Below the pieces are notes generated by a model, which saw only the letters and a list, made by a program, of their open reading frames with translations, made no database searches and was not told the DNA's origin. Both the position numbers and the translations under genes were made by a program. A stretch of DNA of 64,000 nt from a virus. Positions 1 through 64,000 of this stretch are shown here, in pieces. The stretch spans positions 1 through 64,000 of IMG/VR virus record IMGVR_UViG_3300044953_000426; one strand, 5' to 3'. Position 1 is the first letter of the stretch, and every line of letters starts with the position of its first letter.

Positions 1-1661
1 GCTGTGTTGTTTGATGCTGTATTACAAAGTAGTGCTTGAGTTCCTAAAGCAGTATTACTAGTACCTGTGGTATTACATAATAATGCACAAGATCCTACTG
101 CTGTATTACTTATTCCTGTTGTATTTTTATATAAAGCAGCATCTCCAATAGCTACGTTGTACTTTCCTGTTGTATTAAAAAATAAGGCATTTATTCCTAC
201 TGCAGTATTTCTTATACCTGTGGTGTTGTAGCGTAGTGAGCGATGGCCTAAAGCAGTATTATCTATACCAGTTGTGTTATTTCTTAATGCACTATATCCT
301 ACTGCTGTGTTGTTTGTTCCTGTGGTATTACAAGCTAATGCATTTACACCTACAGCTACATTTTGGAATCCACTAGTATTATTTAATAGGGCATTAAATC
401 CTATTGCTGCATTACTGTTACCTGTTGTATTACTACATAATGCTCTCGAACCTACAGCTGTATTATTTGATGCTGTATTAACCCTAAGTGCACATCCACC
501 AACAGCCGTATTATAACTACCTAATAAATTGTTTCTTAATGAATATCTACCTACAGATGTATTATCATATCCACCTGTATTAAGAAGAAGCGCGTAATGC
601 CCAACTGCGGTATTTCTATTACCAGTTATGTTACATCCAAGAGTACCATTACCTAAACCTGTGTTTGCAGTACCAACTGTGTTACATCCAAGAGCAGAAA
701 CACCTAAAGCGGTATTATAGGTTCCACTTGTATTAGTGCTTAGAGCACTGTTACCAACAGCAGTATTATTAACACCTACTGTATTAGAAGCTAGAGCATT
801 TAATCCCACAGCCGTTTGACCTATACCTGTTGTATTACTCCTTAATGCACAAAATCCTACTGCTGTGTTGTTTGATGCTGTGTTGCAGTATAATGCTTGG
901 TTTCCAACAGCTGTGTTATTAGATGCTACAGTATTTTTAAAAAGTGAATATCTTCCTAAAGCTGTATTATTACCACCACTTATATTATATCGCATTGATA
1001 ATCTACCAACAGCAACGTTACCAGCACCAGAGGTGTTTACAAGTAATGCTGCGTTACCAATTGCAACGTTATAAACACCTACTGTGTTATTTATCAATGC
1101 ACATAAACCAACTGCTGTGTTATCTATACCAGTAGTATTACTTCTTAACGCACAAAAGCCTACTGCTGTGTTGTTTGATGCTGTATTACTGAATAATGCA
1201 TTATGTCCAACAGCTGTATTATTATTTCCACTTACATTCATGAATAAAGCATCTACTCCCATTGCTACATTACCTGTACCAATTGTATTACAGTATAAAG
1301 CATCTACACCTACCGCAATATTACAACCTCCTGTTGTATTATTTGCTAATACCTTTCTACCAATAGCTGTATTTATACATCCAACTGTATTTGCTCTAAG
1401 AGCACAAAATCCTAATGCTGTGTTTAGTGTACCAGTAGTATTACATCTTAATGCACTATATCCTACTGCTGTGTTGTTTGTTCCTGTTGTATTAGAACAT
1501 AGTGCACTAGCACCAACTCTTGTATTAGTTACAATGCTTCCCCCACCTTCACCTACACATACACCATTAAATATGGAATCACAGGTTGTTGATAACGAAC
1601 CAGTTACTTGGGAATTTTCAAGTGCTATGAGGCCATTTCTAGCTATAAATTCATTTGGCAT
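1..1661 (-). CDS. Tail fibre with 17-residue NTAxG repeats (C-terminus outside window)
   Basis: Reading from the ATG at 1661, the frame stays open to the window edge, so the gene is cut at its 3' end. After about 40 unique residues it becomes roughly 30 tandem repeats of 17 residues with consensus NTAxGxxALxxNTTGxx, about 51 bases each. Repeats of this kind form left-handed beta-rolls in YadA-like heads and phage fibres. The protein probably acts at the virion surface in receptor binding. Cysteine recurs at repeat position 11 (for example ALRCN, ALYCN, LGCN), which is unusual for a fibre. It is the last gene of a run of fibre-like genes. Fold and role are inferred from repeat type and context. 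Confidence 0.8.
   Translation of the reverse strand, partial: MPNEFIARNGLIALENSQVTGSLSTTCDSIFNGVCVGEGGGSIVTNTRVGASALCSNTTGTNNTAVGYSALRCNTTGTLNTALGFCALRANTVGCINTAIGRKVLANNTTGGCNIAVGVDALYCNTIGTGNVAMGVDALFMNVSGNNNTAVGHNALFSNTASNNTAVGFCALRSNTTGIDNTAVGLCALINNTVGVYNVAIGNAALLVNTSGAGNVAVGRLSMRYNISGGNNTALGRYSLFKNTVASNNTAVGNQALYCNTASNNTAVGFCALRSNTTGIGQTAVGLNALASNTVGVNNTAVGNSALSTNTSGTYNTALGVSALGCNTVGTANTGLGNGTLGCNITGNRNTAVGHYALLLNTGGYDNTSVGRYSLRNNLLGSYNTAVGGCALRVNTASNNTAVGSRALCSNTTGNSNAAIGFNALLNNTSGFQNVAVGVNALACNTTGTNNTAVGYSALRNNTTGIDNTALGHRSLRYNTTGIRNTAVGINALFFNTTGKYNVAIGDAALYKNTTGISNTAVGSCALLCNTTGTSNTALGTQALLCNTASNNT
10..1535 (-). repeat. Tandem 51-bp coding repeats in fibre gene
   Basis: About thirty degenerate direct repeats of 51 bases, in frame, encode the 17-residue fibre unit. 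Some copies are nearly identical (for example the stretches around 290-320 and 1450-1480), so slipped-strand or recombinational copy-number change is likely. They are coding repeats with no spacer, not a CRISPR array. Confidence 0.85.
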
Positions 1662-1704
1662 TTAATCTCTACCTTAGTTCACTGTCCCTAAGGTGGGGGT
1701 TTAA

Positions 1705-1713
1705 TATAAATAT
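1705..1713 (-). promoter_or_regulatory. ATATTTATA boundary motif before the fibre gene
   Basis: The sense strand reads ATATTTATA between the stop of the 58-codon gene and the fibre start, 43 bases before that ATG. It is one instance of a motif seen at most non-overlapping gene boundaries in this window; its role is not known. Confidence 0.35.
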
Positions 1714-1714
1714 T

Positions 1715-1891
1715 TTAACCTATTAAAGCAACGCGATATTTTCGACCACTAAGATCAGAGGCCTGAAGCTCATCAGCTTTTGCTTGTGCCTCAGACTCGT
1801 TGTTATACTCATAAATTGGATCATTAGGATTTAATCTAGCAACCCAAATTGTTGGGTTCCCTGGGATAAATTCCATTTGTACTTGCCACAT
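1715..1891 (-). CDS. Small protein of 58 residues, unknown function
   Basis: An ATG at 1891 opens a 58-codon frame starting MWQVQMEFIPGNPTIWVARL and ending at TAA. It fills the gap between two fibre genes, which supports it being real. The protein is mixed-charge with no membrane segment or cysteine; the middle has NPNDPIYEYN followed by an Ala/Glu-rich helix. Position suggests a virion-associated or fibre-assembly accessory, but no family is recognised. Confidence 0.6.
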   Translation of the reverse strand: MWQVQMEFIPGNPTIWVARLNPNDPIYEYNNESEAQAKADELQASDLSGRKYRVALIG

Positions 1892-1903
1892 AATATTTTA
1901 TTT

Positions 1904-2854
1904 TTAAATAAAGGTTGCTTGAGATTTTATTAACCATCCACTAGTATTGGTTTGGAAATTTAATTGTGCCTGTGCTGTAACAATTGTTACAGAAGCAGTT
2001 ACTACTGTTGTGGATCCAATATCTAATGTTGATACATCAGTAAATTGAGCTGTACCACTATTCCATATTGCAAATACCTCACCCATTCTTGCATTTGATC
2101 CACTAGATACTGTATATAAGTATTTAGCACCTGTAAACGATCCTGTTGAAGTTGTGAATAGGTTATTTGAACCTACAACTGAAGATGCTACTGTTGCTGT
2201 TTGAATTTCAGATATACCAATATTAAATCCACTATTTGCAAATGATGCAGTAGCTGCATATGATGCACTAATAGCAGATGATACTGAGCTGGTAGTTTGA
2301 TAGAATAGTTGACCTGTTGAGGTGTTATAACCAACTACATTTACCTGATTAACGTTTGATAAGCTAGGGAATATTATGGATCCGGTAGCAGTTAAGTTTG
2401 CTGTAATGTTAGCGTCACCTGCTACTGCTAGTCTATATTGTGGGTTAGTGTCGTTGATACCAAAGTTACCACCCATTATATAATGAGGCCCTGAACCAGT
2501 CACTCTCAAGCTACCGGTAAACTGTTGTACATCAGTCAACTGATTACCAAAAATATTGCTACCAGAAGAATAGACAATAGAAGAAGTAACAGTCTGTACA
2601 ACAAGTGTTTGTGCGGTTATAGTATTGTTGACTAGTAAGTTAGAAGCAGTTGCATCCTGTCTGATCAAGAAGTTGTCAGCAGATGATGCTGTGGCCGCAT
2701 ATGATGCACTAATAGCAGATGATACTGATGTAGCAAATGAAGATGTGCCAAACAAACTACCTGTAAATGATTGAGCTACAACATTTGTTGTAACTGATAA
2801 TGAGTTTAAAACAGCATTTGAGCCACTTACAATGACTTTTTTCCAATTTGGCAT
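1904..2854 (-). CDS. Tail fibre-like structural protein
   Basis: A 316-residue Ser/Thr/Ala-rich protein with typical phage fibre composition. Its N-terminus, WKKVIVSGSNAVLNSL, nearly matches that of the gene at 3183-4322, suggesting a shared attachment domain joining different fibres to the same tail structure. The body has two copies of SAISASYAATAS (residues about 45-57 and 190-202) and a Ser/Gly-rich C-terminal half. No enzyme motif is visible. A 100-base leader with possible RNA structure precedes it. A structural role is well supported; the exact function is inferred. Confidence 0.7.
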   Translation of the reverse strand: MPNWKKVIVSGSNAVLNSLSVTTNVVAQSFTGSLFGTSSFATSVSSAISASYAATASSADNFLIRQDATASNLLVNNTITAQTLVVQTVTSSIVYSSGSNIFGNQLTDVQQFTGSLRVTGSGPHYIMGGNFGINDTNPQYRLAVAGDANITANLTATGSIIFPSLSNVNQVNVVGYNTSTGQLFYQTTSSVSSAISASYAATASFANSGFNIGISEIQTATVASSVVGSNNLFTTSTGSFTGAKYLYTVSSGSNARMGEVFAIWNSGTAQFTDVSTLDIGSTTVVTASVTIVTAQAQLNFQTNTSGWLIKSQATFI

Positions 2855-2869
2855 AGTATATTACAATTT

Positions 2870-2933
2870 ATACTGTGGTTAGATACATACACTTATGCCG
2901 TGTATATGCCTACTTCCTTTCGGCCTACAGTAT
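2870..2933 (-). other. Possible structured 5' leader RNA
   Basis: The gap before the fibre-like gene contains complementary segments. 2870-2878 pairs with 2924-2933 (nine pairs, one bulged base). A hairpin inside pairs 2887-2892 with 2900-2905 around a seven-base loop. On the sense strand this gives a closed multi-element fold ending 16 bases before the ATG at 2854. It resembles no riboswitch I can name and has no U-tract, so it is not an obvious terminator. Confidence 0.35.
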
Positions 2934-2955
2934 GTTTATAATAAATATGAAAAAA

Positions 2956-3186
2956 TTAAGGTAACTTAGTATAGTATGTCTGTAATTTTAAAACAAGTTC
3001 ATAGACTTTTTGAACATGCTCACCTTTAAAGTTAGCATCTTTAATCATCATTAATATTGTCTCTATTTCACCTTTAGTGAATTGTAAAGTAGGTAGAGGA
3101 GTTTTTGATGGCTCCTCTACTTTATTATTTGTAATAACATTTTTTGCGTTAAAAGCCATAACTAATTTTTTAAGCAATCTTATCAT
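2956..3186 (-). CDS. Small protein of 76 residues, unknown function
   Basis: A 76-residue charged protein with a hydrophobic, helical C-terminal half (FTKGEIETILMMIKDANFKG, then VQKVYELVLKLQ). The ATG at 3186 overlaps the stop of the preceding fibre gene as ATGA, favouring that start; an internal Met at codon 10 (MAFNAKN) is an alternative. It lies between two fibre genes with matching N-termini, so a role in fibre assembly or trimerisation is possible but unproven. No known family is recognised. Confidence 0.65.
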   Translation of the reverse strand: MIRLLKKLVMAFNAKNVITNNKVEEPSKTPLPTLQFTKGEIETILMMIKDANFKGEHVQKVYELVLKLQTYYTKLP

Positions 3187-4322
3187 GAGTAAATATAAAT
3201 ATCTCCTGTACCACTATCAACATAGATGTTACCAAATCCATTGGTTGAACCACCCCATGTTGGAACTGCAGCTGGAGCACCTGATGCTTGTTTAGCAGTT
3301 ACACCATATTCATCAGCTGTTAATATAGAAGTACTAGCATGAGCATCACCTGCAACTGCCCATCTTCCATAAGTACCAGTTGAAGTTGTTTCTAAATACC
3401 AAGCTGAACCTGATAATCCACCTGAATCAATAATGATACCACCATCAGTTAATGTACTAGAACCAGAGGCTAATAAAGCAAATCTATCAGCGATTAAAAG
3501 TGATGTTTGGTTATTAAAACTAGCTGTACCAGCAACTGTTAAGTCACCAGACACTGTTAAGTTACCATTAGCTGTAGCATTAGCGCCACTTAAAGTAAAT
3601 ACTGAGTTGCCACCACTTGATTGGATATCATTACCCATTACTTTAATACCACCAGCAAATGTAGTTAATGTGTTACTTGTTAAAGTGATATTTGTATTAC
3701 CATTAGATGCTTTAATATCATTACCACCTAAAGTTAAGTCACCACCTAATGTTACATCATTTGGTAAACCAATAGTTACTGTTTGGCTAGAAAATGAAGT
3801 TTCAATTTCATTAGCTGTACCAGCTATAGTTAAACCTTGAGTTAATAAGTTTATTGAACCTGATCCTGTTGAACCTGTTATATTTAAAGTTATACCTAAA
3901 CCAGTTAATTGAGAACCATCTCCCTTAAATGAACCACTAAATGAACCAGTTAAAATTGAGTTAGCACCAGTTAATTGAATTGAAGTGGTGCCTGTAACTG
4001 TAGTACCATTATCAGTTAAACTAGAATCAGCAAAAGCCGCTCCAGTCCACTTTGAAATTTTATTACTATTTAATGTTGAAGCACCAGAAACAGCTATAGT
4101 AGCTGTAGTAGAACCATCATAAGTAAAAGCAGTAATACCTGTACTTTGAGTTAAATCAGGTAAATTAGAGGTACCAAAGAAGGAACCACTAAATGATCCA
4201 CTAAATGAACCACTTAAAAAGGTAGTAGATGCTAATGGTGTAATTTGTTGATTAGTATCAACATTTAATTGATTAAGTATCGCATTACTACCTGATACTA
4301 TGACTTTTTTCCAAGTTGCCAT
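3183..4322 (-). CDS. Tail fibre-like structural protein with GSFSG repeats
   Basis: A 379-residue protein rich in Ser, Thr, Gly and Asn. The N-terminus WKKVIVSGSNAILNQL is paralogous to that of the gene at 1904-2854. Residues about 37-52 carry GSFSGSFSGSFFG and a second GSFSGSFKG occurs near 128. The centre repeats TLGGDLTLGG and NGNLTVSGDLTVAG, patterns seen in beta-helical fibre shafts. The C-terminus (GNIYVDSGTGDIYIYS) looks like a compact beta domain. I infer a distal fibre or fibre-arm protein; no enzymatic residues are seen. Confidence 0.72.
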   Translation of the reverse strand: MATWKKVIVSGSNAILNQLNVDTNQQITPLASTTFLSGSFSGSFSGSFFGTSNLPDLTQSTGITAFTYDGSTTATIAVSGASTLNSNKISKWTGAAFADSSLTDNGTTVTGTTSIQLTGANSILTGSFSGSFKGDGSQLTGLGITLNITGSTGSGSINLLTQGLTIAGTANEIETSFSSQTVTIGLPNDVTLGGDLTLGGNDIKASNGNTNITLTSNTLTTFAGGIKVMGNDIQSSGGNSVFTLSGANATANGNLTVSGDLTVAGTASFNNQTSLLIADRFALLASGSSTLTDGGIIIDSGGLSGSAWYLETTSTGTYGRWAVAGDAHASTSILTADEYGVTAKQASGAPAAVPTWGGSTNGFGNIYVDSGTGDIYIYS

Positions 4323-4339
4323 ATTTTTTATATTTTAGT

Positions 4340-4753
4340 TTACGGCACTACATTATCAGTACCGATATACATATCATAAGAGGTGAAATAAATACCACCT
4401 TGTACTGAATCTGGAGCTGAGCCTGTAAATGTTTTTAAAATTGTCACACCTTGATTATTAACAGCAAATGCACTTCCTGTGGCATCTTGTATTAAAAATA
4501 TGTTTGCTACAGAACCTGTTGATACTAATGTTAAAGTAGCATTATCTAAAAATGAAAGATAACCTTTAGAAGCAGTTATATAAAATGGGGTAACTAAATT
4601 AAAATCACCTTCAAAACTACCACTAAATGCACCTTCAAAAGAACCAGATGCCATAGCAAATGAGCCAGTAATAGCACTGATGTTTATACCAGCATCTACT
4701 GATGTAAATGTTACATCTCTATTTTGAGGCGCTATTTTTAAAAAGGTTCCCAT
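4340..4753 (-). CDS. Small fibre-associated structural protein, GSFEG repeats
   Basis: A 137-residue protein whose first half carries ASGSFEGAFSGSFEGDF, the same GSF motif as in the neighbouring 379-residue fibre. The C-terminus (VQGGIYFTSYDMYIG) parallels that of the upstream gene (VTGGLFYSASDDWYLYY), so the pair are probably diverged copies of one fibre-tip or connector module. Its ATG overlaps the upstream stop as TAATG, suggesting translational coupling. Function inferred from context only. Confidence 0.65.
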   Translation of the reverse strand: MGTFLKIAPQNRDVTFTSVDAGINISAITGSFAMASGSFEGAFSGSFEGDFNLVTPFYITASKGYLSFLDNATLTLVSTGSVANIFLIQDATGSAFAVNNQGVTILKTFTGSAPDSVQGGIYFTSYDMYIGTDNVVP

Positions 4754-5025
4754 TATTGTCTATAATATAAATACCAGTCATCTGAAGCACTATAAAAAAG
4801 TCCTCCAGTTACAACTGTTGGTGTATTAAAAATTTCTTTATATTCAACAACTCCTTGTTGATTTACTTTAAATATTTGTTGTCCATTATCTTTTATGATA
4901 AAAAAATCAGTACTTGATGTAACAGAATTTATTTCAACATAGCTCCCACTAAATAAAAATGTACCTGAACTTCCGCTCAGATGAAATGGTATGTCTAACT
5001 GATATCCTTGTATTAAATTAGCCAT
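4753..5025 (-). CDS. Small fibre-associated structural protein
   Basis: Ninety residues with Ser/Gly-rich beta segments (HLSGSSGTFLFSGSY) and a C-terminal GGLFYSASDDWYLYY motif related to the end of the next gene. It follows the tail-terminator gene by a few bases and starts the run of fibre-type genes. No signal peptide or membrane segment is present. Likely a minor virion protein; no named family is recognised. Confidence 0.62.
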   Translation of the reverse strand: MANLIQGYQLDIPFHLSGSSGTFLFSGSYVEINSVTSSTDFFIIKDNGQQIFKVNQQGVVEYKEIFNTPTVVTGGLFYSASDDWYLYYRQ

Positions 5026-5030
5026 GTCTT

Positions 5031-6269
5031 TTATGAGAATTTACCAATTACTGAAATTCCATTTGTTGTTGTTAAATTGTATCCTAATCCTACTGTGTCA
5101 ATAACTATATCAATATTAGCTCCATTTTGTGTTACAGATACAATAAGATTGTTAGGTATATAAGTAGCATTAATTACTATATTAAAAGCAGTTTTATCAG
5201 TAGGAGGTAATGGAGGTGGAGCAGGTGTTATAGTACTATTTAATACACGTAAAGTGTTATAACTCATAAATTGTAAATCACCTTCTGTTTTAGTTACAAT
5301 ACCTGCTAAATAAGCTACAACAGCATTTGAAGCATCTACAATCTCAATATTTTGAGCTGGTGTTGGGAAGTTAACAGCTTGTTTTTTAACAGTATTTAAT
5401 GGTGTAGTTCCAATAGTGAATATATCTATATCATCTGTTTCTAAATTAAATACTAATTGTGCTTTTGATAAATACTTTTTAGGATAAGAAATATCTCTAT
5501 TTACTGTATCTGGAATAATATATCCATTTAAAGTAATATCAAAATTAGTTCTTGTTGTTCTATCTTGTCCAACACTATATTCAGTTGATGTAGTAAATGA
5601 ACCAATATTAGCTCTAAACTGGAATCTACCTTCCTCACCCCAATATGTGTTAGCAGCGTATTGTAAAGCCTCTATAATTTTATTATTCTGTTCTAAATGG
5701 TTTGTAAATACAACAGCGCTATACTTTAAAGTAACATATTCAGGCATTACAACTATCCTATACTCCTTAACAGGGATACGATTTGATAAAGCTGCAAAGT
5801 TATCATATTGATTTTTCTTTGTGTATGGTACTTCAAATGTGTGTATATTTTGTGGTCTGTTTGCGTCAACTTTAGTTCCTAAAGTTCTGTTCGCCTCTAA
5901 ACTATCACGTTTTAAAACAATAATAGGTGCTACAAATCTTCCTGAGTATTCTCTTAAAAATCCTTTTTCTTGAATTGTAGCCCAACGCTCTGGAAAACCA
6001 TACATTACAGGTACTTGAAGTTGGTTACCATCTTGCATAATAGATGGTTTGACTTTTTGTTCAATATATTTGATAATAGAAGTATCAATATCCATTATAC
6101 TGATGGATATATCTTTTGTTCTATCACCTTTTGTAGATACTTCGTTTCCTCTATTGATAAAGTTGTCTGATGCTCTTAAACCTAAATTAGGATCTTGAAC
6201 ATTAGTGCCTAATGCTTCATCATAAATCTCACGAAGATTTTTTGGTCTTGGTTTTCTAGTTTTAGGCAT
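5031..6269 (-). CDS. gp15-like tail sheath stabiliser / tail terminator
   Basis: A 412-residue protein. Residues about 50-280 match the pattern of T4 gp15, which caps the tail tube and sheath and joins the tail to the head: an early segment with conserved spacing (SIIKYIEQKVKPSI, then VPVMYGFPERWATIQ), a central EYRIVVMPEY strand, and FDITLNGYIIPDTV before a less conserved end. The C-terminal 100 residues, after a short proline run (APPPLPPTD), form an extra domain absent from T4 gp15. It follows the gp13- and gp14-like genes, the same order as in T4. Similarity was judged by eye. Confidence 0.7.
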   Translation of the reverse strand: MPKTRKPRPKNLREIYDEALGTNVQDPNLGLRASDNFINRGNEVSTKGDRTKDISISIMDIDTSIIKYIEQKVKPSIMQDGNQLQVPVMYGFPERWATIQEKGFLREYSGRFVAPIIVLKRDSLEANRTLGTKVDANRPQNIHTFEVPYTKKNQYDNFAALSNRIPVKEYRIVVMPEYVTLKYSAVVFTNHLEQNNKIIEALQYAANTYWGEEGRFQFRANIGSFTTSTEYSVGQDRTTRTNFDITLNGYIIPDTVNRDISYPKKYLSKAQLVFNLETDDIDIFTIGTTPLNTVKKQAVNFPTPAQNIEIVDASNAVVAYLAGIVTKTEGDLQFMSYNTLRVLNSTITPAPPPLPPTDKTAFNIVINATYIPNNLIVSVTQNGANIDIVIDTVGLGYNLTTTNGISVIGKFS

Positions 6270-7027
6270 TATAATAATTTATAAGGTAATAAATTAAGTC
6301 TACTTACTCTTGTTAAATAACAATCTAAATTAAACTTTAGAATTTTAACTGGAGGACAGTTTAAATTAGTTTGTCCAATATTAGATACAACAGAATAATA
6401 ATCAACTACCAAATTATGAATTTCATAATATTTTTCTCTACCAACATCAAAAATTATATCTCCAATTTCTGGTGTTATGTTTATAGGTACAATAATATTA
6501 AATGGATTAGTTGTACTTAAAACAGCCTCAGGTATACTTACTTTTATATTTTGCATAACATCAGGTCCAAACATCTCATTATCAATAGTTTCAGGATTTC
6601 TTTCTATAGATCCTTTTGTTTGAATTCCTTCAAAATACCATTTTTCTAATGATTCACCATATATATTTTTCTTAGTTTGTTCTAAATTTAGTTTGTAATA
6701 AATTATTCTATCAACTAAAAATGATACAAGTGATGCTTGTACTAATTGTGGACTAACAAAGTCAATACACTGTGGTGTAGGTGTAATTGTAGGAGTTGGA
6801 GTTGGTGTTTCTGTCGGCTCAGGAGTAACAGTAGCTGTTGGGGTTGGAGTTATAGTTGGAGTTGGAGTTGGTGTAGGTGTTGGTCCACCTGGAGTTGGAG
6901 TAATTGTTGGGGTTGGAGTTATAGTTGGTGTAGGTGTTGGTGTAGCTGTAGCAAAGTCTATAGGCCCATTTCCATCATTTGGATCATCAGGCATAAAGAA
7001 TCTTCTTGGGTAAGTATTTAAAAACAT
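6269..7027 (-). CDS. gp14-like neck protein with Pro-Thr insertion
   Basis: A 252-residue protein. Residues about 90-240 resemble T4 gp14, a neck protein joining head and tail: [21 protein letters not shown], then [15 protein letters not shown], and [21 protein letters not shown] near the end. The N-terminal third is unusual: about 55 residues of alternating Pro and Thr are inserted after the first 30. The gene sits between gp13-like and gp15-like genes, matching T4 order. The tract may expose a flexible collar appendage; that is inference. Confidence 0.62.
6771..6951 (-). repeat. Pro-Thr coding microsatellite in neck gene
   Basis: An imperfect six-base repeat (sense ACNCCN) encodes alternating Pro-Thr with a few Ile, Gly and Glu breaks. 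The same type of tract recurs near 41495-41545, 42270-42540 and 57350-57420. Confidence 0.85.
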
Positions 7028-7033
7028 AAACTA

Positions 7034-8674
7034 TTATAAAGCGTATATTGGTAAAGGAATTTGGTTCATTGATTGACGAGTGAATTCAGCTTCTTGTTGT
7101 TTTCTTTCAAGTTGAGATCTACGAGAAACTTCATTTAACATTTCTTTTAACTCATCCATTAAAGACTGTTTTTCAGCTCTAGCATCTGTTAATAATTCAC
7201 CACCCTTAAACATACCTGGGATTTGTCCTGTGTCTAAAGCTGTTTTAACTTGTCCTTCTATTTCTTTACACAATGCTAAAGTATATCTATAAATCCACAT
7301 TCTACCAACATGGTTAATATTAGAATAAATTGGATTACGATAAGGAACTCTCATCACATCAGATACAACATTTCTTTGTAAAGAAGTTACAGGATTATTT
7401 GTATCACTTTTTTTAACATACTTAAATAGTAAGTAAGTAGGTCCAAATTCATCTGTTGGTACAGGAAATAATCTTAATTGATTATTAACTAAGTCAAATG
7501 AATAAGCTGATTTTCTTACTTGGTCATTAAATTCAATTGCTTGAATCTTTTGAATATCCCAATATACAGGCATTAACATAAAGTTAATACCTGGTGAGTA
7601 AGAACCAAATCCAAATGTCTCAAGTAAACCTTGAACACCAGTACCTGTACCAGCATATGGATCAAAATATCTTACAATTGCAGGAGGTTCTTGATAAAAT
7701 ACCTCTCTAATTTCAATACTATCTCCATCATTTAATGAAGCTGAAGCAGCAGCCCAAGCATTTAAATCATATATTTGTTGACCAGGAGTTAAATTAAGAG
7801 AACCAGTGTATTCAGTTACTGTACCTCCTACACTAGTTGCTCCACCATAAGTGTCAGCTATTCTAATTTGAGCCGCTAAGTTACTATTTATTACTTTATT
7901 ATTTAACTCATTTTGTAAACGAGCTTGATAATAAATTGTTGGAATACCATTTTGATTATAGTTAGTAAAACGAGCTGGATATTGTCCACTCACACCTGGA
8001 TCAACAGTAAAGAAATAAATAAAATCACTACCATCAGTTATAATATTATTTGATCCAGAAGTTGGACCAGCTACTTTATTAAATTGATTTAATACTACTC
8101 TTGATAAGTTAACATTATTATTACCATTATAATAAGCATCACCTGCTAAAGTAAAGTTATTTAAAAAATCTAAATTTGGAGCAACAAAGTCACTTAATGA
8201 AGCTGACATTACATATACTTCATTATCCACAATAGATTGAGAATAGAAAGTATCATTCCCAATCTCATCCCATTTAGCAGTACGAGCTGGAGACCAGAAT
8301 ATAGGTGTTTTATTAGAAACACTATTAATTAAAGTAGTACTTGATTGGTTAAATACATCTGTTTCAGAACCCTCTAAATTAATATAATTGTCTCTGATTT
8401 TATATTGATAAACGGTGTTACCATATGTTAATACCGCTTCTTCAAACGCAGCGTAAACACCAATATCACTTAAATTCACCATGTAAGCAGCTCCAACACC
8501 TGTAGTTATACCTAAGCGTTGAGCTACAAATACAGTACAGTTTTTAGCATCTCTAACAAACTCAGTGTCATTATCAAAATATCCAAAAGGAGTATTGCCT
8601 TTAACTGTGGTTAAACTACCAAATCCTGTTGATATATTTCCAGCAGCATATAATTGTGTAAGGTTTTGCGCCAT
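7034..8674 (-). CDS. gp13-like head-completion / neck protein (tentative)
   Basis: A 546-residue virion-type protein starting MAQNLTQLYAAGNIS. The C-terminal part is the most protein-like core: IQKIQAIEFNDQVRKSAYSF, then LRLFPVPTDE, YLLFKYVKK and a helical segment WIYRYTLALCKEIEGQV, ending in a charged coiled coil (residues about 490-530). It lies directly before gp14- and gp15-like genes and after the capsid gene, the position of gp13 in T4-like phages, though it is much longer than T4 gp13. The assignment rests on order and general character. Confidence 0.5.
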   Translation of the reverse strand: MAQNLTQLYAAGNISTGFGSLTTVKGNTPFGYFDNDTEFVRDAKNCTVFVAQRLGITTGVGAAYMVNLSDIGVYAAFEEAVLTYGNTVYQYKIRDNYINLEGSETDVFNQSSTTLINSVSNKTPIFWSPARTAKWDEIGNDTFYSQSIVDNEVYVMSASLSDFVAPNLDFLNNFTLAGDAYYNGNNNVNLSRVVLNQFNKVAGPTSGSNNIITDGSDFIYFFTVDPGVSGQYPARFTNYNQNGIPTIYYQARLQNELNNKVINSNLAAQIRIADTYGGATSVGGTVTEYTGSLNLTPGQQIYDLNAWAAASASLNDGDSIEIREVFYQEPPAIVRYFDPYAGTGTGVQGLLETFGFGSYSPGINFMLMPVYWDIQKIQAIEFNDQVRKSAYSFDLVNNQLRLFPVPTDEFGPTYLLFKYVKKSDTNNPVTSLQRNVVSDVMRVPYRNPIYSNINHVGRMWIYRYTLALCKEIEGQVKTALDTGQIPGMFKGGELLTDARAEKQSLMDELKEMLNEVSRRSQLERKQQEAEFTRQSMNQIPLPIYAL

Positions 8675-8694
8675 TTATATTAATATTATTCTAA

Positions 8695-8703
8695 TATAAA
8701 TAT
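8695..8703 (-). promoter_or_regulatory. ATATTTATA boundary motif, 20 bases before neck gene
   Basis: Exact sense-strand ATATTTATA in the gap between phoH and the gp13-like gene, with a 20-base spacer to the ATG at 8674. Confidence 0.35.
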
Positions 8704-8715
8704 CGTTAAATCCAG

Positions 8716-9384
8716 TTACTTTCCATATTCATATTCAAGTATCTTACCAACTAGGTCGGAGCGGTGATTTTCTTTTAATTTAATCCACTTGATCTCTTCA
8801 ATCTTTTTAGATAATTCGATCGCATAACTTAAACCATTTATTTCACCAGTATTTGATTTTATATCGGTTTGTTCATTATCACCGTTAATCACTATTTTAC
8901 CTGTTTTACCTAAACGAGTTAATATAGCTAACATCTCACCTTTAGTTAAATTTTGAGCCTCTTCTACAATTAGTATATCGTCTATAGTTTTACCTCTAAT
9001 AAATTGTACTGGTAAGGCTTTAATTTTATTATCCTCAATTAATTCAGGTATTTCATTTTTGTTAGTACAACATTTATTAAGATTTTCAACAAATGCTTCC
9101 ATATATGGGTCAAATTTACCATTAATATCTCCAGGTAAAAATCCTAATGATTTACCTACTTCAACAGCTGCACGTGTATTATATATACAGTTAATTTGTT
9201 TTTTTTTAAAAAAATCTAATGCGGCTTGAGCACATACTAATGACTTACCTGATCCTGCTCTACCTGTTATAATTACTACTTGATTTTCTACTATTAACCT
9301 TTTTGCTTCTTTTTGTTCTTCATTTAACTGAATAGCATTAATAACTTTAATGTCATTCTTTCTTTCACGGTTTGGTTCCTTCAT
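8716..9384 (-). CDS. phoH: PhoH-like ATPase
   Basis: A 222-residue P-loop protein of the PhoH family, a single-domain relative of superfamily 1 helicases common in T4-like and marine phages. Visible motifs are Walker A GRAGSGKS (residues 41-48), a Walker B region DDILIVEEAQN near residue 130, a GDNEQTD sensor motif, and a final arginine-bearing motif (KENHRSDL). Length fits the family. It is flanked upstream by the capsid terminator, so it is probably transcribed from its own start. The role in infection is unknown; RNA or phosphate-related functions have been suggested for the family. Confidence 0.9.
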   Translation of the reverse strand: MKEPNRERKNDIKVINAIQLNEEQKEAKRLIVENQVVIITGRAGSGKSLVCAQAALDFFKKKQINCIYNTRAAVEVGKSLGFLPGDINGKFDPYMEAFVENLNKCCTNKNEIPELIEDNKIKALPVQFIRGKTIDDILIVEEAQNLTKGEMLAILTRLGKTGKIVINGDNEQTDIKSNTGEINGLSYAIELSKKIEEIKWIKLKENHRSDLVGKILEYEYGK

Positions 9385-9398
9385 ATAACTTAATTTGT

Positions 9399-9407
9399 TA
9401 TAAATAT
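9399..9407 (-). promoter_or_regulatory. ATATTTATA boundary motif, 14 bases before phoH
   Basis: Exact sense-strand copy between the capsid terminator and the phoH ATG. A copy immediately after a terminator is consistent with renewed transcription or a translation-start element. Confidence 0.38.
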
Positions 9408-9411
9408 AAAA

Positions 9412-9442
9412 GAAAAAACCCGAGCAAACGCTCGGGCTTTTT
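9412..9442. terminator. Bidirectional rho-independent terminator after the capsid gene
   Basis: A perfect seven-base stem, CCCGAGC (9419-9425) with GCTCGGG (9430-9436), closes an AAAC loop. It is flanked by an A-run on one side and CTTTTTATT on the other, so both strands show stem plus U-tract. On the sense strand it lies about 30 bases after the major capsid stop codon and would insulate this highly expressed gene from phoH. Confidence 0.92.
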
Positions 9443-9467
9443 ATTTATGACTCTAGGTCAATACTGA

Positions 9468-11129
9468 TTAGATAATGTTCAAATCAGCAACTTTAACAAT
9501 ACCATAGAATTCAGGACGTACCATTTTCTTAGCGTAACGAGTCATAATACCTTTTCTTGGAGTGAAGGTATTTGGATCATACACTAGTGGAGTCATGATT
9601 AATGGAATGTATGGAGCGTAAACAGCACCAGTCTCTAAGAACTGAGATCCACGGAAGCCCATAAGAATAACATTCTCGAGCATATATGGATTCTTATAAA
9701 CTTTGTAACGGCTGTTTAACTGGCCAATTTTCTGAACACCAAAAGCATACTTCATGTTATCAGCAGCTCCGTCTGTGTCAGCAGCAAATCCTGGAATAGA
9801 TTCAAGGATAGTAGCTACAGTTGGAGATACAACCATAAAGTTAGCGCCACCACGTAAAGTACGTTGGTGAATTGTGTTAGAAACTTTCTGTAATTTGATA
9901 CCTAAAGTTTGGAACCAAGTCATCTGAGTGTAGTATACACCAGCAGTATTGCTGTCAAAAGCATTACCAGCAGCATTTAATTGGTTACCAACTTTTGCAG
10001 ACCATACTTCAGAAATTGGAGCGTTTTGAATCAACATGTCTAAGATTTCTAAGTCAATCTCAAGAGAGATGTACTCTGATAACATAGAAGTTAATTCAGC
10101 TTCAGCATCTAAGTTTTGATAAGCATTCAAGTCCTGAGCAAATTCTGGAGTCCATTGAGCTTTTAACTTACGAGTCTTAGCAGCGATAGTCTCAGAGCGC
10201 AATTGAACATTGATTTCTGGAATAGTAAGAGTAGTGAGACTACCAGCATTTGGATAACCAGCACCAGAAGCATCTTCGAAATCACCACGAGCATTATCAG
10301 CTGTCTTCTTGTTGAAGAACAATGTCATAGAAGTTGTTACAGCGTTAATAGCAGTAACAGCAGAAGCAGTTACATATAACTTAACAGTACCACCACTAAT
10401 AGTAGTGAATTGAGGTAAAAATGTAGTTGAAGTGATAACTGTACCTGGAGAAGCATTAGTGCCATCAATCAAATAAAGATCACGAACACCATTAACATCA
10501 AAGTTAGATGGGAAACCAGCTGAACCAGTTGTTAAAGTTATTTTTACAACTTTACTAGCAGCCATAGAAGCACTGTAGTTAGAATCAAAGTTAATTTCAG
10601 AGAAAGTAGCAGCAGCCACATTTGTAGCATTAGTTAAAGAAGATGAGAATTGGTTGATTGAGTAACCAAAACGTCCAGCGCCATAAAGACCACCTTCAGC
10701 TAAGTTACCAAAACCTTCACCAGAAGCAGCTGTGCCATAAAGTGAATTACCAGAAGAGAAAGGATTCTTAGTAGTTCCATATTGGAAATCTAAGAAGAAT
10801 ACTAAACCAGCAGGTAAGCTCATTGGTTGTACAGAAACAAACTCTTTAGCAGCGATTTGACCAAATACTTTACGCACTAAAGGTAAAGCAACACCAGCCC
10901 ACTGCTCACCAGTTCCTGGAGTAAATGTACCACCAGTACCAGTTTGAGATGATTCAACAACCAACTGCTTAGCTTGGTTTTCAAGCATTACAGCCATGTT
11001 TGATTGGTCATAGTCTTTAAGACCTTCCAATAAACCTGACTTAGCCCATTTACTAGCGAGACGAGCAGCGTCGCCTTGCTGAGACTGCCATGGGTTAGCA
11101 GATTCGATTAAAGATTGAACAGTACTCAT
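9468..11129 (-). CDS. Major capsid protein, gp23-like
   Basis: A 553-residue HK97-fold capsid protein of the T4 gp23 type, placed directly after the scaffold gene. Recognisable segments are LPLVRKVFGQIAAKEFVSVQ, PMSLPAGLVFFLDFQYGT and, near the C-terminus, GVQKIGQLNSRYKVYKNPY and RYAKKMVRPEFYGIV. The N-terminal 60 or so residues look like the delta domain removed by prohead protease; LIE (residues 7-9) and LLE (near 35) fit the [LI]xE cleavage rule, and VVESS just before the TGTGGTFTPGTGE motif is another possible boundary. No Shine-Dalgarno precedes the ATG; the leader is almost pure A and T. Confidence 0.93.
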   Translation of the reverse strand: MSTVQSLIESANPWQSQQGDAARLASKWAKSGLLEGLKDYDQSNMAVMLENQAKQLVVESSQTGTGGTFTPGTGEQWAGVALPLVRKVFGQIAAKEFVSVQPMSLPAGLVFFLDFQYGTTKNPFSSGNSLYGTAASGEGFGNLAEGGLYGAGRFGYSINQFSSSLTNATNVAAATFSEINFDSNYSASMAASKVVKITLTTGSAGFPSNFDVNGVRDLYLIDGTNASPGTVITSTTFLPQFTTISGGTVKLYVTASAVTAINAVTTSMTLFFNKKTADNARGDFEDASGAGYPNAGSLTTLTIPEINVQLRSETIAAKTRKLKAQWTPEFAQDLNAYQNLDAEAELTSMLSEYISLEIDLEILDMLIQNAPISEVWSAKVGNQLNAAGNAFDSNTAGVYYTQMTWFQTLGIKLQKVSNTIHQRTLRGGANFMVVSPTVATILESIPGFAADTDGAADNMKYAFGVQKIGQLNSRYKVYKNPYMLENVILMGFRGSQFLETGAVYAPYIPLIMTPLVYDPNTFTPRKGIMTRYAKKMVRPEFYGIVKVADLNII

Positions 11130-11175
11130 TTTTAAAAAAATTTAATTTTGTTTTGTTTTTTTATTTAGTCAAAAC

Positions 11176-12498
11176 TTATTTAATAATTCCTGCTAATTGT
11201 TGCATACGGCGAATAGCAGCATCACCTTCTACAATCGGTTGTTTTGGTGCAACACCAGCTGCCTTAGAGGCAAATCCAACTGATTCTTTAATTGTAGATT
11301 TAGTCTTAGAACTTAATGACTCAGATAAAGTATTGTAAACAGTTTTAACTTCTTTTACATTAGTTGCTTTATCAAAAGTTTTTAATACCTTAACCTTTTG
11401 AGCTTCATTCAAAGACTTAGCTTTGAAGATTTTATTTGTGTAGAGAAGTTTAGCATTTAAAAGGTTAACTTCGTTGAGCTCAGTTTGTAAAGTTTTGATG
11501 GTAGTGATGGCTTCTTCTAAGTCTTTTTCAGTTTTTTTCTTGGCTTCTTCCATGTCTTCTTTTTCAGTTTCTTCAACTTTCTTTTCTTCAACAGGTTTTT
11601 TACCTTCTTTTTCCATTTTTTTCTTCTCATCAACTGGTTTTTTGCCTCCCTTTTCTTTTTCAAGTTCAGCTAAAAGTTCATCAAGGCTGATAGATTCTTC
11701 ATCTTCAACTTCTTCACCAGCTTCATCTTCTAAGTCAATTTCGCCTTCACCTTCTTCTTCGCTATCACCCATAACATCTTTTAATACATCACGGATAATG
11801 TCTTTGAGTTCATCTACAGTAAGTTCAGTAACTTCATTATTGTCATCATCTTCTTCTAAAGACTCTTCAACTTTTTCTTTTTTGTTTTTGTTTTTAGCTT
11901 TTTCCATGTCTTTCTTTTCCTCTACTTTTTTCTTAGCTTCTTCCATGTCTTTCTTTTTAGTTTCTTCAGCTTTTTCTTTAGCTTCAAGTTGGGCTAAGAT
12001 TTCTTCAAGGTCAGTTTCTTCCATAGAATAATCTTCTTCATAACTTTCTCCTTCCATCTTTTTTTTACCTTCATGGTCTTCACCCAAAGTATTAGGTAGT
12101 AATCTCCAACCAGCGTCATTAAGTACTTTTGTCGCTCTACGTTTGTCTGTTGGGTTAGTTAGATAGATCTCAAATTCACCAAATGTTACTTCAACTCTTG
12201 CCTTGATTCCAGCATCTCGAAGTATTTCTTCAAAGTACTCCGCTGTATCATCATCAGCATCATTGGCTGGAATAATAATTTGAGGTTCATCTTCGGTTTC
12301 TTTCATACTATAGCCTTTTTCTTCCATTTTCTTCTCTTCTAATCCTTCTTCTTCCAACTCGTTTAATTTAGCTGAAAGCATAGACATGATTTTTGGAGTG
12401 AAAGTTTCTTCAAGGGCAGCTTTAGCATTAGCTACAGCAGCATTGCGAACAGCCTTAGCATCAGCAATTGCTTGACTGAATAATTCTTGATTTGTCAT
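11176..12498 (-). CDS. Prohead core scaffold protein, gp22-like
   Basis: A 440-residue, strongly acidic and Lys-rich helical protein with long coiled-coil stretches (residues about 150-350), between protease and capsid genes as T4 gp22 is. It contains many [LI]xE sites, as expected for a core degraded by prohead protease. Residues about 73-130 (IIIPANDADDDTAEYFEEIL, then VTFGEFEIYLTNP) form a small globular domain, unusual in a scaffold. The C-terminus RRMQQLAGIIK resembles the LKKLAGL end of the next gene. It carries the clearest ribosome binding site in the window. Confidence 0.85.
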   Translation of the reverse strand: MTNQELFSQAIADAKAVRNAAVANAKAALEETFTPKIMSMLSAKLNELEEEGLEEKKMEEKGYSMKETEDEPQIIIPANDADDDTAEYFEEILRDAGIKARVEVTFGEFEIYLTNPTDKRRATKVLNDAGWRLLPNTLGEDHEGKKKMEGESYEEDYSMEETDLEEILAQLEAKEKAEETKKKDMEEAKKKVEEKKDMEKAKNKNKKEKVEESLEEDDDNNEVTELTVDELKDIIRDVLKDVMGDSEEEGEGEIDLEDEAGEEVEDEESISLDELLAELEKEKGGKKPVDEKKKMEKEGKKPVEEKKVEETEKEDMEEAKKKTEKDLEEAITTIKTLQTELNEVNLLNAKLLYTNKIFKAKSLNEAQKVKVLKTFDKATNVKEVKTVYNTLSESLSSKTKSTIKESVGFASKAAGVAPKQPIVEGDAAIRRMQQLAGIIK

Positions 12499-12507
12499 TT
12501 GAATTTT

Positions 12508-12513
12508 CTCCTT
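12508..12513 (-). promoter_or_regulatory. Strong Shine-Dalgarno (AAGGAG) before scaffold gene
   Basis: The sense strand reads AAGGAG nine bases before the scaffold ATG, a textbook ribosome binding site. Almost all other genes here lack one, so scaffold translation may be set unusually high or depend on a different initiation route. Confidence 0.8.
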
Positions 12514-12518
12514 TTTGA

Positions 12519-12538
12519 TTGCTTATTAGAGGAAGCAA
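12519..12538 (-). other. Hairpin in scaffold leader
   Basis: TTGCTT (12519-12524) pairs with AAGCAA (12533-12538) around an eight-base loop, six bases upstream of the Shine-Dalgarno. A second small inverted repeat lies near 12562-12582. No U-tract follows, so termination is unlikely; mRNA stability or translation control is possible. Confidence 0.35.
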
Positions 12539-12594
12539 TATAGAATTGTAAATATTAAACTAATGAGATATTGGAGATCTCATATGGGGTTGTT

Positions 12595-12603
12595 TATAAA
12601 TAT
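12595..12603 (-). promoter_or_regulatory. ATATTTATA boundary motif before scaffold leader
   Basis: Exact sense-strand copy, 96 bases before the scaffold ATG in the longest leader of the head module. Confidence 0.33.
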
Positions 12604-12631
12604 ATGAAAAGTAATCAAAGCGACAAAATAC

Positions 12632-13492
12632 TTATAATCCCGCTAACTTCTTTAAACGAGCTATTTCTTCTTTTATATTATTTATATTTGGGGCTAAATC
12701 TTGCCAATCCTTAGCATCATCTGTTTGTGGCATAATTCCACGTTCAGGAGCACCAGGTACAGGTTGGTTTTTTTGTTGCATTTGTTCAACATTCTTCCAA
12801 ATATAATTAGCTATAGCTAATTTTGTAGATTGATCTGGAGCTTCTTGTAATGGTTTTGTTTTAGCTGCTATTTTAGCAAACACTGATCTGCCTTTACCTA
12901 TTCCTTTAGCTATAAATACTTGAACTATTTTAGGAGTAATTGTTTTAACAATATATACCCTTAAAGCATCTTTACCTATTTTAAGTAAATTACTGCCTTC
13001 AACTGTAGCTGTAGGTACTTCACCTAAATCAGCTGCGATACCCAATTGAGTAGCTTTTAAAGCTTTTATTGGATTTTTTATATCAGATAAATCAATAGCT
13101 GCAATTTTAGCTTCTGGATTTAAAGCACATACTTGAGACCACCTATGATGACCATCAATTATAAATTTACCTCCACCACCTGTGATGATACGTTTACCAG
13201 CTACAGCTATAATACCTCCTTTTAAACATATTCTAGCTGAATCAGCATTAGTCAAAGGAAATTTTAATGATTTATCTATATCAATTTCATTTTGAGTTGG
13301 TTTTAAATCACCAACTGTTGGATTTACTGAACTAAAGTTAAGTGGGTATTTATCAGATAAAGACTTAATAGCAGCTATGAATTTAGGATCTTTAATGTTA
13401 TCACCTAATTCTTTAACAAATAAAGAATAATCCATTTTAAGGAGATTCTTTAAATCTTGTTTCTCGTTTTCTTTTATAATTCTTATTCTCAT
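12632..13492 (-). CDS. ParB-like domain head protein with N-terminal leader
   Basis: The ATG at 13492 overlaps the protease stop as ATGA, so I use it rather than the longer frame to 13522. The 286-residue product starts MRIRIIKE, ending in an IxE site for prohead protease. A ParB/sulfiredoxin-like motif follows (KFIIDGHHRWSQVCAL, residues about 106-122), then an Ala-rich helical region. The C-terminus ARLKKLAGL resembles the scaffold's end. Location between protease and scaffold plus the leader suggests a head-internal, DNA-interacting protein. ParB-like domains can bind or nick DNA; activity here is unproven. Confidence 0.72.
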   Translation of the reverse strand: MRIRIIKENEKQDLKNLLKMDYSLFVKELGDNIKDPKFIAAIKSLSDKYPLNFSSVNPTVGDLKPTQNEIDIDKSLKFPLTNADSARICLKGGIIAVAGKRIITGGGGKFIIDGHHRWSQVCALNPEAKIAAIDLSDIKNPIKALKATQLGIAADLGEVPTATVEGSNLLKIGKDALRVYIVKTITPKIVQVFIAKGIGKGRSVFAKIAAKTKPLQEAPDQSTKLAIANYIWKNVEQMQQKNQPVPGAPERGIMPQTDDAKDWQDLAPNINNIKEEIARLKKLAGL

Positions 13493-14118
13493 CTTATACA
13501 ACAAATACCTGTTTGTGAACAAATAATTTCTAATATTAGGTTATTTACTTTAGTGTATTTACCAAATTGGCGTAAACCAGGTACAACACCTTCACTTAGT
13601 CCTGTTGGTCTAACAAATGCACCTTGAGTTGATGGAGTTGAAACAAAATCCCAACATAATAATTCAAAGTCATCTTGTACTTCTACTGTACCTTCACCTA
13701 ATGGTTTCACTGAACCCATACCGCGTGAAGAAATACCTACAGTAATATTATTTAAAAATAATTCTTTTAATATATTACCACTTGGTGTGGGTAATACTTC
13801 AATATCACCCATTAAATCATTACCATCCCACCATAAATGTTTAATGTTATGGCAAACATTTTTTAAATTAATAATAGAAGAGTCTGGATGGTCTAATTCA
13901 CCTAAAGCTCTATTTTCAGCAATTGGTCCAGCAATGTATTTTTCTACTTCACGCTCTAGTGTTTCTAAACGATATATTCTACCATTTTGATTTTTAGCTT
14001 CAGCACGTTGTACTACACCAGAAACAACCAAATTTTTAGATGGAGACAACTTTGCCTCATTTAATGAACGAGGCGAAGGTGAAAATGAATAATATTCTAT
14101 TAATATTTGTTTGCTCAT
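13489..14118 (-). CDS. Prohead core protease, gp21-like (peptidase S77)
   Basis: A 209-residue serine protease that cleaves scaffold, capsid and internal proteins during T4-type head maturation. The family pattern is clear: SGVVQRAEAKNQNGRIYRLE (residues about 33-52), the catalytic histidine motif GELDHPDS (H77) and the nucleophile motif VGISSRGMGSV (Ser130/131). The product contains its own [LI]xE sites (ILIE near residue 8, SLNE at 18-21), consistent with self-processing. It is shorter at the C-terminus than some homologues and ends in an odd CCIR. Its neighbours are core and scaffold genes. Confidence 0.92.
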   Translation of the reverse strand: MSKQILIEYYSFSPSPRSLNEAKLSPSKNLVVSGVVQRAEAKNQNGRIYRLETLEREVEKYIAGPIAENRALGELDHPDSSIINLKNVCHNIKHLWWDGNDLMGDIEVLPTPSGNILKELFLNNITVGISSRGMGSVKPLGEGTVEVQDDFELLCWDFVSTPSTQGAFVRPTGLSEGVVPGLRQFGKYTKVNNLILEIICSQTGICCIR

Positions 14119-14124
14119 TTATTC

Positions 14125-15189
14125 TTATTTGTATAAGCCAACAGCATCTTTTGTTCCTGGTATTTCAGTATATCCTTGTCCTGTTAATTCTCTTCTAGAT
14201 GCTGGAGAACTAGCTACAATGAAAGTTCTTTCACTTGGTTTTCTATATATAGCTTCTTTAACTTTATTTTTCAATATTTCTTTTAGTTTAGCATGTTTAT
14301 CTTTACCTTCCATAAAGAAAGAAGATGTTATTTTTCTATCTGATGGAGCTTTAGTGTTGAATAATTCAACAGCTTTGTTAACACCAATTTTATTACCTAA
14401 AACAGCTAATTTTTTATCTAAAGCAATACCACGATCATAAACACGTGGATCATCACTCATTTCATAATACCAATCATATTTAGATAGTAATGATTTAAAT
14501 TCATCTTCAGCGCTCATTTGACCTTTTAATTTTTCAAATGAAGAACCTAAATCAACACCTGGACGGAATGCTTCTTCTATATTTTCTTTAACAATTTTTT
14601 CTTTACCTTCAACACCTTTATCAGGCATTACTTTAACACCTTTAGGTTTTTTAGATCCTTCTTCTTTTTTACCTAATGAATCTTGGACATTAGATTTTTC
14701 ATCTTTTTTAGCTTCTTTCTTTAAATAACCATCAGCTTTAACTTGCATACCTGATTTATCAGTTTCAGGTGCTTTAAATTTGTATGGAGATTGTTTTTGG
14801 TTTAATAAAGTAGAATAAAAGTTAGCATCTTTATTTAAATTCTTTAACACAGTAGCTTTAGCTTTTTCAAGCGCTTCAGTACTATAATCATCCATTTCAG
14901 CTAATTCGTGTTGTAAACCATGACGATACTCATATGGATTAACTGTATCAAGAGTTAATTCTTTTTTAGCTTCTTTAGCCTCAGTCATTATTCCAATGGC
15001 TGGAATACCAACTATAACTGGTGTCTCATCTGTTACAATACCTTTATGTTTAAGAATAGTGATAGCATCATTATATGATGTTAAATTAGTAATCCATGGT
15101 AAATTATTATCACGTCTTACTTCATATAAGAATTTTTCACGGCTTATTTCGCCACTCTTATGTTTACGGTATAATTCTAATGTTGTCAT
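14125..15189 (-). CDS. Lys/Glu-rich prohead core protein, unknown family
   Basis: A 354-residue charged protein. The N-terminus (TTLELYRKHKSGEISREKFL, then RRDNNLPWITNLTSY) is a compact helical domain; the middle (residues about 120-215) is low-complexity Lys/Glu/Gly; a folded C-terminal part contains WYYEMSDDPRVYDRGIALDK. Several [LI]xE sites occur in the middle (for example NIEEA). It lies between portal and protease, the place of T4 core genes 67 and 68, so a core or internal-protein role is likely. No enzyme motif is seen. Confidence 0.68.
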   Translation of the reverse strand: MTTLELYRKHKSGEISREKFLYEVRRDNNLPWITNLTSYNDAITILKHKGIVTDETPVIVGIPAIGIMTEAKEAKKELTLDTVNPYEYRHGLQHELAEMDDYSTEALEKAKATVLKNLNKDANFYSTLLNQKQSPYKFKAPETDKSGMQVKADGYLKKEAKKDEKSNVQDSLGKKEEGSKKPKGVKVMPDKGVEGKEKIVKENIEEAFRPGVDLGSSFEKLKGQMSAEDEFKSLLSKYDWYYEMSDDPRVYDRGIALDKKLAVLGNKIGVNKAVELFNTKAPSDRKITSSFFMEGKDKHAKLKEILKNKVKEAIYRKPSERTFIVASSPASRRELTGQGYTEIPGTKDAVGLYK

Positions 15190-15192
15190 ATG

Positions 15193-15201
15193 TATAAATA
15201 T
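15193..15201 (-). promoter_or_regulatory. ATATTTATA motif exactly 3 bases before start codon
   Basis: Sense ATATTTATA, then CAT, then the ATG of the core gene at 15189. The motif begins within the stop codon of the preceding 42-codon gene. One of six starts with this exact three-base spacing. Confidence 0.42.
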
Positions 15202-15329
15202 TAGCGGCCTTGACCACGATAATTTTTTTCTTTGCGGTTATGTCTGTTTGTTGATTTAGCTGCTTTACCGCTTTTACGCTTACCAAATATAACTTTACGG
15301 CTTTCTCCTTTACTGGTTGCTTTCGCCAT
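15201..15329 (-). CDS. Small highly basic protein of 42 residues
   Basis: An ATG at 15329 opens a 42-codon frame with about one third Lys/Arg: MAKATSKGESRKVIFG, then KRKSGKAAKS and a C-terminal NYRGQGR. It fits exactly between two head-core genes with short gaps, strong support that it is translated. Size, charge and location recall the small core proteins gp67/gp68 of T4 or a DNA-condensing peptide; neither is shown by clear homology. A nucleic-acid-binding role inside the prohead is a reasonable inference. Confidence 0.75.
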   Translation of the reverse strand: MAKATSKGESRKVIFGKRKSGKAAKSTNRHNRKEKNYRGQGR

Positions 15330-15333
15330 TATA

Positions 15334-15960
15334 TTATAATGTTTTAATTTTGCTTACAATAAATTCAAAAATTTCCTCATCTTCAAATCCATCTTGTTTA
15401 AAATCTCTGATGATTGCTTGAGCGCCACCAACTAAAGCTTTTAAAGCAGTTTGAGGAACTAATTCATCCATACGCTTCATAGCTTCTGGAGATAAAGCTT
15501 CTTCAGTTTTTTCTTCATTCATTCCTTTAGCCTTAATTTTAGCCGCTATGCTCATTAATTCAGGATCAATTTGCATATCTTCATAAATTTCAGCTATAGA
15601 AGTATTTAGTTTACTAGATCCAACTTTAGATAAAGCTGATTTTAATTTACCAGCCGCATCTTTAACAGCACCTACTATAGAATTACCAAACATAGCTAAA
15701 CTAGCACCTAAAGTAAGTGTACCAGCAGTAGCTAAACCTACAACAGCATTACCTAAGTCAACTATTTCTTGACCATCACCAAATGGCTCAGCTTTTAATA
15801 CATTAGCTATTTGAGGATAATTATCAATAACCCACTGGCCAATTTCTAAAGATAATTCACTACCAATATATTCATTAATAGTATCTTCTTCTCTTAATTT
15901 AGAGTAAGCTCCTAATTTATTTTCAACTAAGAATTTTTTCATGTTAAAATTGTCTGTCAT
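15334..15960 (-). CDS. Head-core protein with MxDNF-type leader
   Basis: A 208-residue protein starting MTDNFNMKKFLVE, nearly the same leader as the gene at 22116-23087 and ending in an LVE protease site. After the leader comes a mostly helical protein with an Ala/Gly-rich hydrophobic stretch (residues about 70-95, VVGLATAGTLTLGASLAMFG) that could insert in a membrane, and an acidic C-terminus. Located between portal and protease genes, it is a good candidate for an internal head protein that is cleaved and perhaps ejected. Family unknown. Confidence 0.7.
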   Translation of the reverse strand: MTDNFNMKKFLVENKLGAYSKLREEDTINEYIGSELSLEIGQWVIDNYPQIANVLKAEPFGDGQEIVDLGNAVVGLATAGTLTLGASLAMFGNSIVGAVKDAAGKLKSALSKVGSSKLNTSIAEIYEDMQIDPELMSIAAKIKAKGMNEEKTEEALSPEAMKRMDELVPQTALKALVGGAQAIIRDFKQDGFEDEEIFEFIVSKIKTL

Positions 15961-15961
15961 T

Positions 15962-16804
15962 TTATTTTAGTTTTGTTGATTTTAAAAATAATTGTTTTGC
16001 ACTTTCTTTAATTTGTTGGAAAGCATTTTCAGTGTATTTTTTATATTTTAAGTCTTCACCTTCACTTAATTCAGTTTTTAAACGATCAACATATTCAAAA
16101 ATACGATTGATTTCGTTCATTTTCTTTTTTATTTCTTTAACAGCTGTATGAAATTGTTCTGGTTTAGTACGAGTTTTAGTTTTATTTCTAAATTGAGCAT
16201 ATCCTTCTTGTAACATATCTTCATCATCATCTTTATCTTCTATTTTTACAACATCACTTGAATGCATACTATATTCTTTACCATCACGATCCATTTCAAC
16301 AGTTACAAACCCACGTTTGATATCAGTTATAGTTCCTGTCTCACTGTAAAATTCATTACTGTAAGTTACTTTAACTCTATTATCAATATCTAATTTTGCT
16401 TCTTTAATTTCTTTTTTACCTAATGCTTTCTTTACAATTGTAATAGCATCAGTTGGTTTTAAAGCTCCCATTTCAATTGCTTTAATAAGTATTTTAATAG
16501 AGTCTTTTTCAGCACCTAATTGCTTTAAAATACCAGCTAGAGATTCATATTCACCTACTTCCCATAATTCTTTATAATCAAAAGCTTTAGATGGGCGGTT
16601 AGGAATTGATGGAGCTAATTCACCACCAAATGTTTTAATGTAATCTTTGGCTATTTTATTACCATTATCTTTTTTAGCAAAAGCATATTTAGTAGATACA
16701 CCTTCACCTGAACCAGGAGTAACAGAAGCTCCTGTGCCAGTTGTTGACATTTCATTTTTGAGCTTCTTTTTAAGTTCTGTTCTTAATTTAATTTTGTTAT
16801 CCAT
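15962..16804 (-). CDS. Head-core protein with TGTGxxxTPGxGE motif
   Basis: A 280-residue charged protein. Residues about 20-33 read TGTGASVTPGSGEG, matching a motif just after the presumed delta domain of the capsid protein (TGTGGTFTPGTGE). A segment near 140-185 (NRVKVTYSNEFYSETGTITD, then GFVTVEMD) looks like an SH3-like small barrel; the C-terminus is helical. It overlaps the next upstream gene by eight bases and lies beside the portal gene. A prohead-core role is inferred. No catalytic residues are recognised. Confidence 0.65.
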   Translation of the reverse strand: MDNKIKLRTELKKKLKNEMSTTGTGASVTPGSGEGVSTKYAFAKKDNGNKIAKDYIKTFGGELAPSIPNRPSKAFDYKELWEVGEYESLAGILKQLGAEKDSIKILIKAIEMGALKPTDAITIVKKALGKKEIKEAKLDIDNRVKVTYSNEFYSETGTITDIKRGFVTVEMDRDGKEYSMHSSDVVKIEDKDDDEDMLQEGYAQFRNKTKTRTKPEQFHTAVKEIKKKMNEINRIFEYVDRLKTELSEGEDLKYKKYTENAFQQIKESAKQLFLKSTKLK

Positions 16805-17651
16805 TTACTCTTTTAATTTCTTCAGCTAATTGCTGATATTGAAGTAATGTTACTAAATGTTCATCTTTCACAGATGACTTGTTAGAAATTGGTTTTATCA
16901 ATGTTATAACTTCGTTTAACTTGATTTCAGTTGTCTTATCATCAACTTGTTTAACTAAGTTACTTAATTCAATTTTAACTTTATTAAGGTTCTCATTAAT
17001 ATAAACTTTAAGGTGTTCAGGGTTGGATATATTATTAATAAATTCTTTAAGTACAGCTTTTTGACGCTCACTTAATGTTGAATATTTATTGTTAAATTTA
17101 TCAATTAACATTCTATAAGCTAAGATACGTACATTCTTGTCTTCTTTAGCTAATACTTGCTCAACATCTAATTCTTTATTTTCAACTAATTGTTTTTTAG
17201 TGATATGTTCCATTAAAGTAAGTTTATTAAGTACTAATTGTTTAGGCTCAACAAACTTGTTTTCCATAGCTGATTCAAATAATGTATAAGCAGCTGCTAA
17301 TGGTTTGTAGTTATTAACTTTAGCTTTGAAAAAACTTTCAAGATTATAATGTTTCTTAACCTCTTTGATTAAGTTATATTTTTCCTTAAGTAATGTTTCT
17401 TTATTTAATTTTTTAGCTAAATCAACTGTTGTATTCACTAAAGCCTCAGCTTTACCTTCAGATAAACGTGGAGCTGTTAAAATAGTATGATAAAGTTTGT
17501 GTTCTTTAGCAATTTCACTGTTATGGAAGTATTTTTTTACAATTCTAACTGCTTTAGAATCAGTATTTGCTAATGTGTCTGATGCTATTTGACGCACTAA
17601 TAGCTCAAATAATACACCAGTGTTACGAAATTTATTATGTTTAATACGCAT
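16797..17651 (-). CDS. Conserved T4-like head-module protein, unknown function
   Basis: A 284-residue, mostly helical Lys-rich protein starting MRIKHNKFRNTGVLFELLVR. I recall this N-terminal pattern from proteins next to portal genes of marine T4-like phages, where function is unknown; that recollection was not checked. No membrane segment, signal or cysteine cluster is visible. The gene follows the portal by about 36 bases and overlaps the next core gene. A role in prohead core assembly or at the portal vertex is plausible but not shown. Confidence 0.65.
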   Translation of the reverse strand: MRIKHNKFRNTGVLFELLVRQIASDTLANTDSKAVRIVKKYFHNSEIAKEHKLYHTILTAPRLSEGKAEALVNTTVDLAKKLNKETLLKEKYNLIKEVKKHYNLESFFKAKVNNYKPLAAAYTLFESAMENKFVEPKQLVLNKLTLMEHITKKQLVENKELDVEQVLAKEDKNVRILAYRMLIDKFNNKYSTLSERQKAVLKEFINNISNPEHLKVYINENLNKVKIELSNLVKQVDDKTTEIKLNEVITLIKPISNKSSVKDEHLVTLLQYQQLAEEIKRVNG

Positions 17652-17673
17652 AATTTAGTATAATGATACTATT

Positions 17674-17682
17674 TATAAATAT
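17674..17682 (-). promoter_or_regulatory. ATATTTATA boundary motif after the portal gene
   Basis: Exact sense-strand copy, 22 bases before the ATG at 17651 in the short gap after the portal stop. Confidence 0.33.
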
Positions 17683-17687
17683 GTGTA

Positions 17688-19577
17688 TTATTTAATTTCG
17701 TCACGGATATTATTTTCATCCAATAAATTAGTTTCAAATAAATTTGTACGACGATTTACTGGGATCCTATCAAACATTCCTTTATTTTTAAGATATGTTT
17801 CTAAAGCAAGTGGTGACCCACCTTTCCATTGAGTTTTAGCTAATGTGTCTTCTTGATCTACACCAGCTGTGCTGTATGTTTTAGCACCAATTCTATCTTT
17901 ACCAAATGGATTATCTTGACGATTAATATTTGAGGCTGAAGCTTTAGGGCGACCAACTAAATGTACAGGTTCATTTGGATTTTTTTCATTATATCCAGTT
18001 GGTACAGCGCCATCACCTCTACCCTTACCATAAGCAGTAGCTAATTGAGATGGTGTACCATATACTTGACCTGATTCATCTGGATCATTACCTTCACTTT
18101 CAATTTGAGTTAATCTAAACTTACGTTTCTTATCTTCAATAATTAAATCACGATATTCATCATATTGATCCTCACTGAAATGGAATAAGTTATCATAGAT
18201 CCATTCAGTTGGTAATAAGCTATTATCCATAATGGTACCAGCTAATTCAACTTTTTCCTTCATTAAGTTAACACGCTCTTGATCATAAATGATAGAAGGT
18301 GTAGTTAATGATAAATCAAAGTTAGTTAAATTTTCACCATCATATCCCTGGCTATATAAGTGTACTAGGGCAATTTTAGTTAACTCTGATAATAATATTC
18401 TTTGAATACGTTCTACTGTACGAGCAAATCTAATATCTTCAGCTGCTAATGTAGCTTTACCAGTTAAATCTTTCTCATAACCCATGAATGCTTTAGGAAT
18501 CTTAAGAGCAGCAAATAATTTGTCTCTTAAGTAAGCAACGTCTTCAATACCATTGTATTCTAAACCTTTAGCTGATTCAATACGAGTAGTCTGATCATTT
18601 CCTCTTACTGGTATGTAAAAGTCTTCCATCATATTCATCATATTGAATTTCAAGTTATATTGACCTGTTTGAGGATCAACATAAGGTACTTTCTTAAGTT
18701 TTTGAACTGTTTTTTGCATAAATGCTTCTACCTCATTTGGAGGAATAGCACCTACATTCATATAGAAAATACGTTTCTCAGGAGCGCGAACAATACGATG
18801 AATTAACATCGCATCTTCCATTAATACCATTTGTTTGAAAATTTTACGACCTGGCTCTAAATAGCTTCTACCATAGGGTAAATAATTAACATCACTTATT
18901 AATCTAAAGTGAGCCATTTCATAGTTTTCAAAGTGAATATCTGATGCTGAAGTACCTAAAGCGTATTGTGTTTGAGGAGCTGTAATACCAGATACTGATG
19001 TTGGGTCATATTTAAATCTTACATAAGTAGGATTTTGTGGGTTAGTACCTTCTTCTCTAATAATTGAGTAAGCTGAGAATGGTATGACATTATATATACC
19101 AAATTTCTCAGCTATTTCTAATTTAAGATAAAAGTCACCATACTTACACATATTACGAGCCCAACTCCATAAATTAAATTCAATATTTAATACATCATAA
19201 AATAGATTGTATAATATTTTTTGAATATTTTCATCACTAGAACGAATATGGAGCATTTCACCATGCTCATTTTTCAAAGTACATTCATCAGCTATAATAT
19301 CAAGTGCTGAGGCTACAATAGCATCAGTGTCCATTGATTCATAATCTGTATAAAGTTGTATTCTTAATGTTTGGTAATTATAAACATTGTTAATATTGTA
19401 AATACCAGCACCAGATGTTGTGTAAATTTTAGTAAATCGGTCTACAAGTGCATTAGTTTGTAAAGTACCTAATGACTGTATTCGATCTGTATCAATTACT
19501 CTTAACTCATCACCACCTATATTACGAATAATAACATCTGAAGAGAATAATCGTTTTAGATTGTCAAATAATCCCAT
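17688..19577 (-). CDS. Portal vertex protein, gp20-like
   Basis: A 629-residue protein with the features of T4-type portals, the twelve-subunit ring through which DNA enters the head. Recognisable segments are YTDYESMDTDAIVASALDII (residues about 76-95), WARNMCKYGDFYLKLEI, HRIVRAPEKRIFYMNVG and YLRDKLFAALKIPKAFMGYE. The C-terminal 100 residues are low-complexity and Gly/Asn-rich. It directly follows the large terminase, as in T4 apart from the tail genes found between them there. Assignment is strong. Confidence 0.9.
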   Translation of the reverse strand: MGLFDNLKRLFSSDVIIRNIGGDELRVIDTDRIQSLGTLQTNALVDRFTKIYTTSGAGIYNINNVYNYQTLRIQLYTDYESMDTDAIVASALDIIADECTLKNEHGEMLHIRSSDENIQKILYNLFYDVLNIEFNLWSWARNMCKYGDFYLKLEIAEKFGIYNVIPFSAYSIIREEGTNPQNPTYVRFKYDPTSVSGITAPQTQYALGTSASDIHFENYEMAHFRLISDVNYLPYGRSYLEPGRKIFKQMVLMEDAMLIHRIVRAPEKRIFYMNVGAIPPNEVEAFMQKTVQKLKKVPYVDPQTGQYNLKFNMMNMMEDFYIPVRGNDQTTRIESAKGLEYNGIEDVAYLRDKLFAALKIPKAFMGYEKDLTGKATLAAEDIRFARTVERIQRILLSELTKIALVHLYSQGYDGENLTNFDLSLTTPSIIYDQERVNLMKEKVELAGTIMDNSLLPTEWIYDNLFHFSEDQYDEYRDLIIEDKKRKFRLTQIESEGNDPDESGQVYGTPSQLATAYGKGRGDGAVPTGYNEKNPNEPVHLVGRPKASASNINRQDNPFGKDRIGAKTYSTAGVDQEDTLAKTQWKGGSPLALETYLKNKGMFDRIPVNRRTNLFETNLLDENNIRDEIK

Positions 19578-19594
19578 AGTATCTTAATATATGT

Positions 19595-19603
19595 TATAAA
19601 TAT
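19595..19603 (-). promoter_or_regulatory. ATATTTATA boundary motif before portal gene
   Basis: Exact sense-strand copy, 17 bases before the portal ATG, in the gap after the terminase stop. Confidence 0.33.
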
Positions 19604-19607
19604 TTAT

Positions 19608-21200
19608 TTAAACTAACCAGCTAATATCCTCCATACCACCTCTACCATCATCCATTTGCCATGGACTACTTTGTTGTGGTGAGTGAGGAGAATAAAATCC
19701 ACCTGGTCCTGTAGTATATGAAATTTTTCCTATGCCTCCAAGTGAAGCGCGTGTTAAGTCCATACCTGTTTGAGAAAATTTTAAAGCTGTGTCACGTAAA
19801 AACATACCAATACCAAAAGACATTACAAGATCATCATTGTACCCGTCATTGGCTTGTGCTTTACCATTCTTCCAAACAAATGTTCTTAACTCTTCCAATG
19901 TTCTGCGTGATTGGATAATACAGGCTCTATCTCTCATGTAAGCTTCTAACTTGGCAACCACAAGAGGTCTAGTTTTAAGTGAGTTAGTAAAACCAGGAAC
20001 TAAATTATTGTTACTTCTATTTAAGAAGTTTTCCATTGTTATGTTTGCTGTGTCTGACTTAGCTGAGTAGTACAAGTTTTGGTAACCTCTTTCTATTACA
20101 GTTTGAATTGTGTCCCATCCTATGTTTGCATTTTCAATCACTAACAAAGCATTATTCCATTCAGTGGCAATAGATACAAGCATGTGTCCATAGTCACGAG
20201 TACCAACTTGTCCTTTGTACTCTTCTACTTGTTTAGCTTCATTTATATCAATAACATGACAAGCTGAATAGTCCTTACCATCACCTCTGGCCACGTCAGC
20301 TACAACCATATATTGTTTTGTATAATCTGGAAATTCCCAACGCCATAAGTTACCATCAAAACCACCTTTTGATATAGGATCTGTTTGATATGTTTGAATA
20401 TAAAAGTTTAAAATATCAGGTTCAATAACTGTATCACCTGATGTTGTAAAGTCACAATCACACTCTTGGGCAGCGTTACGAATTCCTAAAATGGCATCTT
20501 GCTCATCTCTCCATTTTTGAGTTCGTTCTGGATGTACATTCCAAGGTAATTTTAAAGATACAAATCCATTATTACCTTCTTCACCACCAATAAATGTTTT
20601 ATGGAACCAGTTACCTGTACCATATGGAGTTGAAATAGCAATACATTGACCACCAGTGGCTAAAGTTTGTTGAGCAGAGGAAAATATCTCATCTATACCT
20701 TCAATAAAAGCAGCCTCATCTAGTAACAGTAATGATACAGCTTCAGATCTACCTGCGTCTCCAGTAGCACCAATTGCTTTAATCTGAGATCCGTTTATTA
20801 ATTTTAGACTTAATTTATTGTTTTCTGAAGTATTTATTTTAAGCCAGCTGGGTAGATTATCATAGGCAAATTTTACTTTGGTGACCATGTTTTTGGCTGT
20901 TTCCTGCTTAGTAGCTATACACAATACATTCTTATCTCTTTGAAATAACATTAACCAAAATGAGTAAGCTGATACAAGTGTTGATATACCTAACTGTCTT
21001 GATTTATTTACAACAAGATATCTGTTTTTTTTAAACTGATGTAATACACCTTCTTGAAATGGATATAAATTAAATTGAATACGACCACGCTGTGGGTGTT
21101 GAATCCAATAATATTTCTTCATGAAATAAACAGGATCAGTAGCACATTTGACATATTCCTGTTTAATAATATCTTTAATGTTTTGTTGTTGATCACTCAT
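19608..21200 (-). CDS. Terminase large subunit, gp17-like
   Basis: A 530-residue packaging motor with ATPase and nuclease domains. Walker A is SRQLGIST (residues about 67-74), Walker B is SLLLLDEAAF with the catalytic Glu near 162, and a coupling motif ISTPYGTGNW follows near 190. The nuclease domain has its first acidic motif at ADVARGDGKD (Asp near 302), a second at VIENANIGWD and a third at YNDDLVMSFG. The protein acts at the portal to translocate and cut concatemeric DNA. No small terminase gene was recognised nearby. Confidence 0.95.
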   Translation of the reverse strand: MSDQQQNIKDIIKQEYVKCATDPVYFMKKYYWIQHPQRGRIQFNLYPFQEGVLHQFKKNRYLVVNKSRQLGISTLVSAYSFWLMLFQRDKNVLCIATKQETAKNMVTKVKFAYDNLPSWLKINTSENNKLSLKLINGSQIKAIGATGDAGRSEAVSLLLLDEAAFIEGIDEIFSSAQQTLATGGQCIAISTPYGTGNWFHKTFIGGEEGNNGFVSLKLPWNVHPERTQKWRDEQDAILGIRNAAQECDCDFTTSGDTVIEPDILNFYIQTYQTDPISKGGFDGNLWRWEFPDYTKQYMVVADVARGDGKDYSACHVIDINEAKQVEEYKGQVGTRDYGHMLVSIATEWNNALLVIENANIGWDTIQTVIERGYQNLYYSAKSDTANITMENFLNRSNNNLVPGFTNSLKTRPLVVAKLEAYMRDRACIIQSRRTLEELRTFVWKNGKAQANDGYNDDLVMSFGIGMFLRDTALKFSQTGMDLTRASLGGIGKISYTTGPGGFYSPHSPQQSSPWQMDDGRGGMEDISWLV

Positions 21201-21203
21201 ATA

Positions 21204-21212
21204 TATAAATAT
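21204..21212 (-). promoter_or_regulatory. ATATTTATA motif exactly 3 bases before terminase start
   Basis: Sense ATATTTATA, then TAT, then ATG. It lies immediately after a predicted terminator hairpin, so terminase expression may begin here. Confidence 0.42.
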
Positions 21213-21246
21213 ATAAAAGAAGCCTAACCTTATTGGTTAAGCCTTA
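21213..21246 (-). terminator. Rho-independent terminator upstream of terminase
   Basis: On the sense strand an arm reading AGGCTTAACC pairs with GGTTAGGCTT (two G-U pairs) around an AATAA loop, followed by CTTTTATATA. It would end transcription of the spanin operon before the terminase gene. Confidence 0.65.
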
Positions 21247-21267
21247 GTACATGGGATTGTAAGGATC

Positions 21268-21336
21268 TTATTTACAGCGATATGGTTGATGTTTATTATG
21301 ATGTTTACATTCACCACAACAAACTTGTTGTCTCAT
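21268..21336 (-). CDS. Possible 22-residue Cys/His-rich peptide
   Basis: In the 186-base gap between the terminase and the spanin-like gene, an ATG at 21336 opens a 22-codon frame reading MRQQVCCGECKHHNKHQPYR then CK. The Cys/His spacing is zinc-finger-like. The same frame runs about 17 codons further upstream with another Cys but no ATG, so a non-standard start may extend it to about 40 residues. No ribosome binding site is visible. Real translation is uncertain. Confidence 0.3.
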   Translation of the reverse strand: MRQQVCCGECKHHNKHQPYRCK

Positions 21337-21386
21337 AGCAACATGTTGAAAACCTGGTCTGCAATTAAAAGTTGTTTTATATTGTT

Positions 21387-21782
21387 TTATTTAGTAAAAT
21401 ATAAATAGCCTAATCCACCTACAATAGCTGTACCTAACAGGCGAGTGAAGATAAGTTTAGCTTTTAATTTCTTATTATCTTTTCTTAATTGATCAACCCA
21501 TTTTTGTTGAGCATCAAATTTTAACTGTTCATTTTTAATATGATCTTCATACATCAAACCTTTTTGAACATGTCCTGATATAATATTATTTTTTAATGTT
21601 ACTTTTTTTTCTAATAATGTAACATTTTCATTACATAATTTTAATTCGGCTTTAGCACTATCACCACTAATTAAATCTTTAATAATTTGTTTAGCAACAT
21701 AAGTTGGAATGTGTACTGTGTCTTGTGTTTGAGCATTACCAAATACAGGTAACAACATCAATATGATTAAAATATATTTCAT
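21387..21782 (-). CDS. Secreted coiled-coil protein, spanin-like partner
   Basis: A 131-residue protein with a clear signal peptide: short basic start, hydrophobic core ILIILMLLPVF, then GNAQ, a cleavage context typical of Bacteroidetes. The mature part is a charged coiled coil (residues about 45-110) ending in a hydrophobic C-terminal segment (TRLLGTAIVGGLGYLYF) that could span or anchor in a membrane. It overlaps the membrane coiled-coil gene upstream as TAATG. Such pairs often act as spanins joining inner and outer membranes in the last step of lysis. No lipobox cysteine follows the signal, so it is not a classical o-spanin. Confidence 0.6.
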   Translation of the reverse strand: MKYILIILMLLPVFGNAQTQDTVHIPTYVAKQIIKDLISGDSAKAELKLCNENVTLLEKKVTLKNNIISGHVQKGLMYEDHIKNEQLKFDAQQKWVDQLRKDNKKLKAKLIFTRLLGTAIVGGLGYLYFTK

Positions 21783-22135
21783 TAGTATCCGTATTTAGCT
21801 TTAAAAAATGAGTCTACTTGAGTTGGAGTGTATTGATTTACTTGTTGTCCAACTTCATGATAATACTCTCTAATAATAGTTGTTTTTTCTTTAATATTGT
21901 CTACTTGATTATTAATCTGATTAATTTCTTCTTCATAAACAGCAATTGTACTATCAATTTGTTTTTGATATTTAATTAATTGCTTATTAACTGTTGTCAA
22001 TGAGTCAATAGTAGCCTTAATATTAGCGGGCATGCCTTGCTTAGATGTAACTAATAGAATAAATAAGTATAAAAATATAACTCCTCCTATAGCAATAAAT
22101 ATTTTTCTGATGGTTTTAGAGTTCTTCTTCACCAT
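21782..22135 (-). CDS. Membrane-anchored coiled-coil protein, i-spanin-like
   Basis: I start at the ATG at 22135 (MVKKNSKTIRK) rather than the longer frame to 22159, because the longer form overlaps the upstream gene more deeply. The 117-residue product has a basic N-terminus, one membrane segment (IFIAIGGVIFLYLFILLV) and a periplasmic coiled coil rich in Gln, Asn and Ile. This is the layout of Rz-type inner-membrane spanins. Translation of the next secreted protein is coupled to it. The function is inferred from architecture. Confidence 0.58.
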   Translation of the reverse strand: MVKKNSKTIRKIFIAIGGVIFLYLFILLVTSKQGMPANIKATIDSLTTVNKQLIKYQKQIDSTIAVYEEEINQINNQVDNIKEKTTIIREYYHEVGQQVNQYTPTQVDSFFKAKYGY

Positions 22136-23087
22136 CAATTTCAATGTCTTTATCATCAATACCTAATTTTTTAAGTTCATCTTCTTCACTATCTTTTCTT
22201 TTAGATCCAATAGCTGGAAGTTTATCTTCGCCTAATGCTTTAAGGATCATTCTCATTACTCCTTTAGTGTTAGTAGCTCCAAATTTATATTTGTCAAGAT
22301 CATTTAACACTTTAACATAAGTGTCATAATCTTCAGCTTTTAATTTTTCAATTTTATCTACAAGTTTCTTTACTAAATCAGGTAAACCAACTTTAGCTGC
22401 TTCTTTAGACTTAGCTTGAGCTGCTTTAAAGTCAGCACTTGATAAACCACCATTTTCAGCTTCTTTAATTGAACGACCTGTTTTAATTTGTGACTGAGAG
22501 TATTGTTTAATAATTTTATCAATTAAATCACTATTATCTACAAACCAATTACCCGCTTTAGATCCAGCGGCTGTTGATTTTGGTAATTTAATTTTAGCAA
22601 TGTCCTTTTCAGATGGTTCTTCTTCATCACCTTTTTCTGGTTGTGCTTTTTTACCTTTAATTTTACTTTTACCTATAAATAAATCTTCAGCATCACCACC
22701 ACTAACAAATATATCACCTTCACCTGGTTCTTCATCAGCAGCTTTTTCTGGTTTAATAGTTGTTACTTTTAATAATTGGTTACGAATATCAGGAGTAAAA
22801 GACCAGTTAACACCAGGGGCAGCATTTTTTTCAATGTCACTTTTTAATAATTCAACTTCCATTGGATCAACATTTTGATCTTTAGCTATTTTAATAAAAT
22901 AATTAACAACTTGTTGTTTACGATCTAATTTAAATTTACTAGGATTTTTAATTCTATCTTTAATTTGTGGAAAATCAGTGTTAAGTTTATATTTCTCTTT
23001 AGCAATACGTGCCATTTCCTTTACAGGAACTTTAATTTTAAGTTTTGCTTCAGTAATAAATTTTTTAAGATCAAAATTATCTGCCAT
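22116..23087 (-). CDS. Charged protein with MxDNF-type leader
   Basis: A 323-residue, Lys/Glu-rich protein starting MADNFDLKKFITE, a leader shared with the head-core gene at 15334-15960 and ending in an ITE site for the prohead protease. The rest is helical and low complexity, with acidic patches (residues about 125-160 and the C-terminal DKDIEIDGEEEL). No catalytic motif is seen. Leader and composition suggest an internal head protein encoded outside the main head cluster. A weak boundary motif, ATATTTATT, lies 17 bases before the ATG. Confidence 0.65.
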   Translation of the reverse strand: MADNFDLKKFITEAKLKIKVPVKEMARIAKEKYKLNTDFPQIKDRIKNPSKFKLDRKQQVVNYFIKIAKDQNVDPMEVELLKSDIEKNAAPGVNWSFTPDIRNQLLKVTTIKPEKAADEEPGEGDIFVSGGDAEDLFIGKSKIKGKKAQPEKGDEEEPSEKDIAKIKLPKSTAAGSKAGNWFVDNSDLIDKIIKQYSQSQIKTGRSIKEAENGGLSSADFKAAQAKSKEAAKVGLPDLVKKLVDKIEKLKAEDYDTYVKVLNDLDKYKFGATNTKGVMRMILKALGEDKLPAIGSKRKDSEEDELKKLGIDDKDIEIDGEEEL

Positions 23088-23114
23088 GTTTAATTGTTGT
23101 TGTTAATAAATATT

Positions 23115-23636
23115 TTAAAATATATTATCTAATATAGTATTTATACGACTGCCTGTAGATCCACTTAAAACTATCAGTTTTTTAGGCGGATATAGTGTTA
23201 ATAAGCGTAATATTTCTTGATTTATATCATGTCTATAGTCAAGATCTGTTTCTCTAACACCATTATCCTCCATCATAGTGCCAATAGGATTAATATAAAA
23301 TATAATGTCATATTGATCTTTTAATGTCATTGCAGCTGTTACAAAATTAGATTTATCAGATATATTAATTGATTTAGCCAACATTGTAAATGCACTCACA
23401 TCCCATATTGTTCTATCTGTTATAACATTTTCATGTAATAATTCACTAGCACGTTCAGCTAAAAATATAAGCTGACCATTAATAGTTGAATCTGTATTTA
23501 ATGGAATACCTAAATCTTTTAAGTATTTGCTACGTTCAGTTGCTAATTTATAGTCTTTAAATATATTAAGTTTAGCTAAATTTTTAACTAAAGTTGTTTT
23601 ACCAACTGACATTGTTCCACATAGTCCTATTTTCAT
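23115..23636 (-). CDS. P-loop kinase-like protein (NadR/deoxynucleotide kinase type)
   Basis: A 173-residue NTP-binding protein with Walker A GTMSVGKTTL (residues 7-16), an LATERSKYLKDLG motif after the first helix, the DRTIWDVSAFTML segment that in NadR- and thymidylate-kinase-like proteins forms the base-binding region, and DIIFYINPIG as a Walker B-like strand. Length and motif order fit phage AAA/P-loop nucleotide kinases. The substrate cannot be told from sequence. It starts three bases after a boundary motif. Confidence 0.72.
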   Translation of the reverse strand: MKIGLCGTMSVGKTTLVKNLAKLNIFKDYKLATERSKYLKDLGIPLNTDSTINGQLIFLAERASELLHENVITDRTIWDVSAFTMLAKSINISDKSNFVTAAMTLKDQYDIIFYINPIGTMMEDNGVRETDLDYRHDINQEILRLLTLYPPKKLIVLSGSTGSRINTILDNIF

Positions 23637-23639
23637 GTA

Positions 23640-23648
23640 TATAAATAT
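23640..23648 (-). promoter_or_regulatory. ATATTTATA motif exactly 3 bases before kinase start
   Basis: Sense ATATTTATA, then TAC, then the ATG of the kinase gene at 23636. Confidence 0.42.
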
Positions 23649-23651
23649 TAA

Positions 23652-23906
23652 TTAAAGACGTGTGTCATATTTTGGATCCTTAGCTGGTGGAATACCATTA
23701 GTATCACGTTTACGATCTAAAAAGTCTTCCTTACTATATTGATATCCAAATAACCAATACTCTTTTTTACCATTTGGATGTATCACAGCTGGTTCTTCCC
23801 AATTGTGTAATTTACCATTTAGATGATACATAATTGTACCATCAGATGATTTTAATCGCCTTACTCCTTCATTTTTAACCATTGTATTTCTATCATTTTT
23901 AACCAT
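23652..23906 (-). CDS. Small HxNGxxxNWxxPA protein, unknown function
   Basis: Eighty-four residues. The centre reads YHLNGKLHNWEEPAVIHPNGKKEYW then LFGYQYSKEDF, a pattern I associate with small conserved phage proteins of unknown role. The start region is duplicated: two copies of ACAATGGTTAAAAATGA lie 24 bases apart, giving two in-frame starts (Met1 and Met9), so either may be used. No membrane segment or Cys. It lies between a kinase and an oxidoreductase. Confidence 0.65.
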   Translation of the reverse strand: MVKNDRNTMVKNEGVRRLKSSDGTIMYHLNGKLHNWEEPAVIHPNGKKEYWLFGYQYSKEDFLDRKRDTNGIPPAKDPKYDTRL

Positions 23907-23935
23907 TGTGTTTCTATTTTATTAAATATAATTAA

Positions 23936-25243
23936 TTAATTGAGGTTAATTAAACTTTCAGCTACATAAATACCTTGAGCACCACTAACTGTAATACCAC
24001 GAGCACTTAATGCATCACCTACAAAGTGTACATTGTTGTATGTTGTTAATGATAAATCATGATAATTAACTAGTGGTTCAGGAGATAGGTATTTTACCTC
24101 AGGAATATACATCCCCCAATCATCACCAAATTTAAATACTTTATTCATATCATCAATAAAGTTTAAAATATAGTCAAAATAAGGTTCCATCATTTGTCTT
24201 ATCTGATGCATTTTTAATTGATCAATTTTAGTTGCTGATACTATATTACCTTCTGATGTTGTAGAGGGATTTCTAGATGGTGAATAATACAATCCAGTGC
24301 TATTGATTTGTAATTTTTGTACTACATTTCTACTCCACTTAAATGGATCTTCAATATCCTTAATTTCCATTAGGATACCAAAGTTGGTCATTTGGTTTTC
24401 AAATTCTTTTCCTTTTTTGGCATGACCATTATATGAAATATCACCATAAGTTTCTTCTACAGCAACATAAGCCGCATTGTTGTTAGTACAAAAGCTACGG
24501 AGAGATACATTATCAAATTTCTGATATAATTTGAAATCATAACTTATATCTATTAGTTTCTGGAAATATTTTTGTGGTGTTTCAAATCGAACACCAATTT
24601 GTACTGATTTAGGTTCAGTTGGTAGTTTATATTGGTCTGATAGTGATTGAGCAAAGTCAATACCTGATTTACCTACTGCAAAGATTAATTCATCATATTC
24701 AATAGTGTAATTAGCATCATGTTTTTTGTTTAAACATACTACTTGTTGATAATGGAAATTAATATTTTCTACTGGTGTGTTCCAATAAAATTTAACACCC
24801 TTATCTAACAAATATTGATACCAGTTTTTAGCAATTTCATGTAAAAAATTAGATCCAATGTGCCACACAGGAAATATTCTTAAATCAAAATATGGTTTAA
24901 TAAATTCAGGTTCCTCTTGTGGATCTGACATGAATATTTCTTCTGGTTTAGGGTGAAAACGAGTAAAATTATCTACTACTTGTTTCATCAACTCCATTGC
25001 TTTTTCTTCACCACAATATTTAGCTAGTTGACCACCAATTGCTGTGTGGTAAGTTAATTTACCATCACTCCAACCACCAGCACCAAGCATACCTGTCATT
25101 ACCTCTTCAGGTAAGCGGTTAATTGGATCATTACCTTTGTCTATGATAGTGATCAGTTCTCCAGAGTATCCATTATCTACAAGTTTAGTTGCCGCGTTGA
25201 TACCTGCTACACCTGCTCCAACAATAACAATTCTTTTATCCAT
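23936..25243 (-). CDS. FAD-dependent oxidoreductase
   Basis: A 435-residue flavoprotein of the FAD/NAD(P)-dehydrogenase type (COG2509-like). The N-terminal Rossmann motif is IVIVGAGVAGINAATKL (residues 5-21), and a second conserved region is LGAGGWSDGKLT near 53-64. The C-terminal part has the usual FAD-closing pattern (NVHFVGDALSARGITVSGAQ). The enzyme is full length and shows no broken motif. Such genes are rare in phages; possible roles are redox control or modification of RNA or cofactors, but the substrate is unknown. Its start lies 37 bases inside the preceding gene, suggesting coupled expression. Confidence 0.8.
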   Translation of the reverse strand: MDKRIVIVGAGVAGINAATKLVDNGYSGELITIIDKGNDPINRLPEEVMTGMLGAGGWSDGKLTYHTAIGGQLAKYCGEEKAMELMKQVVDNFTRFHPKPEEIFMSDPQEEPEFIKPYFDLRIFPVWHIGSNFLHEIAKNWYQYLLDKGVKFYWNTPVENINFHYQQVVCLNKKHDANYTIEYDELIFAVGKSGIDFAQSLSDQYKLPTEPKSVQIGVRFETPQKYFQKLIDISYDFKLYQKFDNVSLRSFCTNNNAAYVAVEETYGDISYNGHAKKGKEFENQMTNFGILMEIKDIEDPFKWSRNVVQKLQINSTGLYYSPSRNPSTTSEGNIVSATKIDQLKMHQIRQMMEPYFDYILNFIDDMNKVFKFGDDWGMYIPEVKYLSPEPLVNYHDLSLTTYNNVHFVGDALSARGITVSGAQGIYVAESLINLN

Positions 25244-25713
25244 TCTGGTGTGTTATTTAATTTATTATAATTTAATTTTTTTATTTCAATTTTATTTTTA
25301 ATATAAAAATTTCTATAGGCATCTATTGTATCTTCCATCTTATATTCATCAGGCATACATTGTGGTGGAGAAACAAATGGTGTTGTGGGTATTTTACCAT
25401 ACAACATATCTTTATTGTCTCTAATCCATAATAATACATTTTTAGTAGCATGTTGTTTACCATAACGTAAAGCAAACTCATCACAAATAACCAAACCATG
25501 AGTCAATAACCAATCAAAATGATAAATTGATTCACGAACCCATTTAGTTGATGGATGGTTGTAGTGTGCTTTTTTATATGGTGCTTCAAAACCATAATGC
25601 CAAAATGTTGTACATAACATTTGCGCTGATTCAATCTGCATTTTACGAATATGATCATCAACTAATTCTTTAGCTGCTACAGTCGGATCAGAATGTATAT
25701 AAAATATATTCAT
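25207..25713 (-). CDS. Conserved phage protein, MNIF-start family, unknown function
   Basis: I choose the ATG at 25713 (MNIFYIHSDPTVAAKELVDD). The longer frame to 25779 would begin with GTG inside a terminator stem. The 168-residue product has a recognisable pattern seen in many phage genomes: an Asp near residue 9, then HIRKMQIESAQMLCTTFW, HPSTKWVRES and CDEFALRYGKQHA. The conserved acidic, His and Arg residues suggest an enzyme, but I know no established activity. It overlaps the FAD oxidoreductase, so the two may act together. Confidence 0.72.
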   Translation of the reverse strand: MNIFYIHSDPTVAAKELVDDHIRKMQIESAQMLCTTFWHYGFEAPYKKAHYNHPSTKWVRESIYHFDWLLTHGLVICDEFALRYGKQHATKNVLLWIRDNKDMLYGKIPTTPFVSPPQCMPDEYKMEDTIDAYRNFYIKNKIEIKKLNYNKLNNTPEWIKELLLLEQV

Positions 25714-25748
25714 TAGGTTTAAATATAACATCTTTATCTTGCGCAGGC

Positions 25749-25780
25749 AAAAAAGTAGCCCATCTTTTTGATGGGCCACT
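25749..25780 (-). terminator. Rho-independent terminator
   Basis: A perfect stem, GCCCATC with GATGGGC (25758-25764 and 25770-25776), around a five-base loop. On the sense strand it is followed by TACTTTTTTG. It ends the long accessory operon just before the MNIF-type and FAD genes. A second inverted repeat, GAACGG with CCGTTC, lies near 25810-25830. Confidence 0.88.
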
Positions 25781-25840
25781 ACTCCAATTTATGTTATACT
25801 CTTTTGAGTGAACGGGCAATGAATCCGTTCTATATGTGAT

Positions 25841-25849
25841 TATAAATAT
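25841..25849 (-). promoter_or_regulatory. ATATTTATA boundary motif before a terminator
   Basis: Exact sense-strand copy between the stop of the 652-codon gene and the terminator. If it is a promoter, its transcript would meet the terminator within about 70 bases, an attenuator-like arrangement. Confidence 0.3.
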
Positions 25850-25852
25850 ATA

Positions 25853-27808
25853 TTATTTTAGTTTAAGCTTAATAATCTCAGCTATTTTTGTTATTGAACC
25901 TATTTCAATAGTACCCTGAATTGAGCCATTGTTTCTGGCGTTAATTTTAACTAATTCATGTTCACCACCTTTATTTACTTTCATTTTGATTTCTAAACCA
26001 CCATATGTGTCTGAATCAGTTATTTCAATAGGATCAATATCACCTGTTTCATCTACTAATAATGACAATGAAGTTCCTCTTTCAAATGTTTCAACTGTGC
26101 CAGTTGTACCTTTTGAATTAGCAATAACTTTAAAGAACGCTGGTGATGTGTCACTTAAAGACATAGCAAAGGCTGCTAATGCTAGTAAAGCATCATCATA
26201 TTCTTTTGGATTTGATTGAGTAAAGAAGAAATTTATTGCTTTTAAAGCCGCGTATTTACCTCTTAAAAATCCAATATCATTTTTTAAATCACCTTTCCCA
26301 GCTTTATATGTTATATTTTCTGCTTTTTTAACATCACTACTAATTTTCTCTCTTAAACGTTCAATACCTTGTTTATATTGTTCAGCTTTATATTTTTGTT
26401 CATCACTATCTAAATTATACTCTGTTTTAGCTTTTCTGAACTTATCAAAATATGCTTTTGCTTTACCACCTTGTGCTTTTTCAAACTTAAGTGATACAGC
26501 GGTTAATGGAGCTTTTTTAGCACCCCATGTTTCATTAAAAGCTTCATTTAATACTTCAGCTGCTGATGCCCCATTTTCTTGTTCAGAAGCACTACTTAAT
26601 ATTTTTCTAGCTTTTCCTTCATCTAATATAACATAAACATCACCTGGACACCATTTATCAGCTGGTAGTCCTAATTTTTCATTAGCTAAAGCTCTATATT
26701 CATTGAATATACCTGTTCTAGTTAAAGAAGCACCACCATAAGCTTTTTTTATAGTTAATGCTTGAGACAATGGTTGATTTAAATTACTTAAAGCTGTTGG
26801 GGAGGGTTCTAATTCTTTTAAATACTCATTTAATTCATTTGTAGTATTCTCGTCTATACCCTCAACACTACCTACTATTTCCCCCAATTTAATAATCACA
26901 TCCTCAAAATTATCTTCAGTCACAGGAGTAGTAATTGATGACTCATAAAACAATATAACTAAACCTTCTTTAACATTAGTTGATGTAGCTACTGTTGAGC
27001 CACCTTTAACAGATATAATATATGATTGATCACCTTTAATTAAAGTTGTAGTACCAATTGATGACCAACCTACACTTTTTGGATTATAAGTTGCTTTAAC
27101 ATTACCTGATGATTTTATATTAGATAAAATATCTTTTCTACCTTTAACATCTCTAGCATTAACACCAGAAAAATATACTTTGTATTTATTACCTCCACTT
27201 TTATCTTGAACTACTTTTTCAGGGCCTAAAGCAGCTACATTTTTATCTTTTTTTAAGAATGATAAAATTTCAGACTCTGGACTTTCTTTAAGTAATTTAA
27301 TACTTAACTTTCCTTCAGTTAATTCTTCAGGTACTTCCTCTTCTGCTGGTGTTTCTTCTGGAGTTTCCTCTGGAGTAGAAGTCATTTCAGTGTCAGGACC
27401 TTGAGTTGATGGTGGTGTACCTAACATTAATAATTCAGCTATGCTGATAGTAACTTTTTCTAGTTCACCAATACTAGCTAACCAGTATTTTTTGCCACTT
27501 ACTTTAGCCTCATATTTGTCATCACCCATAAATGTTAAATAAAATGAGCGATTGTTGTGTAAAACAATTTTAAATACAGTTGGTTTTGGTGCCATTATAT
27601 AAACACCAACAATATAATTTCTAAAATCATCAGTTAATAATTCAACTAATGTTTTAGTTAATGTAGGATACTTTTGTAACATGAACTCTAAAGGATTAGA
27701 TTCATAAGTAATCTCAGGTGTCTCAGGAGCAGTGTCTTGAGGTACCTGATCAACTACTTCTTCTTCTTCCTTTATTGGTCTTGATCTTATAATTTTAATC
27801 TTCTTCAT
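25853..27808 (-). CDS. Large protein with leader peptide, unknown function
   Basis: I choose the ATG at 27808 (MKKIKIIRSRPIKE); an ATG three codons earlier is also possible. The 651-residue product begins with a basic leader ending in an IKE site, followed by an acidic Glu-rich stretch. A middle region has KWCPGDVYVILDEGKARKIL (residues about 390-410), then LNEAFNETWG and AVSLKFEKAQGGKAKAY, a pattern I associate with proteins of marine T4-like phages. The C-terminus is beta-rich. No catalytic motif is recognised. The leader makes it a candidate large internal head protein. Confidence 0.65.
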   Translation of the reverse strand: MKKIKIIRSRPIKEEEEVVDQVPQDTAPETPEITYESNPLEFMLQKYPTLTKTLVELLTDDFRNYIVGVYIMAPKPTVFKIVLHNNRSFYLTFMGDDKYEAKVSGKKYWLASIGELEKVTISIAELLMLGTPPSTQGPDTEMTSTPEETPEETPAEEEVPEELTEGKLSIKLLKESPESEILSFLKKDKNVAALGPEKVVQDKSGGNKYKVYFSGVNARDVKGRKDILSNIKSSGNVKATYNPKSVGWSSIGTTTLIKGDQSYIISVKGGSTVATSTNVKEGLVILFYESSITTPVTEDNFEDVIIKLGEIVGSVEGIDENTTNELNEYLKELEPSPTALSNLNQPLSQALTIKKAYGGASLTRTGIFNEYRALANEKLGLPADKWCPGDVYVILDEGKARKILSSASEQENGASAAEVLNEAFNETWGAKKAPLTAVSLKFEKAQGGKAKAYFDKFRKAKTEYNLDSDEQKYKAEQYKQGIERLREKISSDVKKAENITYKAGKGDLKNDIGFLRGKYAALKAINFFFTQSNPKEYDDALLALAAFAMSLSDTSPAFFKVIANSKGTTGTVETFERGTSLSLLVDETGDIDPIEITDSDTYGGLEIKMKVNKGGEHELVKINARNNGSIQGTIEIGSITKIAEIIKLKLK

Positions 27809-28226
27809 TATTATCATCTAATTCATGAAAGCCTTGAGCGGCTTGATCAATATAGTTTTCAGCGTTTGTTATATGGTCTTGAATCCAACCTGGTATGTTA
27901 CGTTCTTTATCACCTAACATTATTATTAATTTAGAGCAAGAACTCATAATAGATTGTAAACTAGATTTAGCCATAGCTACTTCGTGGTCTTCACCTTCTT
28001 CTTTTACAATTTGGGCTTGTAACTCATCAGGTAATTTCTTTTGATCACCTTTTAATTTAGGATTGTCATCATGTTTATTTGTAAATGTAGCACCTTCTTC
28101 CATATATCCACACTCATTACACATCTGTCCCTCCATTTCACATCCACAGTCAGGACATTGTTTTTTTTCTAATTCATTAATAACTTGTTTTAATTTCCAG
28201 CTATGTATGTTAAAATTGTCTTGCAT
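27795..28226 (-). CDS. Zinc-ribbon protein with MxDNF-type leader
   Basis: A 143-residue protein starting MQDNFNIHSWKLKQVINE, a leader related to MADNF/MTDNF and ending in an INE site. Immediately after comes a zinc ribbon, CPDCGCEMEGQMCNECGY (residues about 23-40), with four well-spaced cysteines. The rest is acidic and helical. The zinc ribbon right behind the presumed cleavage site would become the new N-terminus. Nucleic-acid or protein binding is likely; the target is unknown. It overlaps the next gene by 14 bases. Confidence 0.7.
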   Translation of the reverse strand: MQDNFNIHSWKLKQVINELEKKQCPDCGCEMEGQMCNECGYMEEGATFTNKHDDNPKLKGDQKKLPDELQAQIVKEEGEDHEVAMAKSSLQSIMSSCSKLIIMLGDKERNIPGWIQDHITNAENYIDQAAQGFHELDDNNEED

Positions 28227-28228
28227 AT

Positions 28229-28606
28229 TTATTTAGTTTTTCCCCAAGTTTTTCCTTTACCTTTTTTCTTACATCCAGCAGGTGTTGGTCTACATGATGG
28301 ATATTTAGCTCTTTTTTCACCTTTCTTTCTTCCACATGGTTTACATTTTGTTTTACCATCTACTTTACGGCATGTATTACAATCAACCCATCCACCTTCA
28401 CTCCCAGCTGCTCCTCTACGACCAAACCATTTTCTTAATGATTCATCTTCTTTAAGATCTTTCCAAATTTTACCTTTACGACATCTAACAATAGCACCTG
28501 ATTTGTAAGCGGATGGTTTATCATAACGCCTATCAGCAATACGATGACATCTATCTTTTTTCTTTTCAAGCAGAGTTTCAAGTAATATGTCTGTTAAACG
28601 AATCAT
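28229..28606 (-). CDS. Cys-rich basic protein with DILxE leader
   Basis: A 125-residue protein. The leader MIRLTDILLE ends in an LLE protease site. The body is rich in Lys, Arg and Cys: KWFGRRGAAGSEGGWVDCNT (residues about 59-78), CRKVDGKTKCKPCGRKKGE and a C-terminal YPSCRPTPAGCKKKGKG. The WVDC...CGRKKGE...YPxCRP pattern resembles small Cys-rich domains of unknown function (DUF5872-like) in phages and large DNA viruses. A DNA- or RNA-binding internal protein is a reasonable inference. Confidence 0.7.
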   Translation of the reverse strand: MIRLTDILLETLLEKKKDRCHRIADRRYDKPSAYKSGAIVRCRKGKIWKDLKEDESLRKWFGRRGAAGSEGGWVDCNTCRKVDGKTKCKPCGRKKGEKRAKYPSCRPTPAGCKKKGKGKTWGKTK

Positions 28607-29160
28607 TATGCTAATAATTTAATTATATAGTTTTTAACCTCACCACTTTTAACAATTGTCAAAGCAGTTTCAAGTGTAGCAAGTGATAATTTTTTTGATT
28701 GTATAGCTTTAATAGCTGTCACACCTGAAGCCAATAATATAATAGCTACAATTACATGAAATATAAAACTAGATATTTTTTTAGCTTTAGTTCCATCTTT
28801 AACAAAACGTCTAACAATCAGTTCAAGTGGTTTTACATATAAATAATGTAATTCATCAGCTATATGACCCATTTGTTGGAGATATTTTTCAACATCTCCT
28901 TGTTTAGTTGGTTTTTTACCTAAAGTTCTGTTAACAATATTAGTAACAGTTTTACCAAAGCGAGCTATTAAACCTAAGATAGCTGGTAATGCTAAAACAA
29001 TACTAGTTGTTATTACTATTTCTTCTTTTTGATTTTTAGATTTATCTTCTAAAGAATCTTCAATATCTCTTAAAAGAGTACTCATTTGACCTTTTAAGTC
29101 ATTAAGAGCCTTCTTAGCTTCAGGATTTAATGTATCTATTTCTTTAATTCTAATTTTCAT
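28606..29160 (-). CDS. Membrane protein with KIRIKE leader
   Basis: A 184-residue protein starting MKIRIKE, with an IKE site. Two hydrophobic segments are visible: EIVITTSIVLALPAILGLIA (about 47-66) and FIFHVIVAIILLASGVTAI (about 133-151), separated by a charged loop. A membrane protein carrying a head-targeting leader would be a candidate for insertion into the host membrane after ejection. Start and stop codons abut those of its neighbours. No family is recognised. Confidence 0.66.
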   Translation of the reverse strand: MKIRIKEIDTLNPEAKKALNDLKGQMSTLLRDIEDSLEDKSKNQKEEIVITTSIVLALPAILGLIARFGKTVTNIVNRTLGKKPTKQGDVEKYLQQMGHIADELHYLYVKPLELIVRRFVKDGTKAKKISSFIFHVIVAIILLASGVTAIKAIQSKKLSLATLETALTIVKSGEVKNYIIKLLA

Positions 29161-29471
29161 TATTTCATTAATCTAGCTGTCTTATTTTTTAAATTCTTAA
29201 GTATATCTCTATATTGAGCTAACTCAGATCCTTTAGGGACTTTTTGTAAATAATCAACTAATTGATCTAATTTATCATATATAAATTTAGGATCAATATC
29301 ATATTCAATATCCCAAGAAAATTTACCTGTCTCAGGATCAATACTTTTTAATGTTGATTTAACTCCAGTTTGAGGATCAATTTTAGTTTTTCCTATCTCA
29401 ACTGAGGATGTATCAGTATATGATGCTTCAACTAACTCTTTAATAATATTTTTTAACTCAGAGCGTTTCAT
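29160..29471 (-). CDS. Small protein with KxSELK leader
   Basis: A 103-residue protein starting MKRSELKNIIKE, a leader very like that of the next upstream gene (MKKSELKQLIRE), suggesting recent duplication of the leader or the gene. After the IKE site comes a beta-rich middle (TDTSSVEIGKTKIDPQTGVK) and a helical C-terminus. Function unknown; the leader and operon place it with the candidate internal proteins. Confidence 0.66.
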   Translation of the reverse strand: MKRSELKNIIKELVEASYTDTSSVEIGKTKIDPQTGVKSTLKSIDPETGKFSWDIEYDIDPKFIYDKLDQLVDYLQKVPKGSELAQYRDILKNLKNKTARLMK

Positions 29472-29914
29472 TACTTATCAGTTAAATCTTTTAACTCATC
29501 AACTACATCTTTAGTAGCTTTTTTGTTTTTCATGTATTCCTGTACTTTAGCTAAAGTTTCTTCTTTCATTTTCTTGTAAGCTTCAGTTGCTTTCTTTACT
29601 TCATCTTTTTTCTTATCACGTTCTTTAAGTAATTTTTCAGCTAATTTTTTAGCCTTATTTTCATTAATGAATACACCTTTGATGTCTTCTGGTTTTAATC
29701 CACCAACTACTTGACGAGCAAAGTACATTACATTTTCACATTTGAAGCAAATATCATCTAAAGTAGTACTAGTAGATGGTTTTTCAACCACCCAAAATTC
29801 ACCTACTTCATCAGTTTCAGGAGCAAATCCTTCATTGATTACTTCTTCTTCAACTTTAGGTTTAACTTCTTCAATTGCTTCTCTGATTAATTGTTTTAAT
29901 TCAGATTTTTTCAT
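29471..29914 (-). CDS. Helical protein with KxSELK leader
   Basis: A 147-residue protein starting MKKSELKQLIRE, with an IRE site followed by a second one in EEVINE. Residues about 35-85 form a compact part with a Cys pair (DDICFKCENVMYFARQVVGG), and the C-terminal 60 residues are a charged coiled coil. No enzymatic motif. It is a candidate head-internal protein with a small metal- or nucleic-acid-binding region. Confidence 0.66.
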   Translation of the reverse strand: MKKSELKQLIREAIEEVKPKVEEEVINEGFAPETDEVGEFWVVEKPSTSTTLDDICFKCENVMYFARQVVGGLKPEDIKGVFINENKAKKLAEKLLKERDKKKDEVKKATEAYKKMKEETLAKVQEYMKNKKATKDVVDELKDLTDK

Positions 29915-30174
29915 GATTTATATATTTTTATTTTTAATTTACCTGCGCCTTTTATTGTTCTATGCCATATATGACGTGGTATAAATATTGGTTGGGTCAT
30001 AGACACTGGTAATTGGTTATCAAGTTGTATTAACCAATCTGTAGGTTCTATAGCTTCAACCAACCTATTTTCATCATCTCGATGCCACATTAGCTCTATA
30101 GGGTCAATGTTTTCATCAAATTCCCTAATTATATACTCATCTGTCACAACTAAGTCTATATATGGTTGATTCAT
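29911..30174 (-). CDS. Cupin-like small protein (intact paralogue)
   Basis: I start at the second Met (30174, MNQPYIDLVV) because it lines up with the start of the degenerate copy at 31304-31567. An ATG at 30183 would add three residues. The 87-residue product has REFDENIDPIELMWHRDDEN, WLIQLDNQLPVSM and a C-terminal PIFIPRHIWHRTIKG. The central acidic-to-His run and the IPRHIWHR end resemble a small cupin that would bind a metal. It has no protease-type leader, unlike most neighbours. Function unknown. Confidence 0.68.
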   Translation of the reverse strand: MNQPYIDLVVTDEYIIREFDENIDPIELMWHRDDENRLVEAIEPTDWLIQLDNQLPVSMTQPIFIPRHIWHRTIKGAGKLKIKIYKS

Positions 30175-30175
30175 A

Positions 30176-30484
30176 TTAATCATTTTTTGTGGCTTTTCTT
30201 ACTAAGCCCCATTTAGGTAATTTTTTACCTTGGTATTCACCATCCATTTCAAAGTTTCTAACAGTGTATTTTTTACCTGTTTTAGTATCTTCTAATGATA
30301 GTTTATATCTATTTACACCTTCTCTAGACACCTTAGTTACTTTAAGTGGTAATGACTTGTCAAGTTTCTCACCACCTAATGGAAAATTTTTAGGTGCTCT
30401 AACAACATCACCTTGTAACACTTGTCCTTTATAATTAGATAAATTTATACCTATTTCACTTAATATGTCAAACAACTTTATCAT
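30176..30484 (-). CDS. Small protein with DILxE leader
   Basis: A 102-residue protein starting MIKLFDILSE, with an LSE protease site. The rest is a small beta-rich domain (NYKGQVLQGDVVRAPKNFPL, then YKLSLEDTKTGKKYTVRNF). It overlaps both neighbours by a few bases, consistent with translational coupling in this operon. A candidate internal protein of unknown function. Confidence 0.66.
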   Translation of the reverse strand: MIKLFDILSEIGINLSNYKGQVLQGDVVRAPKNFPLGGEKLDKSLPLKVTKVSREGVNRYKLSLEDTKTGKKYTVRNFEMDGEYQGKKLPKWGLVRKATKND

Positions 30485-30801
30485 TTTTTATTTCTAATTA
30501 GAAGTTCACCTAATACTTCCATACGTCCTACTTCACGTTGAAATTCAATTTGAGTCATATTTAATGATATCTTTTTATAAGTATCTTCAAATTCTTTTAT
30601 AGCTGCTTCTTTATCAAATTTACCCTCAGCTGCTTTTTTATAGTATGGAGCTTTAACTTTAAAATGATGCCATGTTAATAATGCTAAACCACCTTTTTTT
30701 TCAGCATTTTCTGAGATTTTAGAGGCTCCTTTACCACGAATAGTAGCAAAGTCTTCAAATTTTTCTTTTACCTCTTGTAATATATCTAATAAAGTAATCA
30801 T
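30481..30801 (-). CDS. Small helical protein with DILxE leader
   Basis: I use the ATG at 30801, which overlaps the upstream stop as ATGA; the longer frame to 30813 starts with TTG. The 106-residue product starts MITLLDILQE, with an LQE site. The body is helical with LALLTWHHFKVKAPYYKKAAE (about 37-57) and LNMTQIEFQREVGRMEVLGE near the end. Family and function are unknown. Confidence 0.68.
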   Translation of the reverse strand: MITLLDILQEVKEKFEDFATIRGKGASKISENAEKKGGLALLTWHHFKVKAPYYKKAAEGKFDKEAAIKEFEDTYKKISLNMTQIEFQREVGRMEVLGELLIRNKK

Positions 30802-31307
30802 TTTTTTACACAATTAGGATATTTTTTACCAAACATTGTTTTCATTCCTTTTTGAGTATATCCTTTCCAACATTTTTCTTTTAATAAATCTTCATTCTGT
30901 TGTATTGGAGCATATCCAGAACCATAAGGTACTGCTTTACCTGATTGTGGATTTGATGTTTCTTTATTTAAACTTTTAGTTTTTTTCTTAGATGCTTCTC
31001 TACGTTTTTCAATATAATCTAAAGCACGTTTTAGTCTAGCTTTAACTTCAGGATCTTTAGCTCTACCATAAGCTGCTCTAATACGCTGATGAATTACATT
31101 TATAATTTGTGATTTACGAGCATGTGGTTTAGCTTTAAATGTCTTTTTAGCTAATGTATCTTTGACATCTTGAGCTGTTTTAAACTTTATACGTACAGTA
31201 TCTTTTGGATTTTCATCAGTATACAAACGACGGCCTGATCCTTTAGGTTTTTTACCTGTACCTTTTTTAGGATCTGCTTCGTTTAGTATTTCTAGCAGTT
31301 TTATCAT
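30798..31307 (-). CDS. Basic protein with DILxE-type leader, unknown family
   Basis: A 169-residue, very basic protein starting MIKLLEILNE, with an LNE site. Residues about 17-60 read GTGKKPKGSGRRLYTDENPK and TVRIKFKTAQDVKDT, a domain I recall from phage proteins of unknown function (DUF5824-like). The C-terminus CWKGYTQKGMKTMFGKKYPN then CV is a small Cys motif also seen in several marine phage proteins. Charge suggests nucleic-acid binding. Its start overlaps the pseudogene's end. Confidence 0.7.
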   Translation of the reverse strand: MIKLLEILNEADPKKGTGKKPKGSGRRLYTDENPKDTVRIKFKTAQDVKDTLAKKTFKAKPHARKSQIINVIHQRIRAAYGRAKDPEVKARLKRALDYIEKRREASKKKTKSLNKETSNPQSGKAVPYGSGYAPIQQNEDLLKEKCWKGYTQKGMKTMFGKKYPNCVKK

Positions 31308-31567
31308 GACTTATATATCTTTAATAATAGTTTATCATGGCCTTTTATAACACGATACCAAGTATGTTTTGGTATAAATATTGGTTTGTTCATAGATATT
31401 GGTAGTTCATTTTCTAGTTAAATCAACCAATTATTAAAATTAATAGATTCTATAAGACAATTTTCATCATCATAATGCCAAAGAAATTCGATAGGATCTA
31501 TATTCTCATCAAACTCTCTAATAATATATTCTTTTGTTGTTTCTAAATCCTTATAGGGATGGCTCAT
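31304..31567 (-). pseudogene. Broken duplicate of the cupin-like gene (ochre at codon 50)
   Basis: Read through its stop, this frame gives an 87-residue product clearly paralogous to the gene at 29911-30174: REFDENIDPIEFLWHYDDEN and, after the stop, LENELPISMNKPIFIPKH then TWYRVIKG. The only lesion is a TAA at 31418-31420 where the intact copy has CAA (WLIQLDN against WLI-stop-LEN). Start and end still overlap their neighbours as ATGA, so the loss looks recent. A Met nine codons past the stop (MNKPIFIPKH) could restart a 29-residue tail. A sequencing error cannot be excluded. Confidence 0.82.
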
Positions 31568-31977
31568 AATGTTATTTCATCCGGTATTTCAAATTGCCAT
31601 ACAGTAGCCTTACCATTTTTTGACATTAATGCTGTAAGTCTAGTATTACCACCAATTAATTCTTTATATCCATCTGAATATAAAGCAACAATAGGCATTT
31701 CTACAGTACCTGTTTTTATTTGTGTTAGTGCTCTTTTAACTTTATCAGGATTTAAAGTTTTAAGAGAATTTGGTTCACTAGCATCAGTATTATTAATATC
31801 TTTTGCTGATGTTATATTTACTGATTTGCCAGTTTTGGCTAATTCTATCCATTTAGTCTTACCTAATTTTTTAAATTCAGGATAACGAGTTGCTTCTTCC
31901 CATTCAAAATCAAAATTAGGTTCTTTGTATTGAATTTTTTTTGAAATTTCTTGTAATATGTCAATTAGTTTAATCAT
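31564..31977 (-). CDS. ParB-like small protein with DILxE leader
   Basis: A 137-residue protein starting MIKLIDILQE, with an LQE site. The C-terminal half has a ParB/sulfiredoxin-like motif: KTGTVEMPIVALYSDGYKEL then IGGNTRLTALMSKNG (residues about 88-123), where the GGNTR box is the phosphate-binding site of ParB-type nucleases and CTPases. It is the second such protein with a protease-type leader here, after the one at 12632-13492. A DNA-binding or nicking role after ejection is possible but speculative. Confidence 0.72.
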   Translation of the reverse strand: MIKLIDILQEISKKIQYKEPNFDFEWEEATRYPEFKKLGKTKWIELAKTGKSVNITSAKDINNTDASEPNSLKTLNPDKVKRALTQIKTGTVEMPIVALYSDGYKELIGGNTRLTALMSKNGKATVWQFEIPDEITL

Positions 31978-31978
31978 A

Positions 31979-32638
31979 TTACCAAAATCCTGAGAATGAT
32001 GTTTTAAATCCTAATAATTTAGCATAACGAGGTAAACGACAAGACCAATATGAAGCTGTTGTTCTGTCTTTTTTCTGTGGACAGTTATGGCGTTTAGAAA
32101 ATGCTTGTCTAGCTTTAGGGTTATTTAATTTAGCCCTTAAACCACCACCAGCCATACCAAATGATACTTTCTTAATACCACCACCTGGTTTTCTAACATA
32201 CACATAGAATTTCTTAGAACCACCACGTTTTGGTTTTCCAATTGGTGGATCTTTCTTTTTTTTGTCTGCTTCTTCTAATACTTCTGTTAAAAATTCCTCA
32301 GTCAAAGGTAAGTCTAGTGGTACTTTAATACCATTGTACTCACCAAATGTTCCTATATCTGTGTTGTCAAAATAATATTGATCTGATTCACATAACTGTA
32401 CTCTACCATCATTATATAAATTTCTTACCTCAACAAATAATTTTAAAAACATTGCTGATTGAGGACGATATATTGATTCGTTTACTGGTAAGTTATTTTC
32501 AATATGATAGTACAAACCTTCAGAAATAAAGACTGGTTCTTTAGATTCATTAATAACTAATTTAGGACCATGATTGTATTCTTGGCCTACATAATTAATA
32601 ATTTTTTCAATATGCTCCTTTAATTGTACCTTATTCAT
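31979..32638 (-). CDS. Conserved phage protein with basic C-terminal domain
   Basis: A 219-residue protein. The N-terminus MNKVQLKEHIEKI fits the leader class less well (LKE). The first half is acidic and mixed; the second half is a recognisable conserved domain, PIGKPKRGGSKKFYVYVRKP, then FGMAGGGLRAKLNNPKARQA and SKRHNCPQKKDRTTASYWSC, which I recall from marine T4-like phages without known function. The basic, Cys-containing end suggests nucleic-acid binding. Internal LxE sites (FLTEVLEEAD) just before this domain may separate it after cleavage. Confidence 0.7.
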   Translation of the reverse strand: MNKVQLKEHIEKIINYVGQEYNHGPKLVINESKEPVFISEGLYYHIENNLPVNESIYRPQSAMFLKLFVEVRNLYNDGRVQLCESDQYYFDNTDIGTFGEYNGIKVPLDLPLTEEFLTEVLEEADKKKKDPPIGKPKRGGSKKFYVYVRKPGGGIKKVSFGMAGGGLRAKLNNPKARQAFSKRHNCPQKKDRTTASYWSCRLPRYAKLLGFKTSFSGFW

Positions 32639-33012
32639 TAATATGGAGTTGTTTCTTTTGCTTTTGGTAATATTTTAAATTCAACTACACCTTCAATTTG
32701 TTTAATATTTTCAACAATTTTCTTGATAGCAGTTTTAATGTCACCTTCAAGTGCTGAAGTGTCAATTTTAATATCAACATTTGTTTTATAGCGTAGTTGT
32801 CCTTCTGAGTTTGAACCAGGAATAGCGGCTTGTGAGTTAACAATAGTAACACCTGGTAATGCACGCATAGCAGATAATATATTAGTTTGATCATTAACTT
32901 TAGTGTTAGTGATCATTGAAGCTAATATTTGGAATTGTTTAGCAGCTGGTTTTGGTTTTTTAGGATCTTCAATTGGTGTGAAGTCTTCTTCTTTTACTAT
33001 GCGTATTCTCAT
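32638..33012 (-). CDS. Small protein with RIRIVKE leader
   Basis: A 124-residue protein starting MRIRIVKE, with a VKE end; the residue before the site varies but the leader is nearly identical to MRIRIIKE of the ParB-like head protein. The body looks like a small alpha/beta domain with two similar halves (MITNTKVNDQTNILSAMRAL, then VVEFKILPK) that may form an ACT- or ferredoxin-like fold. No catalytic residues. A candidate internal protein of unknown function. Confidence 0.65.
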   Translation of the reverse strand: MRIRIVKEEDFTPIEDPKKPKPAAKQFQILASMITNTKVNDQTNILSAMRALPGVTIVNSQAAIPGSNSEGQLRYKTNVDIKIDTSALEGDIKTAIKKIVENIKQIEGVVEFKILPKAKETTPY

Positions 33013-33587
33013 TACTGTAAATTTACTAATTTGTATTTAGTTGTTTCAATTAATTCAACTATCTCATCTATTTGATTCTGAATATATGAATCTTGAGGTA
33101 ATGAGTGACGATTTTTTTCTACATACATACATAACGCTTCAAAATATTTTACAGCATCATTTGGATTTTCAATCCATTGTCCATCACACTTATAACCAGT
33201 GATGATACCATAGCGGCCTTGGAATGACTCAACTAAAGCATCAATTAATGGTAATATACCTTCATAATATACTTGTAATACTGTGTGAGCAGCAAAAGCA
33301 CTTGGTCCTTTAACTTGTAAATGGAATATATGAGCTTGTGTGCGAGAAGCAAAAAAAGTTGAGACAAAAGAAGCCATAACCTGTGTTGGGTTTGGCAATT
33401 CAATAGATACAGCAAGTTCTGGTTGGTTTGGATCAATTGTTTCTGGTTCAAATCCTTCTTTAATGTTACCTGATTCAGCGGCGTATAAAGCACGCATATA
33501 TTTTTCAGCTGTTTTAGCATCTTTAGAACAGCCCATTTTTTTACCAGTTTCTTTATATACACAATTTCCTTTACGAGTGTATGGCAT
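33012..33587 (-). CDS. Ferritin/Dps-like helical protein (DUF5856-like)
   Basis: A 191-residue protein. After a small Cys-containing N-terminal motif (KGNCVYKETGKKMGCSKDA, residues about 6-24), the main domain has the helical pattern of Dps/ferritin relatives: HIFHLQVKGPSAFAAHTVLQ, then VYYEGILPLIDALVESFQGR and a C-terminal NQIDEIVELIETTKYKLVNL. The His/Glu spacing (H...H, E..D) could hold a di-iron site. Phage Dps-like proteins may bind iron or protect DNA; here the activity is unproven. A hairpin sits directly upstream of its start. Confidence 0.68.
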   Translation of the reverse strand: MPYTRKGNCVYKETGKKMGCSKDAKTAEKYMRALYAAESGNIKEGFEPETIDPNQPELAVSIELPNPTQVMASFVSTFFASRTQAHIFHLQVKGPSAFAAHTVLQVYYEGILPLIDALVESFQGRYGIITGYKCDGQWIENPNDAVKYFEALCMYVEKNRHSLPQDSYIQNQIDEIVELIETTKYKLVNLQ

Positions 33588-33590
33588 AGT

Positions 33591-33611
33591 TATGTAGAGT
33601 TTGTCCTACAT
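33591..33611 (-). other. Hairpin immediately upstream of ferritin-like gene
   Basis: TATGTAG (33591-33597) pairs with CTACATA (33605-33611) around an eight-base loop, three bases before the ATG at 33587. Its position would hinder a ribosome and may regulate translation. A boundary-like motif (ATATTTATG) overlaps it. Confidence 0.45.
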
Positions 33612-33639
33612 AAATATATTCAAATCTAATAATAGGTAA

Positions 33640-33957
33640 TTACTTATGGGAATTTTTAACTTTAGTAGTGGTGATCACTGGCATGTTACCTCTTTCAAAA
33701 AATTCAACTTTGGTACGTAATGAAGCTACTTCTTTAGTTAATTCTAAAACCATTTTACGTAACTCATCTTTTTCACGTGATGATTCAATAAGTAATGCTT
33801 CTAATTTAGCAATGCGATCTTTGCAATCATGACGGATAAATTCTTCGTCACGTTCTTTACGCATTGATTTTTTTTCATAATATCGAAAAGCAGCGGCGCT
33901 ACCTAGCACTGTAATAGCAGTCATTAAGACTGTGTAAATATTATTCATTGTATCCAT
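33640..33957 (-). CDS. Small membrane-anchored coiled-coil protein
   Basis: A 105-residue protein with one N-terminal membrane segment (IYTVLMTAITVLGSAAAF, residues about 7-24) followed by a charged linker and a long coiled coil (residues about 45-90, AKLEALLIESSREKDELRKM). It ends in a short basic tail. This layout fits an inner-membrane spanin, holin-associated or signal-anchor protein; no motif decides between them. It is separated from the leader-bearing genes by a short gap containing the boundary-motif variant ATATTTATT. Confidence 0.6.
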   Translation of the reverse strand: MDTMNNIYTVLMTAITVLGSAAAFRYYEKKSMRKERDEEFIRHDCKDRIAKLEALLIESSREKDELRKMVLELTKEVASLRTKVEFFERGNMPVITTTKVKNSHK

Positions 33958-33974
33958 GCTGAGAATAAATATAT

Positions 33975-34550
33975 TTATATTTCTGTCTCGCGCAGTTTTT
34001 TAATATATTCTTTTACATTCTTTATTTTATCTTCATTTATCTTTCCTCCACTCCATGTCTCTACATCACCTTGTTCAGTGACATATGATTCACCTTTATT
34101 ATTTATAAAATTATTAAATGCTACTTCAAAATCATCCACCATAGCATTTTTATTATTATTTATTATTTTTTTTTCATACTCAACATATTTACCTTCTACT
34201 TTAAGTTTAGCTTCCATATCAATAACACAACTACGACACATTTTATGTATAACCCACATTTTTTTATTTACATCATCATTTTTTATTGGTTTATTACATT
34301 TAGGGCAAGCTAAAGGCATAGTGACTAATTGTCTTAATTTATCATGTTTAGTAACAGTTTGTTTGATACCATTTTTAATGGTCCATTGCTTACCATTTTC
34401 TTCCCATACATCATCTTCTTGATAGCCTTGTTGTTGTTTACTATAACCCATTTGTACTCCAGTTGCACTACCAGCATTACCTGTGATAATGTTTCTCATT
34501 CTTTGTACATCACGTTTTGAAAACTCTTTTTTTAAATTTGTATCATTCAT
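33975..34550 (-). CDS. Conserved phage zinc-binding protein, unknown function
   Basis: A 191-residue protein. The N-terminus KKEFSKRDVQRMRNIITGNA, then DVWEENGKQWTIKNGIKQT, is a pattern I recall from marine T4-like phages with no known role. A zinc-binding part follows: CPKCNKPI and, after about 20 residues, CRSC (residues about 82-105). The C-terminus is helical and Asn/Lys-rich. Its start overlaps the three-domain protein's stop as ATGA, so the two are translated together. DNA binding is plausible. Confidence 0.7.
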   Translation of the reverse strand: MNDTNLKKEFSKRDVQRMRNIITGNAGSATGVQMGYSKQQQGYQEDDVWEENGKQWTIKNGIKQTVTKHDKLRQLVTMPLACPKCNKPIKNDDVNKKMWVIHKMCRSCVIDMEAKLKVEGKYVEYEKKIINNNKNAMVDDFEVAFNNFINNKGESYVTEQGDVETWSGGKINEDKIKNVKEYIKKLRETEI

Positions 34551-36199
34551 AAACCTAAATCTTTCAATTGTTGTATTGTATCAGCAGCTGATGTATGATG
34601 AATACCTATACCACCAGCATCTTTCCAACGTTGTATATTATCTGCTCTATCATCAATTAAGATAGAGTTTGGTGTAGCAAATTCTTGTTTATGTTCTGCT
34701 TGACGTAATATAAGTTTAGTACCAGGCATTTCTCTTTTTACCCAAACAAATTTACCAATTTTAGATGATTCTTCTTTTGATGGAGCTGATAATAAATCTG
34801 GATTATATGGTTTAATATAACTCCATAATTGTTTTCCATCAGGCATCCATTTCAATTTAATCCAAAACGCAGCACCTGCTTTAGATAATGGCTCCCAAAA
34901 TTTTTCTGTTGGTATATCAAAACTAGCTTCTTTACCTGTTAATTCTTTATATCCTTTATCAAAGTCAACTAACACACCATCCATATCACAGTATATCTTA
35001 TAATCAGCTTTAGTATTAGTTACTTCTGCTTCCTCAAATATTTCTGGTCTATACTCACCAAACTTTCTTAATAAAATACCTGCAGCGGCGTTAGCTTCAT
35101 TTTCAACTGATGAACCAGTTTTACCATCTTCTTTACTTAATGGATTTAATTCATTTTGTTTTAAATGTATTAATTCATGAGCCAATGTACGTAAAATATC
35201 AGCTGTTAATCTTGGTCCTCTTACAACTAATAATTCATCACTTTTAGGATTATAAGCACCTAATGAATGTGTGTTTTTAGCTAAATTTTCATCATCACTA
35301 AAAGTAATTTTAGGTACTTTTTGTAAGTCAAGTGCTTTAGAAGTAAAATCAATAAAGTCAGCTATAACATTATTTGATGTATCTTGTGGTTTAGTTAATG
35401 TTTCTTCTAAAGTTGATTTCCACCAATTAATAGTGAATAAATCTTCTTCTATATTAACAGGTAAATGATATGGCACACGTATAATTAAATCACCATCAGC
35501 TTGATTTTCTTGTAATTGATCTACATTTAATACTGGTATTCCTAGTATTTTAAGTATATCATCATATTGTCCTTTCTGGATAACTACTTCTGGAAAACAT
35601 CCTTTAAGTGCTTCATAAGTATTTAAATATTCATTTCTAGCTTTAGAATATTCAGTTGAACTTTTATCAGTCACAGTACGTAATGCTAAAACATTCTTTT
35701 TAAGTTGTGTTACTAAACTACGTGCTTCAGTCCCTGATAAACGCTTACTCCCAGTCACTACTTTTTCTTCAATTGCTAAAGGCATTACTCTAGAGCTAAA
35801 TGCTTTTTGTAATGGGGTAAAATAATCTTGTTCTTCTACTTCTGATTTAGCACCAGCAACATATGCTTTTAATTCTAAATCATCATCAAAAACACTAAAA
35901 ATATCTTTAATTGGAGATGGATCTTCACTTATTCTAACAGTTACTTTAGCTATTGGAGATGTGGCTAAATACAAATCCCAAATACGTTTACTTTGTTCTT
36001 TAGTTATACCATCACGTGTTTTATGTCCAATTAAAACTATTACTTTAGTGATATAAGAACGAGCAGCTAAGTCTTTAACTACTCCAAAGTGTCCCTCATG
36101 TGGTGGTTTAAACCCACCTGGGTAGTAACAAATAGCAGGAGGAGTTTTTTGTTCATCCTCTTCATTTAGTTCATTTAATATTGTATTTAAATCTATCAT
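34547..36199 (-). CDS. Three-domain nucleotidyltransferase / HExxH peptidase / HAD protein
   Basis: A 550-residue protein with a DIL-type leader (MIDLNTILNE, LNE site) and three enzyme-like domains. Domain 1 (about 20-245) is a cytidylyltransferase-like fold with the nucleotide-binding HEGH motif (YYPGGFKPPHEGH, His34 and His37). Domain 2 (about 270-385) carries a zinc-peptidase motif LAHELIHLKQN (341-345) with a likely third ligand Glu366. Domain 3 (about 400-550) is a HAD phosphatase, DMDGVLVDFD (405-414). [LI]xE sites fall between the domains (IEE near 250-252, LEE near 264-266, IFE near 387-389), suggesting cleavage into separate enzymes. Linkage of these three activities is unknown to me. 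Confidence 0.8.
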   Translation of the reverse strand: MIDLNTILNELNEEDEQKTPPAICYYPGGFKPPHEGHFGVVKDLAARSYITKVIVLIGHKTRDGITKEQSKRIWDLYLATSPIAKVTVRISEDPSPIKDIFSVFDDDLELKAYVAGAKSEVEEQDYFTPLQKAFSSRVMPLAIEEKVVTGSKRLSGTEARSLVTQLKKNVLALRTVTDKSSTEYSKARNEYLNTYEALKGCFPEVVIQKGQYDDILKILGIPVLNVDQLQENQADGDLIIRVPYHLPVNIEEDLFTINWWKSTLEETLTKPQDTSNNVIADFIDFTSKALDLQKVPKITFSDDENLAKNTHSLGAYNPKSDELLVVRGPRLTADILRTLAHELIHLKQNELNPLSKEDGKTGSSVENEANAAAGILLRKFGEYRPEIFEEAEVTNTKADYKIYCDMDGVLVDFDKGYKELTGKEASFDIPTEKFWEPLSKAGAAFWIKLKWMPDGKQLWSYIKPYNPDLLSAPSKEESSKIGKFVWVKREMPGTKLILRQAEHKQEFATPNSILIDDRADNIQRWKDAGGIGIHHTSAADTIQQLKDLGL

Positions 36200-36945
36200 T
36201 TAATGAATGCCTTTATTTTAGATATGGCTTGGTCTTTAGGAGTGAATTTTAGTTTTTGTTTAAGCAGTTGTTCAATGCTTTTATTCATCGCTTCTACTTC
36301 AGCTTTTTTCTTAGCTAATTCTTCTGGTGTTTTTGGTTTACCTTTAGCCTTAGCAGTATCAAAAAATCTACGCTTTATTTCTTGGGGATCAAAGTTTATG
36401 TCAGCATCTTTTGGATCATTGTTTATTAAAACAAAGTTATCACCAAATGCATCTTGATATGTTTTAATATTACTGTTTACTTTTTCCCATGTATTTAAAA
36501 CTATACCTGGTGTTAATGAGCGTTCTCTACTTGCGTTACGTTCAAGTGAAGTAACTGGGGAAACATATATCATCACCATTATAGTTTCATATCCTAAAGC
36601 CTCTAATTCTGCTTTTTTCTTGAGTAAAGGTTTAAATGCTGCGCCTGTACCATCAATGATAATGTTGTTTAAATTAGCGAGTGCTTGGGCGTATTTTTCT
36701 TTAGTTGTTTTTTGAGCCTGCGCCATTAATTTGCCTGCTTGTGATAATTGATCAGGTGTAAAATCTTTAATATTAGTTCCTATACCAGCAGCTTTTAATA
36801 GTTCTTCATAAGTGTCATCAACATTTATGATACGGAATTTAGATAGTGGTAAAGATTTAGAAACAAAGGACTTACCAGCACCAGCAGGACCAGCCATGAA
36901 TATCGCTTGTGGCGATTGTTGCGCCTCTTTAATTCTAATCTTCAT
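36196..36945 (-). CDS. P-loop kinase / zeta-toxin-like protein with leader
   Basis: A 249-residue protein starting MKIRIKE, with an IKE site immediately before the enzyme. Walker A is AGPAGAGKS (residues about 18-26). Further motifs are FRIINVDDTYEELL, IIIDGTGAAFKPLLKK (lid region) and a basic NASRERSLTPG that could bind phosphate. The order resembles zeta toxin/AAA_33 kinases, which phosphorylate small molecules such as UDP-GlcNAc; other P-loop kinases are possible. Presence of a leader suggests it is packaged and delivered to the host. Confidence 0.75.
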   Translation of the reverse strand: MKIRIKEAQQSPQAIFMAGPAGAGKSFVSKSLPLSKFRIINVDDTYEELLKAAGIGTNIKDFTPDQLSQAGKLMAQAQKTTKEKYAQALANLNNIIIDGTGAAFKPLLKKKAELEALGYETIMVMIYVSPVTSLERNASRERSLTPGIVLNTWEKVNSNIKTYQDAFGDNFVLINNDPKDADINFDPQEIKRRFFDTAKAKGKPKTPEELAKKKAEVEAMNKSIEQLLKQKLKFTPKDQAISKIKAFIK

Positions 36946-36948
36946 ACC

Positions 36949-36957
36949 AATAAATAT
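36949..36957 (-). promoter_or_regulatory. ATATTTATT motif exactly 3 bases before kinase start
   Basis: A one-base variant of the boundary motif: sense ATATTTATT, then GGT, then the ATG at 36945. It begins within the stop codon of the AT-hook gene. Confidence 0.36.
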
Positions 36958-37502
36958 TAACTGTTCTTTCTTGGGCGCCCACGTTTACCACCAGTAGGTA
37001 CATATACTGTAGGTGTTTTCTTAAGCGCTGGGTCCATTTTTGGGCGTCCACGTTTACCACCAGTCTTAACATACACTGTTGATTTTTTAAGTGCTGGATC
37101 CATTTTTGGACGACCACGTTTACCACCAGTAGGTACATATACTGTAGGTGTTTTCTTAAGCGCTGGGTCCATTTTTGGACGACCACGTTTACCTTTTGAT
37201 TTAAGTATTTTAGCGGCTTTTTCTTTGCGTTTAAAATAACATGGATGTACAATAAGTGAATCTAAATGAAATGCACGTCTAGCTCCATTTTCTTCTACAC
37301 ATTCATAACCACCACCTTTCCATCCTGGTTCACCATCTTCATGTTTTTTCTTAAAATAAAACTTAGTACCAGGTTCATTTTCATAATACATAGCTGGTAA
37401 TACTTCAATACCTTCTGTAAATTCCAAGTATTGTTGTTCATCTGTTTCTACAACATAAGCTTTACGTGGAACAATGTTTGCTTCAATGTCAATTACTTTC
37501 AT
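36957..37502 (-). CDS. Protein with four AT-hooks
   Basis: A 181-residue protein. The N-terminal 95 residues form a mixed alpha/beta part (IDIEANIVPRKAYVVETDEQ and KFYFKKKHEDGEPGWKGGGY). The C-terminal half has four AT-hook cores, KRGRP, at residues about 105, 128, 150 and 173, separated by near-identical spacers (MDPALKK, TVYVPTGG). AT-hooks bind the minor groove of AT-rich DNA, a good match for this genome. A role in binding phage or host DNA, for example in compaction or transcription, is inferred. It has no protease-type leader but lies next to genes that do. Confidence 0.78.
   Translation of the reverse strand: MKVIDIEANIVPRKAYVVETDEQQYLEFTEGIEVLPAMYYENEPGTKFYFKKKHEDGEPGWKGGGYECVEENGARRAFHLDSLIVHPCYFKRKEKAAKILKSKGKRGRPKMDPALKKTPTVYVPTGGKRGRPKMDPALKKSTVYVKTGGKRGRPKMDPALKKTPTVYVPTGGKRGRPRKNS
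36970..37195 (-). repeat. Direct repeats encoding AT-hook units
   Basis: Three repeats of 66-75 bases encode the AT-hook and spacer units. The first and third (about 36970-37045 and 37110-37190) are almost identical, including silent positions, indicating recent duplication or gene conversion; the middle one is shorter and more diverged. Confidence 0.8.
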
Positions 37503-37515
37503 AACTTATTTTTAT

Positions 37516-37698
37516 TTAAAGTTCTTCAATAATACCTAATACTTCAGCTAGTATAAACAGCACACCTGATATTAATAGTTCACCTCTAATTAGTGTTACA
37601 CCAGCCATAATTCGAAGGCATGATTTGAACACACTAATTCTAAAATGCCAGTTTGTTTTTGATTCTTTTTGTTGCATATTATTTATTTTTATCATCAT
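37516..37698 (-). CDS. Small membrane protein, unknown function
   Basis: A 60-residue frame; a start at codon 8 (MQQKESKTNW) is equally likely. The N-terminal half is basic with a Cys (FRISVFKSCLRIMAGV) and the C-terminal half is hydrophobic (LLISGVLFILAEVLGII), giving one probable membrane helix ending in Glu-Glu-Leu. It lies alone between the AT-hook and metallophosphoesterase genes. A holin or other membrane effector is possible; no family is recognised. Confidence 0.5.
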   Translation of the reverse strand: MMIKINNMQQKESKTNWHFRISVFKSCLRIMAGVTLIRGELLISGVLFILAEVLGIIEEL

Positions 37699-37768
37699 CT
37701 TCTTAAATTATAATTAAATATAGTAAATAAATCACGGTCAATCAATAACTATGTAACGTTTCTTTAAT

Positions 37769-38518
37769 TTAATGTTTATATATAGTTATAACACCTATAT
37801 TATCTATTAATATAGCACTCATATTTTCCACCCAATCACCACTATTTAAATAATGTTTATTATGTATAATTCTATCACAAGGTTGATGGATATGTCCACA
37901 AATAACACCTTCACATCCTTTTTTTTCAGCCATTTTTAATGCTGTAGTTTCAAAATCATTAATATACATTGTGGCTTGTTTTACACCCTCTTTAATTTTT
38001 TGAGATATGGATTGGTACGGTAAATTGCGCCATTTACAATATTTGTTATACCATCTATTTAACCACAATGCAAAATCATAACCAACTGCTCCTATTTTTG
38101 ATAACCATTTATATTTTGTTATAAACACATCTATTACATCTCCATGAAAAACATAGTAACATCTTCTTTTCCAAATATCATATTCTATATGTTCTGAGAA
38201 TTTTAATATATAATCTTCTTTTATTTCAATATTACCAAAATGACTATCTATAAATTCCTGAATAAATTCATCATGGTTGCCTCTAATCCAGATAATTTTT
38301 GTTTTGTTAGATAATTTAAGTAGCTTAGAAATAACCTTGGTATGATACTTTTTCCACTTAACTCCTCTATTTAATGCCCAGCCATCAATTATGTCTCCAT
38401 TTAATATTAGAAGATCAGTAGGATGTGTTTCAATAAACTTAATAAACTCTTCTGCCTTACTATCTTTAGTTCCTAGATGTAAATCAGATACTATTATAGT
38501 TTGATATTTTAGTTCCAT
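37769..38518 (-). CDS. Metallophosphoesterase (LpxH-like)
   Basis: A 249-residue calcineurin-type phosphoesterase. The metal-binding motifs are in order: SDLHLG (Asp11, His13), LNGDIID (Asp near 41), IRGNHDE (Asn/His near 79-80), VFHGD and a C-terminal CGHIHQP. Order and length resemble UDP-2,3-diacylglucosamine hydrolase (LpxH) of lipid A synthesis, although other phosphoesters are possible. It forms an overlapping unit with a 29-residue membrane peptide and a glycosyltransferase, so envelope or surface-sugar modification is a reasonable inference. Confidence 0.8.
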   Translation of the reverse strand: MELKYQTIIVSDLHLGTKDSKAEEFIKFIETHPTDLLILNGDIIDGWALNRGVKWKKYHTKVISKLLKLSNKTKIIWIRGNHDEFIQEFIDSHFGNIEIKEDYILKFSEHIEYDIWKRRCYYVFHGDVIDVFITKYKWLSKIGAVGYDFALWLNRWYNKYCKWRNLPYQSISQKIKEGVKQATMYINDFETTALKMAEKKGCEGVICGHIHQPCDRIIHNKHYLNSGDWVENMSAILIDNIGVITIYKH

Positions 38519-38598
38519 ATAGATGCTAAATAAGATACTACGGCCATTAATATTGAAGTTCCAACAACTATTTTAGTAAATGGGATTTTCTTTTTCAT
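38509..38598 (-). CDS. Tiny membrane peptide of 29 residues
   Basis: An ATG at 38598 overlaps the glycosyltransferase stop as ATGA, and the frame ends inside the phosphoesterase start, giving two overlaps that strongly suggest translation. The product starts MKKKIPFTKIVVGTSILMAV and ends in SIWN: basic start, one membrane helix. It may anchor the two flanking envelope-type enzymes or act by itself. It is too short for family recognition. Confidence 0.65.
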   Translation of the reverse strand: MKKKIPFTKIVVGTSILMAVVSYLASIWN

Positions 38599-39284
38599 TT
38601 CCAATAATTTTGATCATGTTTAAAAAATTTATCATTGTTTCTGTTGATCCAAGACTTCCACATTAATTTAATCATATACCATACACCTTTTTTATTAAAT
38701 CTTCTACTTGGGGTATATACATAACCATTAACGATTTTAAACTTCTTAGGTTTAACTTTAGAGCTAAGTCTGTAATCTTCAGCAACTTTATCTTTTTCAT
38801 TAAATCCTCCTAATTTATTAAATGTTTCTGTTTTAAATAACATAAACCCACCTAAGGAAAATGGTCTTGTAAATGAGGTAAGCCACTGTATTATATCAAA
38901 AATACAATAAATCCAATTATATATTTTATCTGTTTTAAACTTACAAGTAACTAAATCATATTTTCCTTTTATAGCTGTCGCTAAGCAATTCTCTAATAAA
39001 TAAGGATTAAAAATATAAACATCAGCATCTAAAAATAATATATAAGGTGTTGTTACTAATTTAGCTCCGTTATTGCGTGCTACTGATGGTAATCCACCTT
39101 TAACTATTTGTATATTTGGATATATTGAAGCATATTTATATAGCAATAAAACAGACCCTTCATCATCTGAAGAGTCTGCTACTATTATTTTACAATCTAT
39201 TTGTTCTGATATTAACTTTATAACGTCAATAACTCCTTTACCTTCATTTTTACAAGGAATTACTATTGTTAATTGAGTATTCAC
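38595..39284 (-). CDS. Glycosyltransferase family 2
   Basis: A 229-residue GT-A fold enzyme. The N-terminus has the GT2 pattern TIVIPCKNEGKGVIDVI (residues 6-22), a nucleotide-sugar loop VADSSDDEG, and the metal-binding motif FLDADVYIF near 82-90. Later segments (LGGFNEKDKVAEDYRLSSKV) carry the usual acidic acceptor residues. The start is GTG, three bases after a boundary-motif variant. It probably transfers a sugar onto a host surface polymer, lipid or phage component; donor and acceptor are unknown. Confidence 0.82.
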   Translation of the reverse strand: MNTQLTIVIPCKNEGKGVIDVIKLISEQIDCKIIVADSSDDEGSVLLLYKYASIYPNIQIVKGGLPSVARNNGAKLVTTPYILFLDADVYIFNPYLLENCLATAIKGKYDLVTCKFKTDKIYNWIYCIFDIIQWLTSFTRPFSLGGFMLFKTETFNKLGGFNEKDKVAEDYRLSSKVKPKKFKIVNGYVYTPSRRFNKKGVWYMIKLMWKSWINRNNDKFFKHDQNYWK

Positions 39285-39287
39285 ATA

Positions 39288-39296
39288 GATAAATAT
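39288..39296 (-). promoter_or_regulatory. ATATTTATC motif exactly 3 bases before GTG start
   Basis: A one-base variant of the boundary motif: sense ATATTTATC, then TAT, then the GTG of the glycosyltransferase. Confidence 0.33.
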
Positions 39297-39298
39297 GT

Positions 39299-40084
39299 TT
39301 AATTTAATATTTTAATAGAAATAGGTAGTGTTTCTGTACTTGGTTTAAAGTTAGGATTTTCAAGTTTATATATCTCATAGATATTCATGAACATTTTGAA
39401 ATTAGATTCAATATCACTTATAACTTTTAATTCCCATCCTTTACCTTGTATTTTATCTTTTTTTCCTTCACCACGTGTATTTGCTTTAAGCCATAAAATA
39501 CCTGTTTCCTCTATTTTATCATTATGTGTTTCATTCCATGCTTTAGAGTAAGCAGCTAATTGTAAATCATATGATGTATGGAGTGAGTTAGAGGTTTTAA
39601 TATCTAATAACCATAATTTACCATCCATTTTTACAATTAAATCAGCGGTACCAGCATACTTATGAGCATCAGAAAATACATGATATTCTCCTACTATAAG
39701 TTCTGGTTTATATGTATTCCAAAACTCAGCAAATTTTAAAATCATTTTCCATACATCCATACTGTATTCTGCTCTTCCATTTTCATCTAACCATTGAATT
39801 TCTTCTCCATTTAAAAAACGATCAATAGCATTATGTACTTGATTACCTTCAGCAGCTGCTTTAGATGCTATAATATCACTGTTATGTCCTACATCTTTAA
39901 GCCAGTTATGGAAAAATTGATTTTTAGGAAAATAATTTAATACTGATGTTACTGATGGATAGTATTCTTCTCCACGTCTATAAAAACGAGAGTCTAATAC
40001 ATTTACTTGCCTATCTTCCTCATTGTATTCTACAATGCGTTTGATTTTTGGGTCTTTAATTATGTTGACATTTCTATCAATCAT
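39299..40084 (-). CDS. RecB/Cas4-like PD-(D/E)xK nuclease
   Basis: A 261-residue nuclease of the RecB-like family. Active-site pattern: Glu133 in VGEYHVF, GTADLIV with Asp148, LLDIKTSNS with Asp161 and Lys163, and a QLAAY motif (Gln175-Tyr179). No iron-sulfur cysteine cluster is seen, unlike many Cas4 enzymes. The gene directly follows and overlaps the primase as ATGA, suggesting a role in replication-linked recombination or end processing, like T4 recombination nucleases. The activity is well supported; the pathway is inferred. Confidence 0.83.
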   Translation of the reverse strand: MIDRNVNIIKDPKIKRIVEYNEEDRQVNVLDSRFYRRGEEYYPSVTSVLNYFPKNQFFHNWLKDVGHNSDIIASKAAAEGNQVHNAIDRFLNGEEIQWLDENGRAEYSMDVWKMILKFAEFWNTYKPELIVGEYHVFSDAHKYAGTADLIVKMDGKLWLLDIKTSNSLHTSYDLQLAAYSKAWNETHNDKIEETGILWLKANTRGEGKKDKIQGKGWELKVISDIESNFKMFMNIYEIYKLENPNFKPSTETLPISIKILN

Positions 40085-41016
40085 GCTAATTCTAGCTTTT
40101 TGTATATTAGTTCACCTAGAGATAATTGCTCGGCTTCATGAACTAATTTGGTGAATTTTTCAAAGCCCATTTCTGATGGATCTTTATCTTTTAAATCAAT
40201 TAAGTAAACATCTTTACCTAAGTTGAGGAGTTCCTCAGCATATTTTAAAGCATCTTTTAAGGCGTCCCTATCTAAAGATACGTATACTGTTTTTATATTA
40301 TTTTGAACTAGTTTCATCATTAATGCTCTAGGTATTGTTTTACCTAGTAATGGTACTGCGTTACGTTTAATAGCAATAGCATCAAAAATACCTTCACATA
40401 GTATAACAGGTACATTCCAGTTAATAAAATATTCAAGTCCTATAATTTCATTTTTATTACATTTAGGAGCATCATACTTTTTCTTTGAGTCTGGATTGAT
40501 GTCTCGAGCTATAAAATAATTTAGATCACCATTAGCATCATATGATGGTATTATAACTCGGCCCCCATACCTGCCTTCTTCACAATAGCCTATATTATAC
40601 TTAAGTATATCTGACTTATTAATACCTCGTTTTTTTAAATACATTAAAGTGTGTTTAGCCATAATATCTGTACGTGCTAAATTAACTAATGGTTTATATT
40701 CTTTAGGTAATTCAACTTTAGTTTTATCACTAACCACTTCTTCTTTTTGAGTGAAACCAAGTATTGATCTTAATTCAGATAATTTTTCAGGGACAGCTTT
40801 TATTTTCTTGAATAAACCAATCAGTGTTCTCCCTTTTTTATTACATACCCAACAATGCCATGGATTCTCTCCTTTCATGTTAGGTACCATGTTTACTTCT
40901 AGTTTTGGCTTATGATGATTACAAAAAGGACACTTATACGCGTAGTTATTACTACTTGTTTCTTTACCTTTTCCTAGTACACTGTTCACTGTATGCAGTA
41001 AGGCAGCATTAATCAT
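40081..41016 (-). CDS. DNA primase (DnaG-like, zinc finger plus Toprim)
   Basis: A 311-residue primase, fulfilling the role of T4 gp61. The N-terminal zinc-binding part has YKCPFCNHHKPK and HCWVCNKKG (Cys29, Cys32, then Cys55, Cys58). The catalytic Toprim domain has VILCEGIFDAIAI near 204-216 and YVSLDRDALKDALKYAE near 245. The length is typical for small phage primases. No helicase domain is fused; a replicative helicase is presumably elsewhere in the genome. Confidence 0.88.
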   Translation of the reverse strand: MINAALLHTVNSVLGKGKETSSNNYAYKCPFCNHHKPKLEVNMVPNMKGENPWHCWVCNKKGRTLIGLFKKIKAVPEKLSELRSILGFTQKEEVVSDKTKVELPKEYKPLVNLARTDIMAKHTLMYLKKRGINKSDILKYNIGYCEEGRYGGRVIIPSYDANGDLNYFIARDINPDSKKKYDAPKCNKNEIIGLEYFINWNVPVILCEGIFDAIAIKRNAVPLLGKTIPRALMMKLVQNNIKTVYVSLDRDALKDALKYAEELLNLGKDVYLIDLKDKDPSEMGFEKFTKLVHEAEQLSLGELIYKKLELA

Positions 41017-41025
41017 AACTGATAA

Positions 41026-41034
41026 TATAAATAA
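41026..41034 (-). promoter_or_regulatory. Boundary motif variant before primase
   Basis: Sense TTATTTATA, 9 bases before the primase ATG. Confidence 0.28.
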
Positions 41035-41043
41035 AATATTCTA

Positions 41044-41472
41044 TCAAACCAAATCTTTGGTAAAAAACTTACCTAGTATATTGTCATTATAGGATCTAGT
41101 ACCTGGAATTAGACATTCAAATTTACATTGATAGTGCATTTCATAGTATGTGAGTTGTTTTTTGGTTTTGCAAGGCATGAGTATCATACACTCAAAATGA
41201 TCTTCACCTAGCACTTTAACTGCGTCAAGCAGTTCCTTAGATGAACCCCAATATGTTTTCCAGTCACTTTCAACACGTACAATTTCATGTGTTGGTTTAC
41301 GACCAGGTCCTGGTGGTAATTCAGTGAGTTGTTTTTTGGTTAGTTTTTTCTTTTTGTTATACCAAAAATACTTCTTACCAATGTAAAATTTTCTGTCTGT
41401 TAAGTTAGTGATTTTATAAACAAAACCGATGTAGTCTTCAGGATTTAATTTATCCCAGTAGTTCCATTTCAT
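41044..41472 (-). CDS. GIY-YIG-type endonuclease
   Basis: A 142-residue protein with a GIY-YIG fold signature: GFVYKITNLTDRKFYIGKK (residues about 16-34), in which GFVY and FYIG match the two family strands, followed by a conserved YWGSSKEL and a Glu in CKTKKQLTYYEMHYQ. Such small enzymes include T4 Seg-type and homing endonucleases and repair nucleases. It has no obvious DNA-binding tail. Target unknown. It does not interrupt another gene. Confidence 0.78.
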   Translation of the reverse strand: MKWNYWDKLNPEDYIGFVYKITNLTDRKFYIGKKYFWYNKKKKLTKKQLTELPPGPGRKPTHEIVRVESDWKTYWGSSKELLDAVKVLGEDHFECMILMPCKTKKQLTYYEMHYQCKFECLIPGTRSYNDNILGKFFTKDLV

Positions 41473-41484
41473 AACATTATTTTA

Positions 41485-41493
41485 TATAAATAT
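41485..41493 (-). promoter_or_regulatory. ATATTTATA boundary motif before GIY-YIG gene
   Basis: Exact sense-strand copy, 12 bases before the ATG, beginning in the stop codon of the preceding fibre-type gene. Confidence 0.33.
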
Positions 41494-41951
41494 TAAGGAG
41501 TAGGTGTAGGAGTTGGTGTTGGAGTTGGTGTTGGGGTTGGTGTTGGATAAAAATCATCTTTAAAATTTAAATCCCACTTCACTAAAAATGTTGTGTCAGT
41601 ATTAGATGAAATAGGAATTGGTTCAGCCATTTTAGCTACTGCTATTAAATCTTGAGCATCATTATATAAACCTATTGTTGTGACATATGGTGAAAACTCT
41701 GAACCTGAAATAGATCCAGTAGTAAAATCTTTTAATATACCATAATTATTTTCTGATGTTATATATATTGTATCACTACTATTTGATGAACTATATGTTG
41801 TTAAAACACCTTGTGAACCTGACAATAATGTTGGGTTATATGAGGTATTAAATTCATAGTCTTTTATAGTACATTTGATAAAAGTCTCATAAACAACATG
41901 GTTGTTTTTGAAAATTATATTGGTTATATTTGGTACTATATTTCTAATCAT
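41493..41951 (-). CDS. Fibre-type protein ending in a bare Pro-Thr tract
   Basis: A 152-residue protein. Residues about 95-135 (VTTIGLYNDAQDLIAVAKMA) match the C-terminal domain of the gene at 43174-44208 ([20 protein letters not shown]). After that domain comes alternating Pro-Thr for about 16 residues, and the frame stops directly at its end. This looks like a truncated or domain-swapped fibre module whose tip has been lost, or a connector that binds another protein. A role in the tail tip is inferred from neighbours. Confidence 0.62.
   Translation of the reverse strand: MIRNIVPNITNIIFKNNHVVYETFIKCTIKDYEFNTSYNPTLLSGSQGVLTTYSSSNSSDTIYITSENNYGILKDFTTGSISGSEFSPYVTTIGLYNDAQDLIAVAKMAEPIPISSNTDTTFLVKWDLNFKDDFYPTPTPTPTPTPTPTPTP
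41495..41545 (-). repeat. Pro-Thr tract at gene end
   Basis: A short imperfect six-base coding repeat encoding PTPTPT up to the stop codon. Confidence 0.8.
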
Positions 41952-41954
41952 CTT

Positions 41955-43163
41955 TTAGCAAGCATTAAGTCCATCTACAGTTATATAAACATATTGTGCT
42001 CCTGAAACTACAGAATAACTATATGTACAACCAAATCCACCTGGTCCTGAAGGACAAGTTGTTGTACTTCCAGCTATTGCTTGAGTATTTGTGTCAGTGA
42101 AGTCTACATCATCTCCAACATTCAATCCTGTTATAGTATGGAAGTGATCACAAGATAAAGTTGTCACAGGTCCTATATTAACTGGTGATCCATTATTAAC
42201 ACTATATTGTAAATCACCTAATGACTGGTTATTTATATATTTAGCATAAACAAATAATTCTGTAGCTGCTGTAGGTGTTGGTGTTGGAATAGGAGTTGGT
42301 GTAGGTGTAGGTGTGTCAGTTGGTGGTGGTGGAGTAGGAGTACTTGTTGGGGTTAATGTTGGAGTTGGTGTTGGAGTTGGTGTATTTGTTGCTGTTGGTG
42401 TTGGCGTTGGAGTAAAAGTATTAGTTGGTGTTGGCGATGGAGTTGGTGTAGGTGTTCCAGTTGGAGTTGGGGTTAATGTTGATGTTGGTGTTGGAGTAGG
42501 AGTTGGTGTTAGTGTTGGAGTAGGAGTTGGGGTTGGTGTAGGCATAAATCCATCAGGAATTATACTTAGTACAGCTATATTTTGTTCATAAAATATATTA
42601 CCAATATATGAACTTTGAGATAATACTGTTCCAATAGATGAATTTACATTACTGCCACTAAAAAGTAAATTATAATTTCCATCATCATATATTTTATAAG
42701 TAGTTGCTGAAGCACTCACATATGATAATTCAAATGTAGTTGGTAATATTTTATCACCAGTCAACTGACGAGGGAAATTAATAACATAGATTAATGATCC
42801 ATTTCCAGTTGGGAAAAATTTAATAGTGTCTAAATTACCTAATTCAATAAGTCCATTATAATATGAAGATGTAGATAAAGTACCATCATTAAAGATAGTA
42901 CCTTGCATTGAACTTGTGTTAATATATGTTGGTAAAAAATTAGGGTAGAAAGTTGTATTTACCATATCATAAACTAAACGATCATATTGACCGTTAGTTT
43001 CAAATTCATTATAAGGATCAAATAATGAACTAGTAAACTTAACTCCTGCATTTACTGTAATTTGATTGTCAGCTAAAGACTCCGACTTGATATTCCAGCT
43101 TTTATTAGCTGTATATGGAACTACAAAGTAGTCTGATGTATTAATTCTTTTGAATACTGACAT
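41955..43163 (-). CDS. Fibre/tip protein with Pro-Thr stalk and Cys-rich head
   Basis: A 402-residue protein with three parts. The N-terminal 205 residues (starting [20 protein letters not shown]) form a beta-rich attachment domain. A long Pro-Thr stalk follows (residues about 208-298). The C-terminal domain of about 100 residues has four cysteines (SCDHF, STTCPSGP, FGCTYS and a final NAC), suggesting disulfides and an exposed head. The layout fits a thin surface-binding fibre with a replaceable tip. Host or glycan binding is inferred. Confidence 0.68.
42270..42540 (-). repeat. Long Pro-Thr coding microsatellite
   Basis: About 270 bases of imperfect six-base repeats encode the stalk of the fibre-tip protein. 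It is the longest such tract in the window, with broken symmetry suggesting repeated expansion and mutation. Confidence 0.88.
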
Positions 43164-43173
43164 TGGCGAAACA

Positions 43174-44208
43174 TTAGAAATCTAATTTAACTCTTAATAA
43201 TAATTCCTTAGTGAAATCTTTTACTAATGGTTTATTTAATTTTGCCACAGCAACTAAATCACCAGCGTCATTATACATACCAACACTTGTTATAAATGTT
43301 TGTGGGTTATAAATTAATGATGTGTATAATAAATTACCATTTGAATCAATTACAGTTGGATTAGTTGTGTAGTTATTTTCCGCGTTTTTAACTCTTACAA
43401 AGAAGTAACGTGATGAAATAGTTTCATAGTTTTGTAAACGAAAATTAGCTTCTGTAGTTAATAATTCAAATACTTTTCTGTTATTATAGTTGTATGATGG
43501 ATTTGCTGAAGTTACTGTATTAGAGCTATCTTCATTCCATGTTACATTTAAACCACCTAAATCACCTACTGGATTAGCTAAAGCACGTGGGTTTAAAATA
43601 ATTAATCCTTCATCAGGAATCATAATACCATATGAACCACTAATTGTATAATTTGAAGAATAAATACTATCATAAGATCCACTCAATAATTGATAAACAC
43701 GAGATGTACCAATGTAAGTAGCTGCTGTTGTTACAGTAGAATCATCAGTTAAACTTATAGCATTACTACCAGTACCTAATGTTAATGTTATTGATCCTGG
43801 ATTAAATGATTCTTTAAAACGAGCTCTATTAACAGATAATACAATAATATCTTTTGAAGTATAAACTGATGAACCAAAAGTAAATGGAGTATTTTCATCT
43901 CCATAGATCAATGTTCTAAATTGACCATACACATCTCTTGTTGGAGTTTTATCAGGTATAGCTGGATTAAAATAAGCTGAGCCTGAACCACTTACATGTC
44001 CATAAGCTACAGAGAATTGTACAACAGCATCAGAATTAGATGAAGCTGTTTGATAAACATCTAAATAGAATTTGCCTGGTGTTGAAGATTCTTGAATTGA
44101 ACTTGAAAAAAAAGTAGTTAATGTAGTTACATCTCCAGTCCACATTGGTGAAATGGAAGCATCTGAACTTATCACTGAATCATCAGGACTAAAAGCTGTA
44201 AATGACAT
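43174..44208 (-). CDS. Tail-tip/baseplate structural protein
   Basis: A 344-residue Ser/Thr-rich protein with virion character. The N-terminal region ([20 protein letters not shown] and [20 protein letters not shown]) is beta-rich. The C-terminal 40 residues ([20 protein letters not shown], then VKLDF) form a domain shared with the gene at 41493-41951 and, from memory, with other marine phage tail proteins. No enzyme motif. Likely a baseplate or fibre-base component. Confidence 0.66.
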
Positions 44209-44215
44209 ATATTAA

Positions 44216-44884
44216 TTAGGTTTTAATTATAGTTAAAGGTATAGTGATTCTAGCACCACTGTCTCTACCAATACAAGTTAATGTAGTTGTGATAGTAGTA
44301 CCTGGTAAAGCTGTAGTACCAAATAAAGTATTAATTGTTGTAGCAATTAAACTAAATGAAGTACCAATTTGACTTTGAGATAAACTAGCACCACTAGCAT
44401 TTGGAACAGTTATTCCAGTAGCTAAAGCAGTTGTATCAACACCAGCACCAGTGAATGTACTTAAGAATCTTGAGTCTCCTACAGTTAATAAATAACCAGA
44501 TGGTTCAAAAGTTGATGTTGCACCTAAGTAATTTAATGTTTGAGGAGTGATAGTTAATGCTGCTGACTGACGTAAAGTTACAGTTGTATAACCAAGATTC
44601 AATACTGGTAGTTTAGAAGTACCACGTGGTAAAGTTACTAACTTATATTTTAAGTTTTGAGTCTCATCAGTAAATGCCTGTAATAAAGGCATTTTCTCAA
44701 TTGCTTCACCAAAGAAAGCTGAACCAGATGGATGTGATGGATTATATAATGTATAATCAATCTCATCATCAGCTAATGCGAATTGTGTAATCTGAAATGA
44801 TCCGTCATTACGAGCCATTAACTCACGGCCCTTCTTTGTTAATACGGCATCAATTGTTACTAATTGGTTGTTTAAAAATGACAT
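44216..44884 (-). CDS. Conserved tail/baseplate protein, LTKKGRELMARNDG type
   Basis: A 222-residue protein. The N-terminus VTIDAVLTKKGRELMARNDG, then FQITQFALADDEIDYTLYNP, is a conserved start I associate with virion proteins of marine T4-like phages. The rest is Thr/Ala-rich, beta-type (TLRQSAALTITPQTLNYLGA). It sits between the 1624-residue protein and the fibre genes, so a connector at the baseplate rim is likely. Function is not established. Confidence 0.68.
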   Translation of the reverse strand: MSFLNNQLVTIDAVLTKKGRELMARNDGSFQITQFALADDEIDYTLYNPSHPSGSAFFGEAIEKMPLLQAFTDETQNLKYKLVTLPRGTSKLPVLNLGYTTVTLRQSAALTITPQTLNYLGATSTFEPSGYLLTVGDSRFLSTFTGAGVDTTALATGITVPNASGASLSQSQIGTSFSLIATTINTLFGTTALPGTTITTTLTCIGRDSGARITIPLTIIKT

Positions 44885-44900
44885 CTTTTAATGTGTTTTA

Positions 44901-44909
44901 TATAAATAT
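44901..44909 (-). promoter_or_regulatory. ATATTTATA boundary motif before tail gene
   Basis: Exact sense-strand copy, 16 bases before the ATG at 44884. Confidence 0.33.
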
Positions 44910-44910
44910 A

Positions 44911-47900
44911 TTATGGAATCAGAACTGTACTAAATATCTTACTCTTTAAATCACTTACAAGATCTGCTAACTTAGCATCAACATCAGGTGATAGGTTAAT
45001 GTTTTTAGCAATACCTGCTGATGTTTGCCCTAAACGTTTTTGATAGTTAATTACAATGTTTGTCTCATCAGGTATTTTTCTACTAATAATATATTTACTA
45101 ATACTACCAGTTAAATTATTAGCTGAGAATGTTTGTATAGTATTTAAGTTTATATTTCTATGTAGTGCTAAAGATAATGATGGGTTTGTTGATGTTGGAA
45201 GAATAATATTTGATATTTCATATTCTTCTAACACTGAGAATCCAGTGGCTGATGAAGATGTACTATATAATCTAATTAAATCACCAGGATTAAGAGAGAA
45301 TGGATAATCAGACTCACCATATGATGGATTTTCACCATCATTTCCAGCAAAATAAAAACCATCACTTATATAAGCTCCACTTCCACTACTTACACCAGGA
45401 TAATATAAAGATAATTCTGGTGAAGCTATTAATATATTTGATTGACTAACATGTATTTTAAAATATGGAACAGGATCTGTTGATGAACTCACAAATAAGT
45501 TATATGTACTTGTACCACCAACACTTACACCTCCACCAATTTGTAAAGTAATATTAGTTATAATTTGGTTCATTGGAGTTATCACTGATGGAGCTTGGTT
45601 GTAAGTTTCAATACCTGGATTAAAAAATACACTACTATCTGTTTGTCCTACACTAAAAGGTACAGTAACATAATCTGTATAAGATTGTAGACCACCAGAG
45701 AGAATAACTTCATATGTAAAATTTAAAGTTAAAGTAATATTATTTGGTACAGGTCCTGAGTTATGAGTGGCATCAAATCTTATAATATAATACCCTTCAT
45801 TAACCCCATAGCTTTGAATATATTCAACTATAACACTACTTGTAATAGAAAAATCAGAAGCAACATAGTTTCCTATAGATATTTGTTTAGGTTTTACTAA
45901 ATTATATATTAAATTAGCTATACCATTTCTATTCCATAATACAGGATAAAATCTAAATCCACCAGCAAAAATATGTTTATTACCATCTAATAACTGTTGT
46001 CTAGATGGATTTTGATTATCAAATAATCCTATATTAACTGTTTCTTCAGTTTTAAAAATATTTTGTACTTGGTATAAATTATATTTTTGATCTTCACTTA
46101 ACAAATCATAATTACGTTTTGTTAATTCAGTTAAATTACTGTTTTCATCAATTAAGTACTTAATATAAACATTTGAACGTTCAGGCATTGAAAGTAAATC
46201 AGATCCTGAAGCTATTATTTCATTAAAGAAAGCAAACTGTCTTGTATTTTTATCAATAACTGATGTTTTACCAAATGTAGTATTACCAGTTGAAAACACA
46301 TTATATAGTGCACTTGTTGTAGTTGATCCATTATATCTTGGTCTTATATGGCGTTGATATGAGTCTGTAAAATCTTGATATTGTAAACTTTGAGTTACAT
46401 TAGTTCCATTTTCTAATGTTGTTAATAAACGTCTATTACTTGAAGTTTGATTTAGTTCAACATTGTTTAATAGTGGATTATAATCTACATTCCAAATACT
46501 TTCAGAATATGAACTTGTATTATTTGGGTTATATCCAATAGCAAAAGGATTATAATTATTTATATCAAAATCATCATGTATAAAAATAGATGATGATGGT
46601 AATTCACCTGTGAAGAAATCTCTAGCATCAGAAATCATAGTCACAGGTCCTAGTCTACTATCAATAGTATAATTATAAAGAGATTGACTATATCCACCAC
46701 CATTGCTAGCTGTAATGAATAAAGTATCAATAGAACCACTCTCATTATTATGTTTAGCTACTTGAGGAGCAGATATATCTACACTTGGTCTTTCAAGTAA
46801 GTGTGGTTTTATAATAATACCTGTAGCAACATTAGTTCTAGCTGGTGTAAAATCTTTAAGTGTTCTGAATAATGAGTTATGGAAATATTCAATTAGATTT
46901 ATAAAATCTTTATAATTGAATTCATTAACATATTTTTTAAAATAATCTTCTCTTAGATTATCTAAGTCTATATAACTATTACCTGTTGGATCACCTATAA
47001 ATTCATCAATAGTATAAGTTGAACCAAATTGAGCTATAATATCTTTATTAATTTCATCTTGAGGTGATAAACCAGTATCAAGTAAATGTATATCCTTTGA
47101 TGTTGGAAGTATAGGTTGTGACTCAATACTCTTATTAGGTAATAATTGAGTGCCATATATACTACTACTTACAATTCTAACTTTATCAGTTACTGGATTG
47201 GCATATCCTGAGTTGGCAACATCAGCATAATATGTTTCTACAAATGAAATGTAGTTGTTTTGATTAGTAAAATTACTAAATGAGGCTGTCCATCCTTGAA
47301 TTGATTGATCAGGAGCGGTTGAGTTAACAGCTGTAGTTACACTATGATTATAAGTGTATAAGTTATTACCTAAAGTAAATCTAGCAGTTAAATCATTATA
47401 AGCTGAAGATGTGTAATTACCTTCAAATGATTCAGGATTTAAAACATGTGAGTTAAAAGCTGACTCAGATAAATAATTAGACCATAATCTAATCTCTTGA
47501 ATTGAACTACTAAATGGATAAGTACCACCACCAAATGTTAATGTAGTTCCACTAGTATACCATGAAGTGTTTTGGGTTGAAGTAGTTAAACTAGCACTTG
47601 CTATGTGTCCTACTTCTCCCCAAACATTATTTTTAATATAAACATCATAAGTTTGAGATGTACCCACATCACCTATTCTTAAATTTGGATTTGTTCTTTG
47701 TACTAATACACTATACCAACTTGTATCACTGTCAGATCCAGTCATAAACACAGGCACAGTAGATGATGTTACAGAAGTTGAACCTAAACTAAATTGTAAA
47801 TATCCAAATTTACCTATAGTACCTGAATAAATAGAATTGGATGATCCTGTATCAGTGTATAATAGTTTTAAACTATAATTAGCTCCATTATAAAATAATG

Positions 47901-49785
47901 ATTGGGTAGTAGAGTAACTTGGTGAAGCTCTAAATCTAAATTCAATACCATTAGGAACAATATCATTATATCCTGTTCTAGCTAAACTTTGGGATGTATA
48001 ATTCCAAGGTATACTTATAGTATTTGATCCTGATAGCTGTAAAGCATAAGTAAATCTATCATATTCATATTCAGAAGTAGATTCAGTTTTATCAACACCA
48101 CCATATTCAAGATGAGACATGATTGTAGGCGGAATACCAAATATAGTATTTAAATATTGAATAAAACGAGTTGTACCTTTAGATTTAAGTAGTAAAGGTA
48201 AATTATGATATAAACGCTTATAAATTTCTTTTTGTTGATCTTGACCAGGTATTTGGTATTGAGAAGCAGTGACTAGTGTTTGATATGAACCTGTATTAGG
48301 TAAATAAGTACCATCAGGATTTACACCATATAAATATTGAAATACATCTGCTCCATCTTCATCAGTGTAAACATTTATACCTAAAGATTGTAAAGCAAAG
48401 TATACTAAGTCTTTAGATATACCTTCAGTTAATTTATTTTTAGCTTGATATAAGTCAGTTATAGCTTTAGTGTAAATCCAAACCTCATCAAACATTGTTC
48501 CTATTGAACCTATAAACTTAAATAAGTTATTGTTACTTGTATCCTCATTAATATAGGTTGGTAAAGCATATATTAAATAGTCTTGGTTTCTATTATCATA
48601 GTCTGAGGCTGATACTGACTGGCTAGTGTAGAAATTTAGAGCAGCTAATGATGATGTGGGAGCATTTATATAAGGTTTAGTTGATGTTGTTTTAGGCCAA
48701 GTAAATGAACTAGATTCATAGTATAAGAATTTCTCATATCCATCAAATCCTTGTACAACACCATTTATTCTAAATTGATAGTTTTGAGCATCTAATTGAG
48801 ATGTTACATTTCCACCAGCAGCTGCTGAGGCACTAGCCGCTGTATAATCTTCAATTAATTTTAATTTATATTGAAATCCATCTAGTCTTTGTTGAGCTGA
48901 GGAAAAATGAATAAATGATTCATAATTAGTATAGTCAACATTTATTTGAAATTGAGATGAACTTACTAGTCCAAGTAAAGACTGTAAATTAGGATTAACA
49001 CTTGCTTTAGAAGTAGTTAATCCACTTAAATTATAATATTCAGTTGGATTTACTCTAGTATTATCTAATTCCAAGTCAAAATTAGGTCCACGTAGTGATG
49101 GATGAGTAATCTCAACTGGATTTGGAGTTGATATTACTTGAAATTGTTGAGTATTAGATATTTTTTCAGATATGGAAGCTAAAGTATTAACATCTATATT
49201 TAATGGGAGTGAATTAAGTAATTTAATTAATACACTTGATGGAGTAGTATTTTGATCTAAAGCTATATTAATAGCTGGTTGTAGATTACCTTGACCAAAA
49301 TTAATATAGAACTCTCCAAAATATCCTAATGTTTGAGTTTCATTTATAAAAGCTAATGTACCATCATTTAATAATGTGTTAGATACATTATTTGTTGATA
49401 TTCTTATTTCAGTTCTATCCGCTGAAATTTCTTTTATAAAGAAAATTTTATTAGAAGTATTAATAATTTTAGGACGTAAAATATTATACTCTAGTATATA
49501 ATTTCCATAACTAAATCCAACATTTTGAATGTCTTGAGATGGATCAAATTCTAATTCTGGATATAAAATTTCACCTTCAGTTGAAGCATAATCACCAGGT
49601 ATTTTATACCCATTGAATGGAGATAATTGATATAAAAATCTACCATTTATATTATATATATTAAACTCAACATAGTCACCAGTTACTCCAAAACTTCTAA
49701 CTTGGTCAACTGAGTTAACTAGGTTAACAGCTGATCCTGATAGGATATTATTATTAACTGGGATTTTAATAATAGATATAGCCAT
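44911..49785 (-). CDS. Giant baseplate/tail structural protein (gp7-like position)
   Basis: A 1624-residue protein, the largest in the window. Its central region has FDEVWIYTKAITDLYQAKNK, then LVYFALQSLGINVYTDEDGA and KEIYKRLYHNLPLLLKSKGT, a helical core I recall from large baseplate proteins of marine T4-like phages. A LamG/concanavalin-like beta domain follows (GIEFRFRASPSYSTTQSLFY, then SSSIQEIRLWSNYLSESAFN). The N- and C-terminal thirds are Ser/Thr-rich and beta-type. Position next to gp6- and gp25-like wedge genes suggests a gp7-like wedge or a tail-tip hub. A carbohydrate-binding function for the LamG part is possible. Confidence 0.65.
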   Translation of the reverse strand: MAISIIKIPVNNNILSGSAVNLVNSVDQVRSFGVTGDYVEFNIYNINGRFLYQLSPFNGYKIPGDYASTEGEILYPELEFDPSQDIQNVGFSYGNYILEYNILRPKIINTSNKIFFIKEISADRTEIRISTNNVSNTLLNDGTLAFINETQTLGYFGEFYINFGQGNLQPAINIALDQNTTPSSVLIKLLNSLPLNIDVNTLASISEKISNTQQFQVISTPNPVEITHPSLRGPNFDLELDNTRVNPTEYYNLSGLTTSKASVNPNLQSLLGLVSSSQFQINVDYTNYESFIHFSSAQQRLDGFQYKLKLIEDYTAASASAAAGGNVTSQLDAQNYQFRINGVVQGFDGYEKFLYYESSSFTWPKTTSTKPYINAPTSSLAALNFYTSQSVSASDYDNRNQDYLIYALPTYINEDTSNNNLFKFIGSIGTMFDEVWIYTKAITDLYQAKNKLTEGISKDLVYFALQSLGINVYTDEDGADVFQYLYGVNPDGTYLPNTGSYQTLVTASQYQIPGQDQQKEIYKRLYHNLPLLLKSKGTTRFIQYLNTIFGIPPTIMSHLEYGGVDKTESTSEYEYDRFTYALQLSGSNTISIPWNYTSQSLARTGYNDIVPNGIEFRFRASPSYSTTQSLFYNGANYSLKLLYTDTGSSNSIYSGTIGKFGYLQFSLGSTSVTSSTVPVFMTGSDSDTSWYSVLVQRTNPNLRIGDVGTSQTYDVYIKNNVWGEVGHIASASLTTSTQNTSWYTSGTTLTFGGGTYPFSSSIQEIRLWSNYLSESAFNSHVLNPESFEGNYTSSAYNDLTARFTLGNNLYTYNHSVTTAVNSTAPDQSIQGWTASFSNFTNQNNYISFVETYYADVANSGYANPVTDKVRIVSSSIYGTQLLPNKSIESQPILPTSKDIHLLDTGLSPQDEINKDIIAQFGSTYTIDEFIGDPTGNSYIDLDNLREDYFKKYVNEFNYKDFINLIEYFHNSLFRTLKDFTPARTNVATGIIIKPHLLERPSVDISAPQVAKHNNESGSIDTLFITASNGGGYSQSLYNYTIDSRLGPVTMISDARDFFTGELPSSSIFIHDDFDINNYNPFAIGYNPNNTSSYSESIWNVDYNPLLNNVELNQTSSNRRLLTTLENGTNVTQSLQYQDFTDSYQRHIRPRYNGSTTTSALYNVFSTGNTTFGKTSVIDKNTRQFAFFNEIIASGSDLLSMPERSNVYIKYLIDENSNLTELTKRNYDLLSEDQKYNLYQVQNIFKTEETVNIGLFDNQNPSRQQLLDGNKHIFAGGFRFYPVLWNRNGIANLIYNLVKPKQISIGNYVASDFSITSSVIVEYIQSYGVNEGYYIIRFDATHNSGPVPNNITLTLNFTYEVILSGGLQSYTDYVTVPFSVGQTDSSVFFNPGIETYNQAPSVITPMNQIITNITLQIGGGVSVGGTSTYNLFVSSSTDPVPYFKIHVSQSNILIASPELSLYYPGVSSGSGAYISDGFYFAGNDGENPSYGESDYPFSLNPGDLIRLYSTSSSATGFSVLEEYEISNIILPTSTNPSLSLALHRNINLNTIQTFSANNLTGSISKYIISRKIPDETNIVINYQKRLGQTSAGIAKNINLSPDVDAKLADLVSDLKSKIFSTVLIP

Positions 49786-49787
49786 AA

Positions 49788-50135
49788 TTAAATTTCTTCT
49801 ATTTCACTAGGATTAAGACCTGTTACTTGTAAAATTTGATTTTTTAACTCAACATTTTCTTGTCTTAAATAGTCAAGTTCACTTTGTAAGTCTTCTATAG
49901 ACACACCTAAATACTCTAAACTTTTAGTTGCTAAACCTAAATGAGACTCATCTGATCCAGATGGTGGAATTTCAAAAAATAATAAATTATATTGTTTAAA
50001 AAAACCATTAACATCTAAATCAGGAGTAGCAATTGTTTCTGTTGATTGTGGAACTAATTGAGTGAATCCATTATTAATAATATTATTAATGCTATTACTA
50101 TAAATAGTTTTTTCTAATTTTATTAATTCAGCCAT
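49788..50135 (-). CDS. Small tail protein with coiled coil
   Basis: A 115-residue protein. The first 60 residues are mixed (LEKTIYSNSINNIINNGFTQ, then LDVNGFFKQYNLLFFEIPPS); the C-terminal part is a leucine-rich coiled coil (YLGVSIEDLQSELDYLRQEN). Its ends abut the neighbouring genes, suggesting coupled translation and physical association. Role probably as a baseplate connector; no family recognised. Confidence 0.62.
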   Translation of the reverse strand: MAELIKLEKTIYSNSINNIINNGFTQLVPQSTETIATPDLDVNGFFKQYNLLFFEIPPSGSDESHLGLATKSLEYLGVSIEDLQSELDYLRQENVELKNQILQVTGLNPSEIEEI

Positions 50136-51229
50136 TATTCAACTGTTTGCATTACTTTAAAATAATAATCATCATCATAAATGTAAGTACCACCATCAAT
50201 TTGTGATTTGATTTGTACTTTATAATAACGATCAGGTTCTAATCCATTCATATACATCATAAAGTAACTACTTGTAGCATCATTACTTAACTGAGTAGCT
50301 GATATGTCAAAATCTACTACTTTAAGGTTTGTATTTAAATCTATAATTGAGTAGTATGATTCAGTAGGTAATAATTTATTATATATGTAAAGAGAACTAG
50401 TTACAAATGTTCTAGCGGGATATCTATCTTTAGCATATACTCTAAACTTAACATACTCACTGTCATAATAAGTATTTTTATTGTTTGATAATGACACTAA
50501 TATATTATTATTACTTACATATGAAGTTGATCCTGGATTGAATGTACTATCACTCCAGTTAAATTCCAAACATGGAGGATAAATTGTGTTAGTATCTCTT
50601 GAGAAGAAATCAAATGTATACTGATAGTTGTAATCAAATTCAATTGATCCAGTATTACGAATAATAAAACCATTGTTTGGTATTATACTAGCTGTCCAAG
50701 CGGCTACAATTGATGTTACATTAACATTAATATCTTTAGTTGAAAAATAATTAAATGTTTGAGATGCAGAGTAAGCAGTATACCAAGCAGCACCACCAGT
50801 ATTACCAGTATAATAAGATGAAGAAACTCCAGCTGGTAGACTTGTTATAGCCCAAGCATTTGTTTGATTAGCGCTTCTATATTGCCAACTAGCTCCATTA
50901 TCTGTTTCAGGAATATTATTAAAACGTCCTGTACCCATATCCCAACTTTGATATAATGGATTTATTTCAATATTAAAATTAGTTGGGATACCATCAACAT
51001 GGGCATTATATAATTTTAATGATGCTGTATAATTAACACCTGATTTAGAAATAACATCAGATATGTCATCATTATCAAACTTAATTAGTACACGGCTTGT
51101 AGATGATGAAACGAAAAGGTTAGGCGCGTTTTTAGATAAATCTAAAATAGCGTCTAACCCAGCATTTAGAGTATTATAATCTGTGTAGATTGTTGTGTCC
51201 TGAGACGGAAATATTTTGTAAACACCCAT
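50135..51229 (-). CDS. Tail structural protein with DNRLRE-like beta domain
   Basis: A 364-residue protein. The first half resembles the DNRLRE repeat-type beta domain of surface proteins: SQDTTIYTDYNTLNAGLDAI, SRVLIKFDNDDISDVISKSG and YTASLKLYNAHVDGIPTNFN. The second half is an immunoglobulin-like beta region (YDSEYVKFRVYAKDRYPART). It lies between the endolysin and the giant wedge protein. I infer a baseplate-side structural role; there are no catalytic residues. Confidence 0.65.
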   Translation of the reverse strand: MGVYKIFPSQDTTIYTDYNTLNAGLDAILDLSKNAPNLFVSSSTSRVLIKFDNDDISDVISKSGVNYTASLKLYNAHVDGIPTNFNIEINPLYQSWDMGTGRFNNIPETDNGASWQYRSANQTNAWAITSLPAGVSSSYYTGNTGGAAWYTAYSASQTFNYFSTKDINVNVTSIVAAWTASIIPNNGFIIRNTGSIEFDYNYQYTFDFFSRDTNTIYPPCLEFNWSDSTFNPGSTSYVSNNNILVSLSNNKNTYYDSEYVKFRVYAKDRYPARTFVTSSLYIYNKLLPTESYYSIIDLNTNLKVVDFDISATQLSNDATSSYFMMYMNGLEPDRYYKVQIKSQIDGGTYIYDDDYYFKVMQTVE

Positions 51230-51249
51230 TTATATTAGTATTATTCTAG

Positions 51250-51258
51250 TATAAATAT
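51250..51258 (-). promoter_or_regulatory. ATATTTATA boundary motif after the endolysin gene
   Basis: Exact sense-strand copy, 20 bases before the ATG at 51229 in a 45-base gap. Confidence 0.33.
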
Positions 51259-51274
51259 GGGCTATTTATAGAAA

Positions 51275-51868
51275 TTACTTCAATAAGTTATAATATTTCT
51301 TAAAGTGTTTTTGACGGTCTGGTAAACCAATGGTACCACCATTAATACATTTAGTAACAGATAATACAGATGCATCAGAAGCATCAGTACATTTACCTAA
51401 GCAGTTCTTAGAGAAGAACCAAGCAGCGGATAGCAACGGATATTTAGTAGCAACTAAATCAGGATTTGTAGCTATATCTTCATTAATAGCTTTACCAAAT
51501 GCTGTATAGTTATCTTTACCAGTTAATTGGATATAACCACGACCACGGAATTTATAACCATCACCTGTAGCCTCAGCACCATTACCCATTCTACTACCAT
51601 AAACTAAATTGGCGATTTTTTCTGGTTTACACTCATATAATTTGGCTTTTTCTTCTGTTGGGAAGTATTTTTTAAATATGGTGTTCAAACCTTTAGCTCT
51701 GTAATTTAAATTTTCATTTACTATTTTGAATCCACCTGACTCATGTCCACATTGAGCTAAAAAGTGAGACAACTTAACAGCTGTATCAATTTTAAACTTA
51801 ATCATTACATCTGGAATTTGATTAATTACTGTGTCTGGAATATGTCCTTTTAGTTTATTTAAGTCCAT
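51275..51868 (-). CDS. Endolysin, glycoside hydrolase family 19
   Basis: A 197-residue GH19 (chitinase-type) muramidase. The catalytic acid lies in LAQCGHESGGF (Glu43) and a second conserved region is GDGYKFRGRGYIQLTGKDNY near 100-120; the C-terminus has the family pattern SVTKCINGGTIGLPDRQKHF. Full length, no signal peptide or membrane anchor, so export would depend on a holin. It sits inside the baseplate gene cluster rather than next to the spanin genes. It most likely degrades peptidoglycan at lysis; a virion role is also possible. Confidence 0.88.
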   Translation of the reverse strand: MDLNKLKGHIPDTVINQIPDVMIKFKIDTAVKLSHFLAQCGHESGGFKIVNENLNYRAKGLNTIFKKYFPTEEKAKLYECKPEKIANLVYGSRMGNGAEATGDGYKFRGRGYIQLTGKDNYTAFGKAINEDIATNPDLVATKYPLLSAAWFFSKNCLGKCTDASDASVLSVTKCINGGTIGLPDRQKHFKKYYNLLK

Positions 51869-51878
51869 ATTTTAATTT

Positions 51879-53750
51879 TTAATAAGTTACTACTTTACCG
51901 TAAATGTCAGTGTTAGGAAATCTTACTTCAAAAATCATTGGATCTACTGAAGGATAAATAACTCCTTGTTTTGTAGCAGCAGCTATATCATATGAGTATG
52001 GAGAATAATTACCACCAGCTAAGTTTACAATTTCTACTTTAACAACTGATTGAACTCCCATTACAATACCAATTAAATTATAAATATTTGAGTAAATAAT
52101 TGGTTGATTAATTTCCCATTTGTCTATGTCAAAATATTCTTTAACAGTGGTTATAGCTCTAGTTAATACTTCTTGTGAATTATAAGCTGGTGATACTGTT
52201 ATATCAAATGATACTTTTATATTAGCATAGTAAGCATCTTTAATTAAAATAGCGTCACTAGCCATTTTATGATATGCTAAGTATGTTTTTAAATTTTGTT
52301 TAATAGCATCTGTAGTTCTAGTTATTTTACCATCAATATTATTTGATAAAATATAAACTGAAAGAGCTAATGGATTATTAGTTACAAAATTTTGTCTATC
52401 AGTATCATTAGCTACTAAATAATCTTGTGTCACATAAGCTTTACTTATATAACCAAACTTAGCAGGCATAGATAAAGCGCGAACTAAATAATCAGCTTTA
52501 GTTACATTTCTATTTTGAGTTGGAAAATTAGCCAATGCTTGTAAACGAATTTGTTCTGTTGTTTCACCTGGACCACCACCTGATGAAGGATTAGGATTAT
52601 TAAAACGTATTGAATTCCTCATAGATGTAACTAAATTAGCATCTAAATTATAAGAATCAATAAATGTATTTATAGTACTATTTATGTTTATATCATCAGA
52701 TGGTAAATTAGTCTCAATTCCTCCTCCAACAACATATTGTACTGTTAAAGTTGTGTTTGAAGGAGCAATACCATACTCATTTGTATATAAGAAATTTGAT
52801 GGATCATAAGCTTGATTTAACTTAGAGATACCATCAACTAAACCTAAGCCAACATTGTCTGGATTAGGAATAATAGTTTCATCAGATACTGATGTTACAC
52901 CACTACCAAATTCTAAAGTTAAATTATTATCATCATCAAAACGAGATACAAAACGTCTTGGTACTCGTTTTAAACGTAACATAAAACGAGTATTATCATT
53001 TTCATCAGCATAATTAGGTTCATTAACAGGTATATTTAATGATTCATCAAATACAGTATCTTGAGCTAAATAAGGTACTTCATACCATTGGTTTCCATCA
53101 CTATCTGTAACACCTAATATTTGAATAATATTAGAGTCATTTATAGTAACAATAGGAAATTGTTGAGGGGCACTAAATGTAAAGTTAGTTGTTTTAATTT
53201 GTCCTGAGTATGCTTTTACTTGTTTTTTAAGTAGATAAAATTGTGGGTCACCTAAACCATCATATTGGTATACAGAAACACTTGTAGGATCAAATGAGGA
53301 TGAAAATCCAAAGTCAATTAATTCTTCAGTTATAAAGTTTATAGTTGGATTTGATCTAGATTGAACAGTTGAACCTTGTTCAATTCTAAAAGTGTAACGA
53401 TAGTCAGGATTATAATTAGGAGCACCAGTTGAAGGTATTTGTTGATAAACATCTAAAGCAACTGTTGAAGCTATAGTTACTTTAGGTCTGTAACCTAAAG
53501 CATAAGCTAAAGCTATAATATTTCTTCTTTCCTGAGCGTATAAAAGTAAAGTTTCTTGTAATTGATTATCAGTGTAAAATGATAAAACATCACCTACATA
53601 CGCGGCCATTTCAATAAACATATTACCAGGGGAAGATGGACTAAAGTCCATATATGTGTTTTGGAAATATGTTCTAGCATAGTTAATAAGATCTTGTCGT
53701 AATGAAACAAAATCTTTATTATAATATTTTATATCTGGTTGTATTGCCAT
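51879..53750 (-). CDS. Baseplate wedge protein, gp6/J-like
   Basis: A 623-residue protein with the baseplate J/gp6 pattern: an N-terminal segment LINYARTYFQNTYMDFSPSS, then FIEMAAYVGDVLSFYTDNQL and ALAYALGYRPKVTIAS, and a conserved C-terminal TRAITTVKEYFDIDKWEINQ followed by IYSNIYNLIGIVMGVQSVVK. These proteins form the inner baseplate ring that controls sheath contraction. It follows the gp25-like gene by one base, the arrangement common to contractile systems. Strongly supported. Confidence 0.85.
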   Translation of the reverse strand: MAIQPDIKYYNKDFVSLRQDLINYARTYFQNTYMDFSPSSPGNMFIEMAAYVGDVLSFYTDNQLQETLLLYAQERRNIIALAYALGYRPKVTIASTVALDVYQQIPSTGAPNYNPDYRYTFRIEQGSTVQSRSNPTINFITEELIDFGFSSSFDPTSVSVYQYDGLGDPQFYLLKKQVKAYSGQIKTTNFTFSAPQQFPIVTINDSNIIQILGVTDSDGNQWYEVPYLAQDTVFDESLNIPVNEPNYADENDNTRFMLRLKRVPRRFVSRFDDDNNLTLEFGSGVTSVSDETIIPNPDNVGLGLVDGISKLNQAYDPSNFLYTNEYGIAPSNTTLTVQYVVGGGIETNLPSDDININSTINTFIDSYNLDANLVTSMRNSIRFNNPNPSSGGGPGETTEQIRLQALANFPTQNRNVTKADYLVRALSMPAKFGYISKAYVTQDYLVANDTDRQNFVTNNPLALSVYILSNNIDGKITRTTDAIKQNLKTYLAYHKMASDAILIKDAYYANIKVSFDITVSPAYNSQEVLTRAITTVKEYFDIDKWEINQPIIYSNIYNLIGIVMGVQSVVKVEIVNLAGGNYSPYSYDIAAATKQGVIYPSVDPMIFEVRFPNTDIYGKVVTY

Positions 53751-53751
53751 T

Positions 53752-54186
53752 TTATCTAATTAAATTAATAAGTCCTCTTGTTTCAACATTTACTACAATT
53801 TGTTGATTTTGTTGGTTAAGTTGATAGTTTATAATTATATTAACTAAATTATTATCAGGATCTCTTTTAATAATTATAGACTGCAAAATAATATTAAACA
53901 CATATTGTAATATTTCTGTTTCTAACCTAGCAGCTATAGACTCAAAAGCACTATCATCATTAGCCTGAAATATAGCTCGTCTAACATCTCCACCAAAATT
54001 AGGATCATATAAGCGCTCACCTTTATTTGTTAAAATATAATTAATTAAATTAGATTTAATTTGATCTTTAGTTGTGATTGTTGAATTAAAAACACTAATG
54101 TTATTACTATATAATACACTAATACCAATACCTCTAGGTTGTCCTAAATCTTGAGGATTGAGTCTGTATATTTGTCTAATAGCCAT
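53752..54186 (-). CDS. Baseplate wedge protein, gp25-like
   Basis: A 144-residue protein of the gp25/W family. Key segments are NLINYILTNKGERLYDPNFG and GDVRRAIFQANDDSAF (residues about 46-80), the conserved region that starts sheath assembly at the baseplate, and a C-terminal beta part with VNIIINYQLNQQNQQIVVNV. The N-terminal 35 residues are extended. It is placed just before gp6-like, as in many contractile tail clusters. The match is clear by pattern. Confidence 0.85.
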   Translation of the reverse strand: MAIRQIYRLNPQDLGQPRGIGISVLYSNNISVFNSTITTKDQIKSNLINYILTNKGERLYDPNFGGDVRRAIFQANDDSAFESIAARLETEILQYVFNIILQSIIIKRDPDNNLVNIIINYQLNQQNQQIVVNVETRGLINLIR

Positions 54187-54641
54187 TAAATTTGTCCGTT
54201 TTGTTTCATTTTACCCATCAAGGCACTAAAGTCAGGAACAGCATCTATTCTAACTGAATTAATATCTCCAGCTGGTCTTGTACTAGCTAACATTTGGTCA
54301 ACACTATTTACAACAGGTACATCAACAGGTCCACCAAAACCTTGAGCCATATTTGAATTCATATTAGCTACTGAACGCCAATCACTAGTAGTAGCTGTTT
54401 CATTCAATATCTCATTTAAGATATTATTTTGAGTAAAGTTTACAGGTTTAAGGAGCTGTGTAGGTTTGGCAGGTTTTATAGATTCAACCATGGAATTTTT
54501 TACAGTGGTTTTTTTGGCCTCTGCCACCACTGGCTTGGACTCTGGTGTCTCAAGCAATATTCCTAGCTCTTTCCTTACAACAGCTTGTACTTCTTCACGT
54601 ATAACCTTACGTAATAATTTAATAAATGTATCAGCTTTCAT
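54186..54641 (-). CDS. Baseplate-module protein with leader-like N-terminus
   Basis: I choose the ATG at 54641 (MKADTFIKLLRKVIREEVQA): it leaves a gap containing a boundary motif three bases upstream, whereas the longer frame to 54698 overlaps the preceding gene. The 151-residue product has an N-terminal basic helix with an IRE site, then a disordered middle (PESKPVVAEAKKTTVKNSMV) and a C-terminal part with VPDFSALMGKMKQNGQI. Function unknown; the leader resembles those of candidate internal proteins but the gene lies in the baseplate cluster. Confidence 0.6.
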   Translation of the reverse strand: MKADTFIKLLRKVIREEVQAVVRKELGILLETPESKPVVAEAKKTTVKNSMVESIKPAKPTQLLKPVNFTQNNILNEILNETATTSDWRSVANMNSNMAQGFGGPVDVPVVNSVDQMLASTRPAGDINSVRIDAVPDFSALMGKMKQNGQI

Positions 54642-54644
54642 ATC

Positions 54645-54653
54645 TATAAATAT
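54645..54653 (-). promoter_or_regulatory. ATATTTATA motif exactly 3 bases before start codon
   Basis: Sense ATATTTATA, then GAT, then ATG at 54641; its presence supports the shorter start of that gene. Confidence 0.42.
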
Positions 54654-54657
54654 TTTA

Positions 54658-55884
54658 TTATCCAAGTATTGATTTAATTTCTTCAAGTAGTTGAGCATCA
54701 GTCTTAATACGACTTGGTGCTGTTTGTGTTATTTTTAATTTACTAAATGAATCTAACGCCTGATATTGACGTTGTTCATTAGGTAGTGTTATAAGTTTAA
54801 GTATGTATGATTTACCATTAGCACTTGTATAGTCTTCAGTGTCAGGTACAGCCACATTAGCTTCAGCTAAAGCAGATGTTAAATCATTATTATTAGTATT
54901 TGTAGAATCATTAACAATATTAAATTGTAGTTGGTTGATTTTGATTTGTATTTTACTCAACATTTCTTTAAATATGGTTAAAAATAATTGAGCAGCAGTT
55001 ATAGCATTTTGATATGTTTCAACTTTTTTATTATCTTTTTCTAGTTGTTGTAAACTTCTAATAATACTAAGTAAAGTAGATCCAGCTGTTGGTTTAGCAC
55101 CTCCTGGTGATGGGGCAGCTAATTCAGCTGATATTTTAGCTAATCTAACTAATAATAATTTTTGTTTAACTTTAATATATATTTTAATAACTGATAGAGC
55201 TATGTTTAAAGCTTTAATAATATTAGTTAAAATATTAATGTTATTTTGAAGTGTTATTACTGATTTTTTGATATTAGAAACATGTCTATCAAAGTTATTT
55301 TTAAAAGTAGTATAATTACTTGAATCATTAGGTACAAATGTAAATACACTATTAACAATAGTTAATGTACCTTTATTTTGAAGTTGTTTTTTAGTATCTT
55401 TAGTTAATTTTTTTATTAATAAGTCAGCTATATTTTCAGCTCTAATAAATTGAAGTAATATAGGAGTGACTATAGCTGCTAATTTAGCCTTATTATCTTT
55501 AACACTTTGTTTAACTTGATCTTTTAAAAATCCTTTTTTATCATCAAGTGATTTTTTTAGTTCATCAATTTTTTTCTTTTCTTGATCTTTACGATCTTTT
55601 ATTTGTTTTTTTACCTCATCTAGTTTATTTTTAACTTCATTTAAATTTGGTAATTTAGATGTGAAGTTTTGAAGTTGTGTAGGATCTAATTTTTTAAACT
55701 GATCAATAGGTATATTATTAAGTGATGCTAATTTTTCAGGAGGTAAATTTTTAATAGCATCAAGTTGAGCAGGACTTAACTGTTTAAGTTTATTAGGATC
55801 TAAAGTAGAAGTTAATTCTTTAGGTAAATTATTTAAATTACCTGGTTGTGAGTATTGTGGTGGTATGTTTCCTAAAGTTCCCAT
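54658..55884 (-). CDS. Helical baseplate-hub or tail-assembly protein
   Basis: A 408-residue protein. The N-terminal 80 residues are Leu/Pro/Asn repeats (LPKELTSTLDPNKLKQLSPA), followed by a long charged coiled coil (residues about 80-125, LDEVKKQIKDRKDQEKKKID) and hydrophobic helical stretches (ALNIALSVIKIYIKVKQKLL). It lies between hub spike and gp25-like genes. Size and helical nature could suit a short tape-measure or hub assembly protein, but no conserved motif confirms that. Named by position. Confidence 0.6.
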   Translation of the reverse strand: MGTLGNIPPQYSQPGNLNNLPKELTSTLDPNKLKQLSPAQLDAIKNLPPEKLASLNNIPIDQFKKLDPTQLQNFTSKLPNLNEVKNKLDEVKKQIKDRKDQEKKKIDELKKSLDDKKGFLKDQVKQSVKDNKAKLAAIVTPILLQFIRAENIADLLIKKLTKDTKKQLQNKGTLTIVNSVFTFVPNDSSNYTTFKNNFDRHVSNIKKSVITLQNNINILTNIIKALNIALSVIKIYIKVKQKLLLVRLAKISAELAAPSPGGAKPTAGSTLLSIIRSLQQLEKDNKKVETYQNAITAAQLFLTIFKEMLSKIQIKINQLQFNIVNDSTNTNNNDLTSALAEANVAVPDTEDYTSANGKSYILKLITLPNEQRQYQALDSFSKLKITQTAPSRIKTDAQLLEEIKSILG

Positions 55885-55885
55885 T

Positions 55886-56326
55886 TTATATAGTTGCTAC
55901 AGTATCTGATTTAACATTACCTGGTTCAGCTAAAGAATTTCTAGTGTTTTGCATCTTTATCTTTAAATAAGCAGATGCTATAGTAGCTAATGGAGGAAAA
56001 TTAACAGCAGCTTCCATCATTTTACTATAATTAGATAAAGCATCATTTTGATCATTCACAGTTGACTCTAAAGCATCAGCTTTAGTAATTGGTTCAACTG
56101 TTCTACCTTTAGTATCATATCCTAATTGAATGTATGGAGAATTGATAATAAAAAAGTTAGTTGGGTCTGTTGTTCCTTTAGGGCCAACATCTAGTCTAAC
56201 AGAATCACCAGCTGTAAAGTGAATAATTCCTTTTGATTTTATTTGAATGTCATCACTAGTTGAGTTGAAAACTAAACGTTCTGATGATATTAATATTTGT
56301 TCTCCTTTATATGATGTTGTAGCCAT
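55886..56326 (-). CDS. Baseplate spike tip, gp5C-like beta-helix
   Basis: A 146-residue protein. Residues about 1-70 have short regularly spaced beta strands (GEQILISSERLVFNSTSDDI, then KGIIHFTAGDSVRLDV and NFFIINSPYIQLGYD) of the kind found in the triple beta-helix spikes of gp5 and VgrG. The C-terminal half is a helical segment. It directly follows the lysozyme-containing hub protein, so I infer that it forms the tip that punctures the outer membrane. No metal-binding tip motif is recognised. Confidence 0.6.
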   Translation of the reverse strand: MATTSYKGEQILISSERLVFNSTSDDIQIKSKGIIHFTAGDSVRLDVGPKGTTDPTNFFIINSPYIQLGYDTKGRTVEPITKADALESTVNDQNDALSNYSKMMEAAVNFPPLATIASAYLKIKMQNTRNSLAEPGNVKSDTVATI

Positions 56327-56328
56327 TA

Positions 56329-57720
56329 TTATTTTAATTTACTATTTATAAAGTTTTTTAATTCTTGGCTATTATATATATTTTTAAAATTATCTTCATA
56401 TCCTTGAGCTTTGTTACTGTTTACTAAATTATTAGCTCCTTTAAAGGTTGTGTAATTACTAGCTACATCTCCTCTTATTTTCTTTACAGTTCCATTAGGT
56501 AAAGTCACACTCACTATTGAACCAACATTATAATTATTAACTTTTTCAGGAGTATTTGTATATGCTAATAAACCAATTCCTAAAGCGCATACTCCTCCTT
56601 CAAACATAGATCTTAAAAATATTTCAGTAGCAAATTTTGTGTTAACTAGATCAGGATTATTTAAAAATTTATTTTCATCTCCATAAAGTTTTTTACCAAT
56701 GTTTCTATAACCAAATTTAAAAGTTAATCCATAATATCCTCTACCTCTATATTTGTAACCATCACCTGATGATTCAGAACCATTTCCATATTTGTTAGCA
56801 TATGTGGCGTTGAATATATTTTTTGGATTAGCTGTTTTAGCATTACCACTAGCTTTTTTACCTTCATCTCCAGGTTTAACTCCAAATTTAGCATAGAATG
56901 TATTTAATGTATTAAATCCACTTTTTAATATTTTAGCTCTTTGAGCTGTATTAAATGTATGGTTTGGATTTTCAGATTGAGGAGTGAAACGAGTTTCAGT
57001 ATAAGCTACTAAACACATAGCTAATAATCTATTCATAGCATCAGGATATTTAGATTTATCAGCTATCATTGGATATTTAGCTATAGCATTATTAATCATT
57101 AATTTAGCAGCTTCTATTATTTGTTTATTATTTTTAGAAGTAACACCATCTCTTTCAGCATTGTATAATGCTTGAACTTGAACATTATATCCAGCTGTTG
57201 CTATCCATAATAAACCATCAATAATTTCTACAGTTTTGTAATAATCAATATCATCAAATATTTGAGAACTAGATTGGATAAATCCAAGTTCATCTTCTGG
57301 TAGATATTCTAAAGCAGGTTGAGGTGGAGTAGATTGTTTTATTGGTAAAGTAGGTGTTGGGGTTGGGGTTGGTGTTATTGTACCTGATGGTAACGGAGTT
57401 GGGGTTGGGGTTATTGTTGTTACTACAATTATTTTATTTGGATCTACTTGAGCAGATTCAATATATGTTTCTTCATTATTATTTCCTATAGGAAAAGCTA
57501 TGTTTTGATCAGCTTTTAAAACAGCTATAATATTACCTAAATAACCATCAACAGGAATATTACCATTATAATTTTGAAGATTATCTAATTCATTATCTTT
57601 TACTCCTGAATAAAGAATAACACTTCCATCAGCTCGAGCTGTTATACCATTAGATTGTCTTCCTTCAATACTAACATCTCCTGGGTTTATGTCTCTAAAA
57701 AATTGTTTTTTATTAGCCAT
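56329..57720 (-). CDS. Hub-associated lysozyme with Pro-Thr linker (GH19-like)
   Basis: A 463-residue protein. The N-terminal 100 residues (FFRDINPGDVSIEGRQSNGI) form a beta-rich attachment part, followed by a Pro-Thr linker (residues about 104-128). The C-terminal domain is GH19-like: a possible catalytic Glu in AYTETRF near 245 and GDGYKYRGRGYYGLTFKFGY near 318-337, close to the endolysin motif GDGYKFRGRGYIQLTG. It sits between OB-fold-like and spike-like genes, matching the lysozyme position of T4 gp5. I infer a tail lysozyme that opens peptidoglycan during entry. Confidence 0.7.
   Translation of the reverse strand: MANKKQFFRDINPGDVSIEGRQSNGITARADGSVILYSGVKDNELDNLQNYNGNIPVDGYLGNIIAVLKADQNIAFPIGNNNEETYIESAQVDPNKIIVVTTITPTPTPLPSGTITPTPTPTPTLPIKQSTPPQPALEYLPEDELGFIQSSSQIFDDIDYYKTVEIIDGLLWIATAGYNVQVQALYNAERDGVTSKNNKQIIEAAKLMINNAIAKYPMIADKSKYPDAMNRLLAMCLVAYTETRFTPQSENPNHTFNTAQRAKILKSGFNTLNTFYAKFGVKPGDEGKKASGNAKTANPKNIFNATYANKYGNGSESSGDGYKYRGRGYYGLTFKFGYRNIGKKLYGDENKFLNNPDLVNTKFATEIFLRSMFEGGVCALGIGLLAYTNTPEKVNNYNVGSIVSVTLPNGTVKKIRGDVASNYTTFKGANNLVNSNKAQGYEDNFKNIYNSQELKNFINSKLK
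57350..57420 (-). repeat. Pro-Thr tract in hub lysozyme
   Basis: Two short imperfect six-base coding repeats, divided by LPSGT, encode the linker between attachment and lysozyme domains. Confidence 0.8.
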
Positions 57721-58207
57721 TATTTATAATAACATTTGATGGTAGTTGATTAATTCCAATATCATTAAGTTTATAATTCAAATTATTATCAGGTGATATT
57801 ATTGTTTGATCTTGAAGAACTTTATTATCATCAACAGTTACTTGAGATGAAATAGTACCTAAAATATAATATAAAACTTGGTCATATTGACTAGCAAGAT
57901 TTCCAACTCTATTATTAGGTCCAGGAATTAAAGGAACTAATTCACCTATTTGAGGTAAACGAGTAAAATTAGGATTAAAATTATGAGCTATACCTGTTAC
58001 TTTATTTGGTTTATTTAAAGCAGATACACCTAAATTATTCTGAATAGTTTCATATGTGATAGATCTATCTTGTAAATTAATAGTAATAACTCTACCATAT
58101 TGTATAGCTTGACCAGGTAATGGAATAAATCCTCCACCACCTCCAATATATTGATTACTAGCAGCTGTAGCATTTCCAGTTATTATAAAATTATCCCTAT
58201 CAGCCAT
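57713..58207 (-). CDS. Baseplate hub OB-fold-like protein (gp5 N-terminal-like)
   Basis: A 164-residue protein. The core (YGRVITINLQDRSITYETIQ, then RLPQIGELVPLIPGPNNRVG and YDQVLYYILG) fits the OB-fold domain of the gp5/VgrG hub that sits at the base of the spike. The N-terminus has a Gly-rich loop (GGGGGFIPLPG). It overlaps the lysozyme gene by eight bases and precedes it in transcription, so these parts of T4 gp5 appear as separate polypeptides here. Similarity is by pattern, not calculation. Confidence 0.62.
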   Translation of the reverse strand: MADRDNFIITGNATAASNQYIGGGGGFIPLPGQAIQYGRVITINLQDRSITYETIQNNLGVSALNKPNKVTGIAHNFNPNFTRLPQIGELVPLIPGPNNRVGNLASQYDQVLYYILGTISSQVTVDDNKVLQDQTIISPDNNLNYKLNDIGINQLPSNVIINNG

Positions 58208-58559
58208 TATTTAATTGTTTTGGCTCTTCAATTTTAATACCACTAATTTCTTGGAATAATAATTCTTTATCACGCTCACTCAATATACCTCCATCACTAT
58301 CACTTGTAGTATTAGACATAGCACGTTGAACAATACCAGCCATTTTAATAAGGGCTTCATCATTCTTAACTGCTATTTCCATATACTCCTTAAGTAATGG
58401 TACAAGCATCATTGCATCACCTGGCTCTTGAATCATTGGTTTGAGCTGGTCGATTAATGATTTGATTTCCTTTTCCTTACGGTTTGCATTCTTGTATATA
58501 TCTTCAAGTAAGCTTGAAAAGGTTTTATCTTTAAATATAACTTGGTTGAAATCCATCAT
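58200..58559 (-). CDS. Small conserved baseplate-module protein
   Basis: A 119-residue helical protein: LLEDIYKNANRKEKEIKSLI (residues about 17-36), then IQEPGDAMMLVPLLKEYMEI and KNDEALIKMAGIVQRAMSNT. I recall this pattern from marine T4-like genomes near the hub genes, without known function. It overlaps the OB-fold gene by eight bases, suggesting coupled translation with the hub. Possibly an assembly chaperone. Confidence 0.66.
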   Translation of the reverse strand: MMDFNQVIFKDKTFSSLLEDIYKNANRKEKEIKSLIDQLKPMIQEPGDAMMLVPLLKEYMEIAVKNDEALIKMAGIVQRAMSNTTSDSDGGILSERDKELLFQEISGIKIEEPKQLNNG

Positions 58560-58569
58560 TCCTATTTAA

Positions 58570-58578
58570 TATAAATAT
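58570..58578 (-). promoter_or_regulatory. ATATTTATA boundary motif before baseplate module
   Basis: Exact sense-strand copy, 10 bases before the ATG at 58559, at the junction between the sigma gene and the baseplate operon. Confidence 0.36.
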
Positions 58579-58594
58579 GGAAGATGTAAAGAGT

Positions 58595-59344
58595 TTATAA
58601 CGCCATAGTAATACATCCATGCTCATAAAACTCATTATACTTACGAACATATATAACTTTTAGGCGTTTGATTATTTTAGTAATTTGAGGTGTTGATGCC
58701 TCAGTCATTTCCTTAATATAGATGTATAAGGCTTTCTTATTGAATATATCTAAGTTTTCACTTTTTCTAAATAATTCCATTATACCATCAGCGATTTGAG
58801 CATCACGCTGTTTTGGAAATAATATAAACATATTATGGTCTATATATTTAGTAAATTGTTTTAAAAATGATGTTGGTTTAAGATCATTATCTTTTTCACT
58901 AGTATTTATAAGATCAATTAATATTGATTTATCTTCATCAACTGCTTCAACAGGTGCTTTATCTTTTAGCTTCTTATAATTTGTATTATTATATAAAATA
59001 AGATAGCGTTTAGCAATAGTACCAAAATAAGAATAAGCCTTTCCTTTACTTTGATCATATAGGTGTAATTTTTCAAGAAGAAAGGCAACAACTTCATGTT
59101 GGAGCTCAGGAATTGTATCCACTTCTGTATAGTAAAACTTAAAAGTGTGAATGATATTCTCAGCTAATTTATGAAACGCATAATTAATTTTTTCATTAAA
59201 AAGTTTATTTCGTTTTTTAGGACTTCTTAATCTCAAATATTCAATAATAGCATCCTCAGTTTCTTTAGTAAAATAATTAATTGACTGTTTTGGTTTGCGT
59301 TTACGGACAGTCCCTTTCTTGGTTAGTAATACTTCTTCACTCAT
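58595..59344 (-). CDS. Late sigma factor, gp55-like
   Basis: A 249-residue protein resembling the T4 late sigma factor gp55. The core region has VDTIPELQHEVVAFLLEKLH, then YDQSKGKAYSYFGTIAKRYL (residues about 75-115), which corresponds to sigma region 2 with its aromatic and basic DNA-melting residues. A C-terminal segment (TPQITKIIKRLKVIYVRKYN) could be a partial region 4 or a clamp-contact end. It lies upstream of the baseplate operon. It would direct host RNA polymerase to late promoters; the promoter sequence is not known. Confidence 0.74.
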   Translation of the reverse strand: MSEEVLLTKKGTVRKRKPKQSINYFTKETEDAIIEYLRLRSPKKRNKLFNEKINYAFHKLAENIIHTFKFYYTEVDTIPELQHEVVAFLLEKLHLYDQSKGKAYSYFGTIAKRYLILYNNTNYKKLKDKAPVEAVDEDKSILIDLINTSEKDNDLKPTSFLKQFTKYIDHNMFILFPKQRDAQIADGIMELFRKSENLDIFNKKALYIYIKEMTEASTPQITKIIKRLKVIYVRKYNEFYEHGCITMAL

Positions 59345-59345
59345 T

Positions 59346-59618
59346 TTAATTCTTCAAATAGTGAGTTAATGAATCCTGTATATTTTGTAAATTACGGAAG
59401 AAGAAACCAATCTGATCATCGGATTTAAATGCTTCTGTTAAATCAACAGTGTGAAGTTGTTTATTTGATTCTTCAACTATAGCAGCTACACTATCAATAA
59501 TGATCTTTTGTTTAGTAGCAATTTGCTCTAATTTAGTTACTTTTTGATTTAAGTTCCAAATGATGTATCCAAATATTGTGAATATCCATAATATAATTGA
59601 AATAATTCCTAGTATCAT
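59346..59618 (-). CDS. Small membrane protein next to late sigma factor
   Basis: A 90-residue protein with one N-terminal membrane segment (ILGIISIILWIFTIFGYIIW, residues 2-21), a coiled-coil middle and a C-terminal FKSDDQIGFFFRNLQNIQDS motif. I recall that C-terminal motif from small proteins beside gp55-type genes in other phages. It ends one base before the sigma start. A regulatory link to late transcription is possible, but the membrane segment argues for another role. Confidence 0.62.
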   Translation of the reverse strand: MILGIISIILWIFTIFGYIIWNLNQKVTKLEQIATKQKIIIDSVAAIVEESNKQLHTVDLTEAFKSDDQIGFFFRNLQNIQDSLTHYLKN

Positions 59619-59622
59619 AGTA

Positions 59623-60402
59623 TTATATATTTTTCATTAGTTCAGCTAAAGCGGGATTAGCCATTGTTTTAAGGACTTTTTGCTTAATAGCTGAATTATT
59701 TTTATTTGATTTAAAGTTGTTTGTTTTAGATTCTTTAGGTTGTTCTTGCTTTGGACCTAGCAACTTAGGTAACCACTCCTTCTCAAATTCAACTCTGGCG
59801 GCCATCAAATCTGCTTGATGTATAACATATATAATTGATGTACGTGGTTTAGTCTCTGGATTGAAAGTAATTAGATACGGCTTATTAGCTTCGTCATATA
59901 ATCCATCATGTAATTTAATAGCTAATATTTCATTTTTAGTAGGTATGATTCCATTGTTAATTAATAATTGTAATCCACGATCAGGAACAGTCATATATTC
60001 TAAACGATCATTAAACATATAATTTTCGTTTAGTTTATCTCGTCTCCATTGGTCTGTTTGTTCAATGTATGCTGCTTCTTCTTCTGTTCCAAATTTTCCC
60101 AAATCATGATTGATAGCTGAGAATATAAGTTCTTCAAGAGTATATGTATCAATCATACCTGTTTCTCTCCAAACAAAATCAATTTTAAGAGCACCTTCAA
60201 CTACTCGATTCACATGATCAATATATCCACCTGGAAAACAGTTGTGGTATTGAGGACGGTGTGAAGCAGGCATCATTATGAAGCGTTCTTCATGTTTAAG
60301 GTAAAATTGTTTAAGTTTTTTACCTCGTTCATCTGAAATATATTCATCAATATATTCAAGAAATGTATCCCAATTTGATTTAATTTGTTCTGGTGTTAGC
60401 AT
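59623..60402 (-). CDS. HD-domain phosphohydrolase
   Basis: A 259-residue HD-superfamily protein. Metal-binding residues follow the family pattern: His63 in GGYIDHVNRVV, the HD pair in SAINHDLGKFG (His99, Asp100), and later LHDGLYDEANKPYLITF and VIHQADLMAARVEFE, supplying further His/Asp ligands. The FPGGYIDH start is a motif I recall from T4-like marine phages. It probably hydrolyses nucleotides or phosphodiesters; substrate unknown. The C-terminal 50 residues are Lys/Asn-rich and probably flexible. Confidence 0.82.
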   Translation of the reverse strand: MLTPEQIKSNWDTFLEYIDEYISDERGKKLKQFYLKHEERFIMMPASHRPQYHNCFPGGYIDHVNRVVEGALKIDFVWRETGMIDTYTLEELIFSAINHDLGKFGTEEEAAYIEQTDQWRRDKLNENYMFNDRLEYMTVPDRGLQLLINNGIIPTKNEILAIKLHDGLYDEANKPYLITFNPETKPRTSIIYVIHQADLMAARVEFEKEWLPKLLGPKQEQPKESKTNNFKSNKNNSAIKQKVLKTMANPALAELMKNI

Positions 60403-60407
60403 AACTT

Positions 60408-60581
60408 TTATTGTTCTGAGTTAATTAATGTACGAATTTCTTCAACTTTATCTTTTAATTTACTAAGTATTTCTTTAGCTAATAATACTGTGAATTTAGG
60501 ATTTGAAAATTGTGCTTCAAAACCAATTAACATGTTTTCAAGTTGATCTAATTTGTTTTCTACTGGTTGTTTATATCTCAT
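60408..60581 (-). CDS. Small helical protein of 57 residues
   Basis: An ATG at 60581 overlaps the glutaredoxin-like gene's stop as ATGA and opens a 57-codon frame, starting MRYKQPVENKLDQLENMLIG and ending in RTLINSEQ. It fills the gap between the HD and glutaredoxin-like genes. The product is predicted helical with heptad-like Leu/Ile, so it is probably a dimer or partner-binding protein. Function unknown. Confidence 0.68.
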   Translation of the reverse strand: MRYKQPVENKLDQLENMLIGFEAQFSNPKFTVLLAKEILSKLKDKVEEIRTLINSEQ

Positions 60582-60883
60582 ATATATCTTTTTATAATAT
60601 TAATTAAGTCTGGTATTGTATCAAATGTAAGTAATTTATCTGATGTCTCCAACTCTGTTTCTGAGATGATAGTAATTACTTTAACTCCCAAATCAATGAA
60701 TACAATTGGGTATGATTTAGTTTTAAATTTGTCCTCTATTTTATCAGCAAATTCATTAAATTTATAAGCATCAATATTCTCATAGGTTATCCCTTCAGCG
60801 TCTAATTCACTCTTCAACCAATCACAATAATCACAATCATCTAATGTCAATAACCTTATTCCTACTTCACTCTTATTATTCAT
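60578..60883 (-). CDS. Glutaredoxin/thioredoxin-like protein
   Basis: A 101-residue protein of glutaredoxin size. The redox motif is CDYC (Cys17 and Cys20) at the start of the first helix, preceded by the strand IRLLTL. A cis-proline-like segment SYPIVFIDLG near 57-66 fits the fold. T4-like phages carry such proteins as reductants for ribonucleotide reductase; no reductase is seen in this window. It follows the MoxR module after a hairpin and a 130-base gap. Confidence 0.78.
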   Translation of the reverse strand: MNNKSEVGIRLLTLDDCDYCDWLKSELDAEGITYENIDAYKFNEFADKIEDKFKTKSYPIVFIDLGVKVITIISETELETSDKLLTFDTIPDLINIIKRYI

Positions 60884-60955
60884 AAGTTACTTATTAGTGC
60901 TCTAAAAAAAATATGGAAAATTCTCTGGGAGGCCAAATTTTTTTTGATGTTTATA

Positions 60956-60964
60956 TATAAATAT
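60956..60964 (-). promoter_or_regulatory. ATATTTATA boundary motif after the MoxR gene
   Basis: Exact sense-strand copy directly after a hairpin, 72 bases before the glutaredoxin-like ATG. Confidence 0.35.
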
Positions 60965-60968
60965 ATAA

Positions 60969-60994
60969 GAGAGGTGAACTCACGCTCACCCCTC
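60969..60994 (-). terminator. Hairpin terminator after MoxR gene
   Basis: GAGAGGTGA (60969-60977) pairs with TCACCCCTC (60986-60994), nine pairs with one G-U, around an eight-base loop. On the sense strand it is followed by TTATATATTTATA rather than a pure U-run, so it may be a weak terminator or an mRNA 3' end. Confidence 0.6.
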
Positions 60995-61013
60995 AGGCTA
61001 ATCAACACCAACA

Positions 61014-62207
61014 TTATTTGGTAATATATTTAACTAATTCTTTATTTAACATCATTAATTTAAATTTACCTGGATTGCTGTTATAAATAGACTTAATCAT
61101 ATTATAACAAACGTCAGTAGCAAATATTTTTTCAGTAATAATTTTACCAATACGTTCAATTAATGGTTTCTCAACACTATTATCTTTAGCATAAAACTCT
61201 AAATAGTTAGCAACTCTTGTACCTAATGTTGAGGCAATATCTGCACGGTATGCTTTATCTTTACCTACTAGATTCTTAAGTGTATTCATCACATACTGTT
61301 CATCTTGAGTCATGATATTTTCTGGTGAAATCATCTTATCTAACTTATTATTAATGAACATTGTAAACAAAGTACTAAACTCACTACCAACTGAACCTTC
61401 TCCAATCATTTGAATTAATGGCAATTGGTCTTCAAATGATTTAATAGAACTAATACTGTTAAAGAACATACTAACACTTCTACTATTAATTTCCTTAGTA
61501 ACTAGTTCTGGATGCATTAATAAAAAATTAATACAACGACCATCTAACTTATTCTCTTCAGCCCACTTACCCCAACATTTAAGATCAAATTTTAAATTAA
61601 CACTAATAAATCTTGTTTTTTGAGCATTGTCAATACTATTAACTAAATAATCTCCATTATCAGGATTACTTGTTAATACAATATGCCAATCCTTAGGTAA
61701 CTTCCAACTAATATATTGTTGACGATCAATTAGCTCCATTACAGCTTGAATGAACCTCATATCAGCACGATTCCAGTCATCCAATAATAGAATACCACCA
61801 TTTTCTTTACCACTAATCCATTCTGGTGGACAGTAACTCATACGGTTCAAACCTGTAGTTGCATAACCTTCTTTACGATAGTCCTCAACTGCGTTTTCAT
61901 CTATCCATACTCTTTCTTTAGTATCTGTCATTTCAAATTGACGAATTGGAAAACCAACCAAGTCACCTATTTCTTCAATCTGTGCTAGATTCAATTTAAT
62001 AAAATTCAATCCCAACTCATTAGCAAGTTGAATAATAGAAGATGTTTTACCAATACCTGAATCACCTACTACTTCAATACTCACCATTGGTTTATTGTTT
62101 TCTTGTAGATAACGGTTGTTATCAATAATGTGTTTCAAAAAGTCCTTCAATTCATGGACATTTAATGAAACAGTTGCATTTGTTTTTGATGTTGATTTCT
62201 TAGCCAT
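61014..62207 (-). CDS. MoxR-type AAA+ ATPase
   Basis: A 397-residue AAA+ protein. Walker A is GDSGIGKT (residues 48-55), Walker B is GGILLLDDWNRAD near 133-145, and sensor 1 is IVLTSNPDNGDY. A conserved FIKLNLAQIEEIGDLVGFP follows Walker A, as in MoxR/dynein-related ATPases. It is followed in the genome by no chaperone but preceded by a VWA protein, the usual MoxR partner. Such pairs remodel or insert cofactors into target proteins; the target here is unknown. Confidence 0.87.
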   Translation of the reverse strand: MAKKSTSKTNATVSLNVHELKDFLKHIIDNNRYLQENNKPMVSIEVVGDSGIGKTSSIIQLANELGLNFIKLNLAQIEEIGDLVGFPIRQFEMTDTKERVWIDENAVEDYRKEGYATTGLNRMSYCPPEWISGKENGGILLLDDWNRADMRFIQAVMELIDRQQYISWKLPKDWHIVLTSNPDNGDYLVNSIDNAQKTRFISVNLKFDLKCWGKWAEENKLDGRCINFLLMHPELVTKEINSRSVSMFFNSISSIKSFEDQLPLIQMIGEGSVGSEFSTLFTMFINNKLDKMISPENIMTQDEQYVMNTLKNLVGKDKAYRADIASTLGTRVANYLEFYAKDNSVEKPLIERIGKIITEKIFATDVCYNMIKSIYNSNPGKFKLMMLNKELVKYITK

Positions 62208-62221
62208 TGTTATTTATTTTT

Positions 62222-63463
62222 TCATGAATTAATTTGTACTTTAGCACCTGGTAATTCATCATTAATTCTTCTTCCTGAACAATGAACCCATAATGTTGGT
62301 TTGCAAGGTGTCATTCTAGTTGAACATTCACCATCAGTTAGATAAATTAAGTTCTGGTATTTGTCTTTATGATCCCACAAATATTCTAATACTGGTTCAT
62401 AACTTGTACCTCCACGACCAGTTACTTCTTTGGCTTCTTCAGCTTTACCTTTATATTCATAAACACGACCAATTGAAGCATCACATTCAATAACAGTTAC
62501 TTCAGTACCTGTTTTCCATATATGATGAATCTCGCTTAAAAACTCCTTTAAATCATCTTTAGAAACTGATCCTGATGTGTCAACAGCTACAAGTGTATTT
62601 TTTCTTTGTTTAATTTTAAGGGCTGGATTACCATAGAAACGTTTATTTGGTTTACGTCTTGTTTTTTTAGTAAATACCTTACTAGCCATACCATTAAAAC
62701 GTCTTAAATATGTTCTCCAATCAATAACTGGTTCTTCAGAAACATAAAGTGAATCAATCAATTCTTTCAACTCACCAGGTACAGTACCTCTTTGTTTCAT
62801 AACCTGTTCAGCAGTGTCTTTAAGTTGATGTTCAATTTGTTTTTCCATCAATTTCTTTTCTGCCTCATCCATCCCCTCATATTGCTTCCAAAACTCATGA
62901 GATGCTTTAACAGTGACTTTAGTACCATCACCTAATGTTATTTCTCTTACTTCACCATCACCATTAGCATCTTTCATTGCTTGAACAAACTTAGCTACAT
63001 CACCATCAGGATTATTTTGTATTTCTTGTTGTAACAACTCATAATACTTTCTAGTACCTGCTTTAACAGGTAAATTCATAGCAGCCCAAGGTGCGTTAGT
63101 AATTTCTAAACCATCCCAAGTTTTGTCTTTATAAGAGTCTTCAATGTATTGATTAATTTCTAAATCAGCAGCTATATTCAATAACTCCTTTTCTGAATAT
63201 GAATCATACATTTGTAAATGTTTAAAAGCAATATGTAATAATTCATGTTTCAATACTGCTATTTTAACATTGCTGCTTATTGTCTCCCAAAATTTAGGAC
63301 TAATAACTAATTTAGTATTGATATCATCTTTAGCAACACAAGCAGTTGAAACAACATCATTTAATTCTTTATTTAGACTAATCAAGAATAATCCATAAAA
63401 TGGTTCCTTAAACATTAATATCTTTGAATGTTTAGCAATATCTGAATGTATATTATCTATCAT
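62222..63463 (-). CDS. VWA-domain protein with metallopeptidase-like N-terminus (DUF2201-like)
   Basis: A 413-residue partner of the MoxR ATPase. The N-terminal half has a zinc-peptidase motif KHELLHIAFKH (His73, Glu74, His77) with a possible further ligand in AADLEINQYI. The C-terminal half is a von Willebrand A domain whose MIDAS motif is VAVDTSGSVSKDD near residue 295, with later TGRGGTSYEPV and YLTDGECST. The combination matches DUF2201-type proteins. Together with MoxR it may form a metal-dependent chaperone or insertase. Confidence 0.85.
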   Translation of the reverse strand: MIDNIHSDIAKHSKILMFKEPFYGLFLISLNKELNDVVSTACVAKDDINTKLVISPKFWETISSNVKIAVLKHELLHIAFKHLQMYDSYSEKELLNIAADLEINQYIEDSYKDKTWDGLEITNAPWAAMNLPVKAGTRKYYELLQQEIQNNPDGDVAKFVQAMKDANGDGEVREITLGDGTKVTVKASHEFWKQYEGMDEAEKKLMEKQIEHQLKDTAEQVMKQRGTVPGELKELIDSLYVSEEPVIDWRTYLRRFNGMASKVFTKKTRRKPNKRFYGNPALKIKQRKNTLVAVDTSGSVSKDDLKEFLSEIHHIWKTGTEVTVIECDASIGRVYEYKGKAEEAKEVTGRGGTSYEPVLEYLWDHKDKYQNLIYLTDGECSTRMTPCKPTLWVHCSGRRINDELPGAKVQINS

Positions 63464-63490
63464 AGTTTTTATTTTATATTAATCTATTAT

Positions 63491-64000
63491 TTAACTTTCG
63501 GTCATAAAAACAATATCAGCTAATACTTCTGTTGTTTCGTGTTCTGCTAATCTTGTGTTACTTATTTTAAATTCACGGTTAATATTATCTAATAAGAACT
63601 TTTTAACAATATCACCTTCTTTACCTGTTTTAAAATTATTTCTCAACCCAATACCAAATGTTTTCCAATTACTTTCCCAATATATTTCTTTTGTTTTAAG
63701 TAATTTAAAAAGACTTTTAAGATTGGTATTATATGGTATATACCAACTAGGTTTAAAATTCCTTATACGTTTTAATTTATGTAATAGAAGCGATATTAAT
63801 AATATTGTTGGTTGGCTCATAACTAAATTAGACATCATTTCAAATCCTAATTTAACATTGGCTTGATCTTTACTAAATAACATATCATGAAGTGTTTGTA
63901 AATATTCCTCATCTAATTCAATTCCTTCTTTATTCAACTCAATAAACATATCTTCATCAAATATAATTTTTAATTTACCTGATTTAATATCATTTCTTAA
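63491..64000 (-). CDS. Protein of unknown function, 5' end outside window
   Basis: The frame ending at 63491 has an ATG at 63949, but 17 further sense codons (reading LRNDIKSGKLKIIFDED) run without a stop to the window edge, so the true start is probably outside. The visible 169 residues are helical and mixed (LQTLHDMLFSKDQANVKLGF, then IRNFKPSWYIPYNTNLKSLF). It precedes the VWA/MoxR pair and may belong to the same operon. No family recognised. Confidence 0.62.
   Translation of the reverse strand, partial: LRNDIKSGKLKIIFDEDMFIELNKEGIELDEEYLQTLHDMLFSKDQANVKLGFEMMSNLVMSQPTILLISLLLHKLKRIRNFKPSWYIPYNTNLKSLFKLLKTKEIYWESNWKTFGIGLRNNFKTGKEGDIVKKFLLDNINREFKISNTRLAEHETTEVLADIVFMTES

Follow-up and report, generated by a model that had tools for sequence, protein, structure and literature searches.

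Interchangeable N-terminal leaders ending in a head protease motif are candidate capsid-targeting tags in environmental T4-like phages

Targeting of proteins to viral heads

The internal proteins IPI-III and Alt of phage T4 carry a capsid-targeting sequence (CTS) that is cut by gp21, and proteins targeted in this way enter the host (PMC9026906, PMC3012670). Within the CTS, residues 4 and 7 serve in targeting and residues 8 and 10 in processing (PMC9026906). Phages SPN3US and phiKZ have many head-internal proteins with N-terminal propeptides removed by a prohead protease; these propeptides are mostly 111-254 residues long (two are of 20 and 24), and no shared leader families have been described for them (PMC10052503). 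In phage P1, for which no separate scaffold has been identified, an N-terminal signal sends the anti-restriction protein DarB into the head (PMC9024508). The C-terminal tail of the herpesvirus scaffold binds the major capsid protein and is removed at the M site (PMC12474303).

The leaders described here come from 64,000 nucleotides of viral DNA (the window; positions 1 to 64,000 of IMG/VR record IMGVR_UViG_3300044953_000426) and from related phages. Like the T4 CTS, they look like N-terminal propeptides of 10-19 residues that end in [LI]xE, have targeting positions at -6 and -3, occur with an S77 protease and precede diverse bodies. In T4 only a few proteins are tagged, with one main sequence type, whereas the window has about 15-16 tagged genes. 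In the phage group at least five leader classes are interchangeable, many leaders contain two cut sites in succession, and one class is a copy of the scaffold C-terminus. The suggestion, made from the sequence alone, that the cargo set is unusually large is correct relative to T4; in this phage group, however, a set of this size is typical. The P1 signal is likewise N-terminal, but it does not come as a set of short leaders that replace one another and have a cut motif in common. As in herpesviruses, the scaffold ends in a short tail behind a conserved protease site (25 residues in HSV1, 15-16 here); unlike in herpesviruses, dozens of cargo families carry the tail motif at their N-termini as well, as a leader. 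While the herpesvirus tail binds the shell, shell binding by the phage scaffold tail has not been shown and is an analogy, not a result. No such leaders were found reported in the literature on cyanophage internal proteins.

Head genes and leaders in the window

The head genes of the window are as follows.

9468-11129, minus strand: major capsid protein (MCP), starts MSTVQSLIE; phrog_138, E=2e-69
11176-12498, minus strand: putative prohead scaffold, gene 5' of the MCP gene; from position, composition and conserved C-terminus
13489-14118, minus strand: S77 (T4 gp21-like) prohead protease, starts MSKQILIE; PF03420
17688-19577, minus strand: portal protein; phrog_213, E=1.1e-59
19608-21200, minus strand: terminase large subunit; phrog_2, E=1.5e-48

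The gp21-like protease that had been proposed at 13489-14118 is confirmed by a PF03420 match (13591-14040, E=2.4e-29) and by GELxHP and GxSSRG motifs common to T4 gp21. An S77 protease is encoded in 18 of 21 records, including those of phages immuto and Mel-JY01. A family search with the putative scaffold gave no family match.

The sequence-only reading described leaders of three types (DIL, RIKE and DNF) and two further ones (here KSEL), almost all ending in [LI]xE, on unrelated proteins. All 16 leaders that it spelled out are present at the N-termini to which it assigned them, and 15 have a strict [LI]xE terminus; the sole exception is MRIRIVKE (VKE), where the L091 ortholog of gene 32638 has MRIRIIE. 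The three types stand, but with KSEL and the newly recognised LAG class described below the total is at least five. The window has six DIL, five RIKE, three DNF and two KSEL leaders, listed here with one weak leader.

13469-13492, minus strand: RIKE leader MRIRIIKE of 12632-13492 (phage Mel-JY01 ortholog starts MGILKQLLKE)
15922-15960, minus strand: DNF leader MTDNFNMKKFLVE of 15334-15960, within the head cluster
23049-23087, minus strand: DNF leader MADNFDLKKFITE of 22116-23087
27767-27808, minus strand: RIKE leader MKKIKIIRSRPIKE of 25853-27808 (two-domain 651-aa protein)
28173-28226, minus strand: DNF-type leader MQDNFNIHSWKLKQVINE of 27795-28226 (zinc-ribbon cysteines)
28577-28606, minus strand: DIL leader MIRLTDILLE of 28229-28606 (DUF5872-like, basic)
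29140-29160, minus strand: RIKE leader MKIRIKE of 28606-29160 (putative membrane protein)
29436-29471, minus strand: KSEL leader MKRSELKNIIKE of 29160-29471
29879-29914, minus strand: KSEL leader MKKSELKQLIRE of 29471-29914
30455-30484, minus strand: DIL leader MIKLFDILSE of 30176-30484
30772-30801, minus strand: DIL leader MITLLDILQE of 30481-30801
31278-31307, minus strand: DIL leader MIKLLEILNE of 30798-31307 (very basic body)
31948-31977, minus strand: DIL leader MIKLIDILQE of 31564-31977
32615-32638, minus strand: weak leader MNKVQLKE of 31979-32638 (orthologs have MSRLTNLIKE, MIKLLKLLSE, MERLRKLIKE)
32989-33012, minus strand: RIKE leader MRIRIVKE of 32638-33012 (VKE, non-strict)
36170-36199, minus strand: DIL leader MIDLNTILNE of 34547-36199 (HxGH nucleotidyltransferase motif, HELIH motif, HAD 5'-nucleotidase)
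36925-36945, minus strand: RIKE leader MKIRIKE of kinase 36196-36945 (AAA_33/Zeta P-loop)

Start codons need trimming in three genes: gene 12632 starts at 13492, gene 30481 at 30801 and gene 25853 at 27808. The block 25853-36945, which had been taken as the tagged set, is mostly tagged, but 29911, 33012, 33640 and 33975 are not; neighbouring enzymes at 23115-25779 have no leaders. The expected kinase is supported by its AAA_33/Zeta Pfam match and the zinc ribbon by cysteines visible in tagged 27795. ParB-like proteins had also been named; taken as 31564 and 12632, they have no ParB/Srx Pfam match up to E = 5, save an unrelated weak match. The predicted structure of 25853-27808 (mean pLDDT 52) is usable only at residues ~32-130 and in parts of 175-360, with low pLDDT in the leader and interdomain linker, and has no PDB match with E <= 0.001. 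That of 31979-32638 (mean pLDDT 70.6) has good matches only to uncharacterised phage proteins.

Across the pooled set, hydrophobic residues are commoner at N-terminal than at internal sites, both at position -6 (54% versus 33%) and at position -3 (53% versus 32%), and these positions correspond to T4 CTS residues 4 and 7. DIL leaders have L4 in 89% and I/L7 in 89%; RIKE fits the pattern poorly. The same scan recovered the MKTYQEFIAE-type leaders of T4.

Enrichment near the head genes

An [LI]xE motif ends at residues 6-18 in 14 of the 19 genes of 25853-36945. Shuffling residues 2-40 of the block genes gave an expectation of 4.3 +/- 1.8, and none of 2,000 shuffles reached 14, while outside the head and cargo block the motif lies at these residues in 3 of 42 genes (5.3 expected). 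Tagged fractions inside versus outside the terminase-to-MCP region are 19/41 and 3/36 in the window and 21/30 and 31/197 in cultured Flavobacterium phage immuto, where the same leader types adjoin the terminase and S77 protease. In this phage (immuto 2-6A, MW353175; host Flavobacterium sp. LMO8) the tagged genes include those that start at 102294, 103366, 111675, 113188 and 118632. Regional enrichment is not significant in relatives G004, G008 and G009 (p 0.11-0.16).

The motif itself is weak: chance alone puts it in about 7-19% of windows of 12 residues. The whole-genome tag rate in T4 is 55, against 37 in a control window, so [LI]xE alone is too weak for calling leaders singly, and a few of the 14 block matches are not real leaders. 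Three genes were rejected as leader-bearers on finding [LI]xE within a conserved body: 29911 and 31418 (REFDENIDP) and 16797 (LFELLVRQ).

Leader sharing and exchange among relatives

A comparison of 2,385 proteins from relatives gave 476 pairs whose bodies are unrelated but which match at 8 or more of 12 residues at positions 2-13, and the same test on three internal control windows gave no pairs. Tail-fibre N-termini were rejected as a source of this sharing, since both members are tagged in 458 of the 476 pairs. Strict class patterns were counted 210 times, versus 6 in the shuffled count; these patterns derive from the same data, so this count is partly circular, whereas the pair test is not. 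The RIKE class is short and has only 10 members.

Leaders also change on a constant body. In 71 pairs of orthologous bodies the leader classes differ, and the swaps link DIL, KSEL, DNF, LAG and RIKE. Five IMG/VR orthologs of the kinase 36196-36945 carry DIL leaders (MVKLINLLRE, MIRLINLLLE, MISLVQLLKE, MVSLVKLLKE and MYKLRDIILE) and not RIKE. Where two-domain proteins are split, each half-gene has a separate leader: the L202 counterpart of 28229-28606 is two genes, both leader-bearing, and the HAD domain of 34547-36199 is a standalone gene with its own leader in relatives. No relative of 31564-31977 was found among the fetched loci.

The LAG class and the scaffold tail

The strongest clue comes from a further class, LAG (MKKQLNEIKRMQxLAGIINE), which matches the extreme C-terminus of the scaffold. 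It was missed by the sequence-only reading because the motif occurs in the window only at two C-termini.

11179-11226, minus strand: scaffold C-terminal tail GDAAIRRMQQLAGIIK of 11176-12498, directly after PIVE; same motif as relatives' LAG leaders
12635-12667, minus strand: C-terminal LAG-type tail EIARLKKLAGL of 12632-13492, directly after NIKE

The scaffold has a terminal LAG tail in the window and in all 10 fetched relatives. A degenerate DNA search of IMG/VR for RMQ[KQ]LAGI placed the motif at 71 C-ends, 36 N-termini and 2 internal sites. LAG leaders begin 84 proteins across 67 body families, with [LI]xE following in 72, and of 108 scaffold-type tails 97 have [LIV]xE in front of them, in most cases 15-16 residues before the C-terminus. 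T4 gave no match to the LAG motif. The best reading is that the LAG class mimics a docking tail of the scaffold, although docking is inferred.

Alternative explanations

The leaders might be ordinary conserved first helices of unrelated domains in which [LI]xE occurs by chance, as the motif inside the conserved bodies of 29911, 31418 and 16797 would suggest. This is hardly credible for the leaders as a whole: unrelated bodies share leaders at an identity never seen internally (476 pairs versus 0), the same body has different leaders across phages (71 pairs), and each split domain bears a leader. The main set contradicts this explanation, which could still account only for single genes. It is barely conceivable that the shared 5' ends are nucleic-acid elements, such as translation initiation or recombination sites, with an incidental peptide. 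Leaders at 97.7-102.5 kb of relative G002 are nearly identical at the DNA level, so recent copying does occur. Taking every pair together, however, 32% of the leader residues that are identical are encoded by different codons, where independence would give 43%, and the LAG peptide is also present at C-termini, nowhere near a start codon.

Two further possibilities concern destination. Because the leaders have no proven receptor here, they could be cleavable signals for another structure or compartment (tail, membrane or replication compartment). This is very improbable given that tail-part genes of the window lack leaders (3/42), that the LAG class equals the scaffold tail and that the motif at the cut belongs to the head protease. 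An unlikely but more serious alternative is that the leaders do target the prohead core and the proteins act there, as core or scaffold accessories or DNA-binding internal proteins, rather than as host effectors. The strongly basic tagged bodies of 30798 (+28) and 28229 (+26) and the presence of head-cluster genes 15334 and 12632 among those tagged are consistent with such a role, yet a purely structural role fits poorly with enzymes such as the kinase and the nucleotidyltransferase/HAD protein, and the similarly targeted T4 proteins enter the host (PMC9026906, PMC3012670).

The leaders are thus very probably T4-type removable capsid-targeting propeptides. This is favoured by sharing across unrelated bodies, class swaps and a leader on each split half, together with concentration in the head block of S77-encoding phages, identity of LAG with the scaffold tail and T4-like [LI]xE spacing. 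The sequence-only reading had proposed capsid targeting, and all the tests possible from sequence speak for it over ordinary first helices; packaging into virions, cleavage and ejection are inferred. Directly visible in the genomes are the leaders and their exchange as modules between unrelated bodies, the association with the head block and protease, and the LAG match to the scaffold tail. A literature search found no virion proteomics for any relative, phage immuto included.

Proposed mechanism and significance

Since the tags end in the cut site of the phage's own protease and one family of them in the relatives copies the end of the scaffold, their most likely function is to bring into the head proteins that are then delivered to the host. 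While the prohead assembles, a leader of 7-24 residues would dock its protein to the growing core or inner shell; LAG leaders probably do so by presenting the peptide with which the scaffold protein ends. Judging from the cut sites and the protease, the S77 enzyme would then cut behind [LI]xE, so that the leaders are lost together with the 15-16 residues of the scaffold tail; it is proposed that cargo and shell are thereby freed as the scaffold is destroyed. By extension from T4, mature cargo would stay in the head with the DNA and be ejected into the next host cell.

On the best reading, propeptides of the T4 CTS kind have here diversified into interchangeable classes, and one class mimics the docking tail of the scaffold. 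The evidence leans, if only slightly, toward a broader proposal for these T4-like phages, a widespread environmental group: a small code of docking peptides that can replace one another, one or more of them taken from the scaffold C-terminal tail, brings dozens of shifting protein families into the head, and the protease cut that frees the scaffold also frees the cargo. The LAG leader offers a concrete, testable answer to how a CTS docks, namely by imitating the scaffold tail, and several kinds of short natural tags would be of use in packing proteins into phage heads. If the proposal is true, the first 10-20 residues would reveal which uncharacterised genes of these common environmental phages enter the host at the start of infection, the set in which counter-defence and takeover proteins are expected.

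A far relative of T4 and its prohead protease

The window covers 64 kb of a 66,457-base IMG/VR record, has a G+C content of 30.6% and belongs to a phage that is a far relative of T4. Its terminase, portal and major capsid protein (MCP) gave phage-family matches, and by portal the closest cultured relatives are Flavobacterium phage immuto (58% identity) and Microcystis phage Mel-JY01 (52%). The gp21-like protease that had been proposed at 13489-14118 was identified as an S77 prohead protease (PF03420, E=2.4e-29), with GELxHP and GxSSRG motifs common to it and T4 gp21.

Several other features of the window were recorded. At 21387-22159, between the terminase and DNF-tagged gene 22116, a gene whose product has a membrane anchor at its N-terminus and a coiled coil precedes one whose product combines a signal peptide, a coiled coil and a hydrophobic C-terminal stretch; the two look like a spanin pair. 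Two tail-fibre-like genes (1904-2854 and 3183-4322) begin with W.KVIVSGSNA.LN.L, a module common to both and unrelated to the leaders. The C-terminal half of 36957-37502 is a tandem, AT-hook-like GKRGRPKMDPALKK repeat in several copies. Finally, AATATTTAT lies 13-27 bases ahead of several starts (36945, 23636, 23087, 19577, 15189, 41472), with 13 copies on the minus (coding) strand and 2 on the plus strand, and is a possible promoter element.

N-terminal leaders in the window

All 16 leaders spelled out in the sequence-only reading were confirmed, and its statement that almost all end in [LI]xE held strictly for 15 of the 16, MRIRIVKE being the exception. Within 25853-36945, [LI]xE ended at residues 6-18 in 14 of 19 genes, against 4.3 in shuffled N-termini, and none of 2,000 shuffles reached the observed count. 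Outside the head/cargo block, 3 of 42 genes met the same definition, against 5.3 expected.

Genes 31418, 29911 and 16797 were rejected as leader genes, the [LI]xE in each lying within a conserved body. The 49-aa product of 31418-31567 is a shortened copy of the untagged protein 29911 (29911-30183), and each of the two genes overlaps the beginning of a DIL-tagged gene, which suggests that a two-gene unit was duplicated. Also untagged is 33975-34550, whose conserved N-terminus, LKKEFSKRDVQRMRNIITG, resembles a LAG leader (described below) without the E and could be an uncleaved version.

Leaders as exchangeable modules

Genes were called in relatives' fetched loci and genomes, with starts set by a simple script rather than a trained gene finder, and 2,385 proteins were compared. 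Pairs with unrelated bodies (no BLAST similarity at E<10) were scored as sharing a leader if 8 or more of the 12 residues from position 2 to 13 were identical. This yielded 476 pairs (241 body-family pairs), in 458 of which both partners carried [LI]xE; among the same 2,385 proteins, internal windows starting at 31, 43 and 55 gave no pairs. Clustering recovered the three proposed types, DIL (18 body families), RIKE and DNF, along with KSEL (33) and a class that had been missed, LAG (MKKQLNEIKRMQxLAGIINE), so that three types were too few. A strict-pattern count of 210 vs 6 in shuffled sequences is partly circular, since the patterns were built from the same data; the pair test is not. A second [LI]xE occurred within 14 residues in 32/43 KSEL and 29/56 DNF leaders (background 0.19 and 0.08). 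RIKE is the least certain class.

Conversely, leader class differed in 71 pairs of orthologous bodies between phages, linking all five classes. The kinase at 36196 carries MKIRIKE in the window and MVKLINLLRE, MIRLINLLLE, MISLVQLLKE, MVSLVKLLKE or MYKLRDIILE elsewhere; in Pelagibacter phage HTVC008M, a protein distantly homologous to it starts with MIPFILKE. Several relatives encode the HAD domain of 34547 as a separate gene that has a leader of its own (MIKLMSLLKE in locus L208, MIALKDLFLE in L202), and in L202 the DUF5872-like protein 28229 is divided between two genes, each with a leader. One relative's genome, G002, has a stretch at 97.7-102.5 kb in which eleven consecutive genes encode different bodies behind KSEL, DNF or DIL-like leaders. 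For the main set, ordinary conserved first helices cannot account for leaders that are shared by unrelated bodies, change class on orthologous bodies, tag each part of a split gene and recur along the G002 run. GroEL-like (547 aa) and GroES-like (100 aa) genes at G002 102801-104739 (loci L166/L167) directly adjoin this run of leader-tagged genes.

The putative scaffold's tail and the LAG leader

In the window and in ten fetched genomes, the putative scaffold, whose gene precedes that of the MCP, ends in a LAG tail, [RK][MW]xxLAG[IL] plus 0-5 residues, shortly behind an [LIV]xE site; in the window, PIVE is followed by GDAAIRRMQQLAGIIK. Among 108 distinct LAG C-ends, 97 have [LIV]xE 10-19 residues from the end, mostly 15-16. 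The C-terminus of 12632-13492 is also LAG-type (NIKE, then EIARLKKLAGL). LAG leaders place this scaffold-tail motif at the N-terminus, with [LI]xE directly after it in 72 of 84 proteins (67 body families). When IMG/VR was scanned for DNA that encodes RMQ[KQ]LAGI, the matches listed comprised at least 109 distinct sites. Of these, 71 lie at extreme C-ends, 36 at N-termini (a longer reading frame being possible for one) and 2 within proteins. Thus, identical residues mark the scaffold tail and the start of cargo.

Association with the head region and nature of the inferred cargo

Tag rate was higher within the terminase-to-MCP neighbourhood than outside it in all 11 genomes examined (p < 0.05 in eight), for example 19/41 vs 3/36 genes in the window and 21/30 vs 31/197 in immuto; enrichment was weak in three relatives (G004, G008, G009). 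The same block also holds enzyme genes, at 23115-25779, that lack leaders; the tag therefore belongs to genes, not to place.

As had been claimed, the tagged proteins include a recognisable P-loop kinase. For the ParB-like label, no supporting Pfam match was obtained. Protein 34547 combines an HxGH nucleotidyltransferase motif, a HELIH motif and a HAD 5'-nucleotidase; other bodies include a cysteine-rich protein, a putative membrane protein and a basic protein whose match to DUF5872 falls short of the Pfam threshold. The strongly basic character of several bodies is what would be expected if they are packed with DNA. The fold of the 651-aa protein 25853-27808 was poorly predicted. This protein and 31979-32638 are two-domain cargo with low-confidence, probably disordered predicted linkers (~131-174 and residues 110-130, respectively) that contain [LI]xE sites, and their domains can be separate genes in relatives, so the protease may cut such cargo into two products.

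Scale, precedent and proposed mechanism

Diverse internal proteins behind a single conserved capsid-targeting sequence (CTS) have been described in T-even phages (PMC3012670), and reviewers have suggested that the CTS enables T4-like phages to acquire new cargo (PMC9026906). In the open literature, no report was found of multiple interchangeable leader classes, of a scaffold-tail leader, or of such a repertoire in the Flavobacterium-type phage group. By class patterns, the window has 15 strict leaders, T4 has 1 and relatives have 3-18; the set is thus unusually large, as first proposed, only by comparison with T4, and is typical of its group.

In T4, a ten-residue N-terminal sequence suffices to direct proteins into the core of the prohead, targeting depending on residues 4 and 7 and processing on residues 8 and 10 (PMC9026906). 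Leaders of the window's phage group resemble the T4 CTS in being enriched, relative to internal sites, for hydrophobic residues at −6 (54% vs 33%) and −3 (53% vs 32%) from the E. In herpesviruses, the scaffold attaches to the major capsid protein through a C-terminal tail and is freed by the maturation protease, which cuts 25 residues from the end (PMC12474303). For the window's phage group, only the sequence facts are established, without proteomics; docking, cutting and ejection are inferred. The simplest interpretation is that the tail of the putative scaffold would be a docking peptide, cut off by the S77 protease, and that LAG-tagged cargo would enter by mimicking this tail. Since the other leader classes can take the place of LAG on a given body, they would serve the same end, perhaps via other core proteins.
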